From Rhodobacteraceae bacterium (ex Bugula neritina AB1) (GTDB lineage: Bacteria; Pseudomonadota; Alphaproteobacteria; Rhodobacterales; Rhodobacteraceae), in NCBI GenBank assembly GCA_001730095.1, contig MDLF01000012.1:1-44441 (forward strand): a DNA stretch of 44,441 nucleotides, given 5' to 3'. Made by a program: the position numbers and the translations under genes. Positions 1 to 44,441 of the stretch are shown piece after piece (position 1 is the stretch's first letter; every line of letters begins with the position of its first letter). The notes beneath the pieces are model-generated. The model was not told where the DNA came from. It saw only the letters and a program-made list of their open reading frames with translations, and made no database searches.

Positions 1-68
1 CAGGAGCATCGCAGAGGCGCGCGTTCAAGAGCAACAATGAGATCGTCTAATAAAGAGGGTAACGACAT

Positions 69-524
69 ATGGCAAAACCTGATCAGAATGAGATGGTGGT
101 TATTGTTGAAGACAATGACGATGATTTTGAGGCGATTGAGCGCGCCCTGCTACATGGCGGTAATTTTGCGGGCACGATCAAAAGATGTCTGTCAGGTCAG
201 GCGGTGCTGAACTTTCTGAACTCCCTTGAGGTCCGCGGAGCGTCGGATGACGGTCTGCTTCCCGGTCTGATCATTCTGGACCTGAACCTGCTGGGCCTGA
301 CCGGTCACGAGGTTTTATCTCATATCAAACGTGATCCTCGCTGGCGCATGGTCCCCGTGGTGGTGCTGACCTCCTCCACGGCACCGCGCGATGTCGATGC
401 CTGTTACCGTGCAGGCGCAAATGCCTATCTCCGCAAGGAAATGGAACTGGATACGCTTTATGCAGCGGTTGCGCGGCTAAAGGAATTCTGGCTTGAGGCT
501 GCAGTTCTGCCATCCCTCCGATGA
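69..524 (+). CDS. CheY-like single-domain response regulator (Rcp1 type)
   Basis: A 151-residue protein made of one receiver domain and no output domain, so it probably acts by phosphotransfer or protein contact in the cytoplasm. The acidic pocket is E14/D15, the phospho-acceptor is D71 in LIILDLN, the switch Thr is T101 in VVLTSS, and the conserved Lys is K123 in YLRKE. The extended loop between helix 2 and strand 3 is typical of regulators that partner phytochrome-like or hybrid histidine kinases. A purine-rich AAAGAGGG lies just before the ATG. The partner kinase is probably upstream: an open frame ends with TAA at 48-50, but too little of it is present to identify. The family call is firm; the partner is inferred. 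Confidence 0.9.
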   Translation: MAKPDQNEMVVIVEDNDDDFEAIERALLHGGNFAGTIKRCLSGQAVLNFLNSLEVRGASDDGLLPGLIILDLNLLGLTGHEVLSHIKRDPRWRMVPVVVLTSSTAPRDVDACYRAGANAYLRKEMELDTLYAAVARLKEFWLEAAVLPSLR

Positions 525-582
525 GGGTGTTTTATCTTTGATTTCAGGCTTTTGTCCGGGGTTTGTCGCACTGAACGAGAAA

Positions 583-659
583 TGGCGATCCCGGAAGGAC
601 TCGAACCCTCAACCTGCTGATTAGAAGTCAGCTGCTCTATCCAGTTGAGCTAAGGGACC
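583..659 (-). tRNA. tRNA-Arg (anticodon TCT)
   Basis: Read on the minus strand this folds as a 77-nt tRNA. The D arm is GCTC/GAGC, and the anticodon stem GCTGA/TCAGC carries a CTTCTAA loop with anticodon TCT. The variable loop is 5 nt, the T arm has TTCGAGT, the discriminator base is G and the CCA end is encoded (583-585). The last acceptor pair is a mismatch. It decodes AGA, a rare codon in this GC-rich genome. The 3' end faces the response regulator, so cassette A lies on its 5' side and is not inserted at this tRNA. Confidence 0.95.
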
Positions 660-694
660 GCTTGGCGCCAGTTATGACAGGCTGCTGCCGGGGG

Positions 695-1177
695 TCAAGC
701 CGCAGCGCGCAGGTCCAGATGCATAAAGACCGACCAGGGATCTTCGGCGTAATCTGCAAACGGGGGACAGGGGACAAAGCCGAAGCTTTCATAGAGCCGG
801 CGGGAGGGCAGAAAATCCTCGGTGGAGCCGGTCTCCAGATAGAGTGCGGTGGCCTGTTCCCTGTGGGCCAGGTCCAGCAGAAAGGTCAGCATGGCGCGGC
901 CGGCGCCGCTGCCACGGGCCTCAGAGAGCGTGTGCATCGATTTCAGCTCGCGGCTGCCATCGCCCAGATCCCTGAGCGCCCCCATGGCCAGCGCCTGCCC
1001 GTCCCGGTGCAGCAGAAAGAACTGCACCTCTGGGCCTTCCAGGCCGCTGGTGTCCATGGCGTGGCAGCTTTCCTCGGGCGATTGCGCCGCCATCTGCGCC
1101 AGGTGGCGGCGGATCAGCGCGGCGGCCTCCGGGCTGGAGGGGCGGGCAGCGGAAATCTTAAAGGCGGCGGAGGTCAT
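695..1177 (-). CDS. GNAT-family N-acetyltransferase
   Basis: A 160-residue single-domain acetyltransferase. The acetyl-CoA binding motif A is visible around residues 85-100 (SEARGSGAGRAML), after the strand containing ELKSMHT. The C-terminal part has the usual LYLETG...SRRLYESFGF pattern, as in PhnO/YsnE-like and IAA-acetyltransferase-like members. The substrate cannot be told from sequence; small amines or amino acids are typical for this branch. It stands alone between the tRNA and cassette A, on the same strand as cassette A but 130 bp downstream of it, behind a GC-rich hairpin. There is no sign that it belongs to the cassette. Confidence 0.85.
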   Translation of the reverse strand: MTSAAFKISAARPSSPEAAALIRRHLAQMAAQSPEESCHAMDTSGLEGPEVQFFLLHRDGQALAMGALRDLGDGSRELKSMHTLSEARGSGAGRAMLTFLLDLAHREQATALYLETGSTEDFLPSRRLYESFGFVPCPPFADYAEDPWSVFMHLDLRAAA

Positions 1178-1264
1178 TGTCGGGCTCCAATCAGGCTGGC
1201 TGCCCTAATGTATTATCCGGTCTGTGGCAGATGGCAATCAGCCAGCCGCCCGGCACGGTCCTGC

Positions 1265-1302
1265 GCGGCGGCGCCTGCCTGTTTTTTGGGCGCTGCCGCC
1301 GC
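1265..1302 (-). terminator. GC-rich hairpin after cassette A
   Basis: An inverted repeat (arms 1265-1275 and 1289-1302, with a 3-nt bulge) lies 5-40 bp past the last stop codon of cassette A. It has no T-run after the stem on the minus strand, so it may be a 3' end stabiliser or a Rho-aided terminator. Confidence 0.3.
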
Positions 1303-1307
1303 ATATG

Positions 1308-2177
1308 TCAGCCGTAGAGGTGGCTCCAGCTGGCGGCCAGGGCGCGGGCGGCCTCTGGCGGCAGGGCCATCAGCAGAAGGGCGCCGCAGTCAGTGGCGGC
1401 AAGGATTTGCAGCTGCGGTCCGGCGGGCAGCAGCAGGCATTCGGGCTTTGGTGCGGGCATCCGGGCCGAGGCCGGGCGGGCGGCCTTGGACATCAGCGCC
1501 TGGCGCACCGCGTCCAGTTGGCTGAGCAGCGCCTCTGGGCCGCTGGCCTGTGGCTGGCCTCCGCCGCTGGGACAATAAAGTGTGGCGCTGGCCCGTATGC
1601 TGGCCCGTTCGCAGGCCTGTGATGCCTCCAGTGCGGCGACCTGTGCCCGGAACCGGTCCAGCTGGGTGCTGCCGGTGGCTGCGGTGAGGGCGGCGGCCAG
1701 TGTCTCGGCTGAGCAACTGCCTGCGTCCTGCGGTGCGGCGCAGGGGCGGCGGCGGAAGGTGATCGCCTGACCCACCAACTGCCCGTCCGCCTGAGCCTCC
1801 AACCGGAGCAGGTGGCTGGCAAAAAGCTGCGCTGCTGCTGCTGGATCTTCGGCGGCCGCGGGTTCATCCGCTGCGCTGTTCAGGCTGAGGCCGGCCAGCC
1901 GACGCTGTGCGACAGTCAGGACGGCGGCCCGGCGGCCACCGATGCACAGGGTGATTTCACGGGGCAGAATGGTTTCGCTGATTTCACGCAGCACGGCGGC
2001 CTGGAAGCTGCCCGTGCCCGTGCCCTCGCCAGTGTCCGTGTCCGGATCAGTAGCCGTATCGGTACCTGTGCCAGGCGACGCTCCGGCGGGCTGGGCCAGA
2101 CGGATCAGGGCCTGAAGCAGCGGACCGGGCAACGCGGCGCCGGCGGATTGGCGGGCTGGCTTAGCCATCATTGCCAC
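1308..2177 (-). CDS. Cassette A unknown protein (terminal gene)
   Basis: A 289-residue protein I do not recognise. The first residues are followed by a low-complexity Thr/Asp/Gly stretch at about 34-58. The rest looks like a mixed alpha/beta globular domain, including an REITLCIGGRRAAVLTVAQRRL segment around 70-90. The C-terminus has hydrophobic beta-like runs (LQILAATDCGALLLMAL). Its counterpart in cassette B, at the same position next to the roadblock-like gene, shares the LCxxxGxxxAxLxVxxRRLxxL pattern and the overall size, so the two are probably homologous although divergent. There is no signal peptide or membrane segment. The start drawn is a GTG overlapping the previous gene by 17 bp; an ATG 6 bp further in is equally possible. 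Probably a cytoplasmic accessory of the GTPase module. Confidence 0.65.
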   Translation of the reverse strand: MAMMAKPARQSAGAALPGPLLQALIRLAQPAGASPGTGTDTATDPDTDTGEGTGTGSFQAAVLREISETILPREITLCIGGRRAAVLTVAQRRLAGLSLNSAADEPAAAEDPAAAAQLFASHLLRLEAQADGQLVGQAITFRRRPCAAPQDAGSCSAETLAAALTAATGSTQLDRFRAQVAALEASQACERASIRASATLYCPSGGGQPQASGPEALLSQLDAVRQALMSKAARPASARMPAPKPECLLLPAGPQLQILAATDCGALLLMALPPEAARALAASWSHLYG

Positions 2178-2547
2178 CGTTCAGCTGTGCCAGCAGCTGC
2201 CGGGCCGGGGCTGCCAGGCGGGCGGCTGCCCCGGCATCAGCACAGACGCAGAGCACTGCATCGCCGGAACCGCCGACAGCGCGCAAGAACAGCCGGGCCT
2301 CGCCGGGCGCCAGTACCAGCACGTCCTGGGCTGCGGCTGCCGCAACACTGCCGTTGGCGCCCGCTGCGGCATCCAGAGCCAGAAAGCCCCGGCGGGCTTG
2401 CTGGCACAGATCGTCGAGGTATTCCTGGGGCCGGGCGGTTTCGCTGCTGCTGCGCAGCACGATGCTGGCGCCAAGGTCGCCAAAAGCGGCCAGGCGGCAG
2501 CCGGGATCCATTTGGCGCAATGCATCGAGCTGGCAGGTCAGAGTCAT
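2161..2547 (-). CDS. Roadblock/LC7-like small protein, cassette A
   Basis: A 128-residue protein whose layout fits the roadblock/LC7 fold. A first helix (LDALRQMDPGC) leads into a beta strand (RLAAFGDLGASIVL), then a long helix (EYLDDLCQQA), then paired strands (DVLVLAPGEARLFLRAV, DAVLCVCA), and finally a helix (AARLAAPARQLLAQL). Bacterial roadblock proteins such as MglB bind and regulate small GTPases as dimers. That makes sense here: it sits 60 bp downstream of GTPase 2 and overlaps the next gene. The cassette B paralogue has the same predicted topology with low identity. The fold is assigned by eye; no catalytic residues are expected, and the GTPase-regulator role is inference. Confidence 0.6.
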   Translation of the reverse strand: MTLTCQLDALRQMDPGCRLAAFGDLGASIVLRSSSETARPQEYLDDLCQQARRGFLALDAAAGANGSVAAAAAQDVLVLAPGEARLFLRAVGGSGDAVLCVCADAGAAARLAAPARQLLAQLNGGNDG

Positions 2548-2607
2548 TGGCGGTTTCCGCAGCGGGGCGGCACATCAGTTGGTGCAGGGCTTGGCAGCAT
2601 GGCGGTT

Positions 2608-3603
2608 TCAGTCTCCGGCAGAAGGGGTTTCGGGACGCCGGCTGCGCCGGGACGGCGCGGAGACCCGGCGTGGCACAACGTGCAGGCCGCTGGTGGCATC
2701 CGCTGGGGCAGCGGTTCCCCGGGGCTGCGGCTGGGCCTGAGACTGAGACTGAGACTGAGACTGAGACTGAGCAGCGGCATCACGCAGGCCGCCAATATCA
2801 AGCACCTCGGCCCGCAGCATCTGGTCGGGCTGCAGCGCCGGTGTCGCGGCGGCGGGCTGCTGGTGCGGCCTGGGACGGTGCGGCTCGGACCAGTTCAGCA
2901 GGAGGTCGACCAGATATTCGATAAAGCCGTCGGCACCGCTGTTTTTCCACGCGTCCATGTCCTCGCCCGCGGCCAGAGCCTGGCTCAGCGACAGCGGGAA
3001 CACCGCGTTGAAGCCGTCGCCGGCTTCCTTGTGCACCCGGCGCAGCACCCGGTCGCGGTCGCGTGGGGTTCTGAGTTTGTCGAAATGGGTGACCAGCAGG
3101 GTGCTGGGGGCGTCGAGCCGGGCAGAGATTTCTTCCCATGCGGCGGCCTCCGACTGGCGCCAGGCCTGGGTGGCATGGGTGCACCAGATCACGCTGTCCA
3201 CCTCGGGAAGCAGGTTCTGCCAGACGCTGGCTGGCATATTGGGGTCGGAGATCCCCGGCATATCGATCAGGTCGCAGAGCTCCAGCGGTTCGGCGGGCAG
3301 GGTCAGCCGGATCAGCGCGGTGGTTTCCAGCGGTGCTTCGGCCAGATCCGCCAGCGCCACCGGACTCTCGCTGCCGTCGGGTCCAACCAGGCAGGCGCCT
3401 TCGTCCCCGTGGGAGATCCAGACTGGCGGCAGGCGGGTGGCGGTGACCTTGGTGGGCAGCGGCTGGCGGCCGACAAGCAGATTGGTCAGAGTGCTTTTGC
3501 CGGCGCTGAATTCGCCCATCAGCGCCAGCCTTGGCTTGCGGGCAGCGGCGGCTTTGGATGCGGTGGCGGCAGGGGCGGGCTGCTGGGCAGCTTGTGGGGT
3601 CAT
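2608..3603 (-). CDS. Small dynamin-related GTPase 2, cassette A
   Basis: A 331-residue GTPase. The P-loop is GEFSAGKS at residues 30-37, the switch region contains TKVTATRLPPVWI (51-63), G3 is DMPG (114-117), and the G4 position reads THFD (172-175) instead of the canonical NKxD. A cysteine/tryptophan segment, IWCTHATQAWRQSEAAAW (139-156), is strongly conserved with the cassette B copy. After about residue 240 the protein becomes a Pro/Ala/Gln-rich tail with a Ser-Gln repeat (279-289) coded by a hexanucleotide repeat. It ends in a basic segment around HVVPRRV (308-314). The start codon overlaps the dynamin stop by 4 bp (ATGA), indicating coupled translation. It probably works as a partner of the upstream dynamin at the membrane; this role is inferred. 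Confidence 0.8.
   Translation of the reverse strand: MTPQAAQQPAPAATASKAAAARKPRLALMGEFSAGKSTLTNLLVGRQPLPTKVTATRLPPVWISHGDEGACLVGPDGSESPVALADLAEAPLETTALIRLTLPAEPLELCDLIDMPGISDPNMPASVWQNLLPEVDSVIWCTHATQAWRQSEAAAWEEISARLDAPSTLLVTHFDKLRTPRDRDRVLRRVHKEAGDGFNAVFPLSLSQALAAGEDMDAWKNSGADGFIEYLVDLLLNWSEPHRPRPHQQPAAATPALQPDQMLRAEVLDIGGLRDAAAQSQSQSQSQSQAQPQPRGTAAPADATSGLHVVPRRVSAPSRRSRRPETPSAGD
2737..2770 (-). repeat. Hexanucleotide (GACTGA)n repeat inside GTPase 2-A
   Basis: Five perfect GACTGA copies at 2741-2770, preceded by a partial CTGA. On the coding (minus) strand this encodes alternating Ser-Gln in the disordered tail. Because the unit is 6 bp, slippage changes tail length by two residues per copy without a frameshift. 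Confidence 0.9.
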
Positions 3604-5660
3604 TCCGTGAAACTCCTGAGTGTTTCCAAGGCTGTATTGGTTTCGGTCTGGCGCTGCCCGGCCTGATCCCCGGTAAACAGCGCCTGCATGTCGCCGCCGC
3701 CGCTGCTGCAGTCGGCAATCTCCAGCAGGATGTCGCGCTGATCGTCAAAGAAGCCTTGCAGCCGGGCCAGGACCGCCGCCTGGGCGTCCGCCGTTTGCAC
3801 AGTCTTGAGCTGGGTCATGAAGTCCTGTGTTTCGCCGGCAATCAGCGTGCGGAACTGTTTGGCAAAGGCTTTGTAGCCACGGGTGCGGCGCCACCAGGAT
3901 GCCCACCAGCTGTCATTGAAATCGAGCGCAATGGATTGAGCCAGCGCCACCGGAGAGGCGGGCTGCGGCACCTCGGGGACGGCCAGCTGGATGCCTTCAA
4001 CCGCAGGGCCGAAACTGTCGTATAGCAGCTCTGCCACGTCCCGCACGGCGCCTTCGTAGCGTGTTTGCGCGGTGGTTTGCAGGCGGCTGGCCATGACAGA
4101 ATAGGCGGAACGCAAAAGCATCCGCAGGCCGGCCGGGTCATACTCCCAATGGCAGTCCTCGCCCCATTTTTCCAGATGGTCGATCAGCGCGTGGGTGGCG
4201 CGGTCGGTGAATGTGGCATGGGCCCGGTCGGCGCGGTCGCGGAAGCCATCCAGCACCCGCCCGGCTTCGACTTCCAGCGTCTCGAGATGGGTCCGGCAGA
4301 TGTCTTCAAACGCGGTGCGGATGTCGTGCATGTGGGCACCGCCGCCACCGCCGTCGCCCTGCACCATGACGGCGTTGGCGGCCTGCTGGCCGGTGGCCGC
4401 AGTGGTCGCGGTGGCGGCAATGCGCGCCAGCAGCGGATTTCCCAGATCGGTGACGATGCGTTCGCTGACGGCGCGATTGAGGGCCGGGAGGCCGGACAGT
4501 TCCCAAACCATGTTCTGTGGCGTCGCCTTGGCATGGGTGGCGTTGACCGAGGCTTCGGCCCAATTCAGCAGCGCGGCAGAGCTGGTGGCATCCATATCCT
4601 CCATCCCGCCGGTCAGCACCTTGTTTGCCCAATAGGCGCTGCCAAAGATGATCTCTGCCGTCTGCGGGCCGTGATGGGTGTCGAGCGTCTGCCGGATGCT
4701 GGCTTCGATCTCGGCGATCTGATTTGCCGGGTCGGCCAGCTCGTCGATGCGGTTGACGAAAATCACCACTTCGCGCGATTTGAGGTTGGAGATCATCCGG
4801 ATCAGCCCCATGTCGACCGACGTCAGCGCCTGGCCCGCCGACAGCACCACCACGCAGATGCGGCTGTCGCGGATGGCCTGGATGGTGATCTGCTCGCGCA
4901 TCATGAAGGTGTCGTTGACACCTGGTGTGTCGCGCAGGCACAGCCGGTGCGGCACTGACTGGCTATTGAGATACAGATCGGCGGCGCGGGTGATGTCGGC
5001 AAAGCGGCCCTGCTCGTCCAGTTCGCCCAACCCGTCGTCATCAAAATCATCGCCAAGGCAGATATAGCGTTCGATCAGGTTCTTGTCGAAATAGCCGTAG
5101 TCGTGTTTCTGCCCCATCAGCAATTCGAACTTGCGGCCCAGACGCTGGCGCGAGCGTTCGCGCATTTCTTCGATCTGGGTGCGGATTTTCTGCAGCTCAC
5201 TGCCCGCGCCGGCCCGGCCCGCCATCTCGCCGATACGGCCGCCCTTGGTGGTCAGCCGGTCCCATTCCTCTTCGGTCATGAACTGGAAACTGGCCTTGTT
5301 CTCGGTGCGGGTTCCGCCCGGCTCCAGATGCAGCGAGGTGACAACAGAGGTCCAGGGGTTCACGTCGGAGGGCAGCAGATCCGCCCAGCCGGCCATGGCG
5401 TTGATCAGCGAGGTTTTGCCGGATTTCACCTGCCCCAGCAGGGTGACGGATGGTTCAAAGGCGGCCAGTTCCGCTTGTAGGCGGGTCAGGCTGCGCTGCA
5501 CCCGTTCGCCAGAGACATCATGCAGGGCGGCCAGCGCGCCGTCGAGCCTGCGGCCCCTGCGGGCAAAAGCCGCCAGCGGTTCCAGCCCGGCGCTGAGATT
5601 GGTGGGGCGGGCAGAGGCGCGGATGTCGGTGGCGCTCTCTATCTGGGTTTCCATGTGCAT
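3600..5660 (-). CDS. Dynamin-family large GTPase, cassette A
   Basis: A 686-residue bacterial dynamin-like protein. GTPase motifs are G1 GQVKSGKT (76-83), a G2 Thr in NPWTSVVT (101-108), G3 DTPGVND (244-250) and G4 NRID (303-306). The remaining ~380 residues are mostly helical, as expected for a dynamin stalk. A Gly-rich break lies near 436-442. A striking SWWASWWRRTRGY segment at 584-596 is conserved in the cassette B copy and resembles a lipid-binding tip: aromatic, then basic. Such proteins usually assemble on and remodel membranes. It follows GTPase 1 by 84 bp and shares a 4-bp overlap with GTPase 2. The first ATG is used here; a second lies two codons in. The family call is firm; the membrane target is unknown. 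Confidence 0.9.
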   Translation of the reverse strand: MHMETQIESATDIRASARPTNLSAGLEPLAAFARRGRRLDGALAALHDVSGERVQRSLTRLQAELAAFEPSVTLLGQVKSGKTSLINAMAGWADLLPSDVNPWTSVVTSLHLEPGGTRTENKASFQFMTEEEWDRLTTKGGRIGEMAGRAGAGSELQKIRTQIEEMRERSRQRLGRKFELLMGQKHDYGYFDKNLIERYICLGDDFDDDGLGELDEQGRFADITRAADLYLNSQSVPHRLCLRDTPGVNDTFMMREQITIQAIRDSRICVVVLSAGQALTSVDMGLIRMISNLKSREVVIFVNRIDELADPANQIAEIEASIRQTLDTHHGPQTAEIIFGSAYWANKVLTGGMEDMDATSSAALLNWAEASVNATHAKATPQNMVWELSGLPALNRAVSERIVTDLGNPLLARIAATATTAATGQQAANAVMVQGDGGGGGAHMHDIRTAFEDICRTHLETLEVEAGRVLDGFRDRADRAHATFTDRATHALIDHLEKWGEDCHWEYDPAGLRMLLRSAYSVMASRLQTTAQTRYEGAVRDVAELLYDSFGPAVEGIQLAVPEVPQPASPVALAQSIALDFNDSWWASWWRRTRGYKAFAKQFRTLIAGETQDFMTQLKTVQTADAQAAVLARLQGFFDDQRDILLEIADCSSGGGDMQALFTGDQAGQRQTETNTALETLRSFTE

Positions 5661-5744
5661 TGCGGAGCCTGTTTGATGTTTTGTTCTGGTGTTTTCTGCT
5701 GCCCGGCGGGCGGGTTCCAGCGGGGGATATGGGCAGTGCGGGGA

Positions 5745-6965
5745 TTACTCTGGCGGGTCTTCCATCAGTTCCTTTTTCAGCTGGATCAGCAGTGTCACCG
5801 CGTCGACCGCCGCATTTTCATCTTGTTCCAGCTGGCACAGCATCAGCATTTCCTCGCCGTCCTGCACGGCGGTGCGGGCGGCTTCGGCTGCGGCACCGGC
5901 GGGCAGGGTGTCGAGTGACTGCGACAGGCTGCGGATCATCTCCATGCAGTTCGCCAGCACCGGGCCGGCCTGGGCGCCGCCTGCGGCTTCGGCCTCGGCC
6001 AGCATCGCCTGGGCGCCGGTTTGCAGCTGGTCGAGCGCGGCGGCGAGGCAGGCGGTTTGCGGTGCGGCGCGGGACACTGCCGGGGCCGATGCTGCCGGGC
6101 CCTGTGTTGTGACTGTTGCTGCCGGTGTGCTCTGCGGTGGCAGGGTGCCACCGAACTGGCGGATCAGCAGCTCTGCCTGATCGACGTCCGAGGCGCGGCC
6201 CAGCTGGACCTGACGTTGCACGTCTTCGGCCAGCTGCTTGCCGCCGCTGGACCGCCAGAGACCGTCCTGCGGGGTCTCTGCAGAGCGGGCGGTGAGCCCC
6301 TGGATTGCGGCGACCGGATAGACGCCGAGGAACTCTTCTGCGGCCACCGGCTGCAGGGCCTCGATCACAGCGGGCAGGGTGCCGCGCATCACCTGGCGGT
6401 CGGCCATGGTGAGAACAAGGAAACTGTGATCCTTTGTGCTGTCGGGCATCGCGGCCCAGAGCGCCTGCTCGGCACCGGAAAAATCCTGGCTGCACCACAG
6501 GAAGATGTCGGCGCTTGCGGCGGCCTGCTGCAGCATCTCGTGCTGCGCGGCCTGCGGGCCGGCCAGCGGCAGTTCGCGAAAGCTGTGCCAGCGCAGCCGC
6601 GGGTCGGGCAGGGTCTGGCGCACCCGGCGGGCGTCCTGCGGCAGCTCCTGCTGTGCCAGCAGCCCCGGCAGCTGCAGGCGCTGACCTGCGGCGGTTTCAA
6701 TTTCAACCTGTTCCCGGGCGCCATGGCAGACATCGATCAGCAGGCCATTGCCGCTACGGCCGATCACCACCCGGCTCAAAAGCATGTCGATCAGGGCGGA
6801 TTTACCGCTGCCTGGGCTGCCCGCGACCGCCACCCGCACCGGCTGGCGCAAGCGCTGCAAGAGCTGGCTGCCCCAGCCGCAGATCTCTGACGGCAGCTGG
6901 CCTGCGCTGAGCGTCTGTTCAAGCTGGCCTGCCAGCGGGCTTATGTCTCTCTGAGGAAGGCTCAC
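5745..6965 (-). CDS. Small GTPase 1 (degenerate), cassette A
   Basis: A 406-residue P-loop protein with G1 GSPGSGKS at residues 49-56. The G3 aspartate-glycine motif is not recognisable, and the G4 position reads TMAD, so GTP hydrolysis or base specificity may be altered. A conserved IFLWCSQDFSGAEQALW segment parallels IWCTHATQAW in GTPase 2, which suggests common ancestry. After a Pro/Ala-rich middle, the C-terminus carries a helical motif (LEQDENAAVDAVTLLIQLKKEL) that is clearly shared with the cassette B copy. The GTG start overlaps the PP2C stop codon by 4 bp, so the two are translationally coupled. That coupling places it between the phospho-signalling half and the dynamin half of the cassette, possibly as an adaptor; this is inferred. 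Confidence 0.75.
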   Translation of the reverse strand: MSLPQRDISPLAGQLEQTLSAGQLPSEICGWGSQLLQRLRQPVRVAVAGSPGSGKSALIDMLLSRVVIGRSGNGLLIDVCHGAREQVEIETAAGQRLQLPGLLAQQELPQDARRVRQTLPDPRLRWHSFRELPLAGPQAAQHEMLQQAAASADIFLWCSQDFSGAEQALWAAMPDSTKDHSFLVLTMADRQVMRGTLPAVIEALQPVAAEEFLGVYPVAAIQGLTARSAETPQDGLWRSSGGKQLAEDVQRQVQLGRASDVDQAELLIRQFGGTLPPQSTPAATVTTQGPAASAPAVSRAAPQTACLAAALDQLQTGAQAMLAEAEAAGGAQAGPVLANCMEMIRSLSQSLDTLPAGAAAEAARTAVQDGEEMLMLCQLEQDENAAVDAVTLLIQLKKELMEDPPE

Positions 6966-7981
6966 GCGGATGCATCCGTCTTGCTGCGGCCAACCTCTGG
7001 CGCCGCGCGCCAGGAAGAGGTGGCCATGAAGGTGACAACCCGGCGGCCAGTCCGCTGATGGGCGGCAGCGGGGGAGGGTTCAGGCGGCGGCGGGTCTGCA
7101 GCCTGAACCTGCGCTGTATCGGGCTGCTGCGGTGGTACGGCGGCATTTGCGGCAGCGGATTCAGGCTGCACAGGCAGCGGTGCCTGCGGATCAAAGGGTT
7201 TGATCACGCAGAAGGCGGCGTTGTCCTGCTCTGGCGCATCCAGAACCTTCAGCCGCCGCATCAGCGCGGCCCCGATGCGGGCGCTGGAGCTGTGGCATTC
7301 GGCGTCCAGCACTTCGGCTATCTCTTCTTCTGTCAGGAACAGAAGCCCGTCGCTGGCAGCCAGCACGATATCGCCGTGCTGCAGCCGCACCGGCGCGCTG
7401 CGGCAGTCGATCTGCGGAATGTCGGCGCCGGTCAGCACCGAGGTGACGCAGTGTCGGTCCGGGTGGGTGGCGGCCTCGGTTGCGTCCATCCGGCCCCGGG
7501 CAACCAGCTTTTCCAGCTCTGCCGCCATGGAATGATCGGCATTGAGCCGGATCAGGGCGCCGTCGCGGAACAGGTAGAGCGGTGAATCCCCGACTGAAAT
7601 CCAGTACAGCCGGTCACGAAACAGCACCGGCGCCAGCAGGGTCGCGCCCATGCCGCGGGCCTGCAGCTGCGGCTGATGGCTGGCGTATTCACCAAGGCAG
7701 GCGTTGGCGCCATCGGCGGCGCCATGCAGGATTTCGCCGATGGCGGGCTCCAGCTGTTCCGGATCGCCCGCGCGCAGCTTCAGCTCTGCGAATACTTCGG
7801 TCACCACGATCCTGGCTGCGACATCGCCGGCCGCATGGCCGCCCATACCGTCGGCCAGCACTGCAAAACCGGTGCCGGAGCCAGCCAGAAAGTCGGCGGC
7901 AACGGCATCCTCCTGACGCGCGCGGCGGCCCTGGCTGATGGCGGTCGCGGCGTCGTATTCAAGTTCAGCGGAGTGCAGCAT
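6962..7981 (-). CDS. PP2C-family Ser/Thr phosphatase, cassette A
   Basis: A 339-residue PPM/PP2C phosphatase, expected to remove phosphate from Ser/Thr in a metal-dependent way. Motifs in order are RQEDAV near the N-terminus (metal-binding Asp), FAVLADGMGGHAAGD (the hallmark DGMGG), GMGATLLAPV, WISVGDSPLYL, HGDIVLAASDGL, and QDNAAF near the end of the domain. The last ~85 residues form a Pro/Ala-rich tail ending with GRRVVTFMATSS. I chose the ATG at 7981 because it gives a 17-bp overlap with the FHA gene, exactly as in cassette B; an ATG 12 bp upstream has no proper spacing to a ribosome site. It presumably opposes the nearby kinase. Confidence 0.92.
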   Translation of the reverse strand: MLHSAELEYDAATAISQGRRARQEDAVAADFLAGSGTGFAVLADGMGGHAAGDVAARIVVTEVFAELKLRAGDPEQLEPAIGEILHGAADGANACLGEYASHQPQLQARGMGATLLAPVLFRDRLYWISVGDSPLYLFRDGALIRLNADHSMAAELEKLVARGRMDATEAATHPDRHCVTSVLTGADIPQIDCRSAPVRLQHGDIVLAASDGLLFLTEEEIAEVLDAECHSSSARIGAALMRRLKVLDAPEQDNAAFCVIKPFDPQAPLPVQPESAAANAAVPPQQPDTAQVQAADPPPPEPSPAAAHQRTGRRVVTFMATSSWRAAPEVGRSKTDASA

Positions 7982-9260
7982 GGGCGCTTTCATCCTGCTG
8001 CGGCTCGTCCCAGCCGAACCCGGCCCCGCACAGCGGCACGAAACGCAATGTGGTTTCGCCGATGCGGATCTCATCCCCGGCTGACAGCTCTTCGGTGCTG
8101 AGCACCGGGCGGCCATTGCGGCGCACCAGGTTGGCCTTGCCGCCATGGCCGATGTAAAACGCCTTTTGCTCTGGGTCATAGGCGATGGCGGCATGGTTGT
8201 CGCGCGAGATGCTGTTGTCGCCGAAGTCGATCCGCACGGTCTGGTCTTCGCCGCGGCCGATGACAGAGACGCCGTTGAACAGGGTGAAGGCAGCACCGCG
8301 GCCCGGGCCCTGCACCACCGCCAGCCAGCCAACCGGGAACTGGGTGTAGCCGGGGGCGGAACCTTCGGCGCTGCGCGAAAACGGGTCGCCGCCGGGCGCC
8401 TGCGCCGGGCTGAAGCCCAGCAGGCGGGTTTTCACCCGGCCGCCACGGCTGGCACCACGGCCCATCGAGGGTGCGGGCACGTCGATCGGTGCGGGGTCAG
8501 CCGTGGCGGCCTGCGCCGCTGCGGGTTGCGGCACCGGTTTCGGGGCTGCGGAAGGGGCCGGAGACGGGGCGGGCGCCTGTATCTGCGGGGCCTCGGGTGC
8601 AGGCTGTGCCTCTGCCAACGGCTGCGGAGCAGGTTCGGGTCGGGGATCAGGTTGGCGCACTGGCGGTGCCTTTGCGGGGGCGGGTTCCGGCTGCGCTGCG
8701 GTGGCGGGTTTGCGATGAAAGACCCGGTGGGTTTCAGAGGGGGTCGCATCCGGCTGCTGCCGCAGGCGGCTGAAATCTGCGTCTTCGGCAAAGGGCTCCG
8801 CCGCGGCGTCTTCTGCGGCCTGGCGTTCGGGGCCTGAGACCTTTGGCGCAGCGTCCGGTGCCGCCGCCGTCGGCTCTAAAGCAGTCTCCTGCTCGCGGGC
8901 AAAGAAGGCGGCAATGGTGTCCTCTTCCGGGGCAGGGCGGTCCTGGCTGTCCAGAAAATCCTCTGGGCTGTCCTGGGGCGCGCTGCCGGGCGCGTCTTCC
9001 GACAGGTCCTCGTCCAGGAAATCCTCGGGCAGCGTATACTTTCCGGTGGCGGTTTCCGGGTCCGGGTCAAGCTGGAAACCCGGGTCCAGACTGAAGGGCG
9101 CAGCGGATTGTTCCGGTTCCGTCGCTGCCTGTGGCGCGGCAGCGAGGCTGTCGAACGGGTCGCGCTTTGGCGGCTGCACGGGGGTGGCGTCGGGCAGGAC
9201 CGCTGCCTCCGTCCGCACCCGCTCCCGCTTTTCGCCGATGATATCCTTGATGAACTTCAT
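7965..9260 (-). CDS. FHA-domain phospho-Thr reader, cassette A
   Basis: A 431-residue protein with a C-terminal FHA domain from about residue 310 on. GR (in VIGRGED), SRDNH (the Ser and His of the binding site) and the later NG loop are present. FHA domains bind phosphothreonine peptides, so this is the likely reader of the neighbouring kinase. The N-terminus MKFIKDIIGEK could form a short amphipathic helix, and the cassette B copy has a similar start. Residues ~25-270 are Pro/Ala/Glu/Asp-rich and probably disordered. Just before the FHA domain lies a conserved basic KTRLLGF motif with a Thr, also present in the B copy. It starts 11 bp after the kinase and overlaps the phosphatase by 17 bp. 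Confidence 0.9.
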   Translation of the reverse strand: MKFIKDIIGEKRERVRTEAAVLPDATPVQPPKRDPFDSLAAAPQAATEPEQSAAPFSLDPGFQLDPDPETATGKYTLPEDFLDEDLSEDAPGSAPQDSPEDFLDSQDRPAPEEDTIAAFFAREQETALEPTAAAPDAAPKVSGPERQAAEDAAAEPFAEDADFSRLRQQPDATPSETHRVFHRKPATAAQPEPAPAKAPPVRQPDPRPEPAPQPLAEAQPAPEAPQIQAPAPSPAPSAAPKPVPQPAAAQAATADPAPIDVPAPSMGRGASRGGRVKTRLLGFSPAQAPGGDPFSRSAEGSAPGYTQFPVGWLAVVQGPGRGAAFTLFNGVSVIGRGEDQTVRIDFGDNSISRDNHAAIAYDPEQKAFYIGHGGKANLVRRNGRPVLSTEELSAGDEIRIGETTLRFVPLCGAGFGWDEPQQDESAHAALR

Positions 9261-9271
9261 TGCCGTTTCCT

Positions 9272-10606
9272 TCAGTTCTTAACGGTTGCCGGGGTGCCGT
9301 CCTGGAACCCGAAAATCCTGCGCAGGCGACCTGCGAATGAGGGTTTGTCCGCCGCGTCGAAACTGCCGCTTGCGGTGGCTTCGGGCTGGGCTGCGACCGG
9401 AGTGTTGCGGCTGCGCCGTGGCCTTGCGTCTTCTTCGGCCAGCCATGCCTCCAGATCGCTGATCGGCTCGCCGAACAGATTGACCATCCGGCGCGGTTTC
9501 TCGGGTGGCGGCGCCGGGGCCGTTTCCTGCCGGGAAAGGCGCGGCTGGCCGGGGGTGAGGCTGGAATTGGTGGCGGCCACCAGATCGGCGATTGTTGCAT
9601 CCAGCGCGCCGCTGTCGGTGGGCGCGGGCTGAGCTTTGGGCGGCAGCGCGTGACCGGCTTCTGCCGCCGCAGGCACGGGGTCTTCGGCATCGCAGTCTGC
9701 CAGCATCACTGCCCATTCGCGCGTCGATTGGAAGCGTTCGGCCGGCAGCACCGACATTGCCTGATCGACGCTGGCCAGAAGCGCCGGGTCAGCCGCCCAG
9801 GGCCCGCCGAGCAGCGTCGGGCAGGGGTCCGGGTTGCCGGCCATCACGGCAGTCAGCCGCTGCTGGCTGCCGACCGGTGGCGCGCCGGTGATCAGGTAAT
9901 AGAAGGTGGCGCCAAGCGCATAGATGTCGCAGGCCGGGCGCTGCGGCAGGTCGGGCTTGTACAGCTCATGCGCGGAGTAGCCGTCCTTGACGGCCAGCAG
10001 CGTCGGCAAGGCGGTGTCATCCTTGGGGGTGCTGCCAGCGGCGGCGCCAAAGTCGATCAGCGTCAGGCTGCCGTCCTGACCCAGCAGGAAATTGTCGGGC
10101 GAGATGTCGCGGTGCAGGATGCCCAGGCCGTGCAGGCAGCCAAGCGCCTCCAGCGCCTGGGACAGGATCTGCCGCAGCACCGGGGCGTCCAGCCGTTCCG
10201 GCTGCTCTTCGCGCACGGTCAGCAGGTCAAGCCCGTCAATGAACTCCATTGCGATATAGGCGGTCTGGTTTTCCTTGAAGACCTGATGCACGCCGACAAT
10301 GCCGGGGTGTTCGGCGCGGGCCAGCAGATGCGCCTCGCGCAGAAAGGCGCGCAGCACATTGCGGCAGGATTTGGCGTGTTCCGGCGCCGCCGGTTCCACG
10401 TCGGCGCCATTGCGGCGGCACAGCCCTGCCGGATAACATTCCTTGATCACCACCCGCCGTTCCAGACTGTCGCGGGCCAGATAGGTGATGCCGAAGCCGC
10501 CGCTGATCAGCGGGCGCTCAATCTGGTACTGGCCCTGCAGCAGCTTGACGCCGCAGGGCAGTTCGCAGGCATGCGCCGGATCGGCGGAAGATAGATCGTG
10601 CGGCAC
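9272..10606 (-). CDS. Soluble Ser/Thr protein kinase, cassette A
   Basis: A 444-residue Hanks-type kinase. The Gly-rich loop is ISGGFGITYLA (35-45), the ATP-binding Lys is K55 in VVIKECY, the catalytic loop is HRDISPDN (165-172), and the metal-binding DFG is 185-187. The open frame extends further upstream, but I place the start at a GTG at 10606 because AGGAGG lies 10 nt before it and the protein then aligns with the cassette B kinase. After the kinase domain (to ~305) comes a ~135-residue tail without a membrane segment, containing RRMVNLFGEPISDLEAWL. It is therefore predicted to be cytoplasmic, unlike its paralogue. It is the first gene of cassette A, with a 554-bp upstream region. Confidence 0.9.
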   Translation of the reverse strand: MPHDLSSADPAHACELPCGVKLLQGQYQIERPLISGGFGITYLARDSLERRVVIKECYPAGLCRRNGADVEPAAPEHAKSCRNVLRAFLREAHLLARAEHPGIVGVHQVFKENQTAYIAMEFIDGLDLLTVREEQPERLDAPVLRQILSQALEALGCLHGLGILHRDISPDNFLLGQDGSLTLIDFGAAAGSTPKDDTALPTLLAVKDGYSAHELYKPDLPQRPACDIYALGATFYYLITGAPPVGSQQRLTAVMAGNPDPCPTLLGGPWAADPALLASVDQAMSVLPAERFQSTREWAVMLADCDAEDPVPAAAEAGHALPPKAQPAPTDSGALDATIADLVAATNSSLTPGQPRLSRQETAPAPPPEKPRRMVNLFGEPISDLEAWLAEEDARPRRSRNTPVAAQPEATASGSFDAADKPSFAGRLRRIFGFQDGTPATVKN

Positions 10607-11160
10607 GGCGTCAAGTCCTCCTGGCAGCGTCGTCCCGGCCAAAAGGGCAGGGGCAGAGCTTAACGCTGTCGGCGGAATGGGGAATGATCGCGGCCACAAT
10701 CGGGCAATTGGGGCGGAACCGCCGCATTTTCGCCGCAATCCTTTCCAAAGGGTAGCAAACATTGGGCTATTCGGGCGTCGGCGAGTTGCTTTGAAGTTAG
10801 TTAAACTGCCTGCCTATCGGCCTGCAGGAGGATGGGGTGCCGATCTGTCGGCGTTGACCGCGCGGACGCGGCCGGGAAAGAGCGTGGTGGCGGAGAAGCT
10901 CACTCATCATCTGCAAATCCCCGCCGGTACACAGCCTGGGCCTGATCCTGGGCGGCCTGCTGCCGGATGCGCTGGAGGATTATTGCCGCAGAAATAGCCC
11001 CAAGGCGCTGGCTTTCTGAGTGTCGTGTAACAAAAATATTGACTCGCAGGACCCGTCTTTACCAGGCTGTCACTGGGTGCCCGGGTTGGGCCGGAGCCAG
11101 CGGTTCCGGTGCAGGCTGCGGCGGGCCTTTCCAAACAGAAATTGGCAAGAGGGGCGTCAG
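10607..11160. other. Divergent intergenic region between cassette A and eutB
   Basis: 554 bp without a convincing gene. It must hold the promoters for cassette A (leftward) and the ectoine genes (rightward), although no clear -35/-10 pair stands out. From about 10840 to 11019 the sequence has protein-like stretches in two different frames (KSVVAEKLTHHLQ, then after a frame change GLLPDALEDYCRRN up to a TGA at 11017). This may be a decayed gene, but I recognise no family. Confidence 0.4.
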
Positions 11161-12168
11161 ATGACAAAGATCCTCACCCTGCAGGACAGCTACGCCGCCC
11201 GAACGCGGATTGCCGGGCGAATCCGGCGGACTCAGCTGCTGGACTCGCCTGTGCTTAGCCGGATCAGCGGTGGCCGGGTGGCGCTGAAGCTGGAAAACAG
11301 CCAGATCACCGGCAGTTTCAAGTTGCGCGGCGCCACCAATGCGGTGCTGTCCCTGACGCAGGCGCAGCGCGCGGCGGGTGTGGTGGGCGTCTCGACCGGC
11401 AACCATGGGCGCGGTCTGGCCTATGCGGCGGCGCAGGCCGGTGTGCGCTGTATCATCTGCATGTCCAAACTGGTGCCGCAGAACAAGGTTGAGGGCATCC
11501 AATCCCACGGCGCCGAGGTGCGCATCGTGGGACACTCGCAGGATGATGCGCAGGTGGAGGTGGACCGGCTGGTGGCGGAAGGCATGACCATGCTGCCGCC
11601 TTTTGACCACCCTGACATCATTGCGGGCCAGGGCACCGTTGCGCTGGAAATGCTGGAGCAAATGCCGGATCTGGACACCGTATTGGTGCCCCTGTCCGGC
11701 GGCGGGCTGATTTCCGGCGTGGGCATGGTGCTGAAGGCGGCCAACCCGGAGATCCGTGTCATCGGCATCAGCATGGAACGCGGTGCGGCGATGCATGCCT
11801 GCCTGCAGGCGGGCATGCCCGTTCAGGTGGAGGAACTGCCGACGCTGGCGGATTCTCTGGGCGGCGGCATCGGGCTGGACAATGCCTATACATTTCAAAT
11901 GACAAAGGCGTTTGTCGATGAGGTGGTGCTGGTGACCGAGGCGGAAATCGCCGCGGCCATTCGCCATGCCTATTTCGAGGAGCGCCAGATTATTGAAGGC
12001 TCCGGCAGCGTTGGCATTGCAGCGTTGCTGGCGGGCAAGATCGACGCCCCGGGGCGTTGCGTGTCGCTGGTCAGCGGCCAGAACATCGCCATGGACCTGC
12101 ACAAACGCATCATCGACGGTGAAGACGTGGATGTGGAAGCCGAGACAAAGGGAGGCGCAGATGCCTGA
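11161..12168 (+). CDS. eutB: Hydroxyectoine utilization dehydratase EutB
   Basis: A 335-residue PLP enzyme of the threonine dehydratase family. The PLP lysine is K54 in SFKLRGA. The phosphate-binding loop SGGGLISG and the late GSGSVG motif are also present. In hydroxyectoine-degrading bacteria EutB is the putative dehydratase that, with EutC, turns hydroxyectoine-derived material into the ectoine route; the context here (eutC, doeA, doeB, doeD) supports that over an ordinary threonine dehydratase. The ATG at 11161 follows AGAGGGGCGTCAG. The end overlaps eutC by 8 bp. The name does not refer to ethanolamine utilization. Specific substrate is inferred from gene order. Confidence 0.85.
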   Translation: MTKILTLQDSYAARTRIAGRIRRTQLLDSPVLSRISGGRVALKLENSQITGSFKLRGATNAVLSLTQAQRAAGVVGVSTGNHGRGLAYAAAQAGVRCIICMSKLVPQNKVEGIQSHGAEVRIVGHSQDDAQVEVDRLVAEGMTMLPPFDHPDIIAGQGTVALEMLEQMPDLDTVLVPLSGGGLISGVGMVLKAANPEIRVIGISMERGAAMHACLQAGMPVQVEELPTLADSLGGGIGLDNAYTFQMTKAFVDEVVLVTEAEIAAAIRHAYFEERQIIEGSGSVGIAALLAGKIDAPGRCVSLVSGQNIAMDLHKRIIDGEDVDVEAETKGGADA

Positions 12169-13153
12169 CATCAGAATCCTGACCGAGGCAGAGCTGCGCG
12201 CATTGGTACCGCTGGACTTGGATGCGGTGGATTGCGTTGAACAGGGCTTCACGACGCTGGCCGGGGGTGGCGTGTTGATGCCGCCGATCATGACGCTGCC
12301 GGTGCCGGATCATAACGGCGAGGTCTGCGTGAAAACCGCCTATGTGCCGGGCATAGACAGCTTTGCCATGAAGATGAGCCCCGGATTCTTCGACAATCCC
12401 ACGATTGGCCTGCCCAGCACCACCGGGCTGATGGTGGTGTTTTCCAGCAGAACAGGCCTTCTTCAGTCGCTGTTGCTGGACAATGGTTATCTGACCGATG
12501 TGCGCACCGCAGCGGCCGGCGCGGTGGCGGCGCGCCATCTGGCGCGGGCGGATGCGGCGCATGTGTGCATCATCGGCGCCGGGGTGCAGTCGAAAATGCA
12601 GCTGCAGGCGATGACCCTGGTGCGCGATATCCAAAGCGCGGTGATCTGGGCGCGCGACGGGGCCAAGGCCGAAGCCGCCGCCGCCAGCCTGCGCGGCGAG
12701 CTGGGGATTGAAATCACTGTCAGCGCGGATATCGCCCAGGCGGTTGCCTCCGCAGACATCGTGGTCACCACCACGCCCGCCGCAGACCCTGTGATCCGGG
12801 CAGACTGGCTGCAGCCGGGGCAGCTGGTGATCGCCATGGGATCGGATCAGGAGCACAAATGCGAGCTGGAGCCAGCTTGCCTGACCAGGGCGGATCTTTA
12901 TGTGCCGGACAGCCAGTCCCAATGCACCGTCAAAGGCGAGCTGCGCAGTGCCGTTGCGGCAGGGCTGATCGCCCCGGAGCAAAGCTTTGCCGAGCTTGGC
13001 AGCATCACCGCAGGTCAGGCCGCTGGACGCCGCACGGACAGCGACCTGATCATTGCCGATCTGACCGGCACCGGTGTTCAGGACACCGCCATCGCAACCC
13101 TTGCAGGCCACCGCGCGGATGCGGCGGGGGCCGGTGCCGCTTTCACCAGCTGA
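12161..13153 (+). CDS. eutC: Ectoine utilization protein EutC (ornithine cyclodeaminase family)
   Basis: A 330-residue protein of the ornithine cyclodeaminase/mu-crystallin family. The early KTAYVPG...FAMKMSPGF segment and the Rossmann-type nucleotide-binding region around VCIIGAGVQSKMQLQAM are typical. It has the GSDQEHKCELEP region seen in this family. EutC acts with EutB in hydroxyectoine catabolism, probably as an NAD-dependent deaminase or reductase. An AAAGGGAGG ribosome site inside eutB precedes the ATG, and the genes overlap by 8 bp. doeA follows after 19 bp, so the genes form one transcript. Confidence 0.87.
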   Translation: MPDIRILTEAELRALVPLDLDAVDCVEQGFTTLAGGGVLMPPIMTLPVPDHNGEVCVKTAYVPGIDSFAMKMSPGFFDNPTIGLPSTTGLMVVFSSRTGLLQSLLLDNGYLTDVRTAAAGAVAARHLARADAAHVCIIGAGVQSKMQLQAMTLVRDIQSAVIWARDGAKAEAAAASLRGELGIEITVSADIAQAVASADIVVTTTPAADPVIRADWLQPGQLVIAMGSDQEHKCELEPACLTRADLYVPDSQSQCTVKGELRSAVAAGLIAPEQSFAELGSITAGQAAGRRTDSDLIIADLTGTGVQDTAIATLAGHRADAAGAGAAFTS

Positions 13154-13172
13154 TCAATCAGGAGCCACGCAA

Positions 13173-14360
13173 ATGGCAGACCCCACGCTGTATTTTACCC
13201 GTGCAGAATATCAGGCGCGGCTCGACAAGACCCGGGCCGAAATGGCCCGCCGCGGGCTTGATTTGCTGATCGTCACTGATCCGTCGAACATGAACTGGCT
13301 GACCGGCTATGACGGCTGGTCCTTTTATGTGCATCAATGCGTTGTGCTGGGACTGGAGGGCGCGCCGCTGTGGTACGGGCGCGGGCAGGACGCCAATGGC
13401 GCGCTGCGCACCTGCTATATGGATCCCGCCAATATCATCGGCTACCCGGACCATTACGTGCAGTCGACCGAACGCCATCCGATGGATTACCTGTCGGCGC
13501 AGCTGAAGGATCGCGGGCTGGACGGCGGCAGTATCGGCGTTGAGATGGACAATTACTGGTTCACCGCGGCGGCCTTCCTGTCGCTGCAAAAGCATCTGCC
13601 GAATGCGCGTTTTGCTGATTCCAATGCGCTGGTCAATTGGCAGCGGGCGGTGAAGTCCGAAGCCGAGCTGACCTATATGCGCCAGGCCGGCAAAATCGTT
13701 GAACGCATGCATCAGCGGATCTTTGATAAAGTCGAGCCGGGGATGCGCAAATGCGATCTGGTGGCCGATATCTATGACGCGGCCCTGCGCTATGACGCGG
13801 GCCTTGGCTTTGGCGGCGATTATCCGGCGATTGTGCCGTTGCTACCGTCCGGGCCGGATGCCGCCGCGCCGCATCTGACCTGGGACGACCTGCCGATGAA
13901 GCCCGGCGAAGGCACGTTTTTTGAGATCGCCGGTGTCGTGCACCGCTACCACTGCCCGTTGTCGCGCACGGTGTTTCTGGGCAAGCCGACGCAGACCTTT
14001 CTGGACGCAGAGAAAGCAGTGCTGGAGGGTATGGAGGCGGGGCTGGAGATGGCCAGGGCCGGTAACACCTGCGAAGACATTGCCAAAGCGTTTTTCAAGG
14101 TGCTGAAAAAATACGGCATCGAAAAGGACAACCGCACCGGCTATCCGATCGGCGTCAGCTATCCGCCGGACTGGGGCGAGCGCACCATGTCGCTGCGTCC
14201 GGGCGACACCAGTGTTCTGCAAGAGAACATGACATTTCATTTCATGACTGGTCTCTGGATGGAAGATTGGGGTTTCGAGATCACCGAAAGCATCCGCATC
14301 GGGGCAAACGGGCCGGAGTGCCTGTCGAATGTGCCGCGCAAGATGCTGGTAAAGGACTGA
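13173..14360 (+). CDS. doeA: Ectoine hydrolase DoeA (EutD)
   Basis: A 395-residue creatinase/M24-type hydrolase with an N-terminal creatinase-like domain and a C-terminal pita-bread fold. DoeA opens the ectoine ring to N-acetyl-diaminobutyrate in the cytoplasm. The segments WLTGYDGWSFY near residue 50, FEIAGVVHRYHCPLSRTVFLG and the C-terminal GFEITESI are typical of this subgroup. The usual M24 metal ligands are not all conserved, as is common in creatinases. The ATG follows GGAGCCACGCAA. The next gene, doeB, starts 3 bp after the stop, matching the doeA-doeB pair of known ectoine degraders. Confidence 0.92.
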   Translation: MADPTLYFTRAEYQARLDKTRAEMARRGLDLLIVTDPSNMNWLTGYDGWSFYVHQCVVLGLEGAPLWYGRGQDANGALRTCYMDPANIIGYPDHYVQSTERHPMDYLSAQLKDRGLDGGSIGVEMDNYWFTAAAFLSLQKHLPNARFADSNALVNWQRAVKSEAELTYMRQAGKIVERMHQRIFDKVEPGMRKCDLVADIYDAALRYDAGLGFGGDYPAIVPLLPSGPDAAAPHLTWDDLPMKPGEGTFFEIAGVVHRYHCPLSRTVFLGKPTQTFLDAEKAVLEGMEAGLEMARAGNTCEDIAKAFFKVLKKYGIEKDNRTGYPIGVSYPPDWGERTMSLRPGDTSVLQENMTFHFMTGLWMEDWGFEITESIRIGANGPECLSNVPRKMLVKD

Positions 14361-14363
14361 CCC

Positions 14364-15356
14364 ATGAAGGCAAATCCAATTTCCCCCACTATCCCGCTGG
14401 ATCAGGATGGGGTGCAGCACGGCTTTCTGAAACTGCCCTACAGCCGCGATGATTCTGCCTGGGGATCGGTGATGATCCCGCTGACGGTGATCAAAAACGG
14501 CGAAGGCCCGACGGCGCTTTTGACCGGGGCCAACCACGGCGACGAATACGAAGGCCCGATTGCGCTGCAAGAACTGGCGGCCACCACCAAGGCAGAGGAC
14601 GTCACCGGCAGGCTGATCATCGTGCCGGCCTTCAACTACCCGGCCTACCGGGCGGGCAGCCGCACCTCACCCATCGACAAGGGCAATATGAACCGGGCGT
14701 TTCCGGGCCGCCCCGACGGCACCGTGACCGAGAAAATCGCCGATTACTTCCAGCGCACGCTGCTGCCGCTGGCGGATCTGGCGGTGGATTTCCACTCTGG
14801 CGGCAAGACGCTGGACTTCGTGCCCTTTGCCGCCGCCCATATTCTGGACGACAAGGCAACGCAGGAAGCCTGCTTTGCCGCGATGAAGGCGTTCAACGCG
14901 CCCTATTCGGTGGAGCTGCTGGAGATCGACAGCGCGGGCATGTACGACACCGCGGTTGAGGAGATGGGCAAGGTTCTGGTCACCACCGAACTTGGCGGCG
15001 GTGGCTCCTCCACCGCGCGCAGCAATGCGATTGCCAAGAAGGGGCTGCGCAATGTGCTGATCCATGCGGGCATCCTGCAGGGCGAGATGCAGATTGATGA
15101 GACTGTGAAGCTCACGATGCCGGATGATGACTGCTTCCTGTTCAGCGAAGGCGACGGGCTGTTTGAGATCATGGCGGATCTGGGCGAAGCGGTTGCCAAG
15201 GGTGACCTGCTGGCGCGGGTCTGGCCGCTGGACCGCACCGGACAGCCGCCGGTGGAATACCGCGCCCGCCGCGCAGGACTGGTGATCAGCCGCCACTTCC
15301 CCGGCCTGATCAAATCCGGCGACTGCGTGGCAGTGATTGGAGTGACCGGCAGCTGA
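14364..15356 (+). CDS. doeB: N-acetyl-L-2,4-diaminobutyrate deacetylase DoeB (EutE)
   Basis: A 330-residue zinc enzyme of the succinylglutamate desuccinylase/aspartoacylase family. Zinc-binding residues are visible in GANHGDEYEGP (His and Glu) and in VDFHSGG (His). An N-acetyl-diaminobutyrate product of DoeA is its expected substrate, giving 2,4-diaminobutyrate and acetate. It lies 3 bp behind doeA and is followed by a predicted terminator, so it is probably the last gene of the eutB-eutC-doeA-doeB transcript. The C-terminal ~80 residues form the usual beta-rich domain of this family. Confidence 0.92.
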   Translation: MKANPISPTIPLDQDGVQHGFLKLPYSRDDSAWGSVMIPLTVIKNGEGPTALLTGANHGDEYEGPIALQELAATTKAEDVTGRLIIVPAFNYPAYRAGSRTSPIDKGNMNRAFPGRPDGTVTEKIADYFQRTLLPLADLAVDFHSGGKTLDFVPFAAAHILDDKATQEACFAAMKAFNAPYSVELLEIDSAGMYDTAVEEMGKVLVTTELGGGGSSTARSNAIAKKGLRNVLIHAGILQGEMQIDETVKLTMPDDDCFLFSEGDGLFEIMADLGEAVAKGDLLARVWPLDRTGQPPVEYRARRAGLVISRHFPGLIKSGDCVAVIGVTGS

Positions 15357-15377
15357 ACAAAAACTGGAAATAACCGG

Positions 15378-15399
15378 ACGGGCCGTGTAGGCCTGTTTT
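15378..15399 (+). terminator. Predicted terminator after doeB
   Basis: A 7-bp stem (15378-15384 with 15390-15396, one G-T pair) and a 5-nt loop, followed by a short T-run. It lies 21 bp after the doeB stop. Confidence 0.5.
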
Positions 15400-15544
15400 A
15401 CCTTGGCAATAAAGGCATTGCGCGCTGCTGCTGAGGGTCGGGTGGAGATGTCCGCCAATCCTGCGCAGCACCGGCGCTGGATCCGCGCAGACCTCCTCCT
15501 GAATATCAACCGGCGGCGCGCCGCCTTATTTGTGAGGATGACCG

Positions 15545-16918
15545 ATGCTGAAAAACGACCAGCTTGACCAGTGGGACCGCGAGAACTTCTTTCACCCCTC
15601 GACCCATCTTGCCCAGCACGCCCGCGGCGACAGTCCGAACCGGGTGATCAAGACCGCCTCTGGCGTCTTTATCGAAGACCGGGATGGCAACAGGCTGCTG
15701 GATGCCTTTGCGGGGCTTTACTGTGTGAACGTGGGCTATGGCCGCCAGGAGATCGCCGAAGCCATTGCGGATCAGGCGCGGGAGCTGGCCTATTACCATT
15801 CCTATGTCGGCCATGGCACCGAGGCCTCGATCACATTGGCCAAGATGATCCTGGACCGGGCGCCTGCGAATATGTCCAAAGTCTATTTTGGCCTCGGCGG
15901 CTCTGACGCCAATGAGACCAACGTCAAGCTGATCTGGTATTACAACAATATCCTGGGCCGGCCCGAGAAGAAAAAGATCATCTCTCGCTGGCGCGGCTAT
16001 CACGGCTCTGGTCTGGTCACCGGTTCGCTGACAGGTCTTGAGCTGTTCCACAAGAAGTTCGACCTGCCGGTGGAGCAGGTGATCCATACTGAGGCGCCGT
16101 ACTACTACCGCCGCGCCGACTTGGATCAGAGCGAGGAGCAGTTCGTGGCCCATTGCGCTGCCGAACTGGAAGCGCTGATCGAGCGCGAGGGTGCCGACAC
16201 CATCGCCGCCTTCATCGGTGAGCCGGTTCTGGGCACCGGCGGCATTGTGCCACCGCCCACGGGCTATTGGCAGGCCATTCAGGCGGTGCTGAAGAAGCAC
16301 GACATTCTGCTGGTGGCAGATGAAGTCGTGACCGGTTTCGGGCGCCTTGGCACCATGTTCGGCTCTGATCACTATGGGATCGAGGCCGATATCATCACCA
16401 TCGCCAAGGGTCTCACCTCTGCCTATGCTCCGCTGTCCGGATCCATCGTTTCAGACAAGGTCTGGAAGGTGCTGGAGCAGGGCACCGATGAAAACGGCCC
16501 GATCGGCCACGGCTGGACCTATTCGGCGCATCCGATCGGGGCGGCGGCAGGGGTGGCGAACCTCAAGCTGATTGACGCGCTGAACCTTGTCAGCAATGCC
16601 GGCGATACCGGCGCCTATCTGAATGCGATCATGGCCGAGGCGCTGGAGGGTCACGCCAATGTGGGCGACGTGCGCGGCGAGGGGATGCTCTGTGCGGTGG
16701 AATTTGTGAAGGACAAGGACAGCCGCACTTTCTTTGATGCCGCCGACAAGATTGGGCCGCAGATTTCGGCCAAGCTGTTGGAGCAGGACAAGGTCATCGC
16801 CCGCGCCATGCCGCAGGGCGACATCCTGGGCTTTGCGCCGCCGTTCTGCCTGACCCGGGCCGAGGCCGATCAGGTGGCCGACGCCACCCTGCGCGCTGTG
16901 AAGGCAGTGCTGGGCTAG
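15545..16918 (+). CDS. doeD: Aminotransferase class III, probable diaminobutyrate transaminase DoeD
   Basis: A 457-residue fold-type I, class-III PLP aminotransferase. The PLP lysine is K288 in TIAKGLTSAY; the upstream ADEVVTGFGR motif supplies the Asp contacting the PLP nitrogen, and GEPVLGTGG is also typical. In ectoine catabolism DoeD converts 2,4-diaminobutyrate to aspartate semialdehyde. The adjacent doeAB genes favour that role, but taurine- or beta-alanine-pyruvate aminotransferases look alike. It is separated from doeB by 188 bp and a terminator-like hairpin, so it may have its own promoter (GTGAGGA lies before the start). The semialdehyde dehydrogenase DoeC expected next is absent from the window. 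Confidence 0.85.
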   Translation: MLKNDQLDQWDRENFFHPSTHLAQHARGDSPNRVIKTASGVFIEDRDGNRLLDAFAGLYCVNVGYGRQEIAEAIADQARELAYYHSYVGHGTEASITLAKMILDRAPANMSKVYFGLGGSDANETNVKLIWYYNNILGRPEKKKIISRWRGYHGSGLVTGSLTGLELFHKKFDLPVEQVIHTEAPYYYRRADLDQSEEQFVAHCAAELEALIEREGADTIAAFIGEPVLGTGGIVPPPTGYWQAIQAVLKKHDILLVADEVVTGFGRLGTMFGSDHYGIEADIITIAKGLTSAYAPLSGSIVSDKVWKVLEQGTDENGPIGHGWTYSAHPIGAAAGVANLKLIDALNLVSNAGDTGAYLNAIMAEALEGHANVGDVRGEGMLCAVEFVKDKDSRTFFDAADKIGPQISAKLLEQDKVIARAMPQGDILGFAPPFCLTRAEADQVADATLRAVKAVLG

Positions 16919-16942
16919 GCTTTGGTTCCGGCAAATATCCAG

Positions 16943-16965
16943 GCAGGCGCGCAGACCGCGCCTGC
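16943..16965. terminator. Bidirectional hairpin between doeD and a histidine kinase
   Basis: A perfect 9-bp GC-rich stem (16943-16951 with 16957-16965) and a 5-nt loop, placed between two convergent genes 52 bp apart. Position and symmetry suggest it ends transcription from both sides; neither flank has a long T-run. Confidence 0.55.
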
Positions 16966-16970
16966 TGTCC

Positions 16971-18140
16971 TCAAAGTGCAGCCGCCTGCGGCAGGGGCAG
17001 CTTCAACAGAAACTCGGTGGCAAACCCCGCAGCTGTGGGCGCGTCCAGAAGCTCCAGCGATCCGCCCATCAGATGTGCCAGGTCGGTGCAGATCCAAAGA
17101 CCCAGGCCGGCCCCGTCATGCGGGCGGCTCATGCCCTGCTTGCCCTGGGTGAAGCGTTCAAAGATCTGCCCCCGCACCTCAGCCGGAATGCCTTCGCCGG
17201 TATCCCGGATGCGGATTTCCAGCCCGTGCTTCGACCCGGCAAGCGGGCTGACCGCAATCTGCACCTTGCCCAAGGCGGTGAACTTGGACGCGTTGTCAGT
17301 GAGATTGCCGATAATCTGGGAGACCCTGCCGCCGTCCAGATAATACTCCGGGTCAAGGTCCGGAGACAGTTCCAGCAGGGCGGTGACATCGTCATCCCGG
17401 CTGCGGCGGTGCAGCGATGCTTCGGCGGTCACCAGCCAATGCCGGGTCAGCCGCCTGATATCGGTCTGGTGCGGATTGATGGTCACGGCCTTGGCCTCCA
17501 ACTTGGCGGCCTCCAGGGTATTGCTGACCATTTCTAGCAGCCGCTGGCCCGCCGACAGGGCGGTGCGGGCGTGCTGTTTGCATTTCGGTGGGGTATCCGG
17601 CGCGATCTGGATCAGGTGCAACAGCCCCAGCATGGCATTGAGAGGCGTGCGCAATTCGTGGCTGGTTGTGGCCAGGAAACTTGTCTGGACCGCCAGGGCG
17701 TCCTTTGCTTCCTGCTCTGCGGCGCGCCGTTCCGAAACTTCGCTCTGAAGCTGGGCCAGCTGCTCTCCGATCCGGGTTTCATGCCGGGTCAGGCTGGTTT
17801 CGATCCTGTCCAGCATGCCGGTACCCTCTTCTGCGGGCGGGCCGTTGTGCTGGTCGCAGCCATCTGGGCTCAAGGCGGCCAGCCGACGCAGCACGAGCCT
17901 GTTCACGCAGCAGAAAAGCGCGGCGGCAAATGTTCCGAACACAAAAAGGGCTGCGGCAGCCAGCGCCCAGGGGGATGGCAGTTCAGCCTGCAGCGGTGGC
18001 GTCAGGAAAACCGCCAGCCCCAAGCCTGTGAGCCCCGCAGCGGCAGCAGAGAGCAATGCAAAGACCCGCAGCACTGTGTGGGTCAGGGGATCGGCGGGCC
18101 TGAACATGAGCATTTTCCGGTGCGGCTGCGTCTTGATCAC
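16971..18140 (-). CDS. Membrane histidine kinase
   Basis: A 389-residue sensor kinase. Two transmembrane segments at about 25-47 and 58-80 leave almost no periplasmic loop. A coiled-coil linker (~110-150) leads to the dimerisation/phospho-acceptor domain with H161 in TSHELRTPLN. The ATPase domain has the N box NLTDNASKF, G1 DTGEGIP and G2 GAGLGLWI. It lacks its own large sensor domain, but its start overlaps the stop of an upstream periplasmic binding protein gene by 4 bp. The binding protein therefore probably supplies the signal. No receiver or DNA-binding regulator follows it; the CheY-like regulator across the divergent promoter is a possible partner. Confidence 0.9.
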   Translation of the reverse strand: MIKTQPHRKMLMFRPADPLTHTVLRVFALLSAAAAGLTGLGLAVFLTPPLQAELPSPWALAAAALFVFGTFAAALFCCVNRLVLRRLAALSPDGCDQHNGPPAEEGTGMLDRIETSLTRHETRIGEQLAQLQSEVSERRAAEQEAKDALAVQTSFLATTSHELRTPLNAMLGLLHLIQIAPDTPPKCKQHARTALSAGQRLLEMVSNTLEAAKLEAKAVTINPHQTDIRRLTRHWLVTAEASLHRRSRDDDVTALLELSPDLDPEYYLDGGRVSQIIGNLTDNASKFTALGKVQIAVSPLAGSKHGLEIRIRDTGEGIPAEVRGQIFERFTQGKQGMSRPHDGAGLGLWICTDLAHLMGGSLELLDAPTAAGFATEFLLKLPLPQAAAL

Positions 18141-18904
18141 TGGGTGGCTGCATTCCCGTTCTGAATCCGGAGAACCTCTCCATCCGCATGCAGTTCTGCG
18201 AGCGCCCGGTTGAATTCTGATACATATTTGTCGGCGCCGCTGGCTTTGGAAAGGCCGAAATAGGAATAGCGGGCGGAAATCGGCGAGGCGGCGGGCACAA
18301 TCTGCCCTGCCAGCCCTGCTGATTTCACTGTGAAATGCCCGACCTCCTCGCTGATGGCAATCAGGTCCACCCGGTTTGATTGCAGCAGCTTGAGCAGCGC
18401 CGGAACATCGCGGGCGCGGGTGATCGGCTGTGCTACGGACAATGCGGCTTCCATTTCCTCATCGATGAAACCACCATTCAGCATCCCCAGGCGCAGGTCG
18501 GACAACGCGGGGAAATCACTGCCGCCGCCAGGCAGACCCTGGGGAAACCGTGAGCTCAGAAACCAAAAGCTGTCCTTTTGCAGGAATGCAGCCTCGCTGA
18601 AGGTCAGGTAGGATGCTCGTTCTTCATTCTTGAACAGCGGCAGGATGCCATCCATATCGCCGCTGCGCGCCAGTTCCTGGCAGCGTTTCCAGGGCAGGAT
18701 CTGCACCCGCGCCGACACAGCGTCGATCCGTTGGGTCACTGCGGTAAGCAGTTCAACCTTGGTTCCGCCCTCAGGTTCCCCCGACTGGCCCAAAGTGTAG
18801 GGCGGATAAGGATCATAGCAAAACGACAGTTCAGCCCCTGCCAGCGCGGCGCGGGGAAAAAGGAACAGCCCCGCAATCGCGAGTTTCTGGAACATATGGA
18901 TCAT
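18137..18904 (-). CDS. Periplasmic family-3 solute-binding-like sensor protein
   Basis: A 255-residue exported protein from the ATG at 18904, chosen because AGGAGA lies 6 nt before it and the protein then opens with a normal signal peptide ending ALA near residue 20. The mature part matches the family-3 solute-binding fold: FCYDPYPPYT at the start, and the LRLGMLNGG and VDLIAISEE segments. Such proteins bind amino acids or related small molecules. No transporter genes accompany it. It overlaps the histidine kinase by 4 bp, so it is more likely a signal-input subunit than a transport component. The ligand is unknown. Confidence 0.82.
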   Translation of the reverse strand: MIHMFQKLAIAGLFLFPRAALAGAELSFCYDPYPPYTLGQSGEPEGGTKVELLTAVTQRIDAVSARVQILPWKRCQELARSGDMDGILPLFKNEERASYLTFSEAAFLQKDSFWFLSSRFPQGLPGGGSDFPALSDLRLGMLNGGFIDEEMEAALSVAQPITRARDVPALLKLLQSNRVDLIAISEEVGHFTVKSAGLAGQIVPAASPISARYSYFGLSKASGADKYVSEFNRALAELHADGEVLRIQNGNAATQ

Positions 18905-19117
18905 CAATGCTCTCCTGGTGGTTTTGCCAATGTCGGTTTTTGTCAAAGTTTTCTTGTTTCTACTTGTCAAAAGTTAAAGCATTTGTGCAACAATCCGCCA
19001 AATAAACTTATCAAAAGCAAGGAGCTGAAGCATCGCTCGCCACAGAAGATGCCAAGGCGCAGCGAGGCAGGCTGAGGTGGGGAATGATATGAAGACCAGC
19101 ACAGCGGAAGGGGGCTC
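18905..19117. promoter_or_regulatory. Divergent promoter region with TTGTCAAAAG repeats
   Basis: A 213-bp AT-rich spacer between two divergent sensory operons. It carries direct repeats TTGTCAAAGTT (18940-18950) and TTGTCAAAAGTT (18964-18975), with a looser copy TTATCAAAAGC at 19008-19018. They may be regulator sites or promoter elements; the binding protein is unknown. Confidence 0.4.
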
Positions 19118-20563
19118 ATGCCGCAAATAGTACCCGCAGGCCTGTTTGCGCGGCTGCGCGACAGCTTCCGCTTGGGTGCGCAAAGCCCGGTGGGCCGCCG
19201 GTTTGCAGTGCTGGCAGTCCTGTGCAGCAGCGTCATTGCCCTGTTCATGACGGCGTTGCAGCTGTTCCTGGACTACCGGCGCGACCGCGAAGAGGTTTTT
19301 CAGTCGGTTGCAGTCATCGAAACAACGGTGTTGCCAGCCATGGCCGAGAGCCTGTGGCTGTTTGACGATGTTCTCATCCGCTCGCAGCTGAACAGTTTGA
19401 TCAATGTCAAAGGTATCCGCCACGCAGAGCTGCGCGACAGCGGCGGGACGGTCTGGTCCGCAGGCCGGCGGACAGATGCGCCGGGCCAGGATTTTGACAT
19501 GCCGGTCGTGCGCGGCCAGGGCGAAGCGGAGCAGGTTCTTGGCCAGCTGTCCGTGCAGGCCGACTTTCAAGAGGTCTATAGGCGCACCCTGAACCGCGCC
19601 GGCGTCATTCTCTTGTCCAACGGGGTAAAGACGGCGGTGGTGGCGGCATGTCTTTTGGTGATTTACCAGTTGATGATCGGCAGGCATCTGGTCAGCCTGG
19701 CGCGCCACGCGAATAATCTGCAGCCAGGCCGCCAGCCGGGGCGGCTGCCAGAGCACGCCGGCAAGGCGGTGGGCGAACTGGCGCAGCTTGCAGAGGCCAT
19801 CAGCCGTTCAGCGACGGCGTCCTACAGCTATGCAAGCGAACTGGATGCCAGCAACCAGCGGCTGCAGGAGGCAAACAAAGAGCAGGCGGAATTCACCTAT
19901 GCGGTGTCCCATGATCTCAAGTCCCCGTCCAACACGATCGGCATGCTGATTGAAGAGCTGGAGCAGCTTAGCCTGGAGGATGAAGGGGCCCTGCAGACCC
20001 TGGCCGACATGAAGCGCACCAACACCCGCATGGGGCAATTGGTGGAGGATGTGCTGAACTATGCCCGGATCATTGAAGAACGCCCGGTCTTTGAACAGGT
20101 GGAGATGGGGCCGCTGCTGGAGGCGCTGAAGGAGGATCTGGCGGCAGATATTGCGCGCAGCGGCGCGGACATCCGGATGGAAACGCTGCCGCCGGTTCAC
20201 GGCCACGCGCTGCAGTTGCGGATCCTGTTTCAGAACCTGTTGGCAAACGCCATCAAATTCCGTGCCCCGGACCGGGCACCACGGATCGAAATCCGCATGG
20301 TCCCACCGCGCAGCGGCGACAGGCCGGACCAGGTCCGCATTTCGGTGTCAGACAATGGCATCGGCATTCCCGCTGCGCTGCGCCAGAAAGTTTTCGGATT
20401 GTTTCAGCGGCTTCACGCAAGTTCAAGCTATACGGGTTCTGGTCTTGGATTGACAATTTGCAGAAGAATCGCCTCAAATCACCACGGCAGCATCACAGTT
20501 ACCGACGGGATCAACGGCGGCACCGCCTTTGAAGTCCTGCTATGGTTGAACGAACTGCCTTGA
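19118..20563 (+). CDS. Membrane histidine kinase with periplasmic sensor domain
   Basis: A 481-residue kinase. Transmembrane segments lie at about 28-50 and 163-187 and enclose a ~110-residue periplasmic domain with the MAESLWLFD pattern common in such sensors. A coiled coil (~240-258) precedes the acceptor domain with H265 in VSHDLKSP. The catalytic domain shows NLLANAIKF, DNGIGIP and GSGLGLTIC. The HDLKSP form of the H box is typical of phytochrome-like kinases that pass phosphate to single-domain receivers. The next gene, 37 bp downstream, is exactly such a receiver. Confidence 0.92.
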   Translation: MPQIVPAGLFARLRDSFRLGAQSPVGRRFAVLAVLCSSVIALFMTALQLFLDYRRDREEVFQSVAVIETTVLPAMAESLWLFDDVLIRSQLNSLINVKGIRHAELRDSGGTVWSAGRRTDAPGQDFDMPVVRGQGEAEQVLGQLSVQADFQEVYRRTLNRAGVILLSNGVKTAVVAACLLVIYQLMIGRHLVSLARHANNLQPGRQPGRLPEHAGKAVGELAQLAEAISRSATASYSYASELDASNQRLQEANKEQAEFTYAVSHDLKSPSNTIGMLIEELEQLSLEDEGALQTLADMKRTNTRMGQLVEDVLNYARIIEERPVFEQVEMGPLLEALKEDLAADIARSGADIRMETLPPVHGHALQLRILFQNLLANAIKFRAPDRAPRIEIRMVPPRSGDRPDQVRISVSDNGIGIPAALRQKVFGLFQRLHASSSYTGSGLGLTICRRIASNHHGSITVTDGINGGTAFEVLLWLNELP

Positions 20564-20600
20564 ACGACATCCGCCAGTCGGGCGGCAAAGGGACAATAGA

Positions 20601-21011
20601 ATGACGAAGCGCATTAAACAGGCGATCATTATTGACGACGATGAGGTCGATCAGCGGATCTACAGGCGGGTTATGGACCGCTCCGGACTGGTGGATAACG
20701 TCCTGTGCTTCACTTATGCGGATGAGGCGCTTGCCCATCTGATCGCAAATCCGGACCTTGAGGTGGATGTCATCTTTCTGGACATCAACATGCCGCGGAT
20801 GAACGGCTTTGAATTCCTGGATGCCGCAATGCAGGAATTCGGCAGCGCCTTTGCCAGAATGGTGGTGGTGATGCTGACCACCTCGCTGCATCCAGAGGAT
20901 GAGCAGCGCGCCAAAGGCATGGAGGTTGTCAAGGAATTCATCCGCAAGCCGCTGACGGTGGAGCATGTCGCAGAGGTTGCCAAATTGCTGGAACAGCGCG
21001 AACCGCAGTAG
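20601..21011 (+). CDS. CheY-like response regulator
   Basis: A 136-residue lone receiver domain with acidic pocket D12-D14, phospho-acceptor D61 in FLDINMP, switch T93 and conserved K116 in IRKPL. There is no output domain. It lies 37 bp downstream of a histidine kinase and is its natural partner, forming a two-gene system whose output must be a protein contact or a further phosphorelay step. It also lies just upstream of the cassette B kinase, separated by 477 bp. A 7-bp GC hairpin at 21041-21063 follows its stop codon and may end the transcript. Confidence 0.9.
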   Translation: MTKRIKQAIIIDDDEVDQRIYRRVMDRSGLVDNVLCFTYADEALAHLIANPDLEVDVIFLDINMPRMNGFEFLDAAMQEFGSAFARMVVVMLTTSLHPEDEQRAKGMEVVKEFIRKPLTVEHVAEVAKLLEQREPQ

Positions 21012-21488
21012 GCCGATCCCAGCGTTTGATCCCGCTGTGCGGCCTGCCCTGCAGCTGCAGGCCTGAACACAGCCGGTCCCGGGCCGGTCTCAGGTCGGCC
21101 TTGGGCGGGGTCTTCCCAAAGATTTCAGCGCTCCCAGGCCGGTGGACAGCCCGCCGATCCGGGGGCGTTTATTGTTTCCACCTGTTAACCAATATCCGGC
21201 GCAGGCCCCGATTCCCGGTGGCAGAGCGCCGTTTTTCCGCCGTATTTGGCCCCATGCGCGGCCTGCGCCTTTGGTTGAGTGTCGCGGCCACCTGAATTCG
21301 GTGCCTGGGCAAGCCGCCAACTACCGGAAAAACAGGTGAAAAAATCCGACCCTCTCCGTTCGCCAATATTCCCTCTTTGCGCCTTATTGTTGCCGGGTTC
21401 TCAACAGATCAGATTAACAAAGAATTAATGCATCGAGCAGGCAGCAGCAAAAGCAGCGGTCACAGAACAGTGAGACGGGAGCAAGAGA
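21012..21488. other. Upstream region of cassette B
   Basis: 477 bp without a supportable gene. A perfect 7-bp inverted repeat (21041-21047 with 21057-21063) follows the response regulator and is terminator-like without a T-run. The stretch from about 21320 to 21480 is less GC-rich and should contain the cassette B promoter, but no consensus pair is clear enough to name. Confidence 0.4.
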
Positions 21489-23420
21489 ATGGCACTCAAT
21501 ACGCTTGTCGAAAATTCAGCCGAAATGGAGCAGCAGGATGACCTGCAGCCGGGCACCACGCTGCTTCACGGCCAGTACACGATCACACGCTTTCTCAACA
21601 ACGGCGGCTTTGGCATCACCTATCTGGCTAAGGACAGCCTGGACCGGACGGTTGTGATCAAGGAATGTTTTGCGGATGCTTTCTGCCGCCGGACCCAGGC
21701 GCAGGTCAGCGCACGGTCCCGGGCGCATCAGGGCGAGCTGAAGTCGATCATCCGCCATTTCATCCGCGAAGCGCAGAGCCTGTCGAAGCTGAAGCACCCC
21801 AACATTGTCGGTGTGCACCAGGTGTTCGAAGACAACGACACCGCCTACATGGCGATCGATTATGTGGACGGACGCGACCTGCAGGACATTCTGGATGACG
21901 CGGACGCCACGCTGACCCCGGAGCAGATCACCAGCATGACCCGCAAGCTGCTGGAAGCCATCGGGTATGTGCATGACGCCAATCTGCTGCATCGCGACAT
22001 TTCCCCCGACAACATCCTGCTGACCAAGGACGGCGAGCCGGTGCTGATCGACTTTGGCGCCGCCCGCGAAGACACCAGCGCGGATGGCCGCAAGCATTCG
22101 GCGCTGCGGGTGGTCAAGGACGGCTATTCGCCGCAGGAATTCTATATCGCCGGCAGCGATCAGGGCCCCTGGAGCGATCTCTATGCGCTGGCAGCCTCGC
22201 TGTACCATGTGATCAAGGGCGAGGCGCCGGTAAACGGCCAGGCCCGGCTGGTGGCCATCGCCGAACAGCGCCCCGATCCGTATGAGCCCCTGGCCGGTGC
22301 GGTTGAGGGATATGGCGACGGGTTCCTGGAGGCCATCGACAAGGCGATGAACACAAAACCGGCAATGCGCCTGCAGACCGCCGGGGACTGGCTGGCGATG
22401 CTGGACGGCAAAGCGGTTGAGCTGGCCGCGCCGCAGGCGGCCAACAGCACGGCTGCGCCGGCCGGTGCGGACACAAAGCGCAGCCGCCTGCCGGCAGTCT
22501 CTGTTCTGGCGGTTCTGGCCGGTCTGGGCGTGGCAGGATATGCCTACTATGGCAGCACCGGTGCTGATGCGGTTGCGGAAGCGCCGACGGCAGCAGTGGC
22601 AGCAGCAGAAATCGCAGAGGCGACGCCTGCAGCGGCAGATCCCGCCCCGGCGGCTGAGGAACGGGCCGCTGTGGCAACAGCAGAAACGGTGGCAGCAGTT
22701 GACCAGCCTGCAGTGACTGAGGCACCGGCGGAACCCGCCGCGGCCGAACCGCAGGCAACCGCCGCAATTGAGGAACCGGCACAGCCCGAACCGGCGGCAG
22801 TGCAACCTGGGCCCTTTACAGGTCATGCGGTCAGCTATGCCCTGTGGGATGTCTCGGTGCCCTTCGAGTTCGAAGAAAAGACCGTGCGCAAAGCCCGGGT
22901 GGTGTCGATCACCGGCACCGGGGAAAACACCGATCTTGGCAAGACAGGCAGCTGGATTGCGCCGGGCGTGGATATTCTGACTGTCAACAACCATCCGCTG
23001 ACAGCAGATGCCCCGTTTGCCTCGCAGATGCTGACCGCGATGCAGATCGATCCGGACGGCTATACCCGCGCCTCCATCCGTTACAGGGATGCGGAAACCA
23101 AACGGTTCGAAATGGGACTGCTGGCATTGCCGGTCGTGCGCCGGACCGGGATGAACAGCGGTCTGCAATTCGAAGCCCGGATGCAAGACGGCGCGTGGGT
23201 CACAGCTGTCAGCCAGCAGGCTGCCCAAGGGTCTGCGGATTTGCAGCCCGGAGACATCCTGCTGCGTGAAACCGCAACCGGCACCCGCCTGACAGAGGCA
23301 GAATCGCTGGCTGAGATCATGCAGGCGCTGAAGGAACAGGGGGCTGCCGAAGCACGTTTTGACATTCTGCGCGGCGAAGAGACAGCCACGGTCAGCCTGA
23401 CACTGGCCGGGCAGAGCTAA
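21489..23420 (+). CDS. Membrane Ser/Thr kinase with periplasmic PDZ-like tail, cassette B
   Basis: A 643-residue Hanks-type kinase. The Gly-rich loop is NNGGFGITYLA, the ATP Lys is K58, the catalytic loop is HRDISPDN (168-175), and DFG is 188-190. One transmembrane helix at about 334-354 follows; then an Ala/Glu/Pro-rich linker (to ~450) leads to a C-terminal region with PDZ-like features (DLQPGDILLRE near 590). An earlier related segment (APGVDILTVNN) suggests two PDZ-like repeats. With the kinase inside and the PDZ part outside, it could pass periplasmic information to the cytoplasm. The cassette A kinase lacks both the helix and the tail. It is followed by two genes for exported LysM proteins, which are likely partners. 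Confidence 0.9.
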   Translation: MALNTLVENSAEMEQQDDLQPGTTLLHGQYTITRFLNNGGFGITYLAKDSLDRTVVIKECFADAFCRRTQAQVSARSRAHQGELKSIIRHFIREAQSLSKLKHPNIVGVHQVFEDNDTAYMAIDYVDGRDLQDILDDADATLTPEQITSMTRKLLEAIGYVHDANLLHRDISPDNILLTKDGEPVLIDFGAAREDTSADGRKHSALRVVKDGYSPQEFYIAGSDQGPWSDLYALAASLYHVIKGEAPVNGQARLVAIAEQRPDPYEPLAGAVEGYGDGFLEAIDKAMNTKPAMRLQTAGDWLAMLDGKAVELAAPQAANSTAAPAGADTKRSRLPAVSVLAVLAGLGVAGYAYYGSTGADAVAEAPTAAVAAAEIAEATPAAADPAPAAEERAAVATAETVAAVDQPAVTEAPAEPAAAEPQATAAIEEPAQPEPAAVQPGPFTGHAVSYALWDVSVPFEFEEKTVRKARVVSITGTGENTDLGKTGSWIAPGVDILTVNNHPLTADAPFASQMLTAMQIDPDGYTRASIRYRDAETKRFEMGLLALPVVRRTGMNSGLQFEARMQDGAWVTAVSQQAAQGSADLQPGDILLRETATGTRLTEAESLAEIMQALKEQGAAEARFDILRGEETATVSLTLAGQS

Positions 23421-23453
23421 CCTCTCCAAGACTTCCACCTGACCACCAATAAC

Positions 23454-23468
23454 GGGCGGCCCGCCTTT
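23454..23468 (+). terminator. Small hairpin after the cassette B kinase
   Basis: A 4-5 bp GC stem (23454-23458 with 23462-23466) followed by TTT, 33 bp after the kinase stop codon. It is short, so at most a partial terminator before the LysM genes. Confidence 0.3.
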
Positions 23469-23523
23469 CCCGCGGCCGCTCACCGGGAGAGCTTTGCCTC
23501 CTGCACCGACAAGGACAGATTAC

Positions 23524-24726
23524 ATGCGGACAACTGCTAAACTCATGGGCGCTTCGCTGATCGCCATCGCCGCCGCCGGGCAATCCGCCCAGGCACAGGA
23601 AGCCTGCCAGGTCTATGAGGTCCAGGCCAACGACAACCTGCGGGAAATCACCGAGAAGGCCTATGGCCACTCCAAGTTCCGGGTGATCTACAACGCCAAC
23701 CGGGACGTGATCGGCCGCAACCCCAACGTCATCGAAATCGGCATGCGGCTGGTGCTGCCCTGCGCTGATGGAAGCCTGCCCGCAGAAGCGGTGGCGGCTG
23801 AAGCGGTGGCGGAAGAGGCAGAAGTGCTGACGGCAGCTGCCACCAAAGCAGGCACCGAGGCACCGCAAGCTGACGCCCAGGCAGAGACTCAGGCTGAAAC
23901 ACAGACTGAAACTGGGGTTGAAACACTGGCCACCGCCGAGCAGGCAGAAACCCAGGCGGCCCCTGCAGCGGCAGAGCCGATGGTGCTGATCACCGGCAAT
24001 GATTTCCCGCCCTTCACCGGCGAGGACCTGCCCGGCCGCGGCATGTTCACCCAGCTGATCGAAACCGCCGCCCTGCGCAGCGCATCGGACACCGAGGTCT
24101 CTGTGACCTTTGTCAACGACTGGGAGTCGCATCTGGAAACCCTGCTGCCGGCGATGGCCTTTGAAGGCTCCTTCCCCTGGCTGAAGCCCGACTGCGAGGA
24201 ATACGCTGTTCTGTCCGAGGGCGACAAGGTCCGCTGCGACAGCTACCGCTTCTCTGATCCCTTCTATGAAATTGTTGACGGCTTCTTTGCCGCCACCGGC
24301 AGTGTCTATGCCGACGCCTTTGACTATGGCGCGCTGAAAGGCGCCCGGATCTGCCGCCCCGAGGGCTATTCCATGGCTCATCTCGACACCGTGGGTCTTA
24401 CGGCTGAAACCGTGAAATTCTACCGCCCGGTGCAGATTTCAGAATGTTTCACCGCCCTGACCGCCGGGGCCGTGGATGTGGTCGCCCTCGACACTCTGGT
24501 TGCCAGCGACACGCTCGCCACCATGGGGCTGGCCGGCCAAATCAAGGAAAACCCGAACCTTGGCGAGGTGAAATCTCTCCATGCCATCGTTCACAAGGAT
24601 CATCCACGGGCCGATGAAACCCTGGATCTTCTCAATCGCGGACTGAAAGAAATGTCCGTTTCCGGTGAATGGTACGCCATCATCTCCAAGGCGCTGCAAA
24701 GCGAAATCAGACCTCTGACGAACTGA
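23524..24726 (+). CDS. Exported LysM + solute-binding-like protein 1, cassette B
   Basis: A 400-residue exported protein. A signal peptide ends after QAQ near residue 24. A LysM domain (about 25-75) has YEVQANDNLREITEKAYG and the Asn-rich IYNANRDVIG loop, bracketed by two Cys. Next comes an Ala/Glu/Thr-rich linker with an ETQ-type repeat (about 85-150). The rest resembles a family-3 solute-binding domain with the signature start ITGNDFPPFTGEDLPGRGM. LysM binds peptidoglycan sugars. The ATG at 23524 follows AAGGACAG and gives a clean signal peptide; the open frame extends 10 codons further up. No transporter is encoded nearby, so a sensory role toward the membrane kinase is more likely than uptake. 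Confidence 0.85.
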   Translation: MRTTAKLMGASLIAIAAAGQSAQAQEACQVYEVQANDNLREITEKAYGHSKFRVIYNANRDVIGRNPNVIEIGMRLVLPCADGSLPAEAVAAEAVAEEAEVLTAAATKAGTEAPQADAQAETQAETQTETGVETLATAEQAETQAAPAAAEPMVLITGNDFPPFTGEDLPGRGMFTQLIETAALRSASDTEVSVTFVNDWESHLETLLPAMAFEGSFPWLKPDCEEYAVLSEGDKVRCDSYRFSDPFYEIVDGFFAATGSVYADAFDYGALKGARICRPEGYSMAHLDTVGLTAETVKFYRPVQISECFTALTAGAVDVVALDTLVASDTLATMGLAGQIKENPNLGEVKSLHAIVHKDHPRADETLDLLNRGLKEMSVSGEWYAIISKALQSEIRPLTN

Positions 24727-24816
24727 CTGACCTCCCCCCAATCCCCTAATCCCCCAAGATCACTGCCTTCAGGCCTCTGGGCGTCACGGCGGTGCCATTG
24801 AAAAGGAACTAAACTC

Positions 24817-25914
24817 ATGACGATGATCAAATCCCTGGTTCAATACAGCGCAACCACCGTAACCGCCGCCCTGTTCATCTCCACCTCTGCGGCTGCGCAG
24901 GAAGCCTGTGCCCCCTATACCGTTCAGAACGGCGACAGCCTTGGTTCGATTGCCATGTCCGCCTATGGCTCCTTCGATTATCAGATGATCTTCAACGCCA
25001 ACCGCAACGCGATTGCCAACCCCAACAGCCTGGCCCCCGGCACTGTGCTGCAGATCCCCTGTGAAGACGGACGTCTGAGCGCGGACAGTGATGTGACGGA
25101 AATCATTTCGGAAGAAGAGGAAAAACAGGCCAAGCGCGCCAAGTCCAGCGTCTATGAGCCGCCGATCAAGATGGTCTCTGCCAACGGCTGGGCGCCCTTC
25201 ACCGGCGAAAGCCTCAAGGGTGGCGGCATGCTGGTGCGCCTGGCCACCACCGCGCTGAACCGTGGCGGCAACGACCGGGAGTACAACCTGAGCTACGTTG
25301 ATGACTGGCAGTCCCATCTCGATACGCTGCTGCCGCTTGGCGCCTTTGATGTGTCGATTGCCTGGTTCAAGCCGGCGGATTGTTCCAACCCCGAGACAAT
25401 GGACGAAAACACCAAATACCGCTGCACGCAGATGAATTTCTCGCTGCCGATCTATGAATCTGTTTCCGCCCATTTCACCCTGCATGACAACCCCTATGCC
25501 AATGTCCGGGACTATGCGGATTACGCCGGGGCGAAAATCTGCCGCCCGGATGGCTGGTCCATGTCGGAACTGTCCAGCAATGGCCTGGTTGAACCTTTGA
25601 TCACCCTGGTGCAGCCGGCCGATGGCACCGATTGCATGCGGGCTGTCTTGAATGGCGAAGCGGATATGGGGCTGCTGGATCTCGAAGTCGGCGATGCCGC
25701 GATCCAGGAACTTCCGGAAGCGGCGAACAAGGTTCAGCTGAACCCGAACCTGTCGCAGCTGCAGTCGATCCATTTCGCAACACATAAAACCAACCCGCGC
25801 GGCCGCGTTTACCTGTCCCTGCTCAACAAGGGCCTGAACGAGATGCGCGAAACCGGCGAATGGTACGCGATCATTGCCGACAGCCTGGCCGAGTTCAACA
25901 AGATCGGCAGCTAA
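24817..25914 (+). CDS. Exported LysM + solute-binding-like protein 2, cassette B
   Basis: A 365-residue paralogue of the preceding gene. Signal peptide to about residue 27 (STSAAAQ), LysM at about 28-80 with YTVQNGDSLGSIAMSAYG and IFNANRNAI, a short charged linker instead of the long repeat linker, then the same binding-like domain (SANGWAPFTGESLKGGGM). Cysteines flanking the LysM domain and inside the binding domain are shared between the two. A clear AAAAGGAAC ribosome site precedes the ATG. The tandem arrangement points to duplication followed by divergence, perhaps giving two ligands or a heterodimer. A strong hairpin follows the stop, probably separating its expression level from the cytoplasmic genes downstream. 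Confidence 0.85.
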   Translation: MTMIKSLVQYSATTVTAALFISTSAAAQEACAPYTVQNGDSLGSIAMSAYGSFDYQMIFNANRNAIANPNSLAPGTVLQIPCEDGRLSADSDVTEIISEEEEKQAKRAKSSVYEPPIKMVSANGWAPFTGESLKGGGMLVRLATTALNRGGNDREYNLSYVDDWQSHLDTLLPLGAFDVSIAWFKPADCSNPETMDENTKYRCTQMNFSLPIYESVSAHFTLHDNPYANVRDYADYAGAKICRPDGWSMSELSSNGLVEPLITLVQPADGTDCMRAVLNGEADMGLLDLEVGDAAIQELPEAANKVQLNPNLSQLQSIHFATHKTNPRGRVYLSLLNKGLNEMRETGEWYAIIADSLAEFNKIGS

Positions 25915-25921
25915 ACCATTC

Positions 25922-25959
25922 TTCCGGCCATGCCCTGCTTGCTGCGGGCATGGCCGGGA
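25922..25959 (+). terminator. Perfect 12-bp hairpin between LysM and FHA genes
   Basis: Arms 25924-25935 and 25946-25957 are exact reverse complements with a 10-nt loop; two more pairs, one of them G-T, extend the stem to 25922/25959. There is no T-run. It lies 8 bp after the LysM protein 2 stop codon and 120 bp before the FHA gene. Partial termination or protection of the upstream mRNA is likely. Confidence 0.6.
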
Positions 25960-26080
25960 CATCCGCCCGGAGCATGGAACAGGCGGAGCAGAATCCGCGG
26001 CAGCGGCAGACAAAATCAGGGGCAGCCGGGCAGTTACCAGACCCGCTTTGCTACCTGTGAAGAGCAAAAAGGCAGACGAC

Positions 26081-26929
26081 ATGGGATTTTTCGGAAAACT
26101 TATTGGACGCCAGGACACGCACAGCGGGCCTGAACCGATGGACAGGCTGCGGGTCGCAGATGAGACGATGCAGCAGGAAGTACTGCAGGCCGTGGCACAG
26201 CACACCCGTACCGTGGAGCTGGATCTGGATCTGAACCCGCAGCCGGACCAGTACGACAGCAGCCAGCCAGAGACCGCTACCGCTGCCGCGGATCCGGTTG
26301 CCGTTGCGGGCATCTGGGACCTGGATCCGGCTTCTGCTGCCCCCGCAGCCCCGCCTGCGCCGGCAGCTGACGAGACCGCTGCGCAGATGCCGCAGCCTGG
26401 CGGCGAGATGCCGGATCTCACGGCCCATGTCAGCGTGGCCCCCGCCCGCAAACGCCGTGCCAAGACCCGCCTCTTGGGCTTTGACACCTCGGATGGCGAT
26501 GTCGTCAATCTGTTCGACAATTCCGCCCCCGCGGCACCGGTTCGCGACACAAAATTCCCGGTGGGCTGGCTCGTGGTCGCCGACGGACCCGGCTATGGCG
26601 AAAGCTTCACGCTGCAGGCTGGCATGTCTGCCATCGGCCGCGGCGAGGATCAGGCGGTTGCGCTGGATTTCGGCGATACTGCAATTTCCCGCAACAACCA
26701 CGCGGCGATTGTCTTTGACCCGGAAACCTCGCAGTTCTTCCTGGGCCACGGCGGCAAGAGCAATATCGTGCGCCTGAATGGTCAGCCGGTGATCAGCAAT
26801 GAAGCGCTGAAGAGCGGCGATCAGATCCGTCTCGGCGAAACCACGCTGCGTTTCATGGCGCTGTGCGGCGAAGACTTCAACTGGACCAGCGCCGGCACAC
26901 AGGAGGCAGAACATGTGGAAATCGCCTGA
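26081..26929 (+). CDS. FHA-domain phospho-Thr reader, cassette B
   Basis: A 282-residue protein with an FHA domain at about 162-265: AIGRGED, ISRNNHA and VRLNGQPV carry the conserved Arg, Ser, His and Asn. The N-terminus MGFFGKLIGR matches the hydrophobic/basic start of the cassette A copy. A disordered Ala/Pro/Asp-rich stretch follows, then the conserved basic motif RRAKTRLLGFD and a VVNLFD segment. The ATG at 26081 is preferred over earlier starts because it restores this N-terminal match. It overlaps the PP2C gene by 17 bp, as in cassette A. It probably recruits phosphorylated partners of the membrane kinase. Confidence 0.9.
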   Translation: MGFFGKLIGRQDTHSGPEPMDRLRVADETMQQEVLQAVAQHTRTVELDLDLNPQPDQYDSSQPETATAAADPVAVAGIWDLDPASAAPAAPPAPAADETAAQMPQPGGEMPDLTAHVSVAPARKRRAKTRLLGFDTSDGDVVNLFDNSAPAAPVRDTKFPVGWLVVADGPGYGESFTLQAGMSAIGRGEDQAVALDFGDTAISRNNHAAIVFDPETSQFFLGHGGKSNIVRLNGQPVISNEALKSGDQIRLGETTLRFMALCGEDFNWTSAGTQEAEHVEIA

Positions 26930-27863
26930 ACCACGCTTTGACGTTGCTGCCGCCATTTGCCAGGGCGCACGCGACTATCAGGAAGACGCCATCATCACCG
27001 ATTTTCCGGCAGGCACCGATATCGGCATGGCCGTTCTGGCGGATGGCATGGGTGGCCATGCTGCTGGCGATGTCGCCTCCAAAATGGTGGTGACCGAGGC
27101 CTTCAGCAATCTGAAGTTCGAGAGCGTCAATTTTGCCGAGTATGAAAAGCAGATCCCCTATCACCTGACCCGCGCCGCGTCAGAGGCCAACAGCTGTGTG
27201 CAGGACTATGTCCAGGACAATCCCAGTGTGCGCGGCATGGGGGCCACCCTGGTGTCGGTGGTGATGATCGAGGACCGCCTGTACTGGCTGTCGATTGGCG
27301 ACTCGCCGCTGTATCTGATGCGCGGCGGCAAGCTGCAGCAGCTCAACGAGGATCACTCGATGGCGCCGCAGATCGACATGATGGTCAAGGCGGGGCTGCT
27401 GGACGAGGCCGCCGGACGGGATCACCCGGATCGCAACTGCCTGACCTCGGTCATCCTGGGCGACCGGGTGACGCGCACCGACTGCCCCAAGGCGCCGTTC
27501 CGGCTGGAAGTCGGGGATCTGGTGGTTGTCTCCAGCGACGGGCTGCAGTTTCTGGAAGATGCGCGGATCGGAAAGATCCTGCACAAATACCGTCGCCGCA
27601 AGAGTGCGGAAATCGTTGAACGGCTGCTGGCGGCGCTGGATGAACTGGCGGACCCGGATCAGGACAATATCTCCTTTGCGGTGATCAAGCTGAACCACAA
27701 CAAGCCGGTGACCCGCAAAATGCACCGCAAGCCGCTGGATCTGGTCGGTGACCAATCAGCCACTGCAACCCGTGTGGTGGCGATGAACAGCAATTCCAGC
27801 GACGGGCCGTCGATGCCGGAACAGGAGGCCAAGGTGGTTCGGCTGGCCGGGAAAGGGCGCTAG
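26913..27863 (+). CDS. PP2C-family Ser/Thr phosphatase, cassette B
   Basis: A 316-residue metal-dependent phosphatase. Motifs are YQEDAI (N-terminal metal Asp), MAVLADGMGGHAAGD, RGMGATLVSVV, YWLSIGDSPLYL, VGDLVVVSSDGL and PDQDNISF. A ~60-residue tail ends with ATRVVAMNSNSSD and a basic VVRLAGKGR. The tail pattern RVVxM/FxxxSS is shared with the cassette A enzyme. AGGAGG six bases before the ATG, inside the FHA gene, marks the start well. It is followed 2 bp later by GTPase 1. It should reverse the phosphorylation carried out by the cassette B kinase. Confidence 0.93.
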   Translation: MWKSPEPRFDVAAAICQGARDYQEDAIITDFPAGTDIGMAVLADGMGGHAAGDVASKMVVTEAFSNLKFESVNFAEYEKQIPYHLTRAASEANSCVQDYVQDNPSVRGMGATLVSVVMIEDRLYWLSIGDSPLYLMRGGKLQQLNEDHSMAPQIDMMVKAGLLDEAAGRDHPDRNCLTSVILGDRVTRTDCPKAPFRLEVGDLVVVSSDGLQFLEDARIGKILHKYRRRKSAEIVERLLAALDELADPDQDNISFAVIKLNHNKPVTRKMHRKPLDLVGDQSATATRVVAMNSNSSDGPSMPEQEAKVVRLAGKGR

Positions 27864-27865
27864 GC

Positions 27866-29185
27866 ATGGCACAAGCGCAGAGCACCGAAACCGCTGCCGC
27901 GCTGCGGTGCGCATTGGCAGAAGGGCAGATCCCGGCCCGCCTGCAGGCTGCTGCCCAGAGCGTGCTGGACACGCTGGAGCAGCCGGTGCGGGTGACGCTG
28001 TTCGGCCTGCCCGGCGCGGGCAAGTCCAGTGTTGTGAACCTGCTTCTGGGCAGCCCGGTGCTCCCGGCGGGTGCGGCGCTGCCCACCCTGCAGATCACCA
28101 GCGGCGCAGCCGCGGCCTGCAGCGGTGTTTTGGCGGACGGCAGCCGCTTCAGCCTGCCCGGGTTCGACACCGCGGCGCTGGCTGCAAGGGCTGCGGTCTT
28201 TGCCGAGGCACAGTTGCCGCTGCCTGCGCTGAACCGGATCAACGTGCTGGAAATTGCAGCGCCGGATGCGGTGGCGCTGGACCGGGCGGTACCCTGGGCT
28301 GCGCAGAAAACAGACATCGCCCTGTGGTGCACCCAGGCCTTCACCGCGGCGGAACAGGCTGCATGGGCCAGAGCCCCGGAGAAGATGAAGGACAGCGCAA
28401 TCCTGCTGGTTGCCAAGGCCGATGAACTGGCGGCTCAGGGGCGGCTGCAGCCTGCGCTGGCCGCCATTCAAAGCGCCGCAGGTGAGCATTTCAATCAGGT
28501 GCTGCCGCTGGCCGCTCTGGACGCGCAGGCGGCGCGGCGGCAAGACGGCACCGTGGACCGCGACCGGTTGCGCCGCACGGGCGGACAGGCGCTGATTTCC
28601 GCGATCATGCACGAGGCGAACCTACGGCAGCAGGCCGCGCTGGACCGGGCCGGCGACCTGCTGAGAACATGCGCAGTGGCGCCCGCAGCCATCCCGGCTG
28701 CAGCACCCGCACCTGTTCAGACCGCTTTCGAACCGGAACCCGCGCCCGCGATGGCGCCGCCGGCACAGCCGCCGCAGGACGGTCCGCCCACCGTCCAAGC
28801 CGCGCTGCCGGGTCCGGTCCCCGTCCAGGCGGCTGCAGCGGAGCACTCTGGCCTCAGCCCGCAGGTGCGACAGGCCTACGGCGCGGCACTGGACTATCTG
28901 ACAGAACAGGGGCACAGCCTGGGCCAGGCCTGGCAGGGCACTGCAGACCAGAACGCCCCGCGGCTGATCCGGGACACCCTGAAATCGGTGCAATGGCTGG
29001 GCGACTATCTGGAAGACTGCGACAGCAGCGGCGACAGTGGGCTGGCAGGCATACGCGGCGCGGTCTCTGAGGCCGAAGACCTGATCCAGCTGATCCAGGT
29101 GGAACAGGACGACACGTCGCTGTTTGATGCCACCAGCATCCTGCTGCAGCTGAAACGGGATATGCAGGCACAGCTGGCCGCCTGA
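27866..29185 (+). CDS. Small GTPase 1 (degenerate), cassette B
   Basis: A 439-residue P-loop protein with G1 GLPGAGKS at residues 47-54. The G3 site is unclear, and the G4 position reads AKAD, closer to NKxD than in the cassette A copy (TMAD). The IALWCTQAFTAAEQAAW segment is shared with both GTPase families of the cassettes. A Pro/Ala-rich linker (~265-330) precedes a helical C-terminus with the conserved VEQDDTSLFDATSILLQLKRD motif. It begins 2 bp after the phosphatase and is the last plus-strand gene of cassette B; the dynamin half then runs toward it from the other side. Probably an adaptor between phospho-signalling and dynamin; inferred. Confidence 0.75.
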   Translation: MAQAQSTETAAALRCALAEGQIPARLQAAAQSVLDTLEQPVRVTLFGLPGAGKSSVVNLLLGSPVLPAGAALPTLQITSGAAAACSGVLADGSRFSLPGFDTAALAARAAVFAEAQLPLPALNRINVLEIAAPDAVALDRAVPWAAQKTDIALWCTQAFTAAEQAAWARAPEKMKDSAILLVAKADELAAQGRLQPALAAIQSAAGEHFNQVLPLAALDAQAARRQDGTVDRDRLRRTGGQALISAIMHEANLRQQAALDRAGDLLRTCAVAPAAIPAAAPAPVQTAFEPEPAPAMAPPAQPPQDGPPTVQAALPGPVPVQAAAAEHSGLSPQVRQAYGAALDYLTEQGHSLGQAWQGTADQNAPRLIRDTLKSVQWLGDYLEDCDSSGDSGLAGIRGAVSEAEDLIQLIQVEQDDTSLFDATSILLQLKRDMQAQLAA

Positions 29186-29210
29186 TCCCGGCCTGCAAGA
29201 ACGCCAATCA

Positions 29211-29238
29211 GGGTTTTCACCTTATAGGGTGAAAACCC
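29211..29238. terminator. Bidirectional terminator at the centre of cassette B
   Basis: A perfect 11-bp stem (29211-29221 with 29228-29238) and a 6-nt loop separate the convergent halves of cassette B. The left gene ends 25 bp before it. The TAA of the right gene lies in the loop, so the stem contains that gene's last codons. Confidence 0.65.
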
Positions 29239-30016
29239 GCTGCCACATGCCGTGCAGTGCTGCCAGATCGTCCCGGCTGTGGGCAAAGAGCGCGCATTCG
29301 CCTCCTGCCCAGACCACCGACACGCATAGGCCGCCCTCCAGAACCGGGCCAAGCGACACCAGCCGTGGCGTTTCCAGCGGGCCTGCATGTTTGGCAAAAG
29401 AGGCCTGGAAACGCTCCCATTGGACTTCGGCAATCTGTTGCAGTTCGGTCAGAACCGCCTGATCCGCAGCCGCACCCATCCAGGCGCCGCCGGAATGCAG
29501 CAGGCAGGCCGCATAAAGCTCGGCGCTGGCATCAATGAAGAAAGCCATGGGCCGTTCCTGCTCGGCCGGGTCCAGGTCCATGATCTCTTCCAGCATCGTC
29601 AGGGGCAGCCCCAGGCTGCCCAGACCGCTGTCCGCAGCGGCGGCGGCAAATCCGGTTTCGACCAGAACGGGCTGTTCCATTTGCGCCAGCCGGACCATCG
29701 CCGCAGCCACCGCTTCCAGAACCTCCGGCTGGTCATGCGACAGGGCGGTTCCGATCAGCGGCTGGGCTTCAGCCAGATCGCTGCTGGCCGAAACCAGCGA
29801 CATCAGGCGCCGTTCGGACACCACAAGAGCAAGATGGCTGTCGCCGGCATGAAAACACAGCTGCCGTTGCAGAACCGTGGTGGCAATCTCTTGCAGGATG
29901 GCAGGCAGCGGCGGCGGAAAGCAGCCGTTGGAAATCACCCGTTTGCCATCCCGGAACACGGTTTGGCGGGCGCCCAGGGCAGCCAGGTTCCCGGCAATTG
30001 CGTCGTCGTGTGTCAC
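29222..30016 (-). CDS. Cassette B unknown protein (terminal gene)
   Basis: A 264-residue protein I do not recognise; it is the positional counterpart of the last gene of cassette A. Shared features are a central LCFHAGDSHLALVVSERRLMSL segment, similar length and the same place after the roadblock-like gene. It lacks the Thr/Asp repeat of the A copy. It has acidic helices in the middle (LTMLEEIMDLDPAEQ) and a beta-rich C-terminus (GLCVSVVWAGGECALF). There is no signal peptide or membrane segment, so it is probably cytoplasmic. Its 3' end runs into the terminator hairpin. A role as partner of the roadblock-like protein is suggested by their constant pairing only. Confidence 0.65.
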   Translation of the reverse strand: MTHDDAIAGNLAALGARQTVFRDGKRVISNGCFPPPLPAILQEIATTVLQRQLCFHAGDSHLALVVSERRLMSLVSASSDLAEAQPLIGTALSHDQPEVLEAVAAAMVRLAQMEQPVLVETGFAAAAADSGLGSLGLPLTMLEEIMDLDPAEQERPMAFFIDASAELYAACLLHSGGAWMGAAADQAVLTELQQIAEVQWERFQASFAKHAGPLETPRLVSLGPVLEGGLCVSVVWAGGECALFAHSRDDLAALHGMWQRVFTL

Positions 30017-30055
30017 TTTGAAAATCCTGTTCGAAAGGCGTCTTGCACGGGTCTG

Positions 30056-30421
30056 TCAGCCCTCTGCGCTGATCCGGACCAGACAGGCCTGTGCGGCAAT
30101 CTGAAAGGCGGCCAGATCCAGTTCGGGGGCGGCCAGGCACAACAGCGCATCTGTTGGCTGCTGCGGTGACTTGAAGGCAAGCAGGAGCCGGCCGGTTTCC
30201 CGTGCCAAGGCAAAGTCCGGCGCAGCAGCGCCAAGCGGCGGCGTGCCGTCCCCGCCCAGCAGGCAACCTGCCTGGGCACACAGCTTGTCCAGCGCATGGC
30301 GGTCCAGCGTCGACTGGCTGTTGGCCACCAGGACCATGCCCGCAGCCAGATCCGCATAGGCCACCGTCCCGCAGGCGGGAAACTGGCCGTGCAACGCATC
30401 AAGTTCTTCCGATACAGTCAT
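30056..30421 (-). CDS. Roadblock/LC7-like small protein, cassette B
   Basis: A 121-residue protein from the ATG at 30421, which follows CAAGGTCGC; the open frame extends 16 codons further but without a ribosome site. Predicted elements follow the roadblock order: helix (ELDALHGQF), strand (GTVAYADLAAGMVLVA), helix (RHALDKLCAQA), strands (GRLLLAFKS, DALLCLAA), last helix (LAAFQIAAQACLV). It sits between GTPase 2 and the unknown protein, as in cassette A. Roadblock proteins often act as GTPase-activating or scaffold dimers. The assignment rests on fold pattern, not on a close match. Confidence 0.6.
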   Translation of the reverse strand: MTVSEELDALHGQFPACGTVAYADLAAGMVLVANSQSTLDRHALDKLCAQAGCLLGGDGTPPLGAAAPDFALARETGRLLLAFKSPQQPTDALLCLAAPELDLAAFQIAAQACLVRISAEG

Positions 30422-30508
30422 AAAAGCGACCTTGCCTGAAGGGCCGGTTCTGGCCGGCCCGCAGGACAATTCACAACCGCAACGGCGGCTGGATTACAAG
30501 CCTCTTTT

Positions 30509-31447
30509 TCAGCTCTCCAGCAATTCCCGGCGCAGGGACGCAAGATCGCTGTCCCTGCGCGCGTCGGGACGCGGTGTGCGCTTGGCGCCCTGGGGCCGCA
30601 CCCGCCGCGGAACAACATGGCCGGTTGGCACCTCCTGCAGGCTGTCTGCCTGGACCGGGGCCTGGGGCTGTTCCAGCACCGCCGCCAGCGGCGCGACAAA
30701 GGAAGAGGCAGGGGCAGGCGAAGCTGCGGCGGCTGCGGCAGCTTGCAAGACGGGCGGCGTGCCGCCCTGCTGGGCCGCCTCGACAATCGCCTCCAAGGCT
30801 GCAGTGAAGTCTTGGGCGCCGGAGGTTTCCCAATCCGGGCTGTCAGGTTCGGCCGCCAGCGCCTGGGTCAGCGAGATCGGGCAAACGCCGGCAAACTGGC
30901 CCTCGGTCTCGCGCGTGACCCGGGTCTGCACCCGCAGCTTGTCCAGCGGCGTGGTCAGCTTGTCGAACCGGGTGATCAGCAGCAGGCTGCGCTGGCGCAC
31001 CTCCTCAGCCACCAGCCCCCAGGCCGCCGCCTCTGACTGCCGCCAGGCCTGTGTTGCATGGGTGCACCATAACACGCAGTCCACCTCGGCCAGCATCCGT
31101 TCCCAGACCTCTGGTGGCATGTTGGGGTCGGAGATGCCGGGAAAGTCGATCAGATCGCAGGCTTCCAGCACCGGCGCCTCGCAGCTGATCTGCACATACA
31201 GCGTTTCTTCCAGTGGCACCGCCTCCAGCGCCTGCAGCGAGACCGGATGACGGCGGCCGTCCAGCGCCTTGCGCGAGGGCGCGGCGTCCCCTTCGGTGAT
31301 CCAGACTGGCGGCAGCCGAGTGGCGGTGACCTTTTCGGGCAGAATACGCCGCCCCAGCAGCAGGTTCGACAGCGTGCTCTTGCCGGCGCTGAACTCGCCC
31401 ATGATGGCAATCCTGGGTTTGCGGTCCAGTGTCTGCGGTTGCGTCAT
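30509..31447 (-). CDS. Small dynamin-related GTPase 2, cassette B
   Basis: A 312-residue GTPase with G1 GEFSAGKS at 17-24, the switch segment EKVTATRLPPVWI, G3 DFPG followed by ISDPNMP, and TRFDKL at the G4 site. The LWCTHATQAWRQSEAAAW segment is nearly identical to that of the cassette A copy. A Pro/Ala/Gln linker without the Ser-Gln repeat ends in the conserved basic tail GHVVPRRVRPQGAKRTPR. Its start overlaps the dynamin stop by 4 bp, the same junction as in cassette A. Conservation of the odd G4 sequence in both copies suggests real constraint rather than decay. Likely works in a complex with the dynamin. Confidence 0.8.
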   Translation of the reverse strand: MTQPQTLDRKPRIAIMGEFSAGKSTLSNLLLGRRILPEKVTATRLPPVWITEGDAAPSRKALDGRRHPVSLQALEAVPLEETLYVQISCEAPVLEACDLIDFPGISDPNMPPEVWERMLAEVDCVLWCTHATQAWRQSEAAAWGLVAEEVRQRSLLLITRFDKLTTPLDKLRVQTRVTRETEGQFAGVCPISLTQALAAEPDSPDWETSGAQDFTAALEAIVEAAQQGGTPPVLQAAAAAAASPAPASSFVAPLAAVLEQPQAPVQADSLQEVPTGHVVPRRVRPQGAKRTPRPDARRDSDLASLRRELLES

Positions 31448-33525
31448 GCGGCGGCTCCTTTGCGGGCGGCTTGCGCCGGTTCGTCTGTCTGTTTCGCGCC
31501 GTCTGGCGCCAGTTCCTTCAGCAGCAGATCCAGCAGTTCTGCCTGCTCCTGCTGCGCGGTGATTCCGAACAGATTATTCAAGTCGTTCACGCTGATCCTT
31601 GTCTTTTCAGCCACATCCATCAGCAGCGCCCGCTGCTCGGTGAAAAATGCCATCAGGCGTTCGCGGGCGTCCTGGCGGATTTCAGCTGCCTGCTGTTCCT
31701 TCAGTTCCTGAACGATCGGCGCCGTTTCCGCCTTGATCAGATCATAAAAGCCGCTGGCATAGGCCCGGTATCCGCGGCGGCGTTTCCACCAGCTTTTCCA
31801 CCAGGAGGTTTGCAGATCCAGGGCAATAGTGGCACCGATCGCCACCGGCGGCGGCACTTCGGGCACGGCTGCGGGGGCGATACGGAAATCGCTGACCTGA
31901 ATCGAAACCGCCTGCTGGTAGGTGTCGAAGATTGCCGACGCGGCATCGCTGTAGACCTGGGTGCAGGCCGCCAGCAGGTTCTTGCGCATCACCTGATAGC
32001 TGGACCGCAGCAAAATCCGCAGACCGTCGGGTGCATATTGCCAGGTTTCGTTTTCGCCGTAGTTTTCCAGATGCTGCAGCAGGGACGCCACCGCCCGCTC
32101 CAGAAACTTGTTATGCGCCTGGTCAACCCTGGCAGAGAAAGCGGCAAACACCTGATCCAGCGCGGTGTCCATCTGCGCCATGCTGATGGTTTCCAGCCGT
32201 CCCAGCAGCTGGCTGAGTGCCGCAGGCTCGATCACCGAAATGCGGTTGCCGTCGATCCGCATAGAGGCCACGGTGCAGGCTGTCTTCATGCTGGACACCT
32301 GGTTGGCCGCGCGCTGACGGGTCTCGGACAGAAGCCGCGCACCGGCGCCTTCGGTCAGACGCGCGCCAATGGTTTCAAACAGCTCGGGCACGCCGGAGAG
32401 CTGCCACATCTGCTCTGGTCCGGCCAGCGCATCCGGCCCGGCATATTGCCGCAATGAAGCGGCGCTGTCATGGCAGAGCGGATAGGTTTCCGGCGCCAGG
32501 GCGGCATTGGCCCACAGGGCGCTGCCAAAAACGATCCTGGGGTTCTCCGGGCCGTTCATTTTCTCCAGGGTCGCCAGGATGCTGTCGCGGATATCCGGGA
32601 TCTGGTTCACCGGGTCCGGCAGCTCGTCTATCCGGTTCACAAAAATCACGATGCCTTCCGACCGCACATTGGAGATCATCCGGATCAGGCCCATGTCAAC
32701 CGAGCTCAGCGCCTGGGAGGCAGACAGCACCACCACGCACAGGCGGCTGTTGCGCAGCGACTTGATGGTGATCTGCTCACGCATCAGGAAGGTGTCGTTG
32801 ACGCCGGGCGTGTCGCGCAGGCACAGCGGCACCGGCAGCGAAGGCAGCGGCAGAAACAGGTCGGCAGATTTGGTGATATCAGCAAAACGGCCCTGCTGAT
32901 CGCTGCTGCCTGCCATTTCGAAATCATCGCCCAGACAGACATAACGCTGCATTAGATCGTCATCCAGATGCCGGTAATCATGCTTCTGGCCCAAAAGCAG
33001 CTCAAACCGGCGGCCCAGCCGCTTGCGGGTCTTTTCGCGCATTTCCGCGACCTGAGCCTGGATTTTCTGCAGCTCCTCAGCAGCGCCTGCGCGCATCGAC
33101 AGCTCCCCGATACGGCCGCCGCTGGACACCAGATGGTCCCATTCATCGCCGTTGAAGAACTGGAAGGAGGCCACCGGGTCGCCATCCTTGCGCGGTGCAT
33201 TCAGATGCAGCGAGGTGACAACCGAGGTCCAGGGGTTCACATCTGCAGGCAGCAGGCCGGGGCGGGCCACCATTGCATTGACCAGAGAGGTTTTGCCGGA
33301 TTTGATCTGCCCGATCATCGTGACGCTGGGTTTGAAGTCTTCAAGCTCTTTCAGCAGGCGGCCGGTCTGGCTGCGGCCACCCGCCGCTTCCAGCGCCTGG
33401 ACGTCCAGCAAGAGATCTTGGAGATCCTCGATTTCGCCGGCAAGACTGGCAAGGCGGGCATGGCCTTGTTGCAGAAAAGGAAAACTTCCGGGATCAGCGG
33501 GCTGACAATCGGTGGTCTCATCCAT
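31444..33525 (-). CDS. Dynamin-family large GTPase, cassette B
   Basis: A 693-residue dynamin-like protein. Motifs are G1 GQIKSGKT (72-79), G2 in NPWTSVVT (97-104), G3 DTPGVND (238-244) and G4 NRID (297-300). The helical remainder includes the SWWKSWWKRRRGY segment at 574-586, matching cassette A and probably contacting lipid. A C-terminal helix with VNDLNNLFG replaces the Gly-rich end of the A copy. Identity with the A protein is high across the GTPase domain and patchy in the stalk. It is the first gene of the minus-strand half of cassette B, with an AT-rich promoter-like region upstream. Membrane remodelling is the expected activity. Confidence 0.9.
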   Translation of the reverse strand: MDETTDCQPADPGSFPFLQQGHARLASLAGEIEDLQDLLLDVQALEAAGGRSQTGRLLKELEDFKPSVTMIGQIKSGKTSLVNAMVARPGLLPADVNPWTSVVTSLHLNAPRKDGDPVASFQFFNGDEWDHLVSSGGRIGELSMRAGAAEELQKIQAQVAEMREKTRKRLGRRFELLLGQKHDYRHLDDDLMQRYVCLGDDFEMAGSSDQQGRFADITKSADLFLPLPSLPVPLCLRDTPGVNDTFLMREQITIKSLRNSRLCVVVLSASQALSSVDMGLIRMISNVRSEGIVIFVNRIDELPDPVNQIPDIRDSILATLEKMNGPENPRIVFGSALWANAALAPETYPLCHDSAASLRQYAGPDALAGPEQMWQLSGVPELFETIGARLTEGAGARLLSETRQRAANQVSSMKTACTVASMRIDGNRISVIEPAALSQLLGRLETISMAQMDTALDQVFAAFSARVDQAHNKFLERAVASLLQHLENYGENETWQYAPDGLRILLRSSYQVMRKNLLAACTQVYSDAASAIFDTYQQAVSIQVSDFRIAPAAVPEVPPPVAIGATIALDLQTSWWKSWWKRRRGYRAYASGFYDLIKAETAPIVQELKEQQAAEIRQDARERLMAFFTEQRALLMDVAEKTRISVNDLNNLFGITAQQEQAELLDLLLKELAPDGAKQTDEPAQAARKGAAA

Positions 33526-33821
33526 GATAGATTTCGTCCTTGTCGGTCTGAACGAGCAGCGCAGGATCCGGGATCAAAGCCGCCTCTACTTTTCTGAAGA
33601 CCGAACAAACAGCCATGAAAGGCAAAATTTGGGCAGACTAGGGCTGACAATTTGTTTTTGCGGAAATTTTAAGAAATTTTTAAACAATTTGCACAGCGCC
33701 CCGGCGGCGGGCGGCGGCGCAGGCCGTTCCGGCAGGGGACGCCAGGACAGCGGCCAGGCCGGGTCGCTTGGCGACAGTGACCCGAGGCAGGAAGAAAAAT
33801 CTTTCAGATAAATCGCTTAGG
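33526..33821 (-). promoter_or_regulatory. AT-rich promoter region of the cassette B dynamin half
   Basis: A 296-bp spacer between cassette B and the sugar transporter genes. The segment 33650-33695 is unusually AT-rich for this genome, with two ACAATTTG copies and two AAATTT blocks. It probably contains the promoter for the minus-strand dynamin operon. No coding potential is seen. Confidence 0.4.
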
Positions 33822-34817
33822 TCATGACACCCGCTGGCCGTCATCACCAAAGTAATAGGCCCGCGCCGGGTCGTATCCGAATTGGACGTCATCGCCCGGC
33901 ACAATGGTGTGCTGGCCGAACAGCCGGATCGTCAGCGGCGCCGTGGCGGTTTGCAGGATCACATTGGTGTCGCCGCCCAGCTGCTCCACATGGGACACGG
34001 CACCGGCAATCGGTCCGCCGCTTTGCAGCCGGATGTCTTCGGGACGCAGGCCCATTTCGCGTGGATCACCCGGCGACAGCGCTGCCGCAGGCAGGAAGTT
34101 CATCGAAGGCGCCCCCAGGAACCCTGCGACAAACCGGTTGGCGGGATTGTTGTACAGCTCCATCGGGCTGCCAATCTGCTCTACCCGGCCGTCGCGCAGC
34201 ACCACGATCTTGTCAGCCAGGGTCATTGCCTCTGTCTGGTCATGGGTCACATAGATCATCGACGCGGACAGCTGCCGGTGCAGGTTGGCGATTTCGATCC
34301 GCGTGTTCATGCGCAGCGCCGCATCAAGGTTCGACAGCGGTTCGTCAAACAGGAACAGCCTGGGCTGGCGCACAATGGCCCGGCCGATGGCGACGCGCTG
34401 GCGCTGACCGCCGGACAGCTCGGACGGGTAGCGGTCCAGATAGGGCTCCAGCCCCAGCATCCGGCTGGCCTCGGCCACCCGTTCCTCGATCACCGCCTTG
34501 GGCTGGCGCTCCTGTTTCAGCGCCAATGTCAGGTTGCCGCGCACATTCAGATGCGGATAAAGCGCATAGCTTTGGAACACCATGGCGATACCGCGTTTGG
34601 AAGGCGGCGTCTGGTTGACCAGCTCGCCGCCGATGCGGATGTCGCCAGAGCTGGCATCCTCCAACCCGGCGATAACGCGCAGGAGGGTGGACTTGCCGCA
34701 GCCCGACGGGCCGACGAACACCACAAACTCGCCATCTTCCACTTCGAGGCTGATGTCTTTCAGGACGTGGACCGGGCCAAAGGACTTGTTGACATTGTTC
34801 AGGGACAGGGCGGTCAT
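33822..34817 (-). CDS. Sugar ABC transporter ATPase (MalK/UgpC/MsmK type)
   Basis: A 331-residue ABC ATPase for a CUT1 sugar importer. It has Walker A GPSGCGKS, the Q-loop in VFQSYALYPH, signature LSGGQRQR, Walker B LFLFDEP, the D-loop SNLD and the switch His in VTHDQTEAM. A C-terminal MalK-type regulatory (TOBE) domain follows from about residue 235. The ATG at 34817 overlaps the previous gene by 4 bp. It energises the two permeases encoded upstream in the same operon. Substrate is probably an amino sugar, judging from murQ and the nag-type genes nearby. Confidence 0.95.
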   Translation of the reverse strand: MTALSLNNVNKSFGPVHVLKDISLEVEDGEFVVFVGPSGCGKSTLLRVIAGLEDASSGDIRIGGELVNQTPPSKRGIAMVFQSYALYPHLNVRGNLTLALKQERQPKAVIEERVAEASRMLGLEPYLDRYPSELSGGQRQRVAIGRAIVRQPRLFLFDEPLSNLDAALRMNTRIEIANLHRQLSASMIYVTHDQTEAMTLADKIVVLRDGRVEQIGSPMELYNNPANRFVAGFLGAPSMNFLPAAALSPGDPREMGLRPEDIRLQSGGPIAGAVSHVEQLGGDTNVILQTATAPLTIRLFGQHTIVPGDDVQFGYDPARAYYFGDDGQRVS

Positions 34818-35848
34818 TGGGCCTCCTCCTCCAGGGATACGGGCTGGCCGGAGCGGATGCTTTGATCCGCGGCCAGACAGATGGCGAGTGATTGCACGGC
34901 GTCGCACATATGGCGGCTGAGATCGGTGTCTTCGGCGATGGCGCGCAGCACAAATTCCTGTTCGGCATTACAGAGCTCTTGGTGGCCGGGTTCAGCGGGC
35001 ATGTCGATCATCCGGTCCCCGTCGGGGCGGTGCACCAGAATGCTGCCGACGCGGGTGTGCCCGTCCACATCTGCCGATGCGCCCTTGTTTCCTTCGGTGA
35101 TCGATACAGAGCCATTGGGGGTGATGATGTCTTTTACGAAAAACGCGGTTTCCGACATCATCGGTCCCCAGCCGGCCTCGTACCACCCGGTGGAGCCGTC
35201 CGCGAAGACAACCTGGAACTGGCCGTAATTGTACATGTCCTGCGGAATTTCATCCGAGAGCCGCAGGCCCATGCCATGCACCCTGACCGGGGCGGCATCA
35301 GTGATCTGACACATCACATCAACATAATGGACGCCGCAGTCGACGATCGGGCTGGTGGTCTGCATCAGCGCCTTGTGGGTTTCCCATTCGGCGCCGGAGG
35401 ATTGCTGGTTGAGGTTCAGGCGGAACACATAAGGGCCGCCAAGTGCGCGCGCTTCGGCAATCAGCCGCTGCCAGCTGGGGTGATGGCGCAGGATGTAGCC
35501 GACGACGAGTTTGCGGCCCAACCCTATGGCAGTGTCAACCACCCGCTGCGCATCGGCGACAGTGGTGGCCAGTGGTTTTTCCACAAACACATGCGCGCCA
35601 GCCTCCATTGCTGCGCAGGCATAATCCGCGTGGCTGTCGGAATAAGTGGCGATCACAGCAAGGTCTGGTCTGGTCGCTGCCAGCGCGCGGCGGAAATCGG
35701 TGAACACCGGATAGCCTTGCAGGTCCGGGTGGCTGACAGTGCCGGAGCGGTTCACCAGCCCGATGATTTCGGCGTCGGGGCTGCGATGGTGGGCCAGCGC
35801 GTGGGACAGGCCCATATTGCCAAGGCCGGCGATCAGGACGCGGGTCAT
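34814..35848 (-). CDS. Gfo/Idh/MocA-family oxidoreductase
   Basis: A 344-residue NAD(P)-dependent sugar oxidoreductase. The Rossmann start is VLIAGLGNMGLSHA; the EKPLATT motif carries the catalytic Lys, and the DCGVHYVDVM segment carries the conserved His/Asp. These enzymes oxidise or reduce sugars or sugar derivatives. It is embedded inside the transporter operon with 4-bp overlaps on both sides, so it is surely co-expressed. No known step from MurNAc or GlcNAc to fructose-6-P needs it, which suggests a modified or additional sugar substrate (for example an anhydro- or keto-sugar). Confidence 0.88.
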   Translation of the reverse strand: MTRVLIAGLGNMGLSHALAHHRSPDAEIIGLVNRSGTVSHPDLQGYPVFTDFRRALAATRPDLAVIATYSDSHADYACAAMEAGAHVFVEKPLATTVADAQRVVDTAIGLGRKLVVGYILRHHPSWQRLIAEARALGGPYVFRLNLNQQSSGAEWETHKALMQTTSPIVDCGVHYVDVMCQITDAAPVRVHGMGLRLSDEIPQDMYNYGQFQVVFADGSTGWYEAGWGPMMSETAFFVKDIITPNGSVSITEGNKGASADVDGHTRVGSILVHRPDGDRMIDMPAEPGHQELCNAEQEFVLRAIAEDTDLSRHMCDAVQSLAICLAADQSIRSGQPVSLEEEAQ

Positions 35849-36684
35849 TTCACAGCTCCGGATGTAATGCCGCGGATCAGCTGACGCGAGAAGATCACAT
35901 AGAGAACCAGCGCCGGCAGAATGGCCATCGACAGCGCCGACAGAACTGCGTTCCAGTCGGTCACGAACTGGCCGATAAAGACCTGGCTGCCCAGCGTCAG
36001 GGTTTTGGTTTCCTCAGCCGGGGCCAGGATCAGCGGGAACCACAGGTCATTCCAGATCGGGATCATGTTGAACACGGCAACCGTGGCCATCGCCGGGCGC
36101 ACCAGCGGCAGCACCAGCCGGAAAAAGATGGTGTATTCGCTCAGCCCGTCAATGCGGCCAGCGTTCTTCAGATCGTCGCTGACCTGTTTCATGAACTCGC
36201 TGAGGATAAAGACCGCCAGCGGCAGGCCTTGCGCGGTATAGACCAGGATCAGCGCCCATAGGCTATTCACCAGGCCCGAAGCAACCATCATTTCAAGGAT
36301 CGCCACCGTGCCGATACGGATCGGGATCATGATGCCAAGCGCCAGATACAGCCCCATCAGCGTGTTGCCCCTGAAACGGTACTCGCTGAGCGCATAGGCC
36401 GCCATGGCACCAAACAGCAGCACGAAAAACAGCGAGGCAACGGTGACAATCAGCGAGTTCTGAAAGTAGAGGAAGAAATCCCCCTGTTTCATCACGGTCT
36501 GATAGCCGATCATCGAAAAACTGTCGGCATCCGGCAGCGCCAGCGGCTCGCGGAAGATCGCCTTGCGGGTCTTGAAGCTGTTGATCAGGATCACAAACAC
36601 CGGAAACAGCGCAATCAGCACATAGAGGATCAGCGCGCCATGCATGGCATAGGTGTTCAGCGAATTGGAGCGGGCCTTGGTCAT
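35845..36684 (-). CDS. Sugar ABC permease (MalG type)
   Basis: A 279-residue inner-membrane permease with six predicted helices. The cytoplasmic EAA loop that docks the ATPase is recognisable (GRIDGLSEYTIFFRLVLPLVRP). It belongs to the binding-protein-dependent transport inner-membrane family. It pairs with the MalF-type permease encoded 12 bp upstream and overlaps the oxidoreductase gene by 4 bp. Confidence 0.94.
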   Translation of the reverse strand: MTKARSNSLNTYAMHGALILYVLIALFPVFVILINSFKTRKAIFREPLALPDADSFSMIGYQTVMKQGDFFLYFQNSLIVTVASLFFVLLFGAMAAYALSEYRFRGNTLMGLYLALGIMIPIRIGTVAILEMMVASGLVNSLWALILVYTAQGLPLAVFILSEFMKQVSDDLKNAGRIDGLSEYTIFFRLVLPLVRPAMATVAVFNMIPIWNDLWFPLILAPAEETKTLTLGSQVFIGQFVTDWNAVLSALSMAILPALVLYVIFSRQLIRGITSGAVK

Positions 36685-36696
36685 ATCATCTGCTCC

Positions 36697-37611
36697 TTAC
36701 AGCTGGTACCGGCGCATCCGGGTCTGGATGCCAAAGAGATAGACACAGACTCCCAGCAGGATGATCGCAAACATCGCCCCGGCAATGGCGGATCCCATAT
36801 GCGGATCACCCAGCTGAAGCTGAAAGCCAAAAAAGGTGCGATACATGAAAGTGCCAAGGATATCGGTTGAGAAATCCGGCCCCGCCAGCGCGCCCTGGGA
36901 CGCATAAATCAGGTCAAAGGCGTTGAAATTGCCAACAAAGGTCAGGATCGAGATGATCCCGATCGACGGCAGGATCAGCGGCAGCTTGATCTTCCAGAAC
37001 GCCGCCAGGCCAGTGATGCCATCAACCTCGCCGGCTTCGAGGATTTCCTCGGGGATCGACAGCAGCGCCGCATAGATCAGCATCATCGGTATACCCACGA
37101 ACTGCCAGACGGAAATCAGCGCCAATGTGGTCAGCGCATATTCCTCCTTGCCCAGCCAGGGCGCAAACAGGGATTTCAGGCCAACCGCATCCAGCATCGA
37201 TGGCGCAATGCCCCAGATCGGCGACAGGATCAGCTTCCAGGCAAAGCCGACAACCACAAAGCTGAGGATGGTCGGAATGAAGATCGCCGACCGGTACAGC
37301 GCCGCAAAGCGCAGCCGCGGGTGGCTGAGAAGCGCCGCCAGCGCGATGCCGATCGGGTTCTGCACCAGCATATGCACCAAAAAGAACCAGAGGTTATTGC
37401 CCAGGGCGTTCCAGAACTGCTCTGACCAGATGGGATCAAAGAACAGGGTCTGGAAATTGGCCAGCCCGGTAAAGACCCGCTCCTGATCGATCCGGCTGTA
37501 CAGCGCCAGACGCAGGGTGTTGAACAGCGGAAAGATCATCACGGCGGTGTAGATCAGCACGGCAGGGGCCAGAAACACCGGGATATGCCAGCGGATGCGG
37601 GGCTTGTTCAT
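36697..37611 (-). CDS. Sugar ABC permease (MalF type)
   Basis: A 304-residue inner-membrane permease, six helices predicted; the EAA loop reads GEVDGITGLAAFWKIKLPLILPS. It forms the channel with the MalG-type partner. A GC-rich perfect hairpin lies between it and the binding protein gene, which usually lets the binding protein be made in excess over the permeases. Confidence 0.94.
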   Translation of the reverse strand: MNKPRIRWHIPVFLAPAVLIYTAVMIFPLFNTLRLALYSRIDQERVFTGLANFQTLFFDPIWSEQFWNALGNNLWFFLVHMLVQNPIGIALAALLSHPRLRFAALYRSAIFIPTILSFVVVGFAWKLILSPIWGIAPSMLDAVGLKSLFAPWLGKEEYALTTLALISVWQFVGIPMMLIYAALLSIPEEILEAGEVDGITGLAAFWKIKLPLILPSIGIISILTFVGNFNAFDLIYASQGALAGPDFSTDILGTFMYRTFFGFQLQLGDPHMGSAIAGAMFAIILLGVCVYLFGIQTRMRRYQL

Positions 37612-37629
37612 GGAATATCTCCTGAAAGG

Positions 37630-37655
37630 TCCGGGCGGCGGTCAGGCCGCCCGGA
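37630..37655 (-). terminator. Perfect 10-bp hairpin between binding protein and permease genes
   Basis: Arms 37630-37639 and 37646-37655 are exact complements with a 6-nt loop and no T-run. It follows the binding-protein stop by 25 bp and probably attenuates or protects mRNA rather than ending it. Confidence 0.55.
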
Positions 37656-37680
37656 ACTGAAAGCCGCAGCGAGGAGGACG

Positions 37681-38937
37681 TTACTGCTGCGGCGCGTACC
37701 AGCTGGCCAGGCCATCCTGCAGCTTGCTGCCCAGCTCCTCAGGCGCGGCGGTGCCTTTGATGGCAGCGACAGACGCACCCCAGGTCTCGTTTTCCAGGTT
37801 CGGGGTGCCGCGGGACAGAATCTGATAGGTCGAGCGGATGGTGCTTTCGCATTCGCCACGCCAGCTGACAAACTCCTTGGCCAGCGGGTCTTCCAGCGCG
37901 ACCGGCTCCTTGGACAGCGGAAAGAAACCGGGCAGGGCGTTGCCAAAGATCGTCGCAAACTCCGGCGAACCGACCCAGGCCAGGAAGGTCCGGGCAGCGT
38001 CAGGGTTTGCAGTTGCTGCATTCATGCCGATACCGATGTCGGTATGATCAGAGATGTAGCAGGTGTCGCCCGCATTCTGCACCGGCGGCTTGAAGGCGCC
38101 CATTTTGAAATCCGCCAGCGCGTTGAAACCTGAGATTTCCCAGGACCCCGCCGGATAGATCGCCGCCCGGCCAAGGGTGAACAGGTTCTGGCTGTCGGGA
38201 TAGGTCTGTGCCTCATAGCCGTCACCCAGATAGTTACCCCATTTGGCCAGCGTTGCATAAGGCGCGGTCCAGGCTTCATCGGTCAGCTTCTGCTCACCGG
38301 CAATCAGCGCCCGGCGGCCTTCTTCGCCTTTCCAGTAGTTCGGGCCGATATTGTTATAGCCCATGGTGGCGGCTTCCCACTGGTCGTTGGTACCCATCGC
38401 CATCGGAATATAGCTGCCGTCCGCGCGGATCTTTTCCAGCGCGGCAAAGAAATCAGCCTCGGTTTCCGGCACCTCGATGCCCAGCTCTGCAAAAGCATCG
38501 GCATTGTAGATAAAGCCGTGGATCACCGAGGCCATCGGCACGCAAAAGCTGGCAGAGCCATCGTCGGTCTGCCAGGCGGATTTGGCCACGTCAGAGAAGT
38601 TGCCCATCGCCTCCATGTCATCCAGATCGGTCAGATGCCCTGCCTCAAACAGGGCCAGCGAGGCGTCAAAGGGGCGGCAGGTGATCAGATCGCCGGCGGA
38701 CCCGGCGTCCAGCTTGGAGTTCAGCACCGCGTTGTATTCCGCCGGGGCCGAGGGCGTGAACTTCACCCTGATGCCGGGATGTTTGGCCTCAAAGGCCGGA
38801 ATGATCTTTTCCTGCCACAACGACAGGTCGTCGTTGCGCCAGCTTTCAATTGTCAGGGTCACGTCTTCGGCCCAGGCGGCCGTTGCCGTCAGGGCTGTTG
38901 TTGTCAGCGCAATCGCAAGAGACTTCCGTATCATCAT
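37681..38937 (-). CDS. Periplasmic sugar-binding protein (CUT1)
   Basis: A 418-residue family-1 solute-binding protein. A signal peptide ends at AWA near residue 23. The mature start VTLTIESWRNDD, the PGIRVKF segment and the NLFTLGRAAIYPAGSWE region are typical of CUT1 sugar binders. It delivers substrate to the two permeases downstream. It follows murQ by 24 bp, so uptake and breakdown are co-transcribed. Ligand probably GlcNAc, MurNAc or a related peptidoglycan or chitin sugar; inferred. Confidence 0.92.
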   Translation of the reverse strand: MMIRKSLAIALTTTALTATAAWAEDVTLTIESWRNDDLSLWQEKIIPAFEAKHPGIRVKFTPSAPAEYNAVLNSKLDAGSAGDLITCRPFDASLALFEAGHLTDLDDMEAMGNFSDVAKSAWQTDDGSASFCVPMASVIHGFIYNADAFAELGIEVPETEADFFAALEKIRADGSYIPMAMGTNDQWEAATMGYNNIGPNYWKGEEGRRALIAGEQKLTDEAWTAPYATLAKWGNYLGDGYEAQTYPDSQNLFTLGRAAIYPAGSWEISGFNALADFKMGAFKPPVQNAGDTCYISDHTDIGIGMNAATANPDAARTFLAWVGSPEFATIFGNALPGFFPLSKEPVALEDPLAKEFVSWRGECESTIRSTYQILSRGTPNLENETWGASVAAIKGTAAPEELGSKLQDGLASWYAPQQ

Positions 38938-38961
38938 TTCCTCCCAGGTTTCTTATTTGAA

Positions 38962-39876
38962 TTACATGCGGGTGTGCGGCAGCTGCTGAAGCGCAGGGCC
39001 CAGCTGTCCCGCGCTGTCTTCCAGCAGCTGCAAAGCACGGGGCAGGGACGGTGCGCCCGCGCAGATCAGGACGGCCGGCTTGACCGCGCCATCTGCCTGT
39101 TCCAGTGCCGACCGGGCCGCGGCGGGTGCGGCGCCGGTAATCCGGGTGACAATGGTCTCGGCGCGGGCGCGCAATTTGGCATTGTCGGCGCGCAGGTTGA
39201 CCATCATCCCGCGGTAGACATGGCCCAGCTTGATCGCCATCAGGCTGGACAGCATGTTCAAAGCGATTTTCTGGGCGGTGCCCGCACCCATGCGGGTGGA
39301 GCCGGAAATCAGCTCTGGCGGGGTTTCCAGCAGGATCGCATGATCGCAAAGCGCCAGCAGCGCACTGCCGGGATTGTTGGCAATACCGATGGTGGCAGCT
39401 CCCGCCGTACGGGCCAGGCGGGCGGCCTCCAGCGTATAGGGCGTGCTACCGCTGGCCGATACCGTAATCACGGTGTCATCCGGGGTCAGCCCCGCCAACC
39501 CCTGTGCCAGCCCGTCGGTATCATCTTCGGTGCCACCGGGCATATGCGCCGATTGCGGCAGCCCGCCGGCCATCAGGATGCGGATGCGGTCTTGGGCAAT
39601 GCCGAATGTGCCGCCCAGCTCCATCGCATCGGCAGCAGCCATCAGTCCGGAAGACCCGGCCGCTGCATAGATCAGCGACCCGCCCAAGGCGAGGCTGCGC
39701 GCCATCGCCTCGGCGCCGCTGCACACCGCCGCCAAGGGATACCGCGCTGCGCCAGCCGCCTGCTGCTGGCTCTCCGCAAGCGCAAGAGCCGCCTCGTTCA
39801 GCGACGAACTGTCCAGCCTGGCGGCATCCGGATGGAGTTGCTCAGTTGTATGTGGCAGCACGTGTTCTCTCCCCAT
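38962..39876 (-). CDS. murQ: N-acetylmuramic acid 6-phosphate etherase-like SIS protein
   Basis: A 304-residue SIS-domain lyase. MurQ removes the lactyl ether from MurNAc-6-P to give GlcNAc-6-P and D-lactate. Retained features are the glutamate in DAMELGGTF, the second acidic site in GGTEDDTD, TVITVSASGSTPY, and the conserved ISGSTRMGAGTAQKIALNML block. The usual IYxGAGTSGRL sequence here reads IYAAAGSSGLM, and the family's N-terminal motifs are weaker. This is therefore a divergent member, and the natural ether substrate may differ. It is the first gene of the minus-strand transporter operon and diverges from a sugar kinase gene. Confidence 0.85.
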   Translation of the reverse strand: MGREHVLPHTTEQLHPDAARLDSSSLNEAALALAESQQQAAGAARYPLAAVCSGAEAMARSLALGGSLIYAAAGSSGLMAAADAMELGGTFGIAQDRIRILMAGGLPQSAHMPGGTEDDTDGLAQGLAGLTPDDTVITVSASGSTPYTLEAARLARTAGAATIGIANNPGSALLALCDHAILLETPPELISGSTRMGAGTAQKIALNMLSSLMAIKLGHVYRGMMVNLRADNAKLRARAETIVTRITGAAPAAARSALEQADGAVKPAVLICAGAPSLPRALQLLEDSAGQLGPALQQLPHTRM

Positions 39877-39887
39877 TGCCCGAAAGC

Positions 39888-40024
39888 ATACCTATACAAT
39901 ACCATTTGTCTATCGAAATTTTTGCAGACCGAATTGGTAGCACTATCTGGTCAAAACGGGGAATAGTCACCTGTATTGGTTATTGTTTGGTATTTACATT
40001 GTGGCATAGGCGCCATATAGGTAT
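39888..40024. promoter_or_regulatory. Paired operator sites in the divergent amino-sugar promoter
   Basis: ATACCTATA (39888-39896) and TATAGGTAT (40016-40024) are exact reverse complements placed next to the two divergent start codons. The spacer also has further GGTAT/ATACC-like pieces (39899-39905, 39989-39993). The pattern suits a dimeric GntR/HutC regulator, and one is encoded two genes away (40904). Confidence 0.5.
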
Positions 40025-40028
40025 CACC

Positions 40029-40907
40029 ATGCGAGAGTCGAAGAATATTCCCGTCATTGCTGTGGACGGCGGCGGCACATCCTGCCGGATTGCCTATGCG
40101 GATGGCGGACGGCAGCTGATCGTCGAGACTGGCCCTGCCAATGTCACCAGCGATTACGGTGGCGCCATTGCGCGGCTCAAGGCAGGTTTTGCAGAGCTGG
40201 CCGCCGGGCTGGATATGGCGCCGGACGGGTTGCGGGCGCTGCCGGCCTATCTTGGCCTGGCAGGCGTGACCGGCAGCCGTATTGCGCAGCAGGTGGCTGC
40301 GGATCTGCCGCTGGACAGGGTGCGGGTGGAGGATGACCGCCACCCGGCGCTTGCCGGCGCACACGGCGGCGCCGACGGGGCGATCGCGCATTGTGGCACC
40401 GGGTCGTTTCTGGCCCTGCAAACACAGGGCAGCCGCCATTTTGCCGGCGGCTGGGGGCCGGTGCTGGGCGACGAGGCGTCCGCGCAGTGGATTGGCCGCA
40501 AGGCGCTGGCGGCCGCGCTGCAGACCTGGGACGGTCTGGCAGCGCCGTCACCGCTGACAGAGACCCTGCTGCAGGACTTCGGCGGCACCGATGGCATCGT
40601 CGCTTTTGCAGCCACCGCCCAACCGCATGACTTTGGCCGCATCGCACGCCAGGTCACAGAGGCCGCAGCGGCTGGCGACAGCACAGCCACCGCGCTGATG
40701 CAGGACGCCGCCGCCGGCCTTCTTCAGGCGCTACAGCAGATGGGCTGGACACCGGCCTTGCCCCTGTGTCTGACCGGCGGCATCGGCCCGCATTATGCCG
40801 ACTGCCTGCCGACATCCGTGCGCGGCGCAGTCACCGCCCCCAAAGGCGCCCCCATTGACGGGGCCATCACCTTGGCCCGGGCTTTTCACGCGGAGCTGCA
40901 GGCATGA
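40029..40907 (+). CDS. BadF/BadG-family N-acetylhexosamine kinase
   Basis: A 292-residue kinase of the ASKHA superfamily. The phosphate-1 loop is AVDGGGTSCRIA at the N-terminus, phosphate-2 is IAHCGTGSFLAL, and GGWGPVLGDEASA and LTGGIGPHY are also typical. Relatives include N-acetylglucosamine kinase and MurK, which phosphorylates both MurNAc and GlcNAc. That fits an ABC importer, which delivers free sugar. The ATG at 40029 is next to an operator-like repeat; the frame is open far upstream but without conserved residues. It overlaps the GntR regulator gene by 4 bp. Confidence 0.87.
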   Translation: MRESKNIPVIAVDGGGTSCRIAYADGGRQLIVETGPANVTSDYGGAIARLKAGFAELAAGLDMAPDGLRALPAYLGLAGVTGSRIAQQVAADLPLDRVRVEDDRHPALAGAHGGADGAIAHCGTGSFLALQTQGSRHFAGGWGPVLGDEASAQWIGRKALAAALQTWDGLAAPSPLTETLLQDFGGTDGIVAFAATAQPHDFGRIARQVTEAAAAGDSTATALMQDAAAGLLQALQQMGWTPALPLCLTGGIGPHYADCLPTSVRGAVTAPKGAPIDGAITLARAFHAELQA

Positions 40908-41659
40908 ATGCAGCCTCTTTCCTGGCCCCCGATGACTGGCTCAAGAACAGCGAAGGTCCGCGCTATGTCCGGCTGCGGCAACGGCTGGAGGACGGCATCG
41001 AGGCCGGCGTTCTGCCGCCCAATTCCTCGCTGCCGCCAGAGCGTGAAATTGCAGAAATCACCGGCCTGTCCAGGGTGACTGTGCGCAAGGCCATTCAGGA
41101 GCTGGTGAAACAGGGCGCCATTGTCCAGCGCCAGGGCTCCGGTTCATTTGTGCGGGACGCCACGCCGCGCCTGGAGCAGTCGCTTTCGCATCTGACCTCT
41201 TTCAGCGAGGACATGCGCCTGCGCGGCATGGAAACCAGCGCCAGATGGCTGGAGCGCGGCGTCTTCCTGCCGTCGCCAGAAGAGGTGGCGGTGCTTGGTC
41301 TGGCGGCGGATGGTGAGGTGTCGCGGATCTGCCGTCTGCGCGAAGCGGGCGGGCGCCCGATGGCGGTAGAGCGCGCATCGCTGCCGCTGGACATCCTGCC
41401 CAACCCGCTGGCCGTGCGCGACTCGCTTTATGGTCTGCTGGCAGAAAGCGGCCTGCGGCCCGTGCGAGCCATCCAGAAGATTTCCGCCGTGAACCTCGAG
41501 GCGGAAGACGCGGCGTTGCTGGGTGTTGCCGAAGGCGCCGCCGGGCTGCGCATTCAGCGGATCTCCTACCTCGACAACGGCCGCGTCGCAGAATTCACCA
41601 AATCCAACTACCGCGGCGACGCCTATGACTTTGTGGCTGAGCTGCGGCTAACCCCGTGA
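40904..41659 (+). CDS. GntR-family (HutC/UTRA) transcriptional regulator
   Basis: A 251-residue regulator with an N-terminal winged helix (about 20-85: SSLPPEREIAEITGLSRVTVRKAIQ), then a UTRA effector domain that in relatives such as NagR/DasR binds GlcN-6-P or GlcNAc-6-P. It probably represses both divergent operons through the paired sites at 39888-40024. It is translationally coupled to the kinase (ATGA overlap) and to the SIS gene (GTGA overlap if the earlier start is used). Confidence 0.92.
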   Translation: MNAASFLAPDDWLKNSEGPRYVRLRQRLEDGIEAGVLPPNSSLPPEREIAEITGLSRVTVRKAIQELVKQGAIVQRQGSGSFVRDATPRLEQSLSHLTSFSEDMRLRGMETSARWLERGVFLPSPEEVAVLGLAADGEVSRICRLREAGGRPMAVERASLPLDILPNPLAVRDSLYGLLAESGLRPVRAIQKISAVNLEAEDAALLGVAEGAAGLRIQRISYLDNGRVAEFTKSNYRGDAYDFVAELRLTP

Positions 41660-41688
41660 TCCGCAAGTCCGATGGAAAGGCTGCTCCG

Positions 41689-42717
41689 ATGCCCCCGAAC
41701 ACCACCCAGATGCGTCAGGAAATCGAAGAGATCCCCGCGGCGGTCGATCGTCTGCTAAGCAACGGCGGCAGCGCTCTGTCCGCGGCGGTCGCCGTGGCGC
41801 GCAGCGGCGGCCTGCGGTTCATGATGTCTGCGGCGCGTGGCTCGTCCGACCACGCCTGCACCTACCTCAAATACGCCAGCGAGCTGCTGCTGGGCCTGCC
41901 GATGGCCTCGGTCGGCCCGTCGGTTGCCTCCGTTTACGGCGCCGAGCTGCAGGTCGCGGGCGCCCTGTGCCTGTCTGTCTCGCAATCGGGCCAAAGCCCG
42001 GACATCGTGGAGCTGACCAGAAACGCCCGCAGGGCAGGGGCAGGCACCGTTGCCATCACCAATGACCCCGCGTCGCCGCTTGCCAGGACGGCAGAGGCCA
42101 CATTGCCACTGCACGCAGGCCCCGAACGCAGCGTCGCCGCGACCAAGACTTTTGTGACCTCGCTGGTGGCGGGCCTGTGGCTGCTGGCTGAGCTGAAGGG
42201 CGATGACAGCCTGCTGGCGGCGCTGCACAAGCTGCCAGAGCAGCTGGATGCTGCCGCCCGCTGCGACTGGAGCGCGGCCGCCGCCGCCATCACCGGCAGC
42301 TCGTTGTTCACCCTGGGGCGCGGTCCCAGCATGGCGATCTCCAATGAGGCGGCGCTGAAGTTCAAGGAAACCTGCCAGATCCACGCAGAAAGCTATTCCT
42401 CAGCCGAGGTGCTGCATGGCCCGGTGTCGATTGTGGCGGGCGGCTTTCCGGTGATCGCCTTTGCCGCCAAAGACGCCGCCGAGCCTCTGCTGGCAGAGGT
42501 TGCCGATACGCTGGCTGCCAAGGGCGCGCAGGTCTTTGCCACCACTTCGCTGGCGGCCAAAGCCACCGTGCTGCCGCATGTGCGCACCGGCCACTGGCTG
42601 GCAGACCCGGTCGCCGCCATCGTATCCTTCTATACCATGGTCGAGCAGGTCGCGATGCAGCGTGGCATCAACCCGGATGCGCCACGACACCTGCGGAAAG
42701 TGACGGAAACCGTATGA
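41689..42717 (+). CDS. SIS-domain glucosamine-6-phosphate deaminase/isomerase (GlmS-like)
   Basis: A 342-residue protein with two SIS domains, matching the isomerase half of GlmS without the glutaminase part. MRQEIEEIPAAVDRLL at the start, SAARGSSDHA, SQSGQSPDIVELT, TLGRGPSMAISNEAALKFKE and SAEVLHGP are typical. In nag operons such proteins convert GlcN-6-P to fructose-6-P. I prefer the ATG at 41689 with GGAAAGG 8 nt upstream; a GTG at 41656 overlapping the regulator by 4 bp would add 11 residues. It overlaps nagA by 4 bp. Confidence 0.9.
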   Translation: MPPNTTQMRQEIEEIPAAVDRLLSNGGSALSAAVAVARSGGLRFMMSAARGSSDHACTYLKYASELLLGLPMASVGPSVASVYGAELQVAGALCLSVSQSGQSPDIVELTRNARRAGAGTVAITNDPASPLARTAEATLPLHAGPERSVAATKTFVTSLVAGLWLLAELKGDDSLLAALHKLPEQLDAAARCDWSAAAAAITGSSLFTLGRGPSMAISNEAALKFKETCQIHAESYSSAEVLHGPVSIVAGGFPVIAFAAKDAAEPLLAEVADTLAAKGAQVFATTSLAAKATVLPHVRTGHWLADPVAAIVSFYTMVEQVAMQRGINPDAPRHLRKVTETV

Positions 42718-43847
42718 GCAGTCAGGCGATCATTTACCGCGGCGGCTCTGTCTTTGACGGGGTCAGGCTGCACCAGGACGCAGCACTGCGGCTGGAAGCA
42801 GGCCGCATCACCGGCATCGGCGCCGACGCCGAGGCTGGCGGCGGCGATACGGTTGACCTTGGCGGCGGCATCCTGGCCCCCGGTTACGTTGACCTGCAGG
42901 TGAATGGCGGTGGCGGGGTCATGTTCAACGATGATCCCTCGGTGGACACTCTGACGCAAATTGCAGCCGCACACCGCAGGCTTGGCGCCACCACGATCCT
43001 GCCGACCCTGATCACCGACAGCGCCGCCAAGACCCGTTTGGCGATTGAGGCGGCAAAAGCGGCGGTGGCGGGTGGCGTGCCGGGGATTGCCGGCCTGCAT
43101 CTGGAGGGCCCGCATCTGTCCGTGGCCCGCAAGGGCGCCCATGATGCCGCCTTTATCCGCCCCATGGCGGACGCGGATCTGGCAGTTCTGGTTGATGCAG
43201 CTCAGTCCCTGCCTGCGCTGATGCTCACGGTCGCGCCGGAAAATGTGTCGCCAGCGCAGGTCAGGGCACTGGTTTCAGTCGGCGCGGTTGTCTCTCTGGG
43301 CCACAGCGATGCGGAGTATGAAACCTGCCTGACCTACGCTGAGGCCGGCGCTTCTTGTGCCACCCATCTGTTCAACGCGATGAGCCAGCTGGGCAACCGC
43401 GAGCCAGGTCTTGTCGGCGCCGTTCTGGGTTCTGGCCGCCTGAATGCGGGTCTGATCGCCGACGGCATTCACGTCCACCCCGAGGTCATGCGCACCGCCT
43501 GGGCGGCCAAACGCGGTCCCGGCCGGATCTTCCTGGTCAGCGATGCGATGGCGCCCGCAGGCACTACGCTAGAGGCCTTCGAACTGGAAGGCCGGCGCAT
43601 TTCCCGCAAGGACGGACGTCTGACCCTGGCCGATGGCACTCTGGCCGGCGCCGACCTGGATTTGACCACCGCCGTGCGTGTCCTGACAACCCAAGCCGAA
43701 GTCCCGCTGGAGGCCGCTTTGGCAGCCGCGACATCCATACCGGCTGATTTGATGCAGCTCAGCAACGCAGGCCGCCTGCAAACCGACCGCCACTGCCCCC
43801 TGATCCGCATCGCACCGGACCTGAGCCGCGCGGACGTGCTCATCTAA
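42714..43847 (+). CDS. nagA: N-acetylglucosamine-6-phosphate deacetylase
   Basis: A 377-residue amidohydrolase-fold enzyme that removes acetate from GlcNAc-6-P. Metal and catalytic motifs are HLEGPHL, LGHSDA, THLFNAM, IADGIHVHPE and VSDAMAP (catalytic Asp). The N-terminal VDLQVNGGGGVMFND region is usual. It links MurQ and kinase products to the GlcN-6-P isomerase just upstream. Last gene of the plus-strand operon, followed by a terminator-like hairpin and then an insertion element. Confidence 0.95.
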   Translation: MSSQAIIYRGGSVFDGVRLHQDAALRLEAGRITGIGADAEAGGGDTVDLGGGILAPGYVDLQVNGGGGVMFNDDPSVDTLTQIAAAHRRLGATTILPTLITDSAAKTRLAIEAAKAAVAGGVPGIAGLHLEGPHLSVARKGAHDAAFIRPMADADLAVLVDAAQSLPALMLTVAPENVSPAQVRALVSVGAVVSLGHSDAEYETCLTYAEAGASCATHLFNAMSQLGNREPGLVGAVLGSGRLNAGLIADGIHVHPEVMRTAWAAKRGPGRIFLVSDAMAPAGTTLEAFELEGRRISRKDGRLTLADGTLAGADLDLTTAVRVLTTQAEVPLEAALAAATSIPADLMQLSNAGRLQTDRHCPLIRIAPDLSRADVLI

Positions 43848-43874
43848 TCAACTCCACACGGCCTCTCGGAACCC

Positions 43875-43909
43875 GCCGCGCACATCAACCCGCGGCAGCT
43901 TCTTCTTTT
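43875..43909 (+). terminator. Predicted terminator after nagA
   Basis: A 6-bp GC stem (43875-43880 with 43891-43896), a 10-nt loop and a T-rich tail AGCTTCTTCTTTT to 43909. It follows the nagA stop by 27 bp. Confidence 0.5.
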
Positions 43910-43973
43910 GTTACCATAACTATGATTACATGCAAACACCTTGTCGGGTGGTGCGCGCTATTTTGAAGTGCGA

Positions 43974-44008
43974 CTCCTATTAGAAAACAATGAGTTATCT
44001 AATAGGAG
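43974..44008 (+). promoter_or_regulatory. Hairpin masking the transposase ribosome site
   Basis: Arms 43974-43983 and 43999-44008 are exact complements (10 bp, 15-nt loop). The right arm contains most of the AGGAGG ribosome site for the ATG at 44018. In mRNA read in from outside, this would hide the site and limit transposase synthesis. Confidence 0.55.
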
Positions 44009-44017
44009 GAATATTGC

Positions 44018-44441
44018 ATGGGAACGGTATATACGCAACTGAGCTTACAAGAACGGCGCAGGATCGAAGACTGGTGGCTTGCAAAGGTCCCTGTCGCTGA
44101 GATGGCGCGCGTTTTGAAGCGTCACAAGTCGACGATATTCCGAGAGATCAAACGCAACTTCTGGGCCGATGATGCCTTTCCCAAGAAGTACGCGGGATAC
44201 TTCGGCATGGCAGCACACCAGCGCACGCAGCAACGCCGTTCCACGCAACGCAAGCTGATCAGACATCCCGATCTGTGCAAGCGCGTCATCGAACGGATCA
44301 AGCAAGGATGGACGCCCGAGCAGATCGGCAACCGGATGATCTATGAAGGTGCTACGCTACGCGTCTGCCAGGAGACGATCTACCGCTACATCTATTCTAA
44401 GGAAGGCATGGACCAAGAGCTCTGGTGGTACTTGCCCGAAC
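44018..44441 (+). CDS. IS30-family transposase, N-terminal part (cut by window end)
   Basis: 141 codons are visible before the sequence ends. The start YTQLSLQERRRIEDWW, the helix-turn-helix MARVLKRHKSTIFREIKRN (about 29-47) and the GWTPEQIGNRM...VCQETIYRYIYS block are diagnostic of IS30 transposases. The catalytic DDE region lies beyond the window. AGGAGG precedes the ATG by 8 nt and is partly inside a hairpin. Codon use is less GC-biased than in the neighbouring nag genes, in line with a mobile origin. Confidence 0.93.
   Translation, partial: MGTVYTQLSLQERRRIEDWWLAKVPVAEMARVLKRHKSTIFREIKRNFWADDAFPKKYAGYFGMAAHQRTQQRRSTQRKLIRHPDLCKRVIERIKQGWTPEQIGNRMIYEGATLRVCQETIYRYIYSKEGMDQELWWYLPE

Follow-up and report, generated by a model that had tools for sequence, protein, structure and literature searches.

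An eight-gene block common to many roseobacter-type bacteria appears to couple a phosphorylation switch to a membrane-acting dynamin and helper GTPases. Two long-diverged versions, cassettes A and B, occur in the stretch analysed here (the window; 44,441 nucleotides of contig MDLF01000012.1 from Rhodobacteraceae bacterium (ex Bugula neritina AB1)). The genes are labelled kin, FHA, PP2C, G2 (degenerate GTPase), dyn, G1 (dynamin-type GTPase), RB (Roadblock) and unk (eighth protein); in the initial annotation G1 was 'GTPase 2' and G2 was 'GTPase 1'. That annotation proposed two eight-gene cassettes with the same gene kinds, and this is borne out. All sixteen genes are present as open frames, and all eight A/B pairs are homologous by blastp (kin 43%, 5e-83; FHA 54%, 7e-59; PP2C 48%, 1e-81; G2 29%, 2e-29; dyn 47%, 2e-174; G1 58%, 2e-80; RB 35%, 1.7e-9; unk 40% over 50 residues, 4.5e-4). 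The local score of the unk pair was reached by 0 of 500 shuffles (z ~9). Each part is of a known family, and the assembly is new; as the annotation had supposed, searches of open-access papers listed no description of such a system.

The genes of cassette A all lie on the minus strand in one collinear run. Cassette B is split: a plus-strand block from kin to G2 faces a convergent minus-strand block from dyn to unk, and two additional LysM/substrate-binding genes lie within the cassette (23494-25914). The FHA and PP2C genes overlap by 17 bp in both (7965-7981 in A, taking 7981 and not the alternative 7993 as the start of A-PP2C; 26913-26929 in B), and dyn and G1 overlap by 4 bp (3600-3603 in A, 31444-31447 in B). 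These equal overlaps had been pointed out before; the coordinates agree, and both overlaps recur in both cassettes of Leisingera sp. S132.

The phosphorylation module consists of a Ser/Thr kinase, an FHA protein and a PP2C phosphatase. A-kin (9272-10606, minus strand, with an open frame up to 10762; Pfam Pkinase 1.7e-28) has no transmembrane segment flagged, and no segment with a hydropathy of 1.8 or more was found in A-kin or in the kinases of loci L003-L044. B-kin (21489-23420, plus strand; Pkinase 1.5e-31) contains one hydrophobic, transmembrane-like segment (hydropathy 1.9) and a PDZ-like C-terminal region, where residues 558-641 weakly match PDZ-protease models, below cut-offs. The version B kinase seems to be membrane-spanning, and that of version A may respond to an internal cue. 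The two additional genes, outside the eight, are on the plus strand. The first (23494-24726; NCBIfam LysM 9.6e-7 and SBP_bac_3 0.0014, both below cut-off) is also named as a LysM and substrate-binding protein by RefSeq in S132, and the second (24817-25914; Pfam LysM 1.1e-6, SBP_bac_3 0.0097 below cut-off) is 36% identical to it. These proteins are likely periplasmic sensors of version B in the genus of the window. GlnH of the GlnH-GlnX input belongs to the SBP_bac_3 family that they resemble, and its sensing upstream of an FHA switch, as described in PMC9769921, offers a precedent.

Active-site motifs are retained almost throughout the module: HRD in 84 of 85 kinases, DFG in 85 of 85 and DGxGG in 83 of 84 PP2C proteins. 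A-PP2C lies at 6962-7981 on the minus strand (Pfam PP2C_2 4.5e-12; NCBIfam Stp1 1.6e-37, below its cut-off) and B-PP2C at 26913-27863 on the plus strand (PP2C_2 2.4e-11). A-FHA (7965-9260, minus strand; Pfam FHA 2.4e-7) has a long low-complexity N-terminus, the Thr motif KTRLLGF and a C-terminal FHA domain, and B-FHA (26081-26929, plus strand; 2.3e-7) carries the same KTRLLGF. The motif [KR]T[RT][LFM][LI]G[FL], a broader pattern adopted once a stricter one had matched 60 of 84, precedes the FHA domain in 84 of 84 family members (counted before loci L181-L200). Among solved structures the domain is most similar to GarA/Rv1827, including the pThr22 form, and OdhI is among the 14 matches. The GarA/OdhI and PknG systems likewise have a conserved Thr before the FHA domain and a Ser/Thr kinase. 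However, the cassette motif and kinase are different, GTPase neighbours replace the TCA enzymes, and the version B kinase is itself apparently membrane-spanning.

The GTPase portion is built around A-dyn (3600-5660, minus strand; Pfam Dynamin_N 2.1e-13) and B-dyn (31444-33525, minus strand; 2.5e-10), both full-length dynamin-like GTPases. A-G1 (2608-3603, minus strand; 4.7e-10) is a GTPase domain of the dynamin family that has no long trunk, and its counterpart B-G1 is at 30509-31447 on the minus strand (4.3e-11); all four exceed the Pfam cut-off for Dynamin_N. The P-loop, DxPG and N/TKxD-type patterns are each found in 141 of 142 dyn sequences. A WWxxWW motif, situated in the C-terminal part of A-dyn, occurs in 82 of 82 dynamins (the window's two and those of loci L003-L082, which were retrieved by their dynamin). 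G2 (A-G2, 5745-6965, minus strand; B-G2, 27866-29185, plus strand) was assigned by blastp, motif scan and grouping as a degenerate dynamin-type GTPase. Its earlier designation as a P-loop GTPase is correct for the P-loop, but the other GTPase motifs are gone: switch and DxPG-SD patterns are present in 0 of 78 G2 sequences, which as a result lack the set (P-loop, DxPG, N/TKxD-type) that marks the Dynamin_N domain of the superfamily. RefSeq names the S132 protein a zeta toxin, and the corresponding Pfam match of G2 (2.5e-4) is under cut-off; this name was rejected, as G2 groups with dynamin-type GTPases in a comparison of 110 sequences that took one cassette locus in three.

The best solved matches to dyn are 5owv (3.5e-14), which we take to be the Campylobacter jejuni DLP1/DLP2 pair, and Nostoc BDLP (2j68, 4.4e-14), followed more weakly by Fzo1. 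In the cassettes the genes are side by side, as in bacterial DLP pairs; PMC6104087 states that most bacterial DLP genes are adjacent. In contrast to those pairs, each window cassette has by Pfam one full-length dynamin rather than two, its partners being a protein with only a GTPase domain and a degenerate GTPase, and the unit includes kinase, FHA, PP2C and Roadblock genes.

RB (A-RB, 2161-2547; B-RB, 30056-30421; both minus strand, B-RB being part of the alignment that underlies the fold) has the fold a-b-b-a-b-b-b-a, which matches Roadblock/LC7. The label 'roadblock-like' was thus right by fold, though the relationship is invisible to Pfam: the Roadblock model has no match at E <= 0.1 in 73 RB members or in the window proteins, and a single RB member weakly matches MAPKK1_Int (0.014). 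The protein formerly listed as unknown (A-unk, 1308-2177; B-unk, 29222-30016; both minus strand and B-unk in the unk alignment) may have a Roadblock/longin-like C-terminal half as well, where the AF2 model of A-unk (pLDDT 83.7) shows a weak likeness in a comparison covering 169-289. RB resembles parts of Ragulator, MglB and Mon1-Ccz1, and unk does so weakly. In MglA/MglB, conservons, Ragulator-Rag and Mon1-Ccz1, Roadblock/longin proteins act with GTPases, as RB and unk might. However, the cassette GTPases are dynamin-family proteins instead of Ras-like ones, and the cassette kinase is a Ser/Thr kinase; conservons, according to PMC13343842, are operons in which a GTPase and a Roadblock protein are encoded together with a histidine-kinase-like protein. 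A single ORF in locus L112 fuses a dynamin-type GTPase, a DSP phosphatase and an RB domain. Roadblock domains perceived by eye at GTPase C-termini in six other loci (L089, L090, L091, L104, L106 and L109) and in a separate frame of L102 were discarded, since hhalign gives them no support.

These features are consistent with a self-contained Rhodobacteraceae system, to which we give about even odds, in which an FHA phospho-switch set by the kinase and PP2C governs a Roadblock-scaffolded dynamin at the membrane. The core machine would comprise the full-length dyn with G1, its GTPase-domain partner, and the degenerate G2, with RB and unk as two Roadblock/longin-type regulators docking the GTPases. 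The kinase would phosphorylate the FHA protein at its invariant Thr, and the resulting pThr would be bound by the FHA domain of the same protein or of a partner, as in GarA/OdhI, releasing or recruiting the GTPase complex, and PP2C would reset the switch. The output could be GTP-driven tethering or remodelling of the inner membrane via the WWxxWW region. Version A would read an internal cue through its membrane-segment-free kinase, and version B would combine a membrane-spanning kinase with the LysM/substrate-binding sensors, comparable to GlnH upstream of PknG-OdhI. The catalytic steps, the physical interactions and the membrane role are what we infer from gene content, motifs and fold, and the 'phospho-controlled membrane machine' of the initial annotation is an interpretation of the same kind. 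More tentatively, the system could be a membrane-traffic-like switch that relays pThr via a Ragulator/Mon1-Ccz1-like scaffold onto a dynamin with one active and one dead GTPase partner. Its regulator (kinase/FHA/PP2C, DSP-type phosphatase, perhaps others) would have been swapped in evolution around a constant dynamin-GTPase core, with two versions in some cells for internal and periplasmic cues.

To our knowledge, the control of bacterial dynamins is largely open. The cassette ties candidate control genes to a dynamin within one inherited unit and associates regulators of the Roadblock type with GTPases of the dynamin instead of the Ras type. In marine bacteria that can be cultured, it supplies a specific candidate site of phosphorylation, a defined reader and a GTPase regulator of the Roadblock type, so that on/off switching of a dynamin becomes directly testable.

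It is also conceivable, if unlikely, that the GTPases form a signalling scaffold, with RB/unk, G1 and G2 being MglAB- or Rag-Ragulator-like, the dynamin serving to sense or tether, and the phospho-module chiefly controlling something else, for example metabolism. The relatives of RB and unk, the degeneracy of G2 and the role of GarA/OdhI, the closest solved FHA relatives, as metabolic switches would suit such an arrangement. Against it stand the full-length dynamin with its WWxxWW in all 82 cases (the dynamin-retrieved loci and the window) and the rarity of FHA without dynamin (5 of 86 genomes). More doubtful is a role in anti-phage defence or conflict, with infection causing the kinase module to set off membrane action. 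The PADLOC LeoA model matches A-dyn at 1.6e-10, but this match and that of LeoBC (0.0014) cover partial stretches and not the full length, and no PADLOC model fires on the A versions of FHA, PP2C, RB or unk. The kinases match defence-kinase models, although this likeness is generic. The spread is patchy (dyn in 102 of 394 Rhodobacteraceae genomes) and the Leisingera and Ruegeria copies are plasmid-borne; however, the plasmids are typed as non-mobilizable (18 of 18), and no defence-named gene was noticed by annotation in the annotated stretches around the relatives' cassettes.

The threonine-phosphorylation pathway of type VI secretion comprises a kinase, a PP2C and an FHA protein. Despite these three shared protein kinds, a role of the cassette as regulator of that system is highly improbable and was rejected: VipA, found in 102 of the 394 genomes, is present in only 28 of the 86 with the FHA gene (odds ratio 1.5, p 0.13), and the two VipA matches listed of three in the window genome are both on another contig (C44).

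Equally improbable is a local gathering of unrelated genes, a reading favoured by the distant dyn-G1 pairs that lack the kinase module; for the main clade it was rejected on collinearity, tree agreement and co-occurrence. In 58 of 80 named loci (the best 80 of at least 110 relatives) the genes keep the order kin-FHA-PP2C-G2-dyn-G1-RB-unk, which upholds the original observation that Ser/Thr phospho-signalling genes are joined to dynamin-type GTPases. The gene cluster most often found before the unit occurs in 14 of 75 loci, and the one most often found after it in 5 of 73, ruling out a ninth member as constant neighbour. The A and B clades are nearly identical in all eight gene trees (best-split Jaccard 0.90-1.0; sets defined from dynamin ranking and best hits, with 14 of 62 cassettes in neither), and the window's cassettes fall into separate clades in each. 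Dyn and the FHA gene occur together in 81 of the 394 genomes, FHA only in 5, dyn only in 21 and neither in 287, with at most two dynamin candidates scored per genome, so that extra copies can be missed. In eight genomes both are present but no scored pair lies less than 12 kb apart, and in four of these they are clearly apart; in one-contig genome G003 the modules are 3.1 Mb apart along 3.56 Mb. Because the eight trees agree, the neighbours vary and the modules co-occur when apart, the cassette is better described as a modular system than as a chance gathering, and the data support a co-inherited unit in two diverged versions.

The initial annotation had asked whether such dynamins are widespread without kinase/FHA/PP2C genes. 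The answer is split: of the 74 dynamin hits with the best scores, a cut set near 44% identity after the ranking was seen, 72 have an FHA gene within 12 kb. Of the remaining 55 only 7 do, so distant dynamin/GTPase pairs do exist without the module. Among 40 distant loci hand-picked from the weaker hits, five lacking kinase/FHA/PP2C are adjoined by a DSP-type phosphatase. Outside Rhodobacteraceae no full-length dynamin match was seen (at most two or three candidates scored per genome). A tRNA-Arg lies near cassette A; among 51 further loci that were scanned, it is near 4, each of them from Leisingera, and the others have no tRNA nearby or a different one, so this is not a general attachment site, and a genomic island at a tRNA was dismissed. 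The most complete operon, that of Ruegeria sp. AD91A, reads dyn1-G1-RB-unk-dyn2-G2-kin-FHA-PP2C-SBP; it contains two full-length dynamins, and nine of its genes were checked by profiles (RB 2.9e-15, unk 2.2e-12).

Cassette A (1308-10606, minus strand) carries genes for a Ser/Thr kinase, an FHA-domain protein, a PP2C phosphatase, a degenerate dynamin-type GTPase (G2), a full-length dynamin-like GTPase, a dynamin-family GTPase (G1), a Roadblock/LC7-fold protein (RB) and an eighth protein (unk), in that order. Cassette B (21489-33525) is split into two blocks that converge, and adds a pair of LysM/substrate-binding genes to the same eight. All eight A/B gene pairs are homologous by sequence comparison, the weakest being unk (4.5e-4), so the two paralogous copies proposed in the initial annotation are confirmed. 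Of the identical overlaps that it described, the one between FHA and PP2C measures 17 bp and the one between dynamin and G1 4 bp; both are common to the two cassettes and present again in Leisingera sp. S132. Among the matches listed, the nearest named relatives of the A dynamin are from Leisingera. A tRNA-Arg(TCT) gene (583-659) adjoins cassette A, as it does in four other Leisingera loci, although some Leisingera A cassettes are plasmid-borne. The region between the cassettes (16971-21011) encodes two histidine kinases, a substrate-binding protein (18137-18970) and, read by eye, a putative response regulator (20601-21011).

Named genomes scanned with both window dynamins gave at least 110 relatives, and gene presence and order in the loci retained (the best 80 of 110) were scored with profiles built from the loci themselves. 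All eight genes are found in exact order in 58 of these 80 loci (52 full-length and 6 short). In the remaining 22, of which 11 are short, at least one gene is missing or does not show. The most frequent flanking gene clusters appear in just 14 of 75 loci ahead of the unit and 5 of 73 behind it, and thus no gene outside the eight is constant.

Each of the eight single-gene trees, built over 62 complete cassettes, splits off a nearly constant clade of 30 A members (Jaccard 0.91-1.0) and another of 18 B members (0.90-1.0); 14 cassettes were placed in neither. Support for both splits is low in the RB tree (0.48), and that for the A split is moderate in the FHA (0.74) and dynamin (0.82) trees. Though they share a genome, the window's two cassettes fall on opposite sides in 8/8 trees. 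In Leisingera sp. S132 A and B lie on two separate plasmids, while both are on one contig in the window. Dynamin genes occur in 18 plasmid-collection records (12 Leisingera, 5 Ruegeria and 1 Rhodobacter), all typed as non-mobilizable.

Across 394 Rhodobacteraceae genomes from 393 genera, dynamin matches (cut-off 1e-3) are present in 102 and the FHA protein (1e-15) in 86. The two coincide in 81 genomes, with 21 containing only dynamin, 5 only FHA and 287 neither (Fisher 2e-57, ancestry ignored). FHA lies within 12 kb in 72/74 of the best dynamin matches, but in just 7/55 of the others. Eight genomes contain both genes without a scored pair within 12 kb. In four (G003, G168, G221 and G385) the genes are clearly apart, sharing a contig or sitting well away from contig ends; in G147, G195, G292 and G296 the separation may be due to contig breaks. 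Blocks of kinase, FHA, PP2C and G2 without dynamin in the fetched stretch were observed at five loci (L181, L182 and L190-L192), and the genome of L182 (G184) has no dynamin match anywhere. When profiles were run against 385 genomes of the class and 299 of the phylum, including some from the same family, no full-length dynamin match turned up outside the family, where the best matches are short GTPase stretches (4.6e-10 or weaker).

Among the distant relatives, Ruegeria sp. AD91A has a larger operon, in the order dynamin 1, G1, RB, unk, dynamin 2, G2, kinase, FHA, PP2C and substrate-binding protein (nine genes confirmed with profiles). Its G2, like those of L083, L085, L086 and L099, retains GEFxxGKS and DxPG. 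No second dynamin was seen in the eight-gene cassettes, whose G2 has a P-loop in 75/78 proteins and the switch-I-like and DxPG-SD patterns in 0/78; for G1 the latter two patterns are found in 62/79 and 75/79. Cassette G2 proteins form a single clade (26 members, support 1.0), nested in a larger split (0.91) that also takes in five DSP-type GTPases and the G2 proteins from distant loci; one Rhodobacter protein labelled G2 lies outside that split. The window's cassettes thus appear to be pared-down forms, one GTPase of which would have lost its catalytic activity as well as its dynamin partner. The RefSeq label 'zeta toxin family protein' on a G2 relative (L214 10514-11749, Leisingera sp. S132; window 5745-6965) is probably wrong, as by sequence the protein groups with dynamin-type GTPases.

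Other candidate regulators accompany the dynamin core elsewhere. Five loci (L093, L094, L096, L097 and L101) hold a second cassette type with a DSP-type phosphatase, RB and a dynamin-GTPase pair (Pfam names from L093), with unk in most and an ABC-type ATPase in 4/5. A gene of ferredoxin-reductase/globin type (cluster 21; Pfam run on the L097 copy only) also occurs in 4/5, and in L110 and L111. At L112 a single open frame, the sole such fusion among the frames searched, links an RB domain to both a DSP phosphatase and a dynamin-type GTPase (Pfam), the RB domain matching the RB family (hhalign 99.8%, HMMER 1.2e-13). In Rhodobacter sp. CZR27 (L216 817-8844) two dynamin and GTPase pairs in series are followed by a histidine kinase, which may be yet another regulator.

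Most likely, the kinase and PP2C would set an FHA switch by phosphorylation, and this switch would control the GTPases of a dynamin complex at the inner membrane, scaffolded through interactions with RB and unk. An internal cue would act on version A and a periplasmic cue on version B. The data establish which genes are present and in what order, their co-inheritance, the motifs and the RB fold; phosphorylation, physical interactions, control of the GTPases and action at the membrane are inferred. The input to cassette B resembles GlnH-GlnX-PknG-OdhI, in which an SBP_bac_3-family protein governs phosphorylation of an FHA switch (PMC9769921). Among the titles and openings of abstracts listed from open-access journal papers, no description was found of a system joining dynamin with FHA, PP2C, kinase or Roadblock, in agreement with the earlier statement that no system with this gene set was known to its author. 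A basic PRR[VI] motif is frequent in G1 tails (44/79; window C-termini of 2608-3603 and 30509-31447), possibly a docking or membrane-binding tail. Many FHA proteins (62/78 by a loose pattern) begin with an MKFIxDII-like sequence (window A copy, N-terminus of 7965-9260), perhaps a membrane-binding helix.
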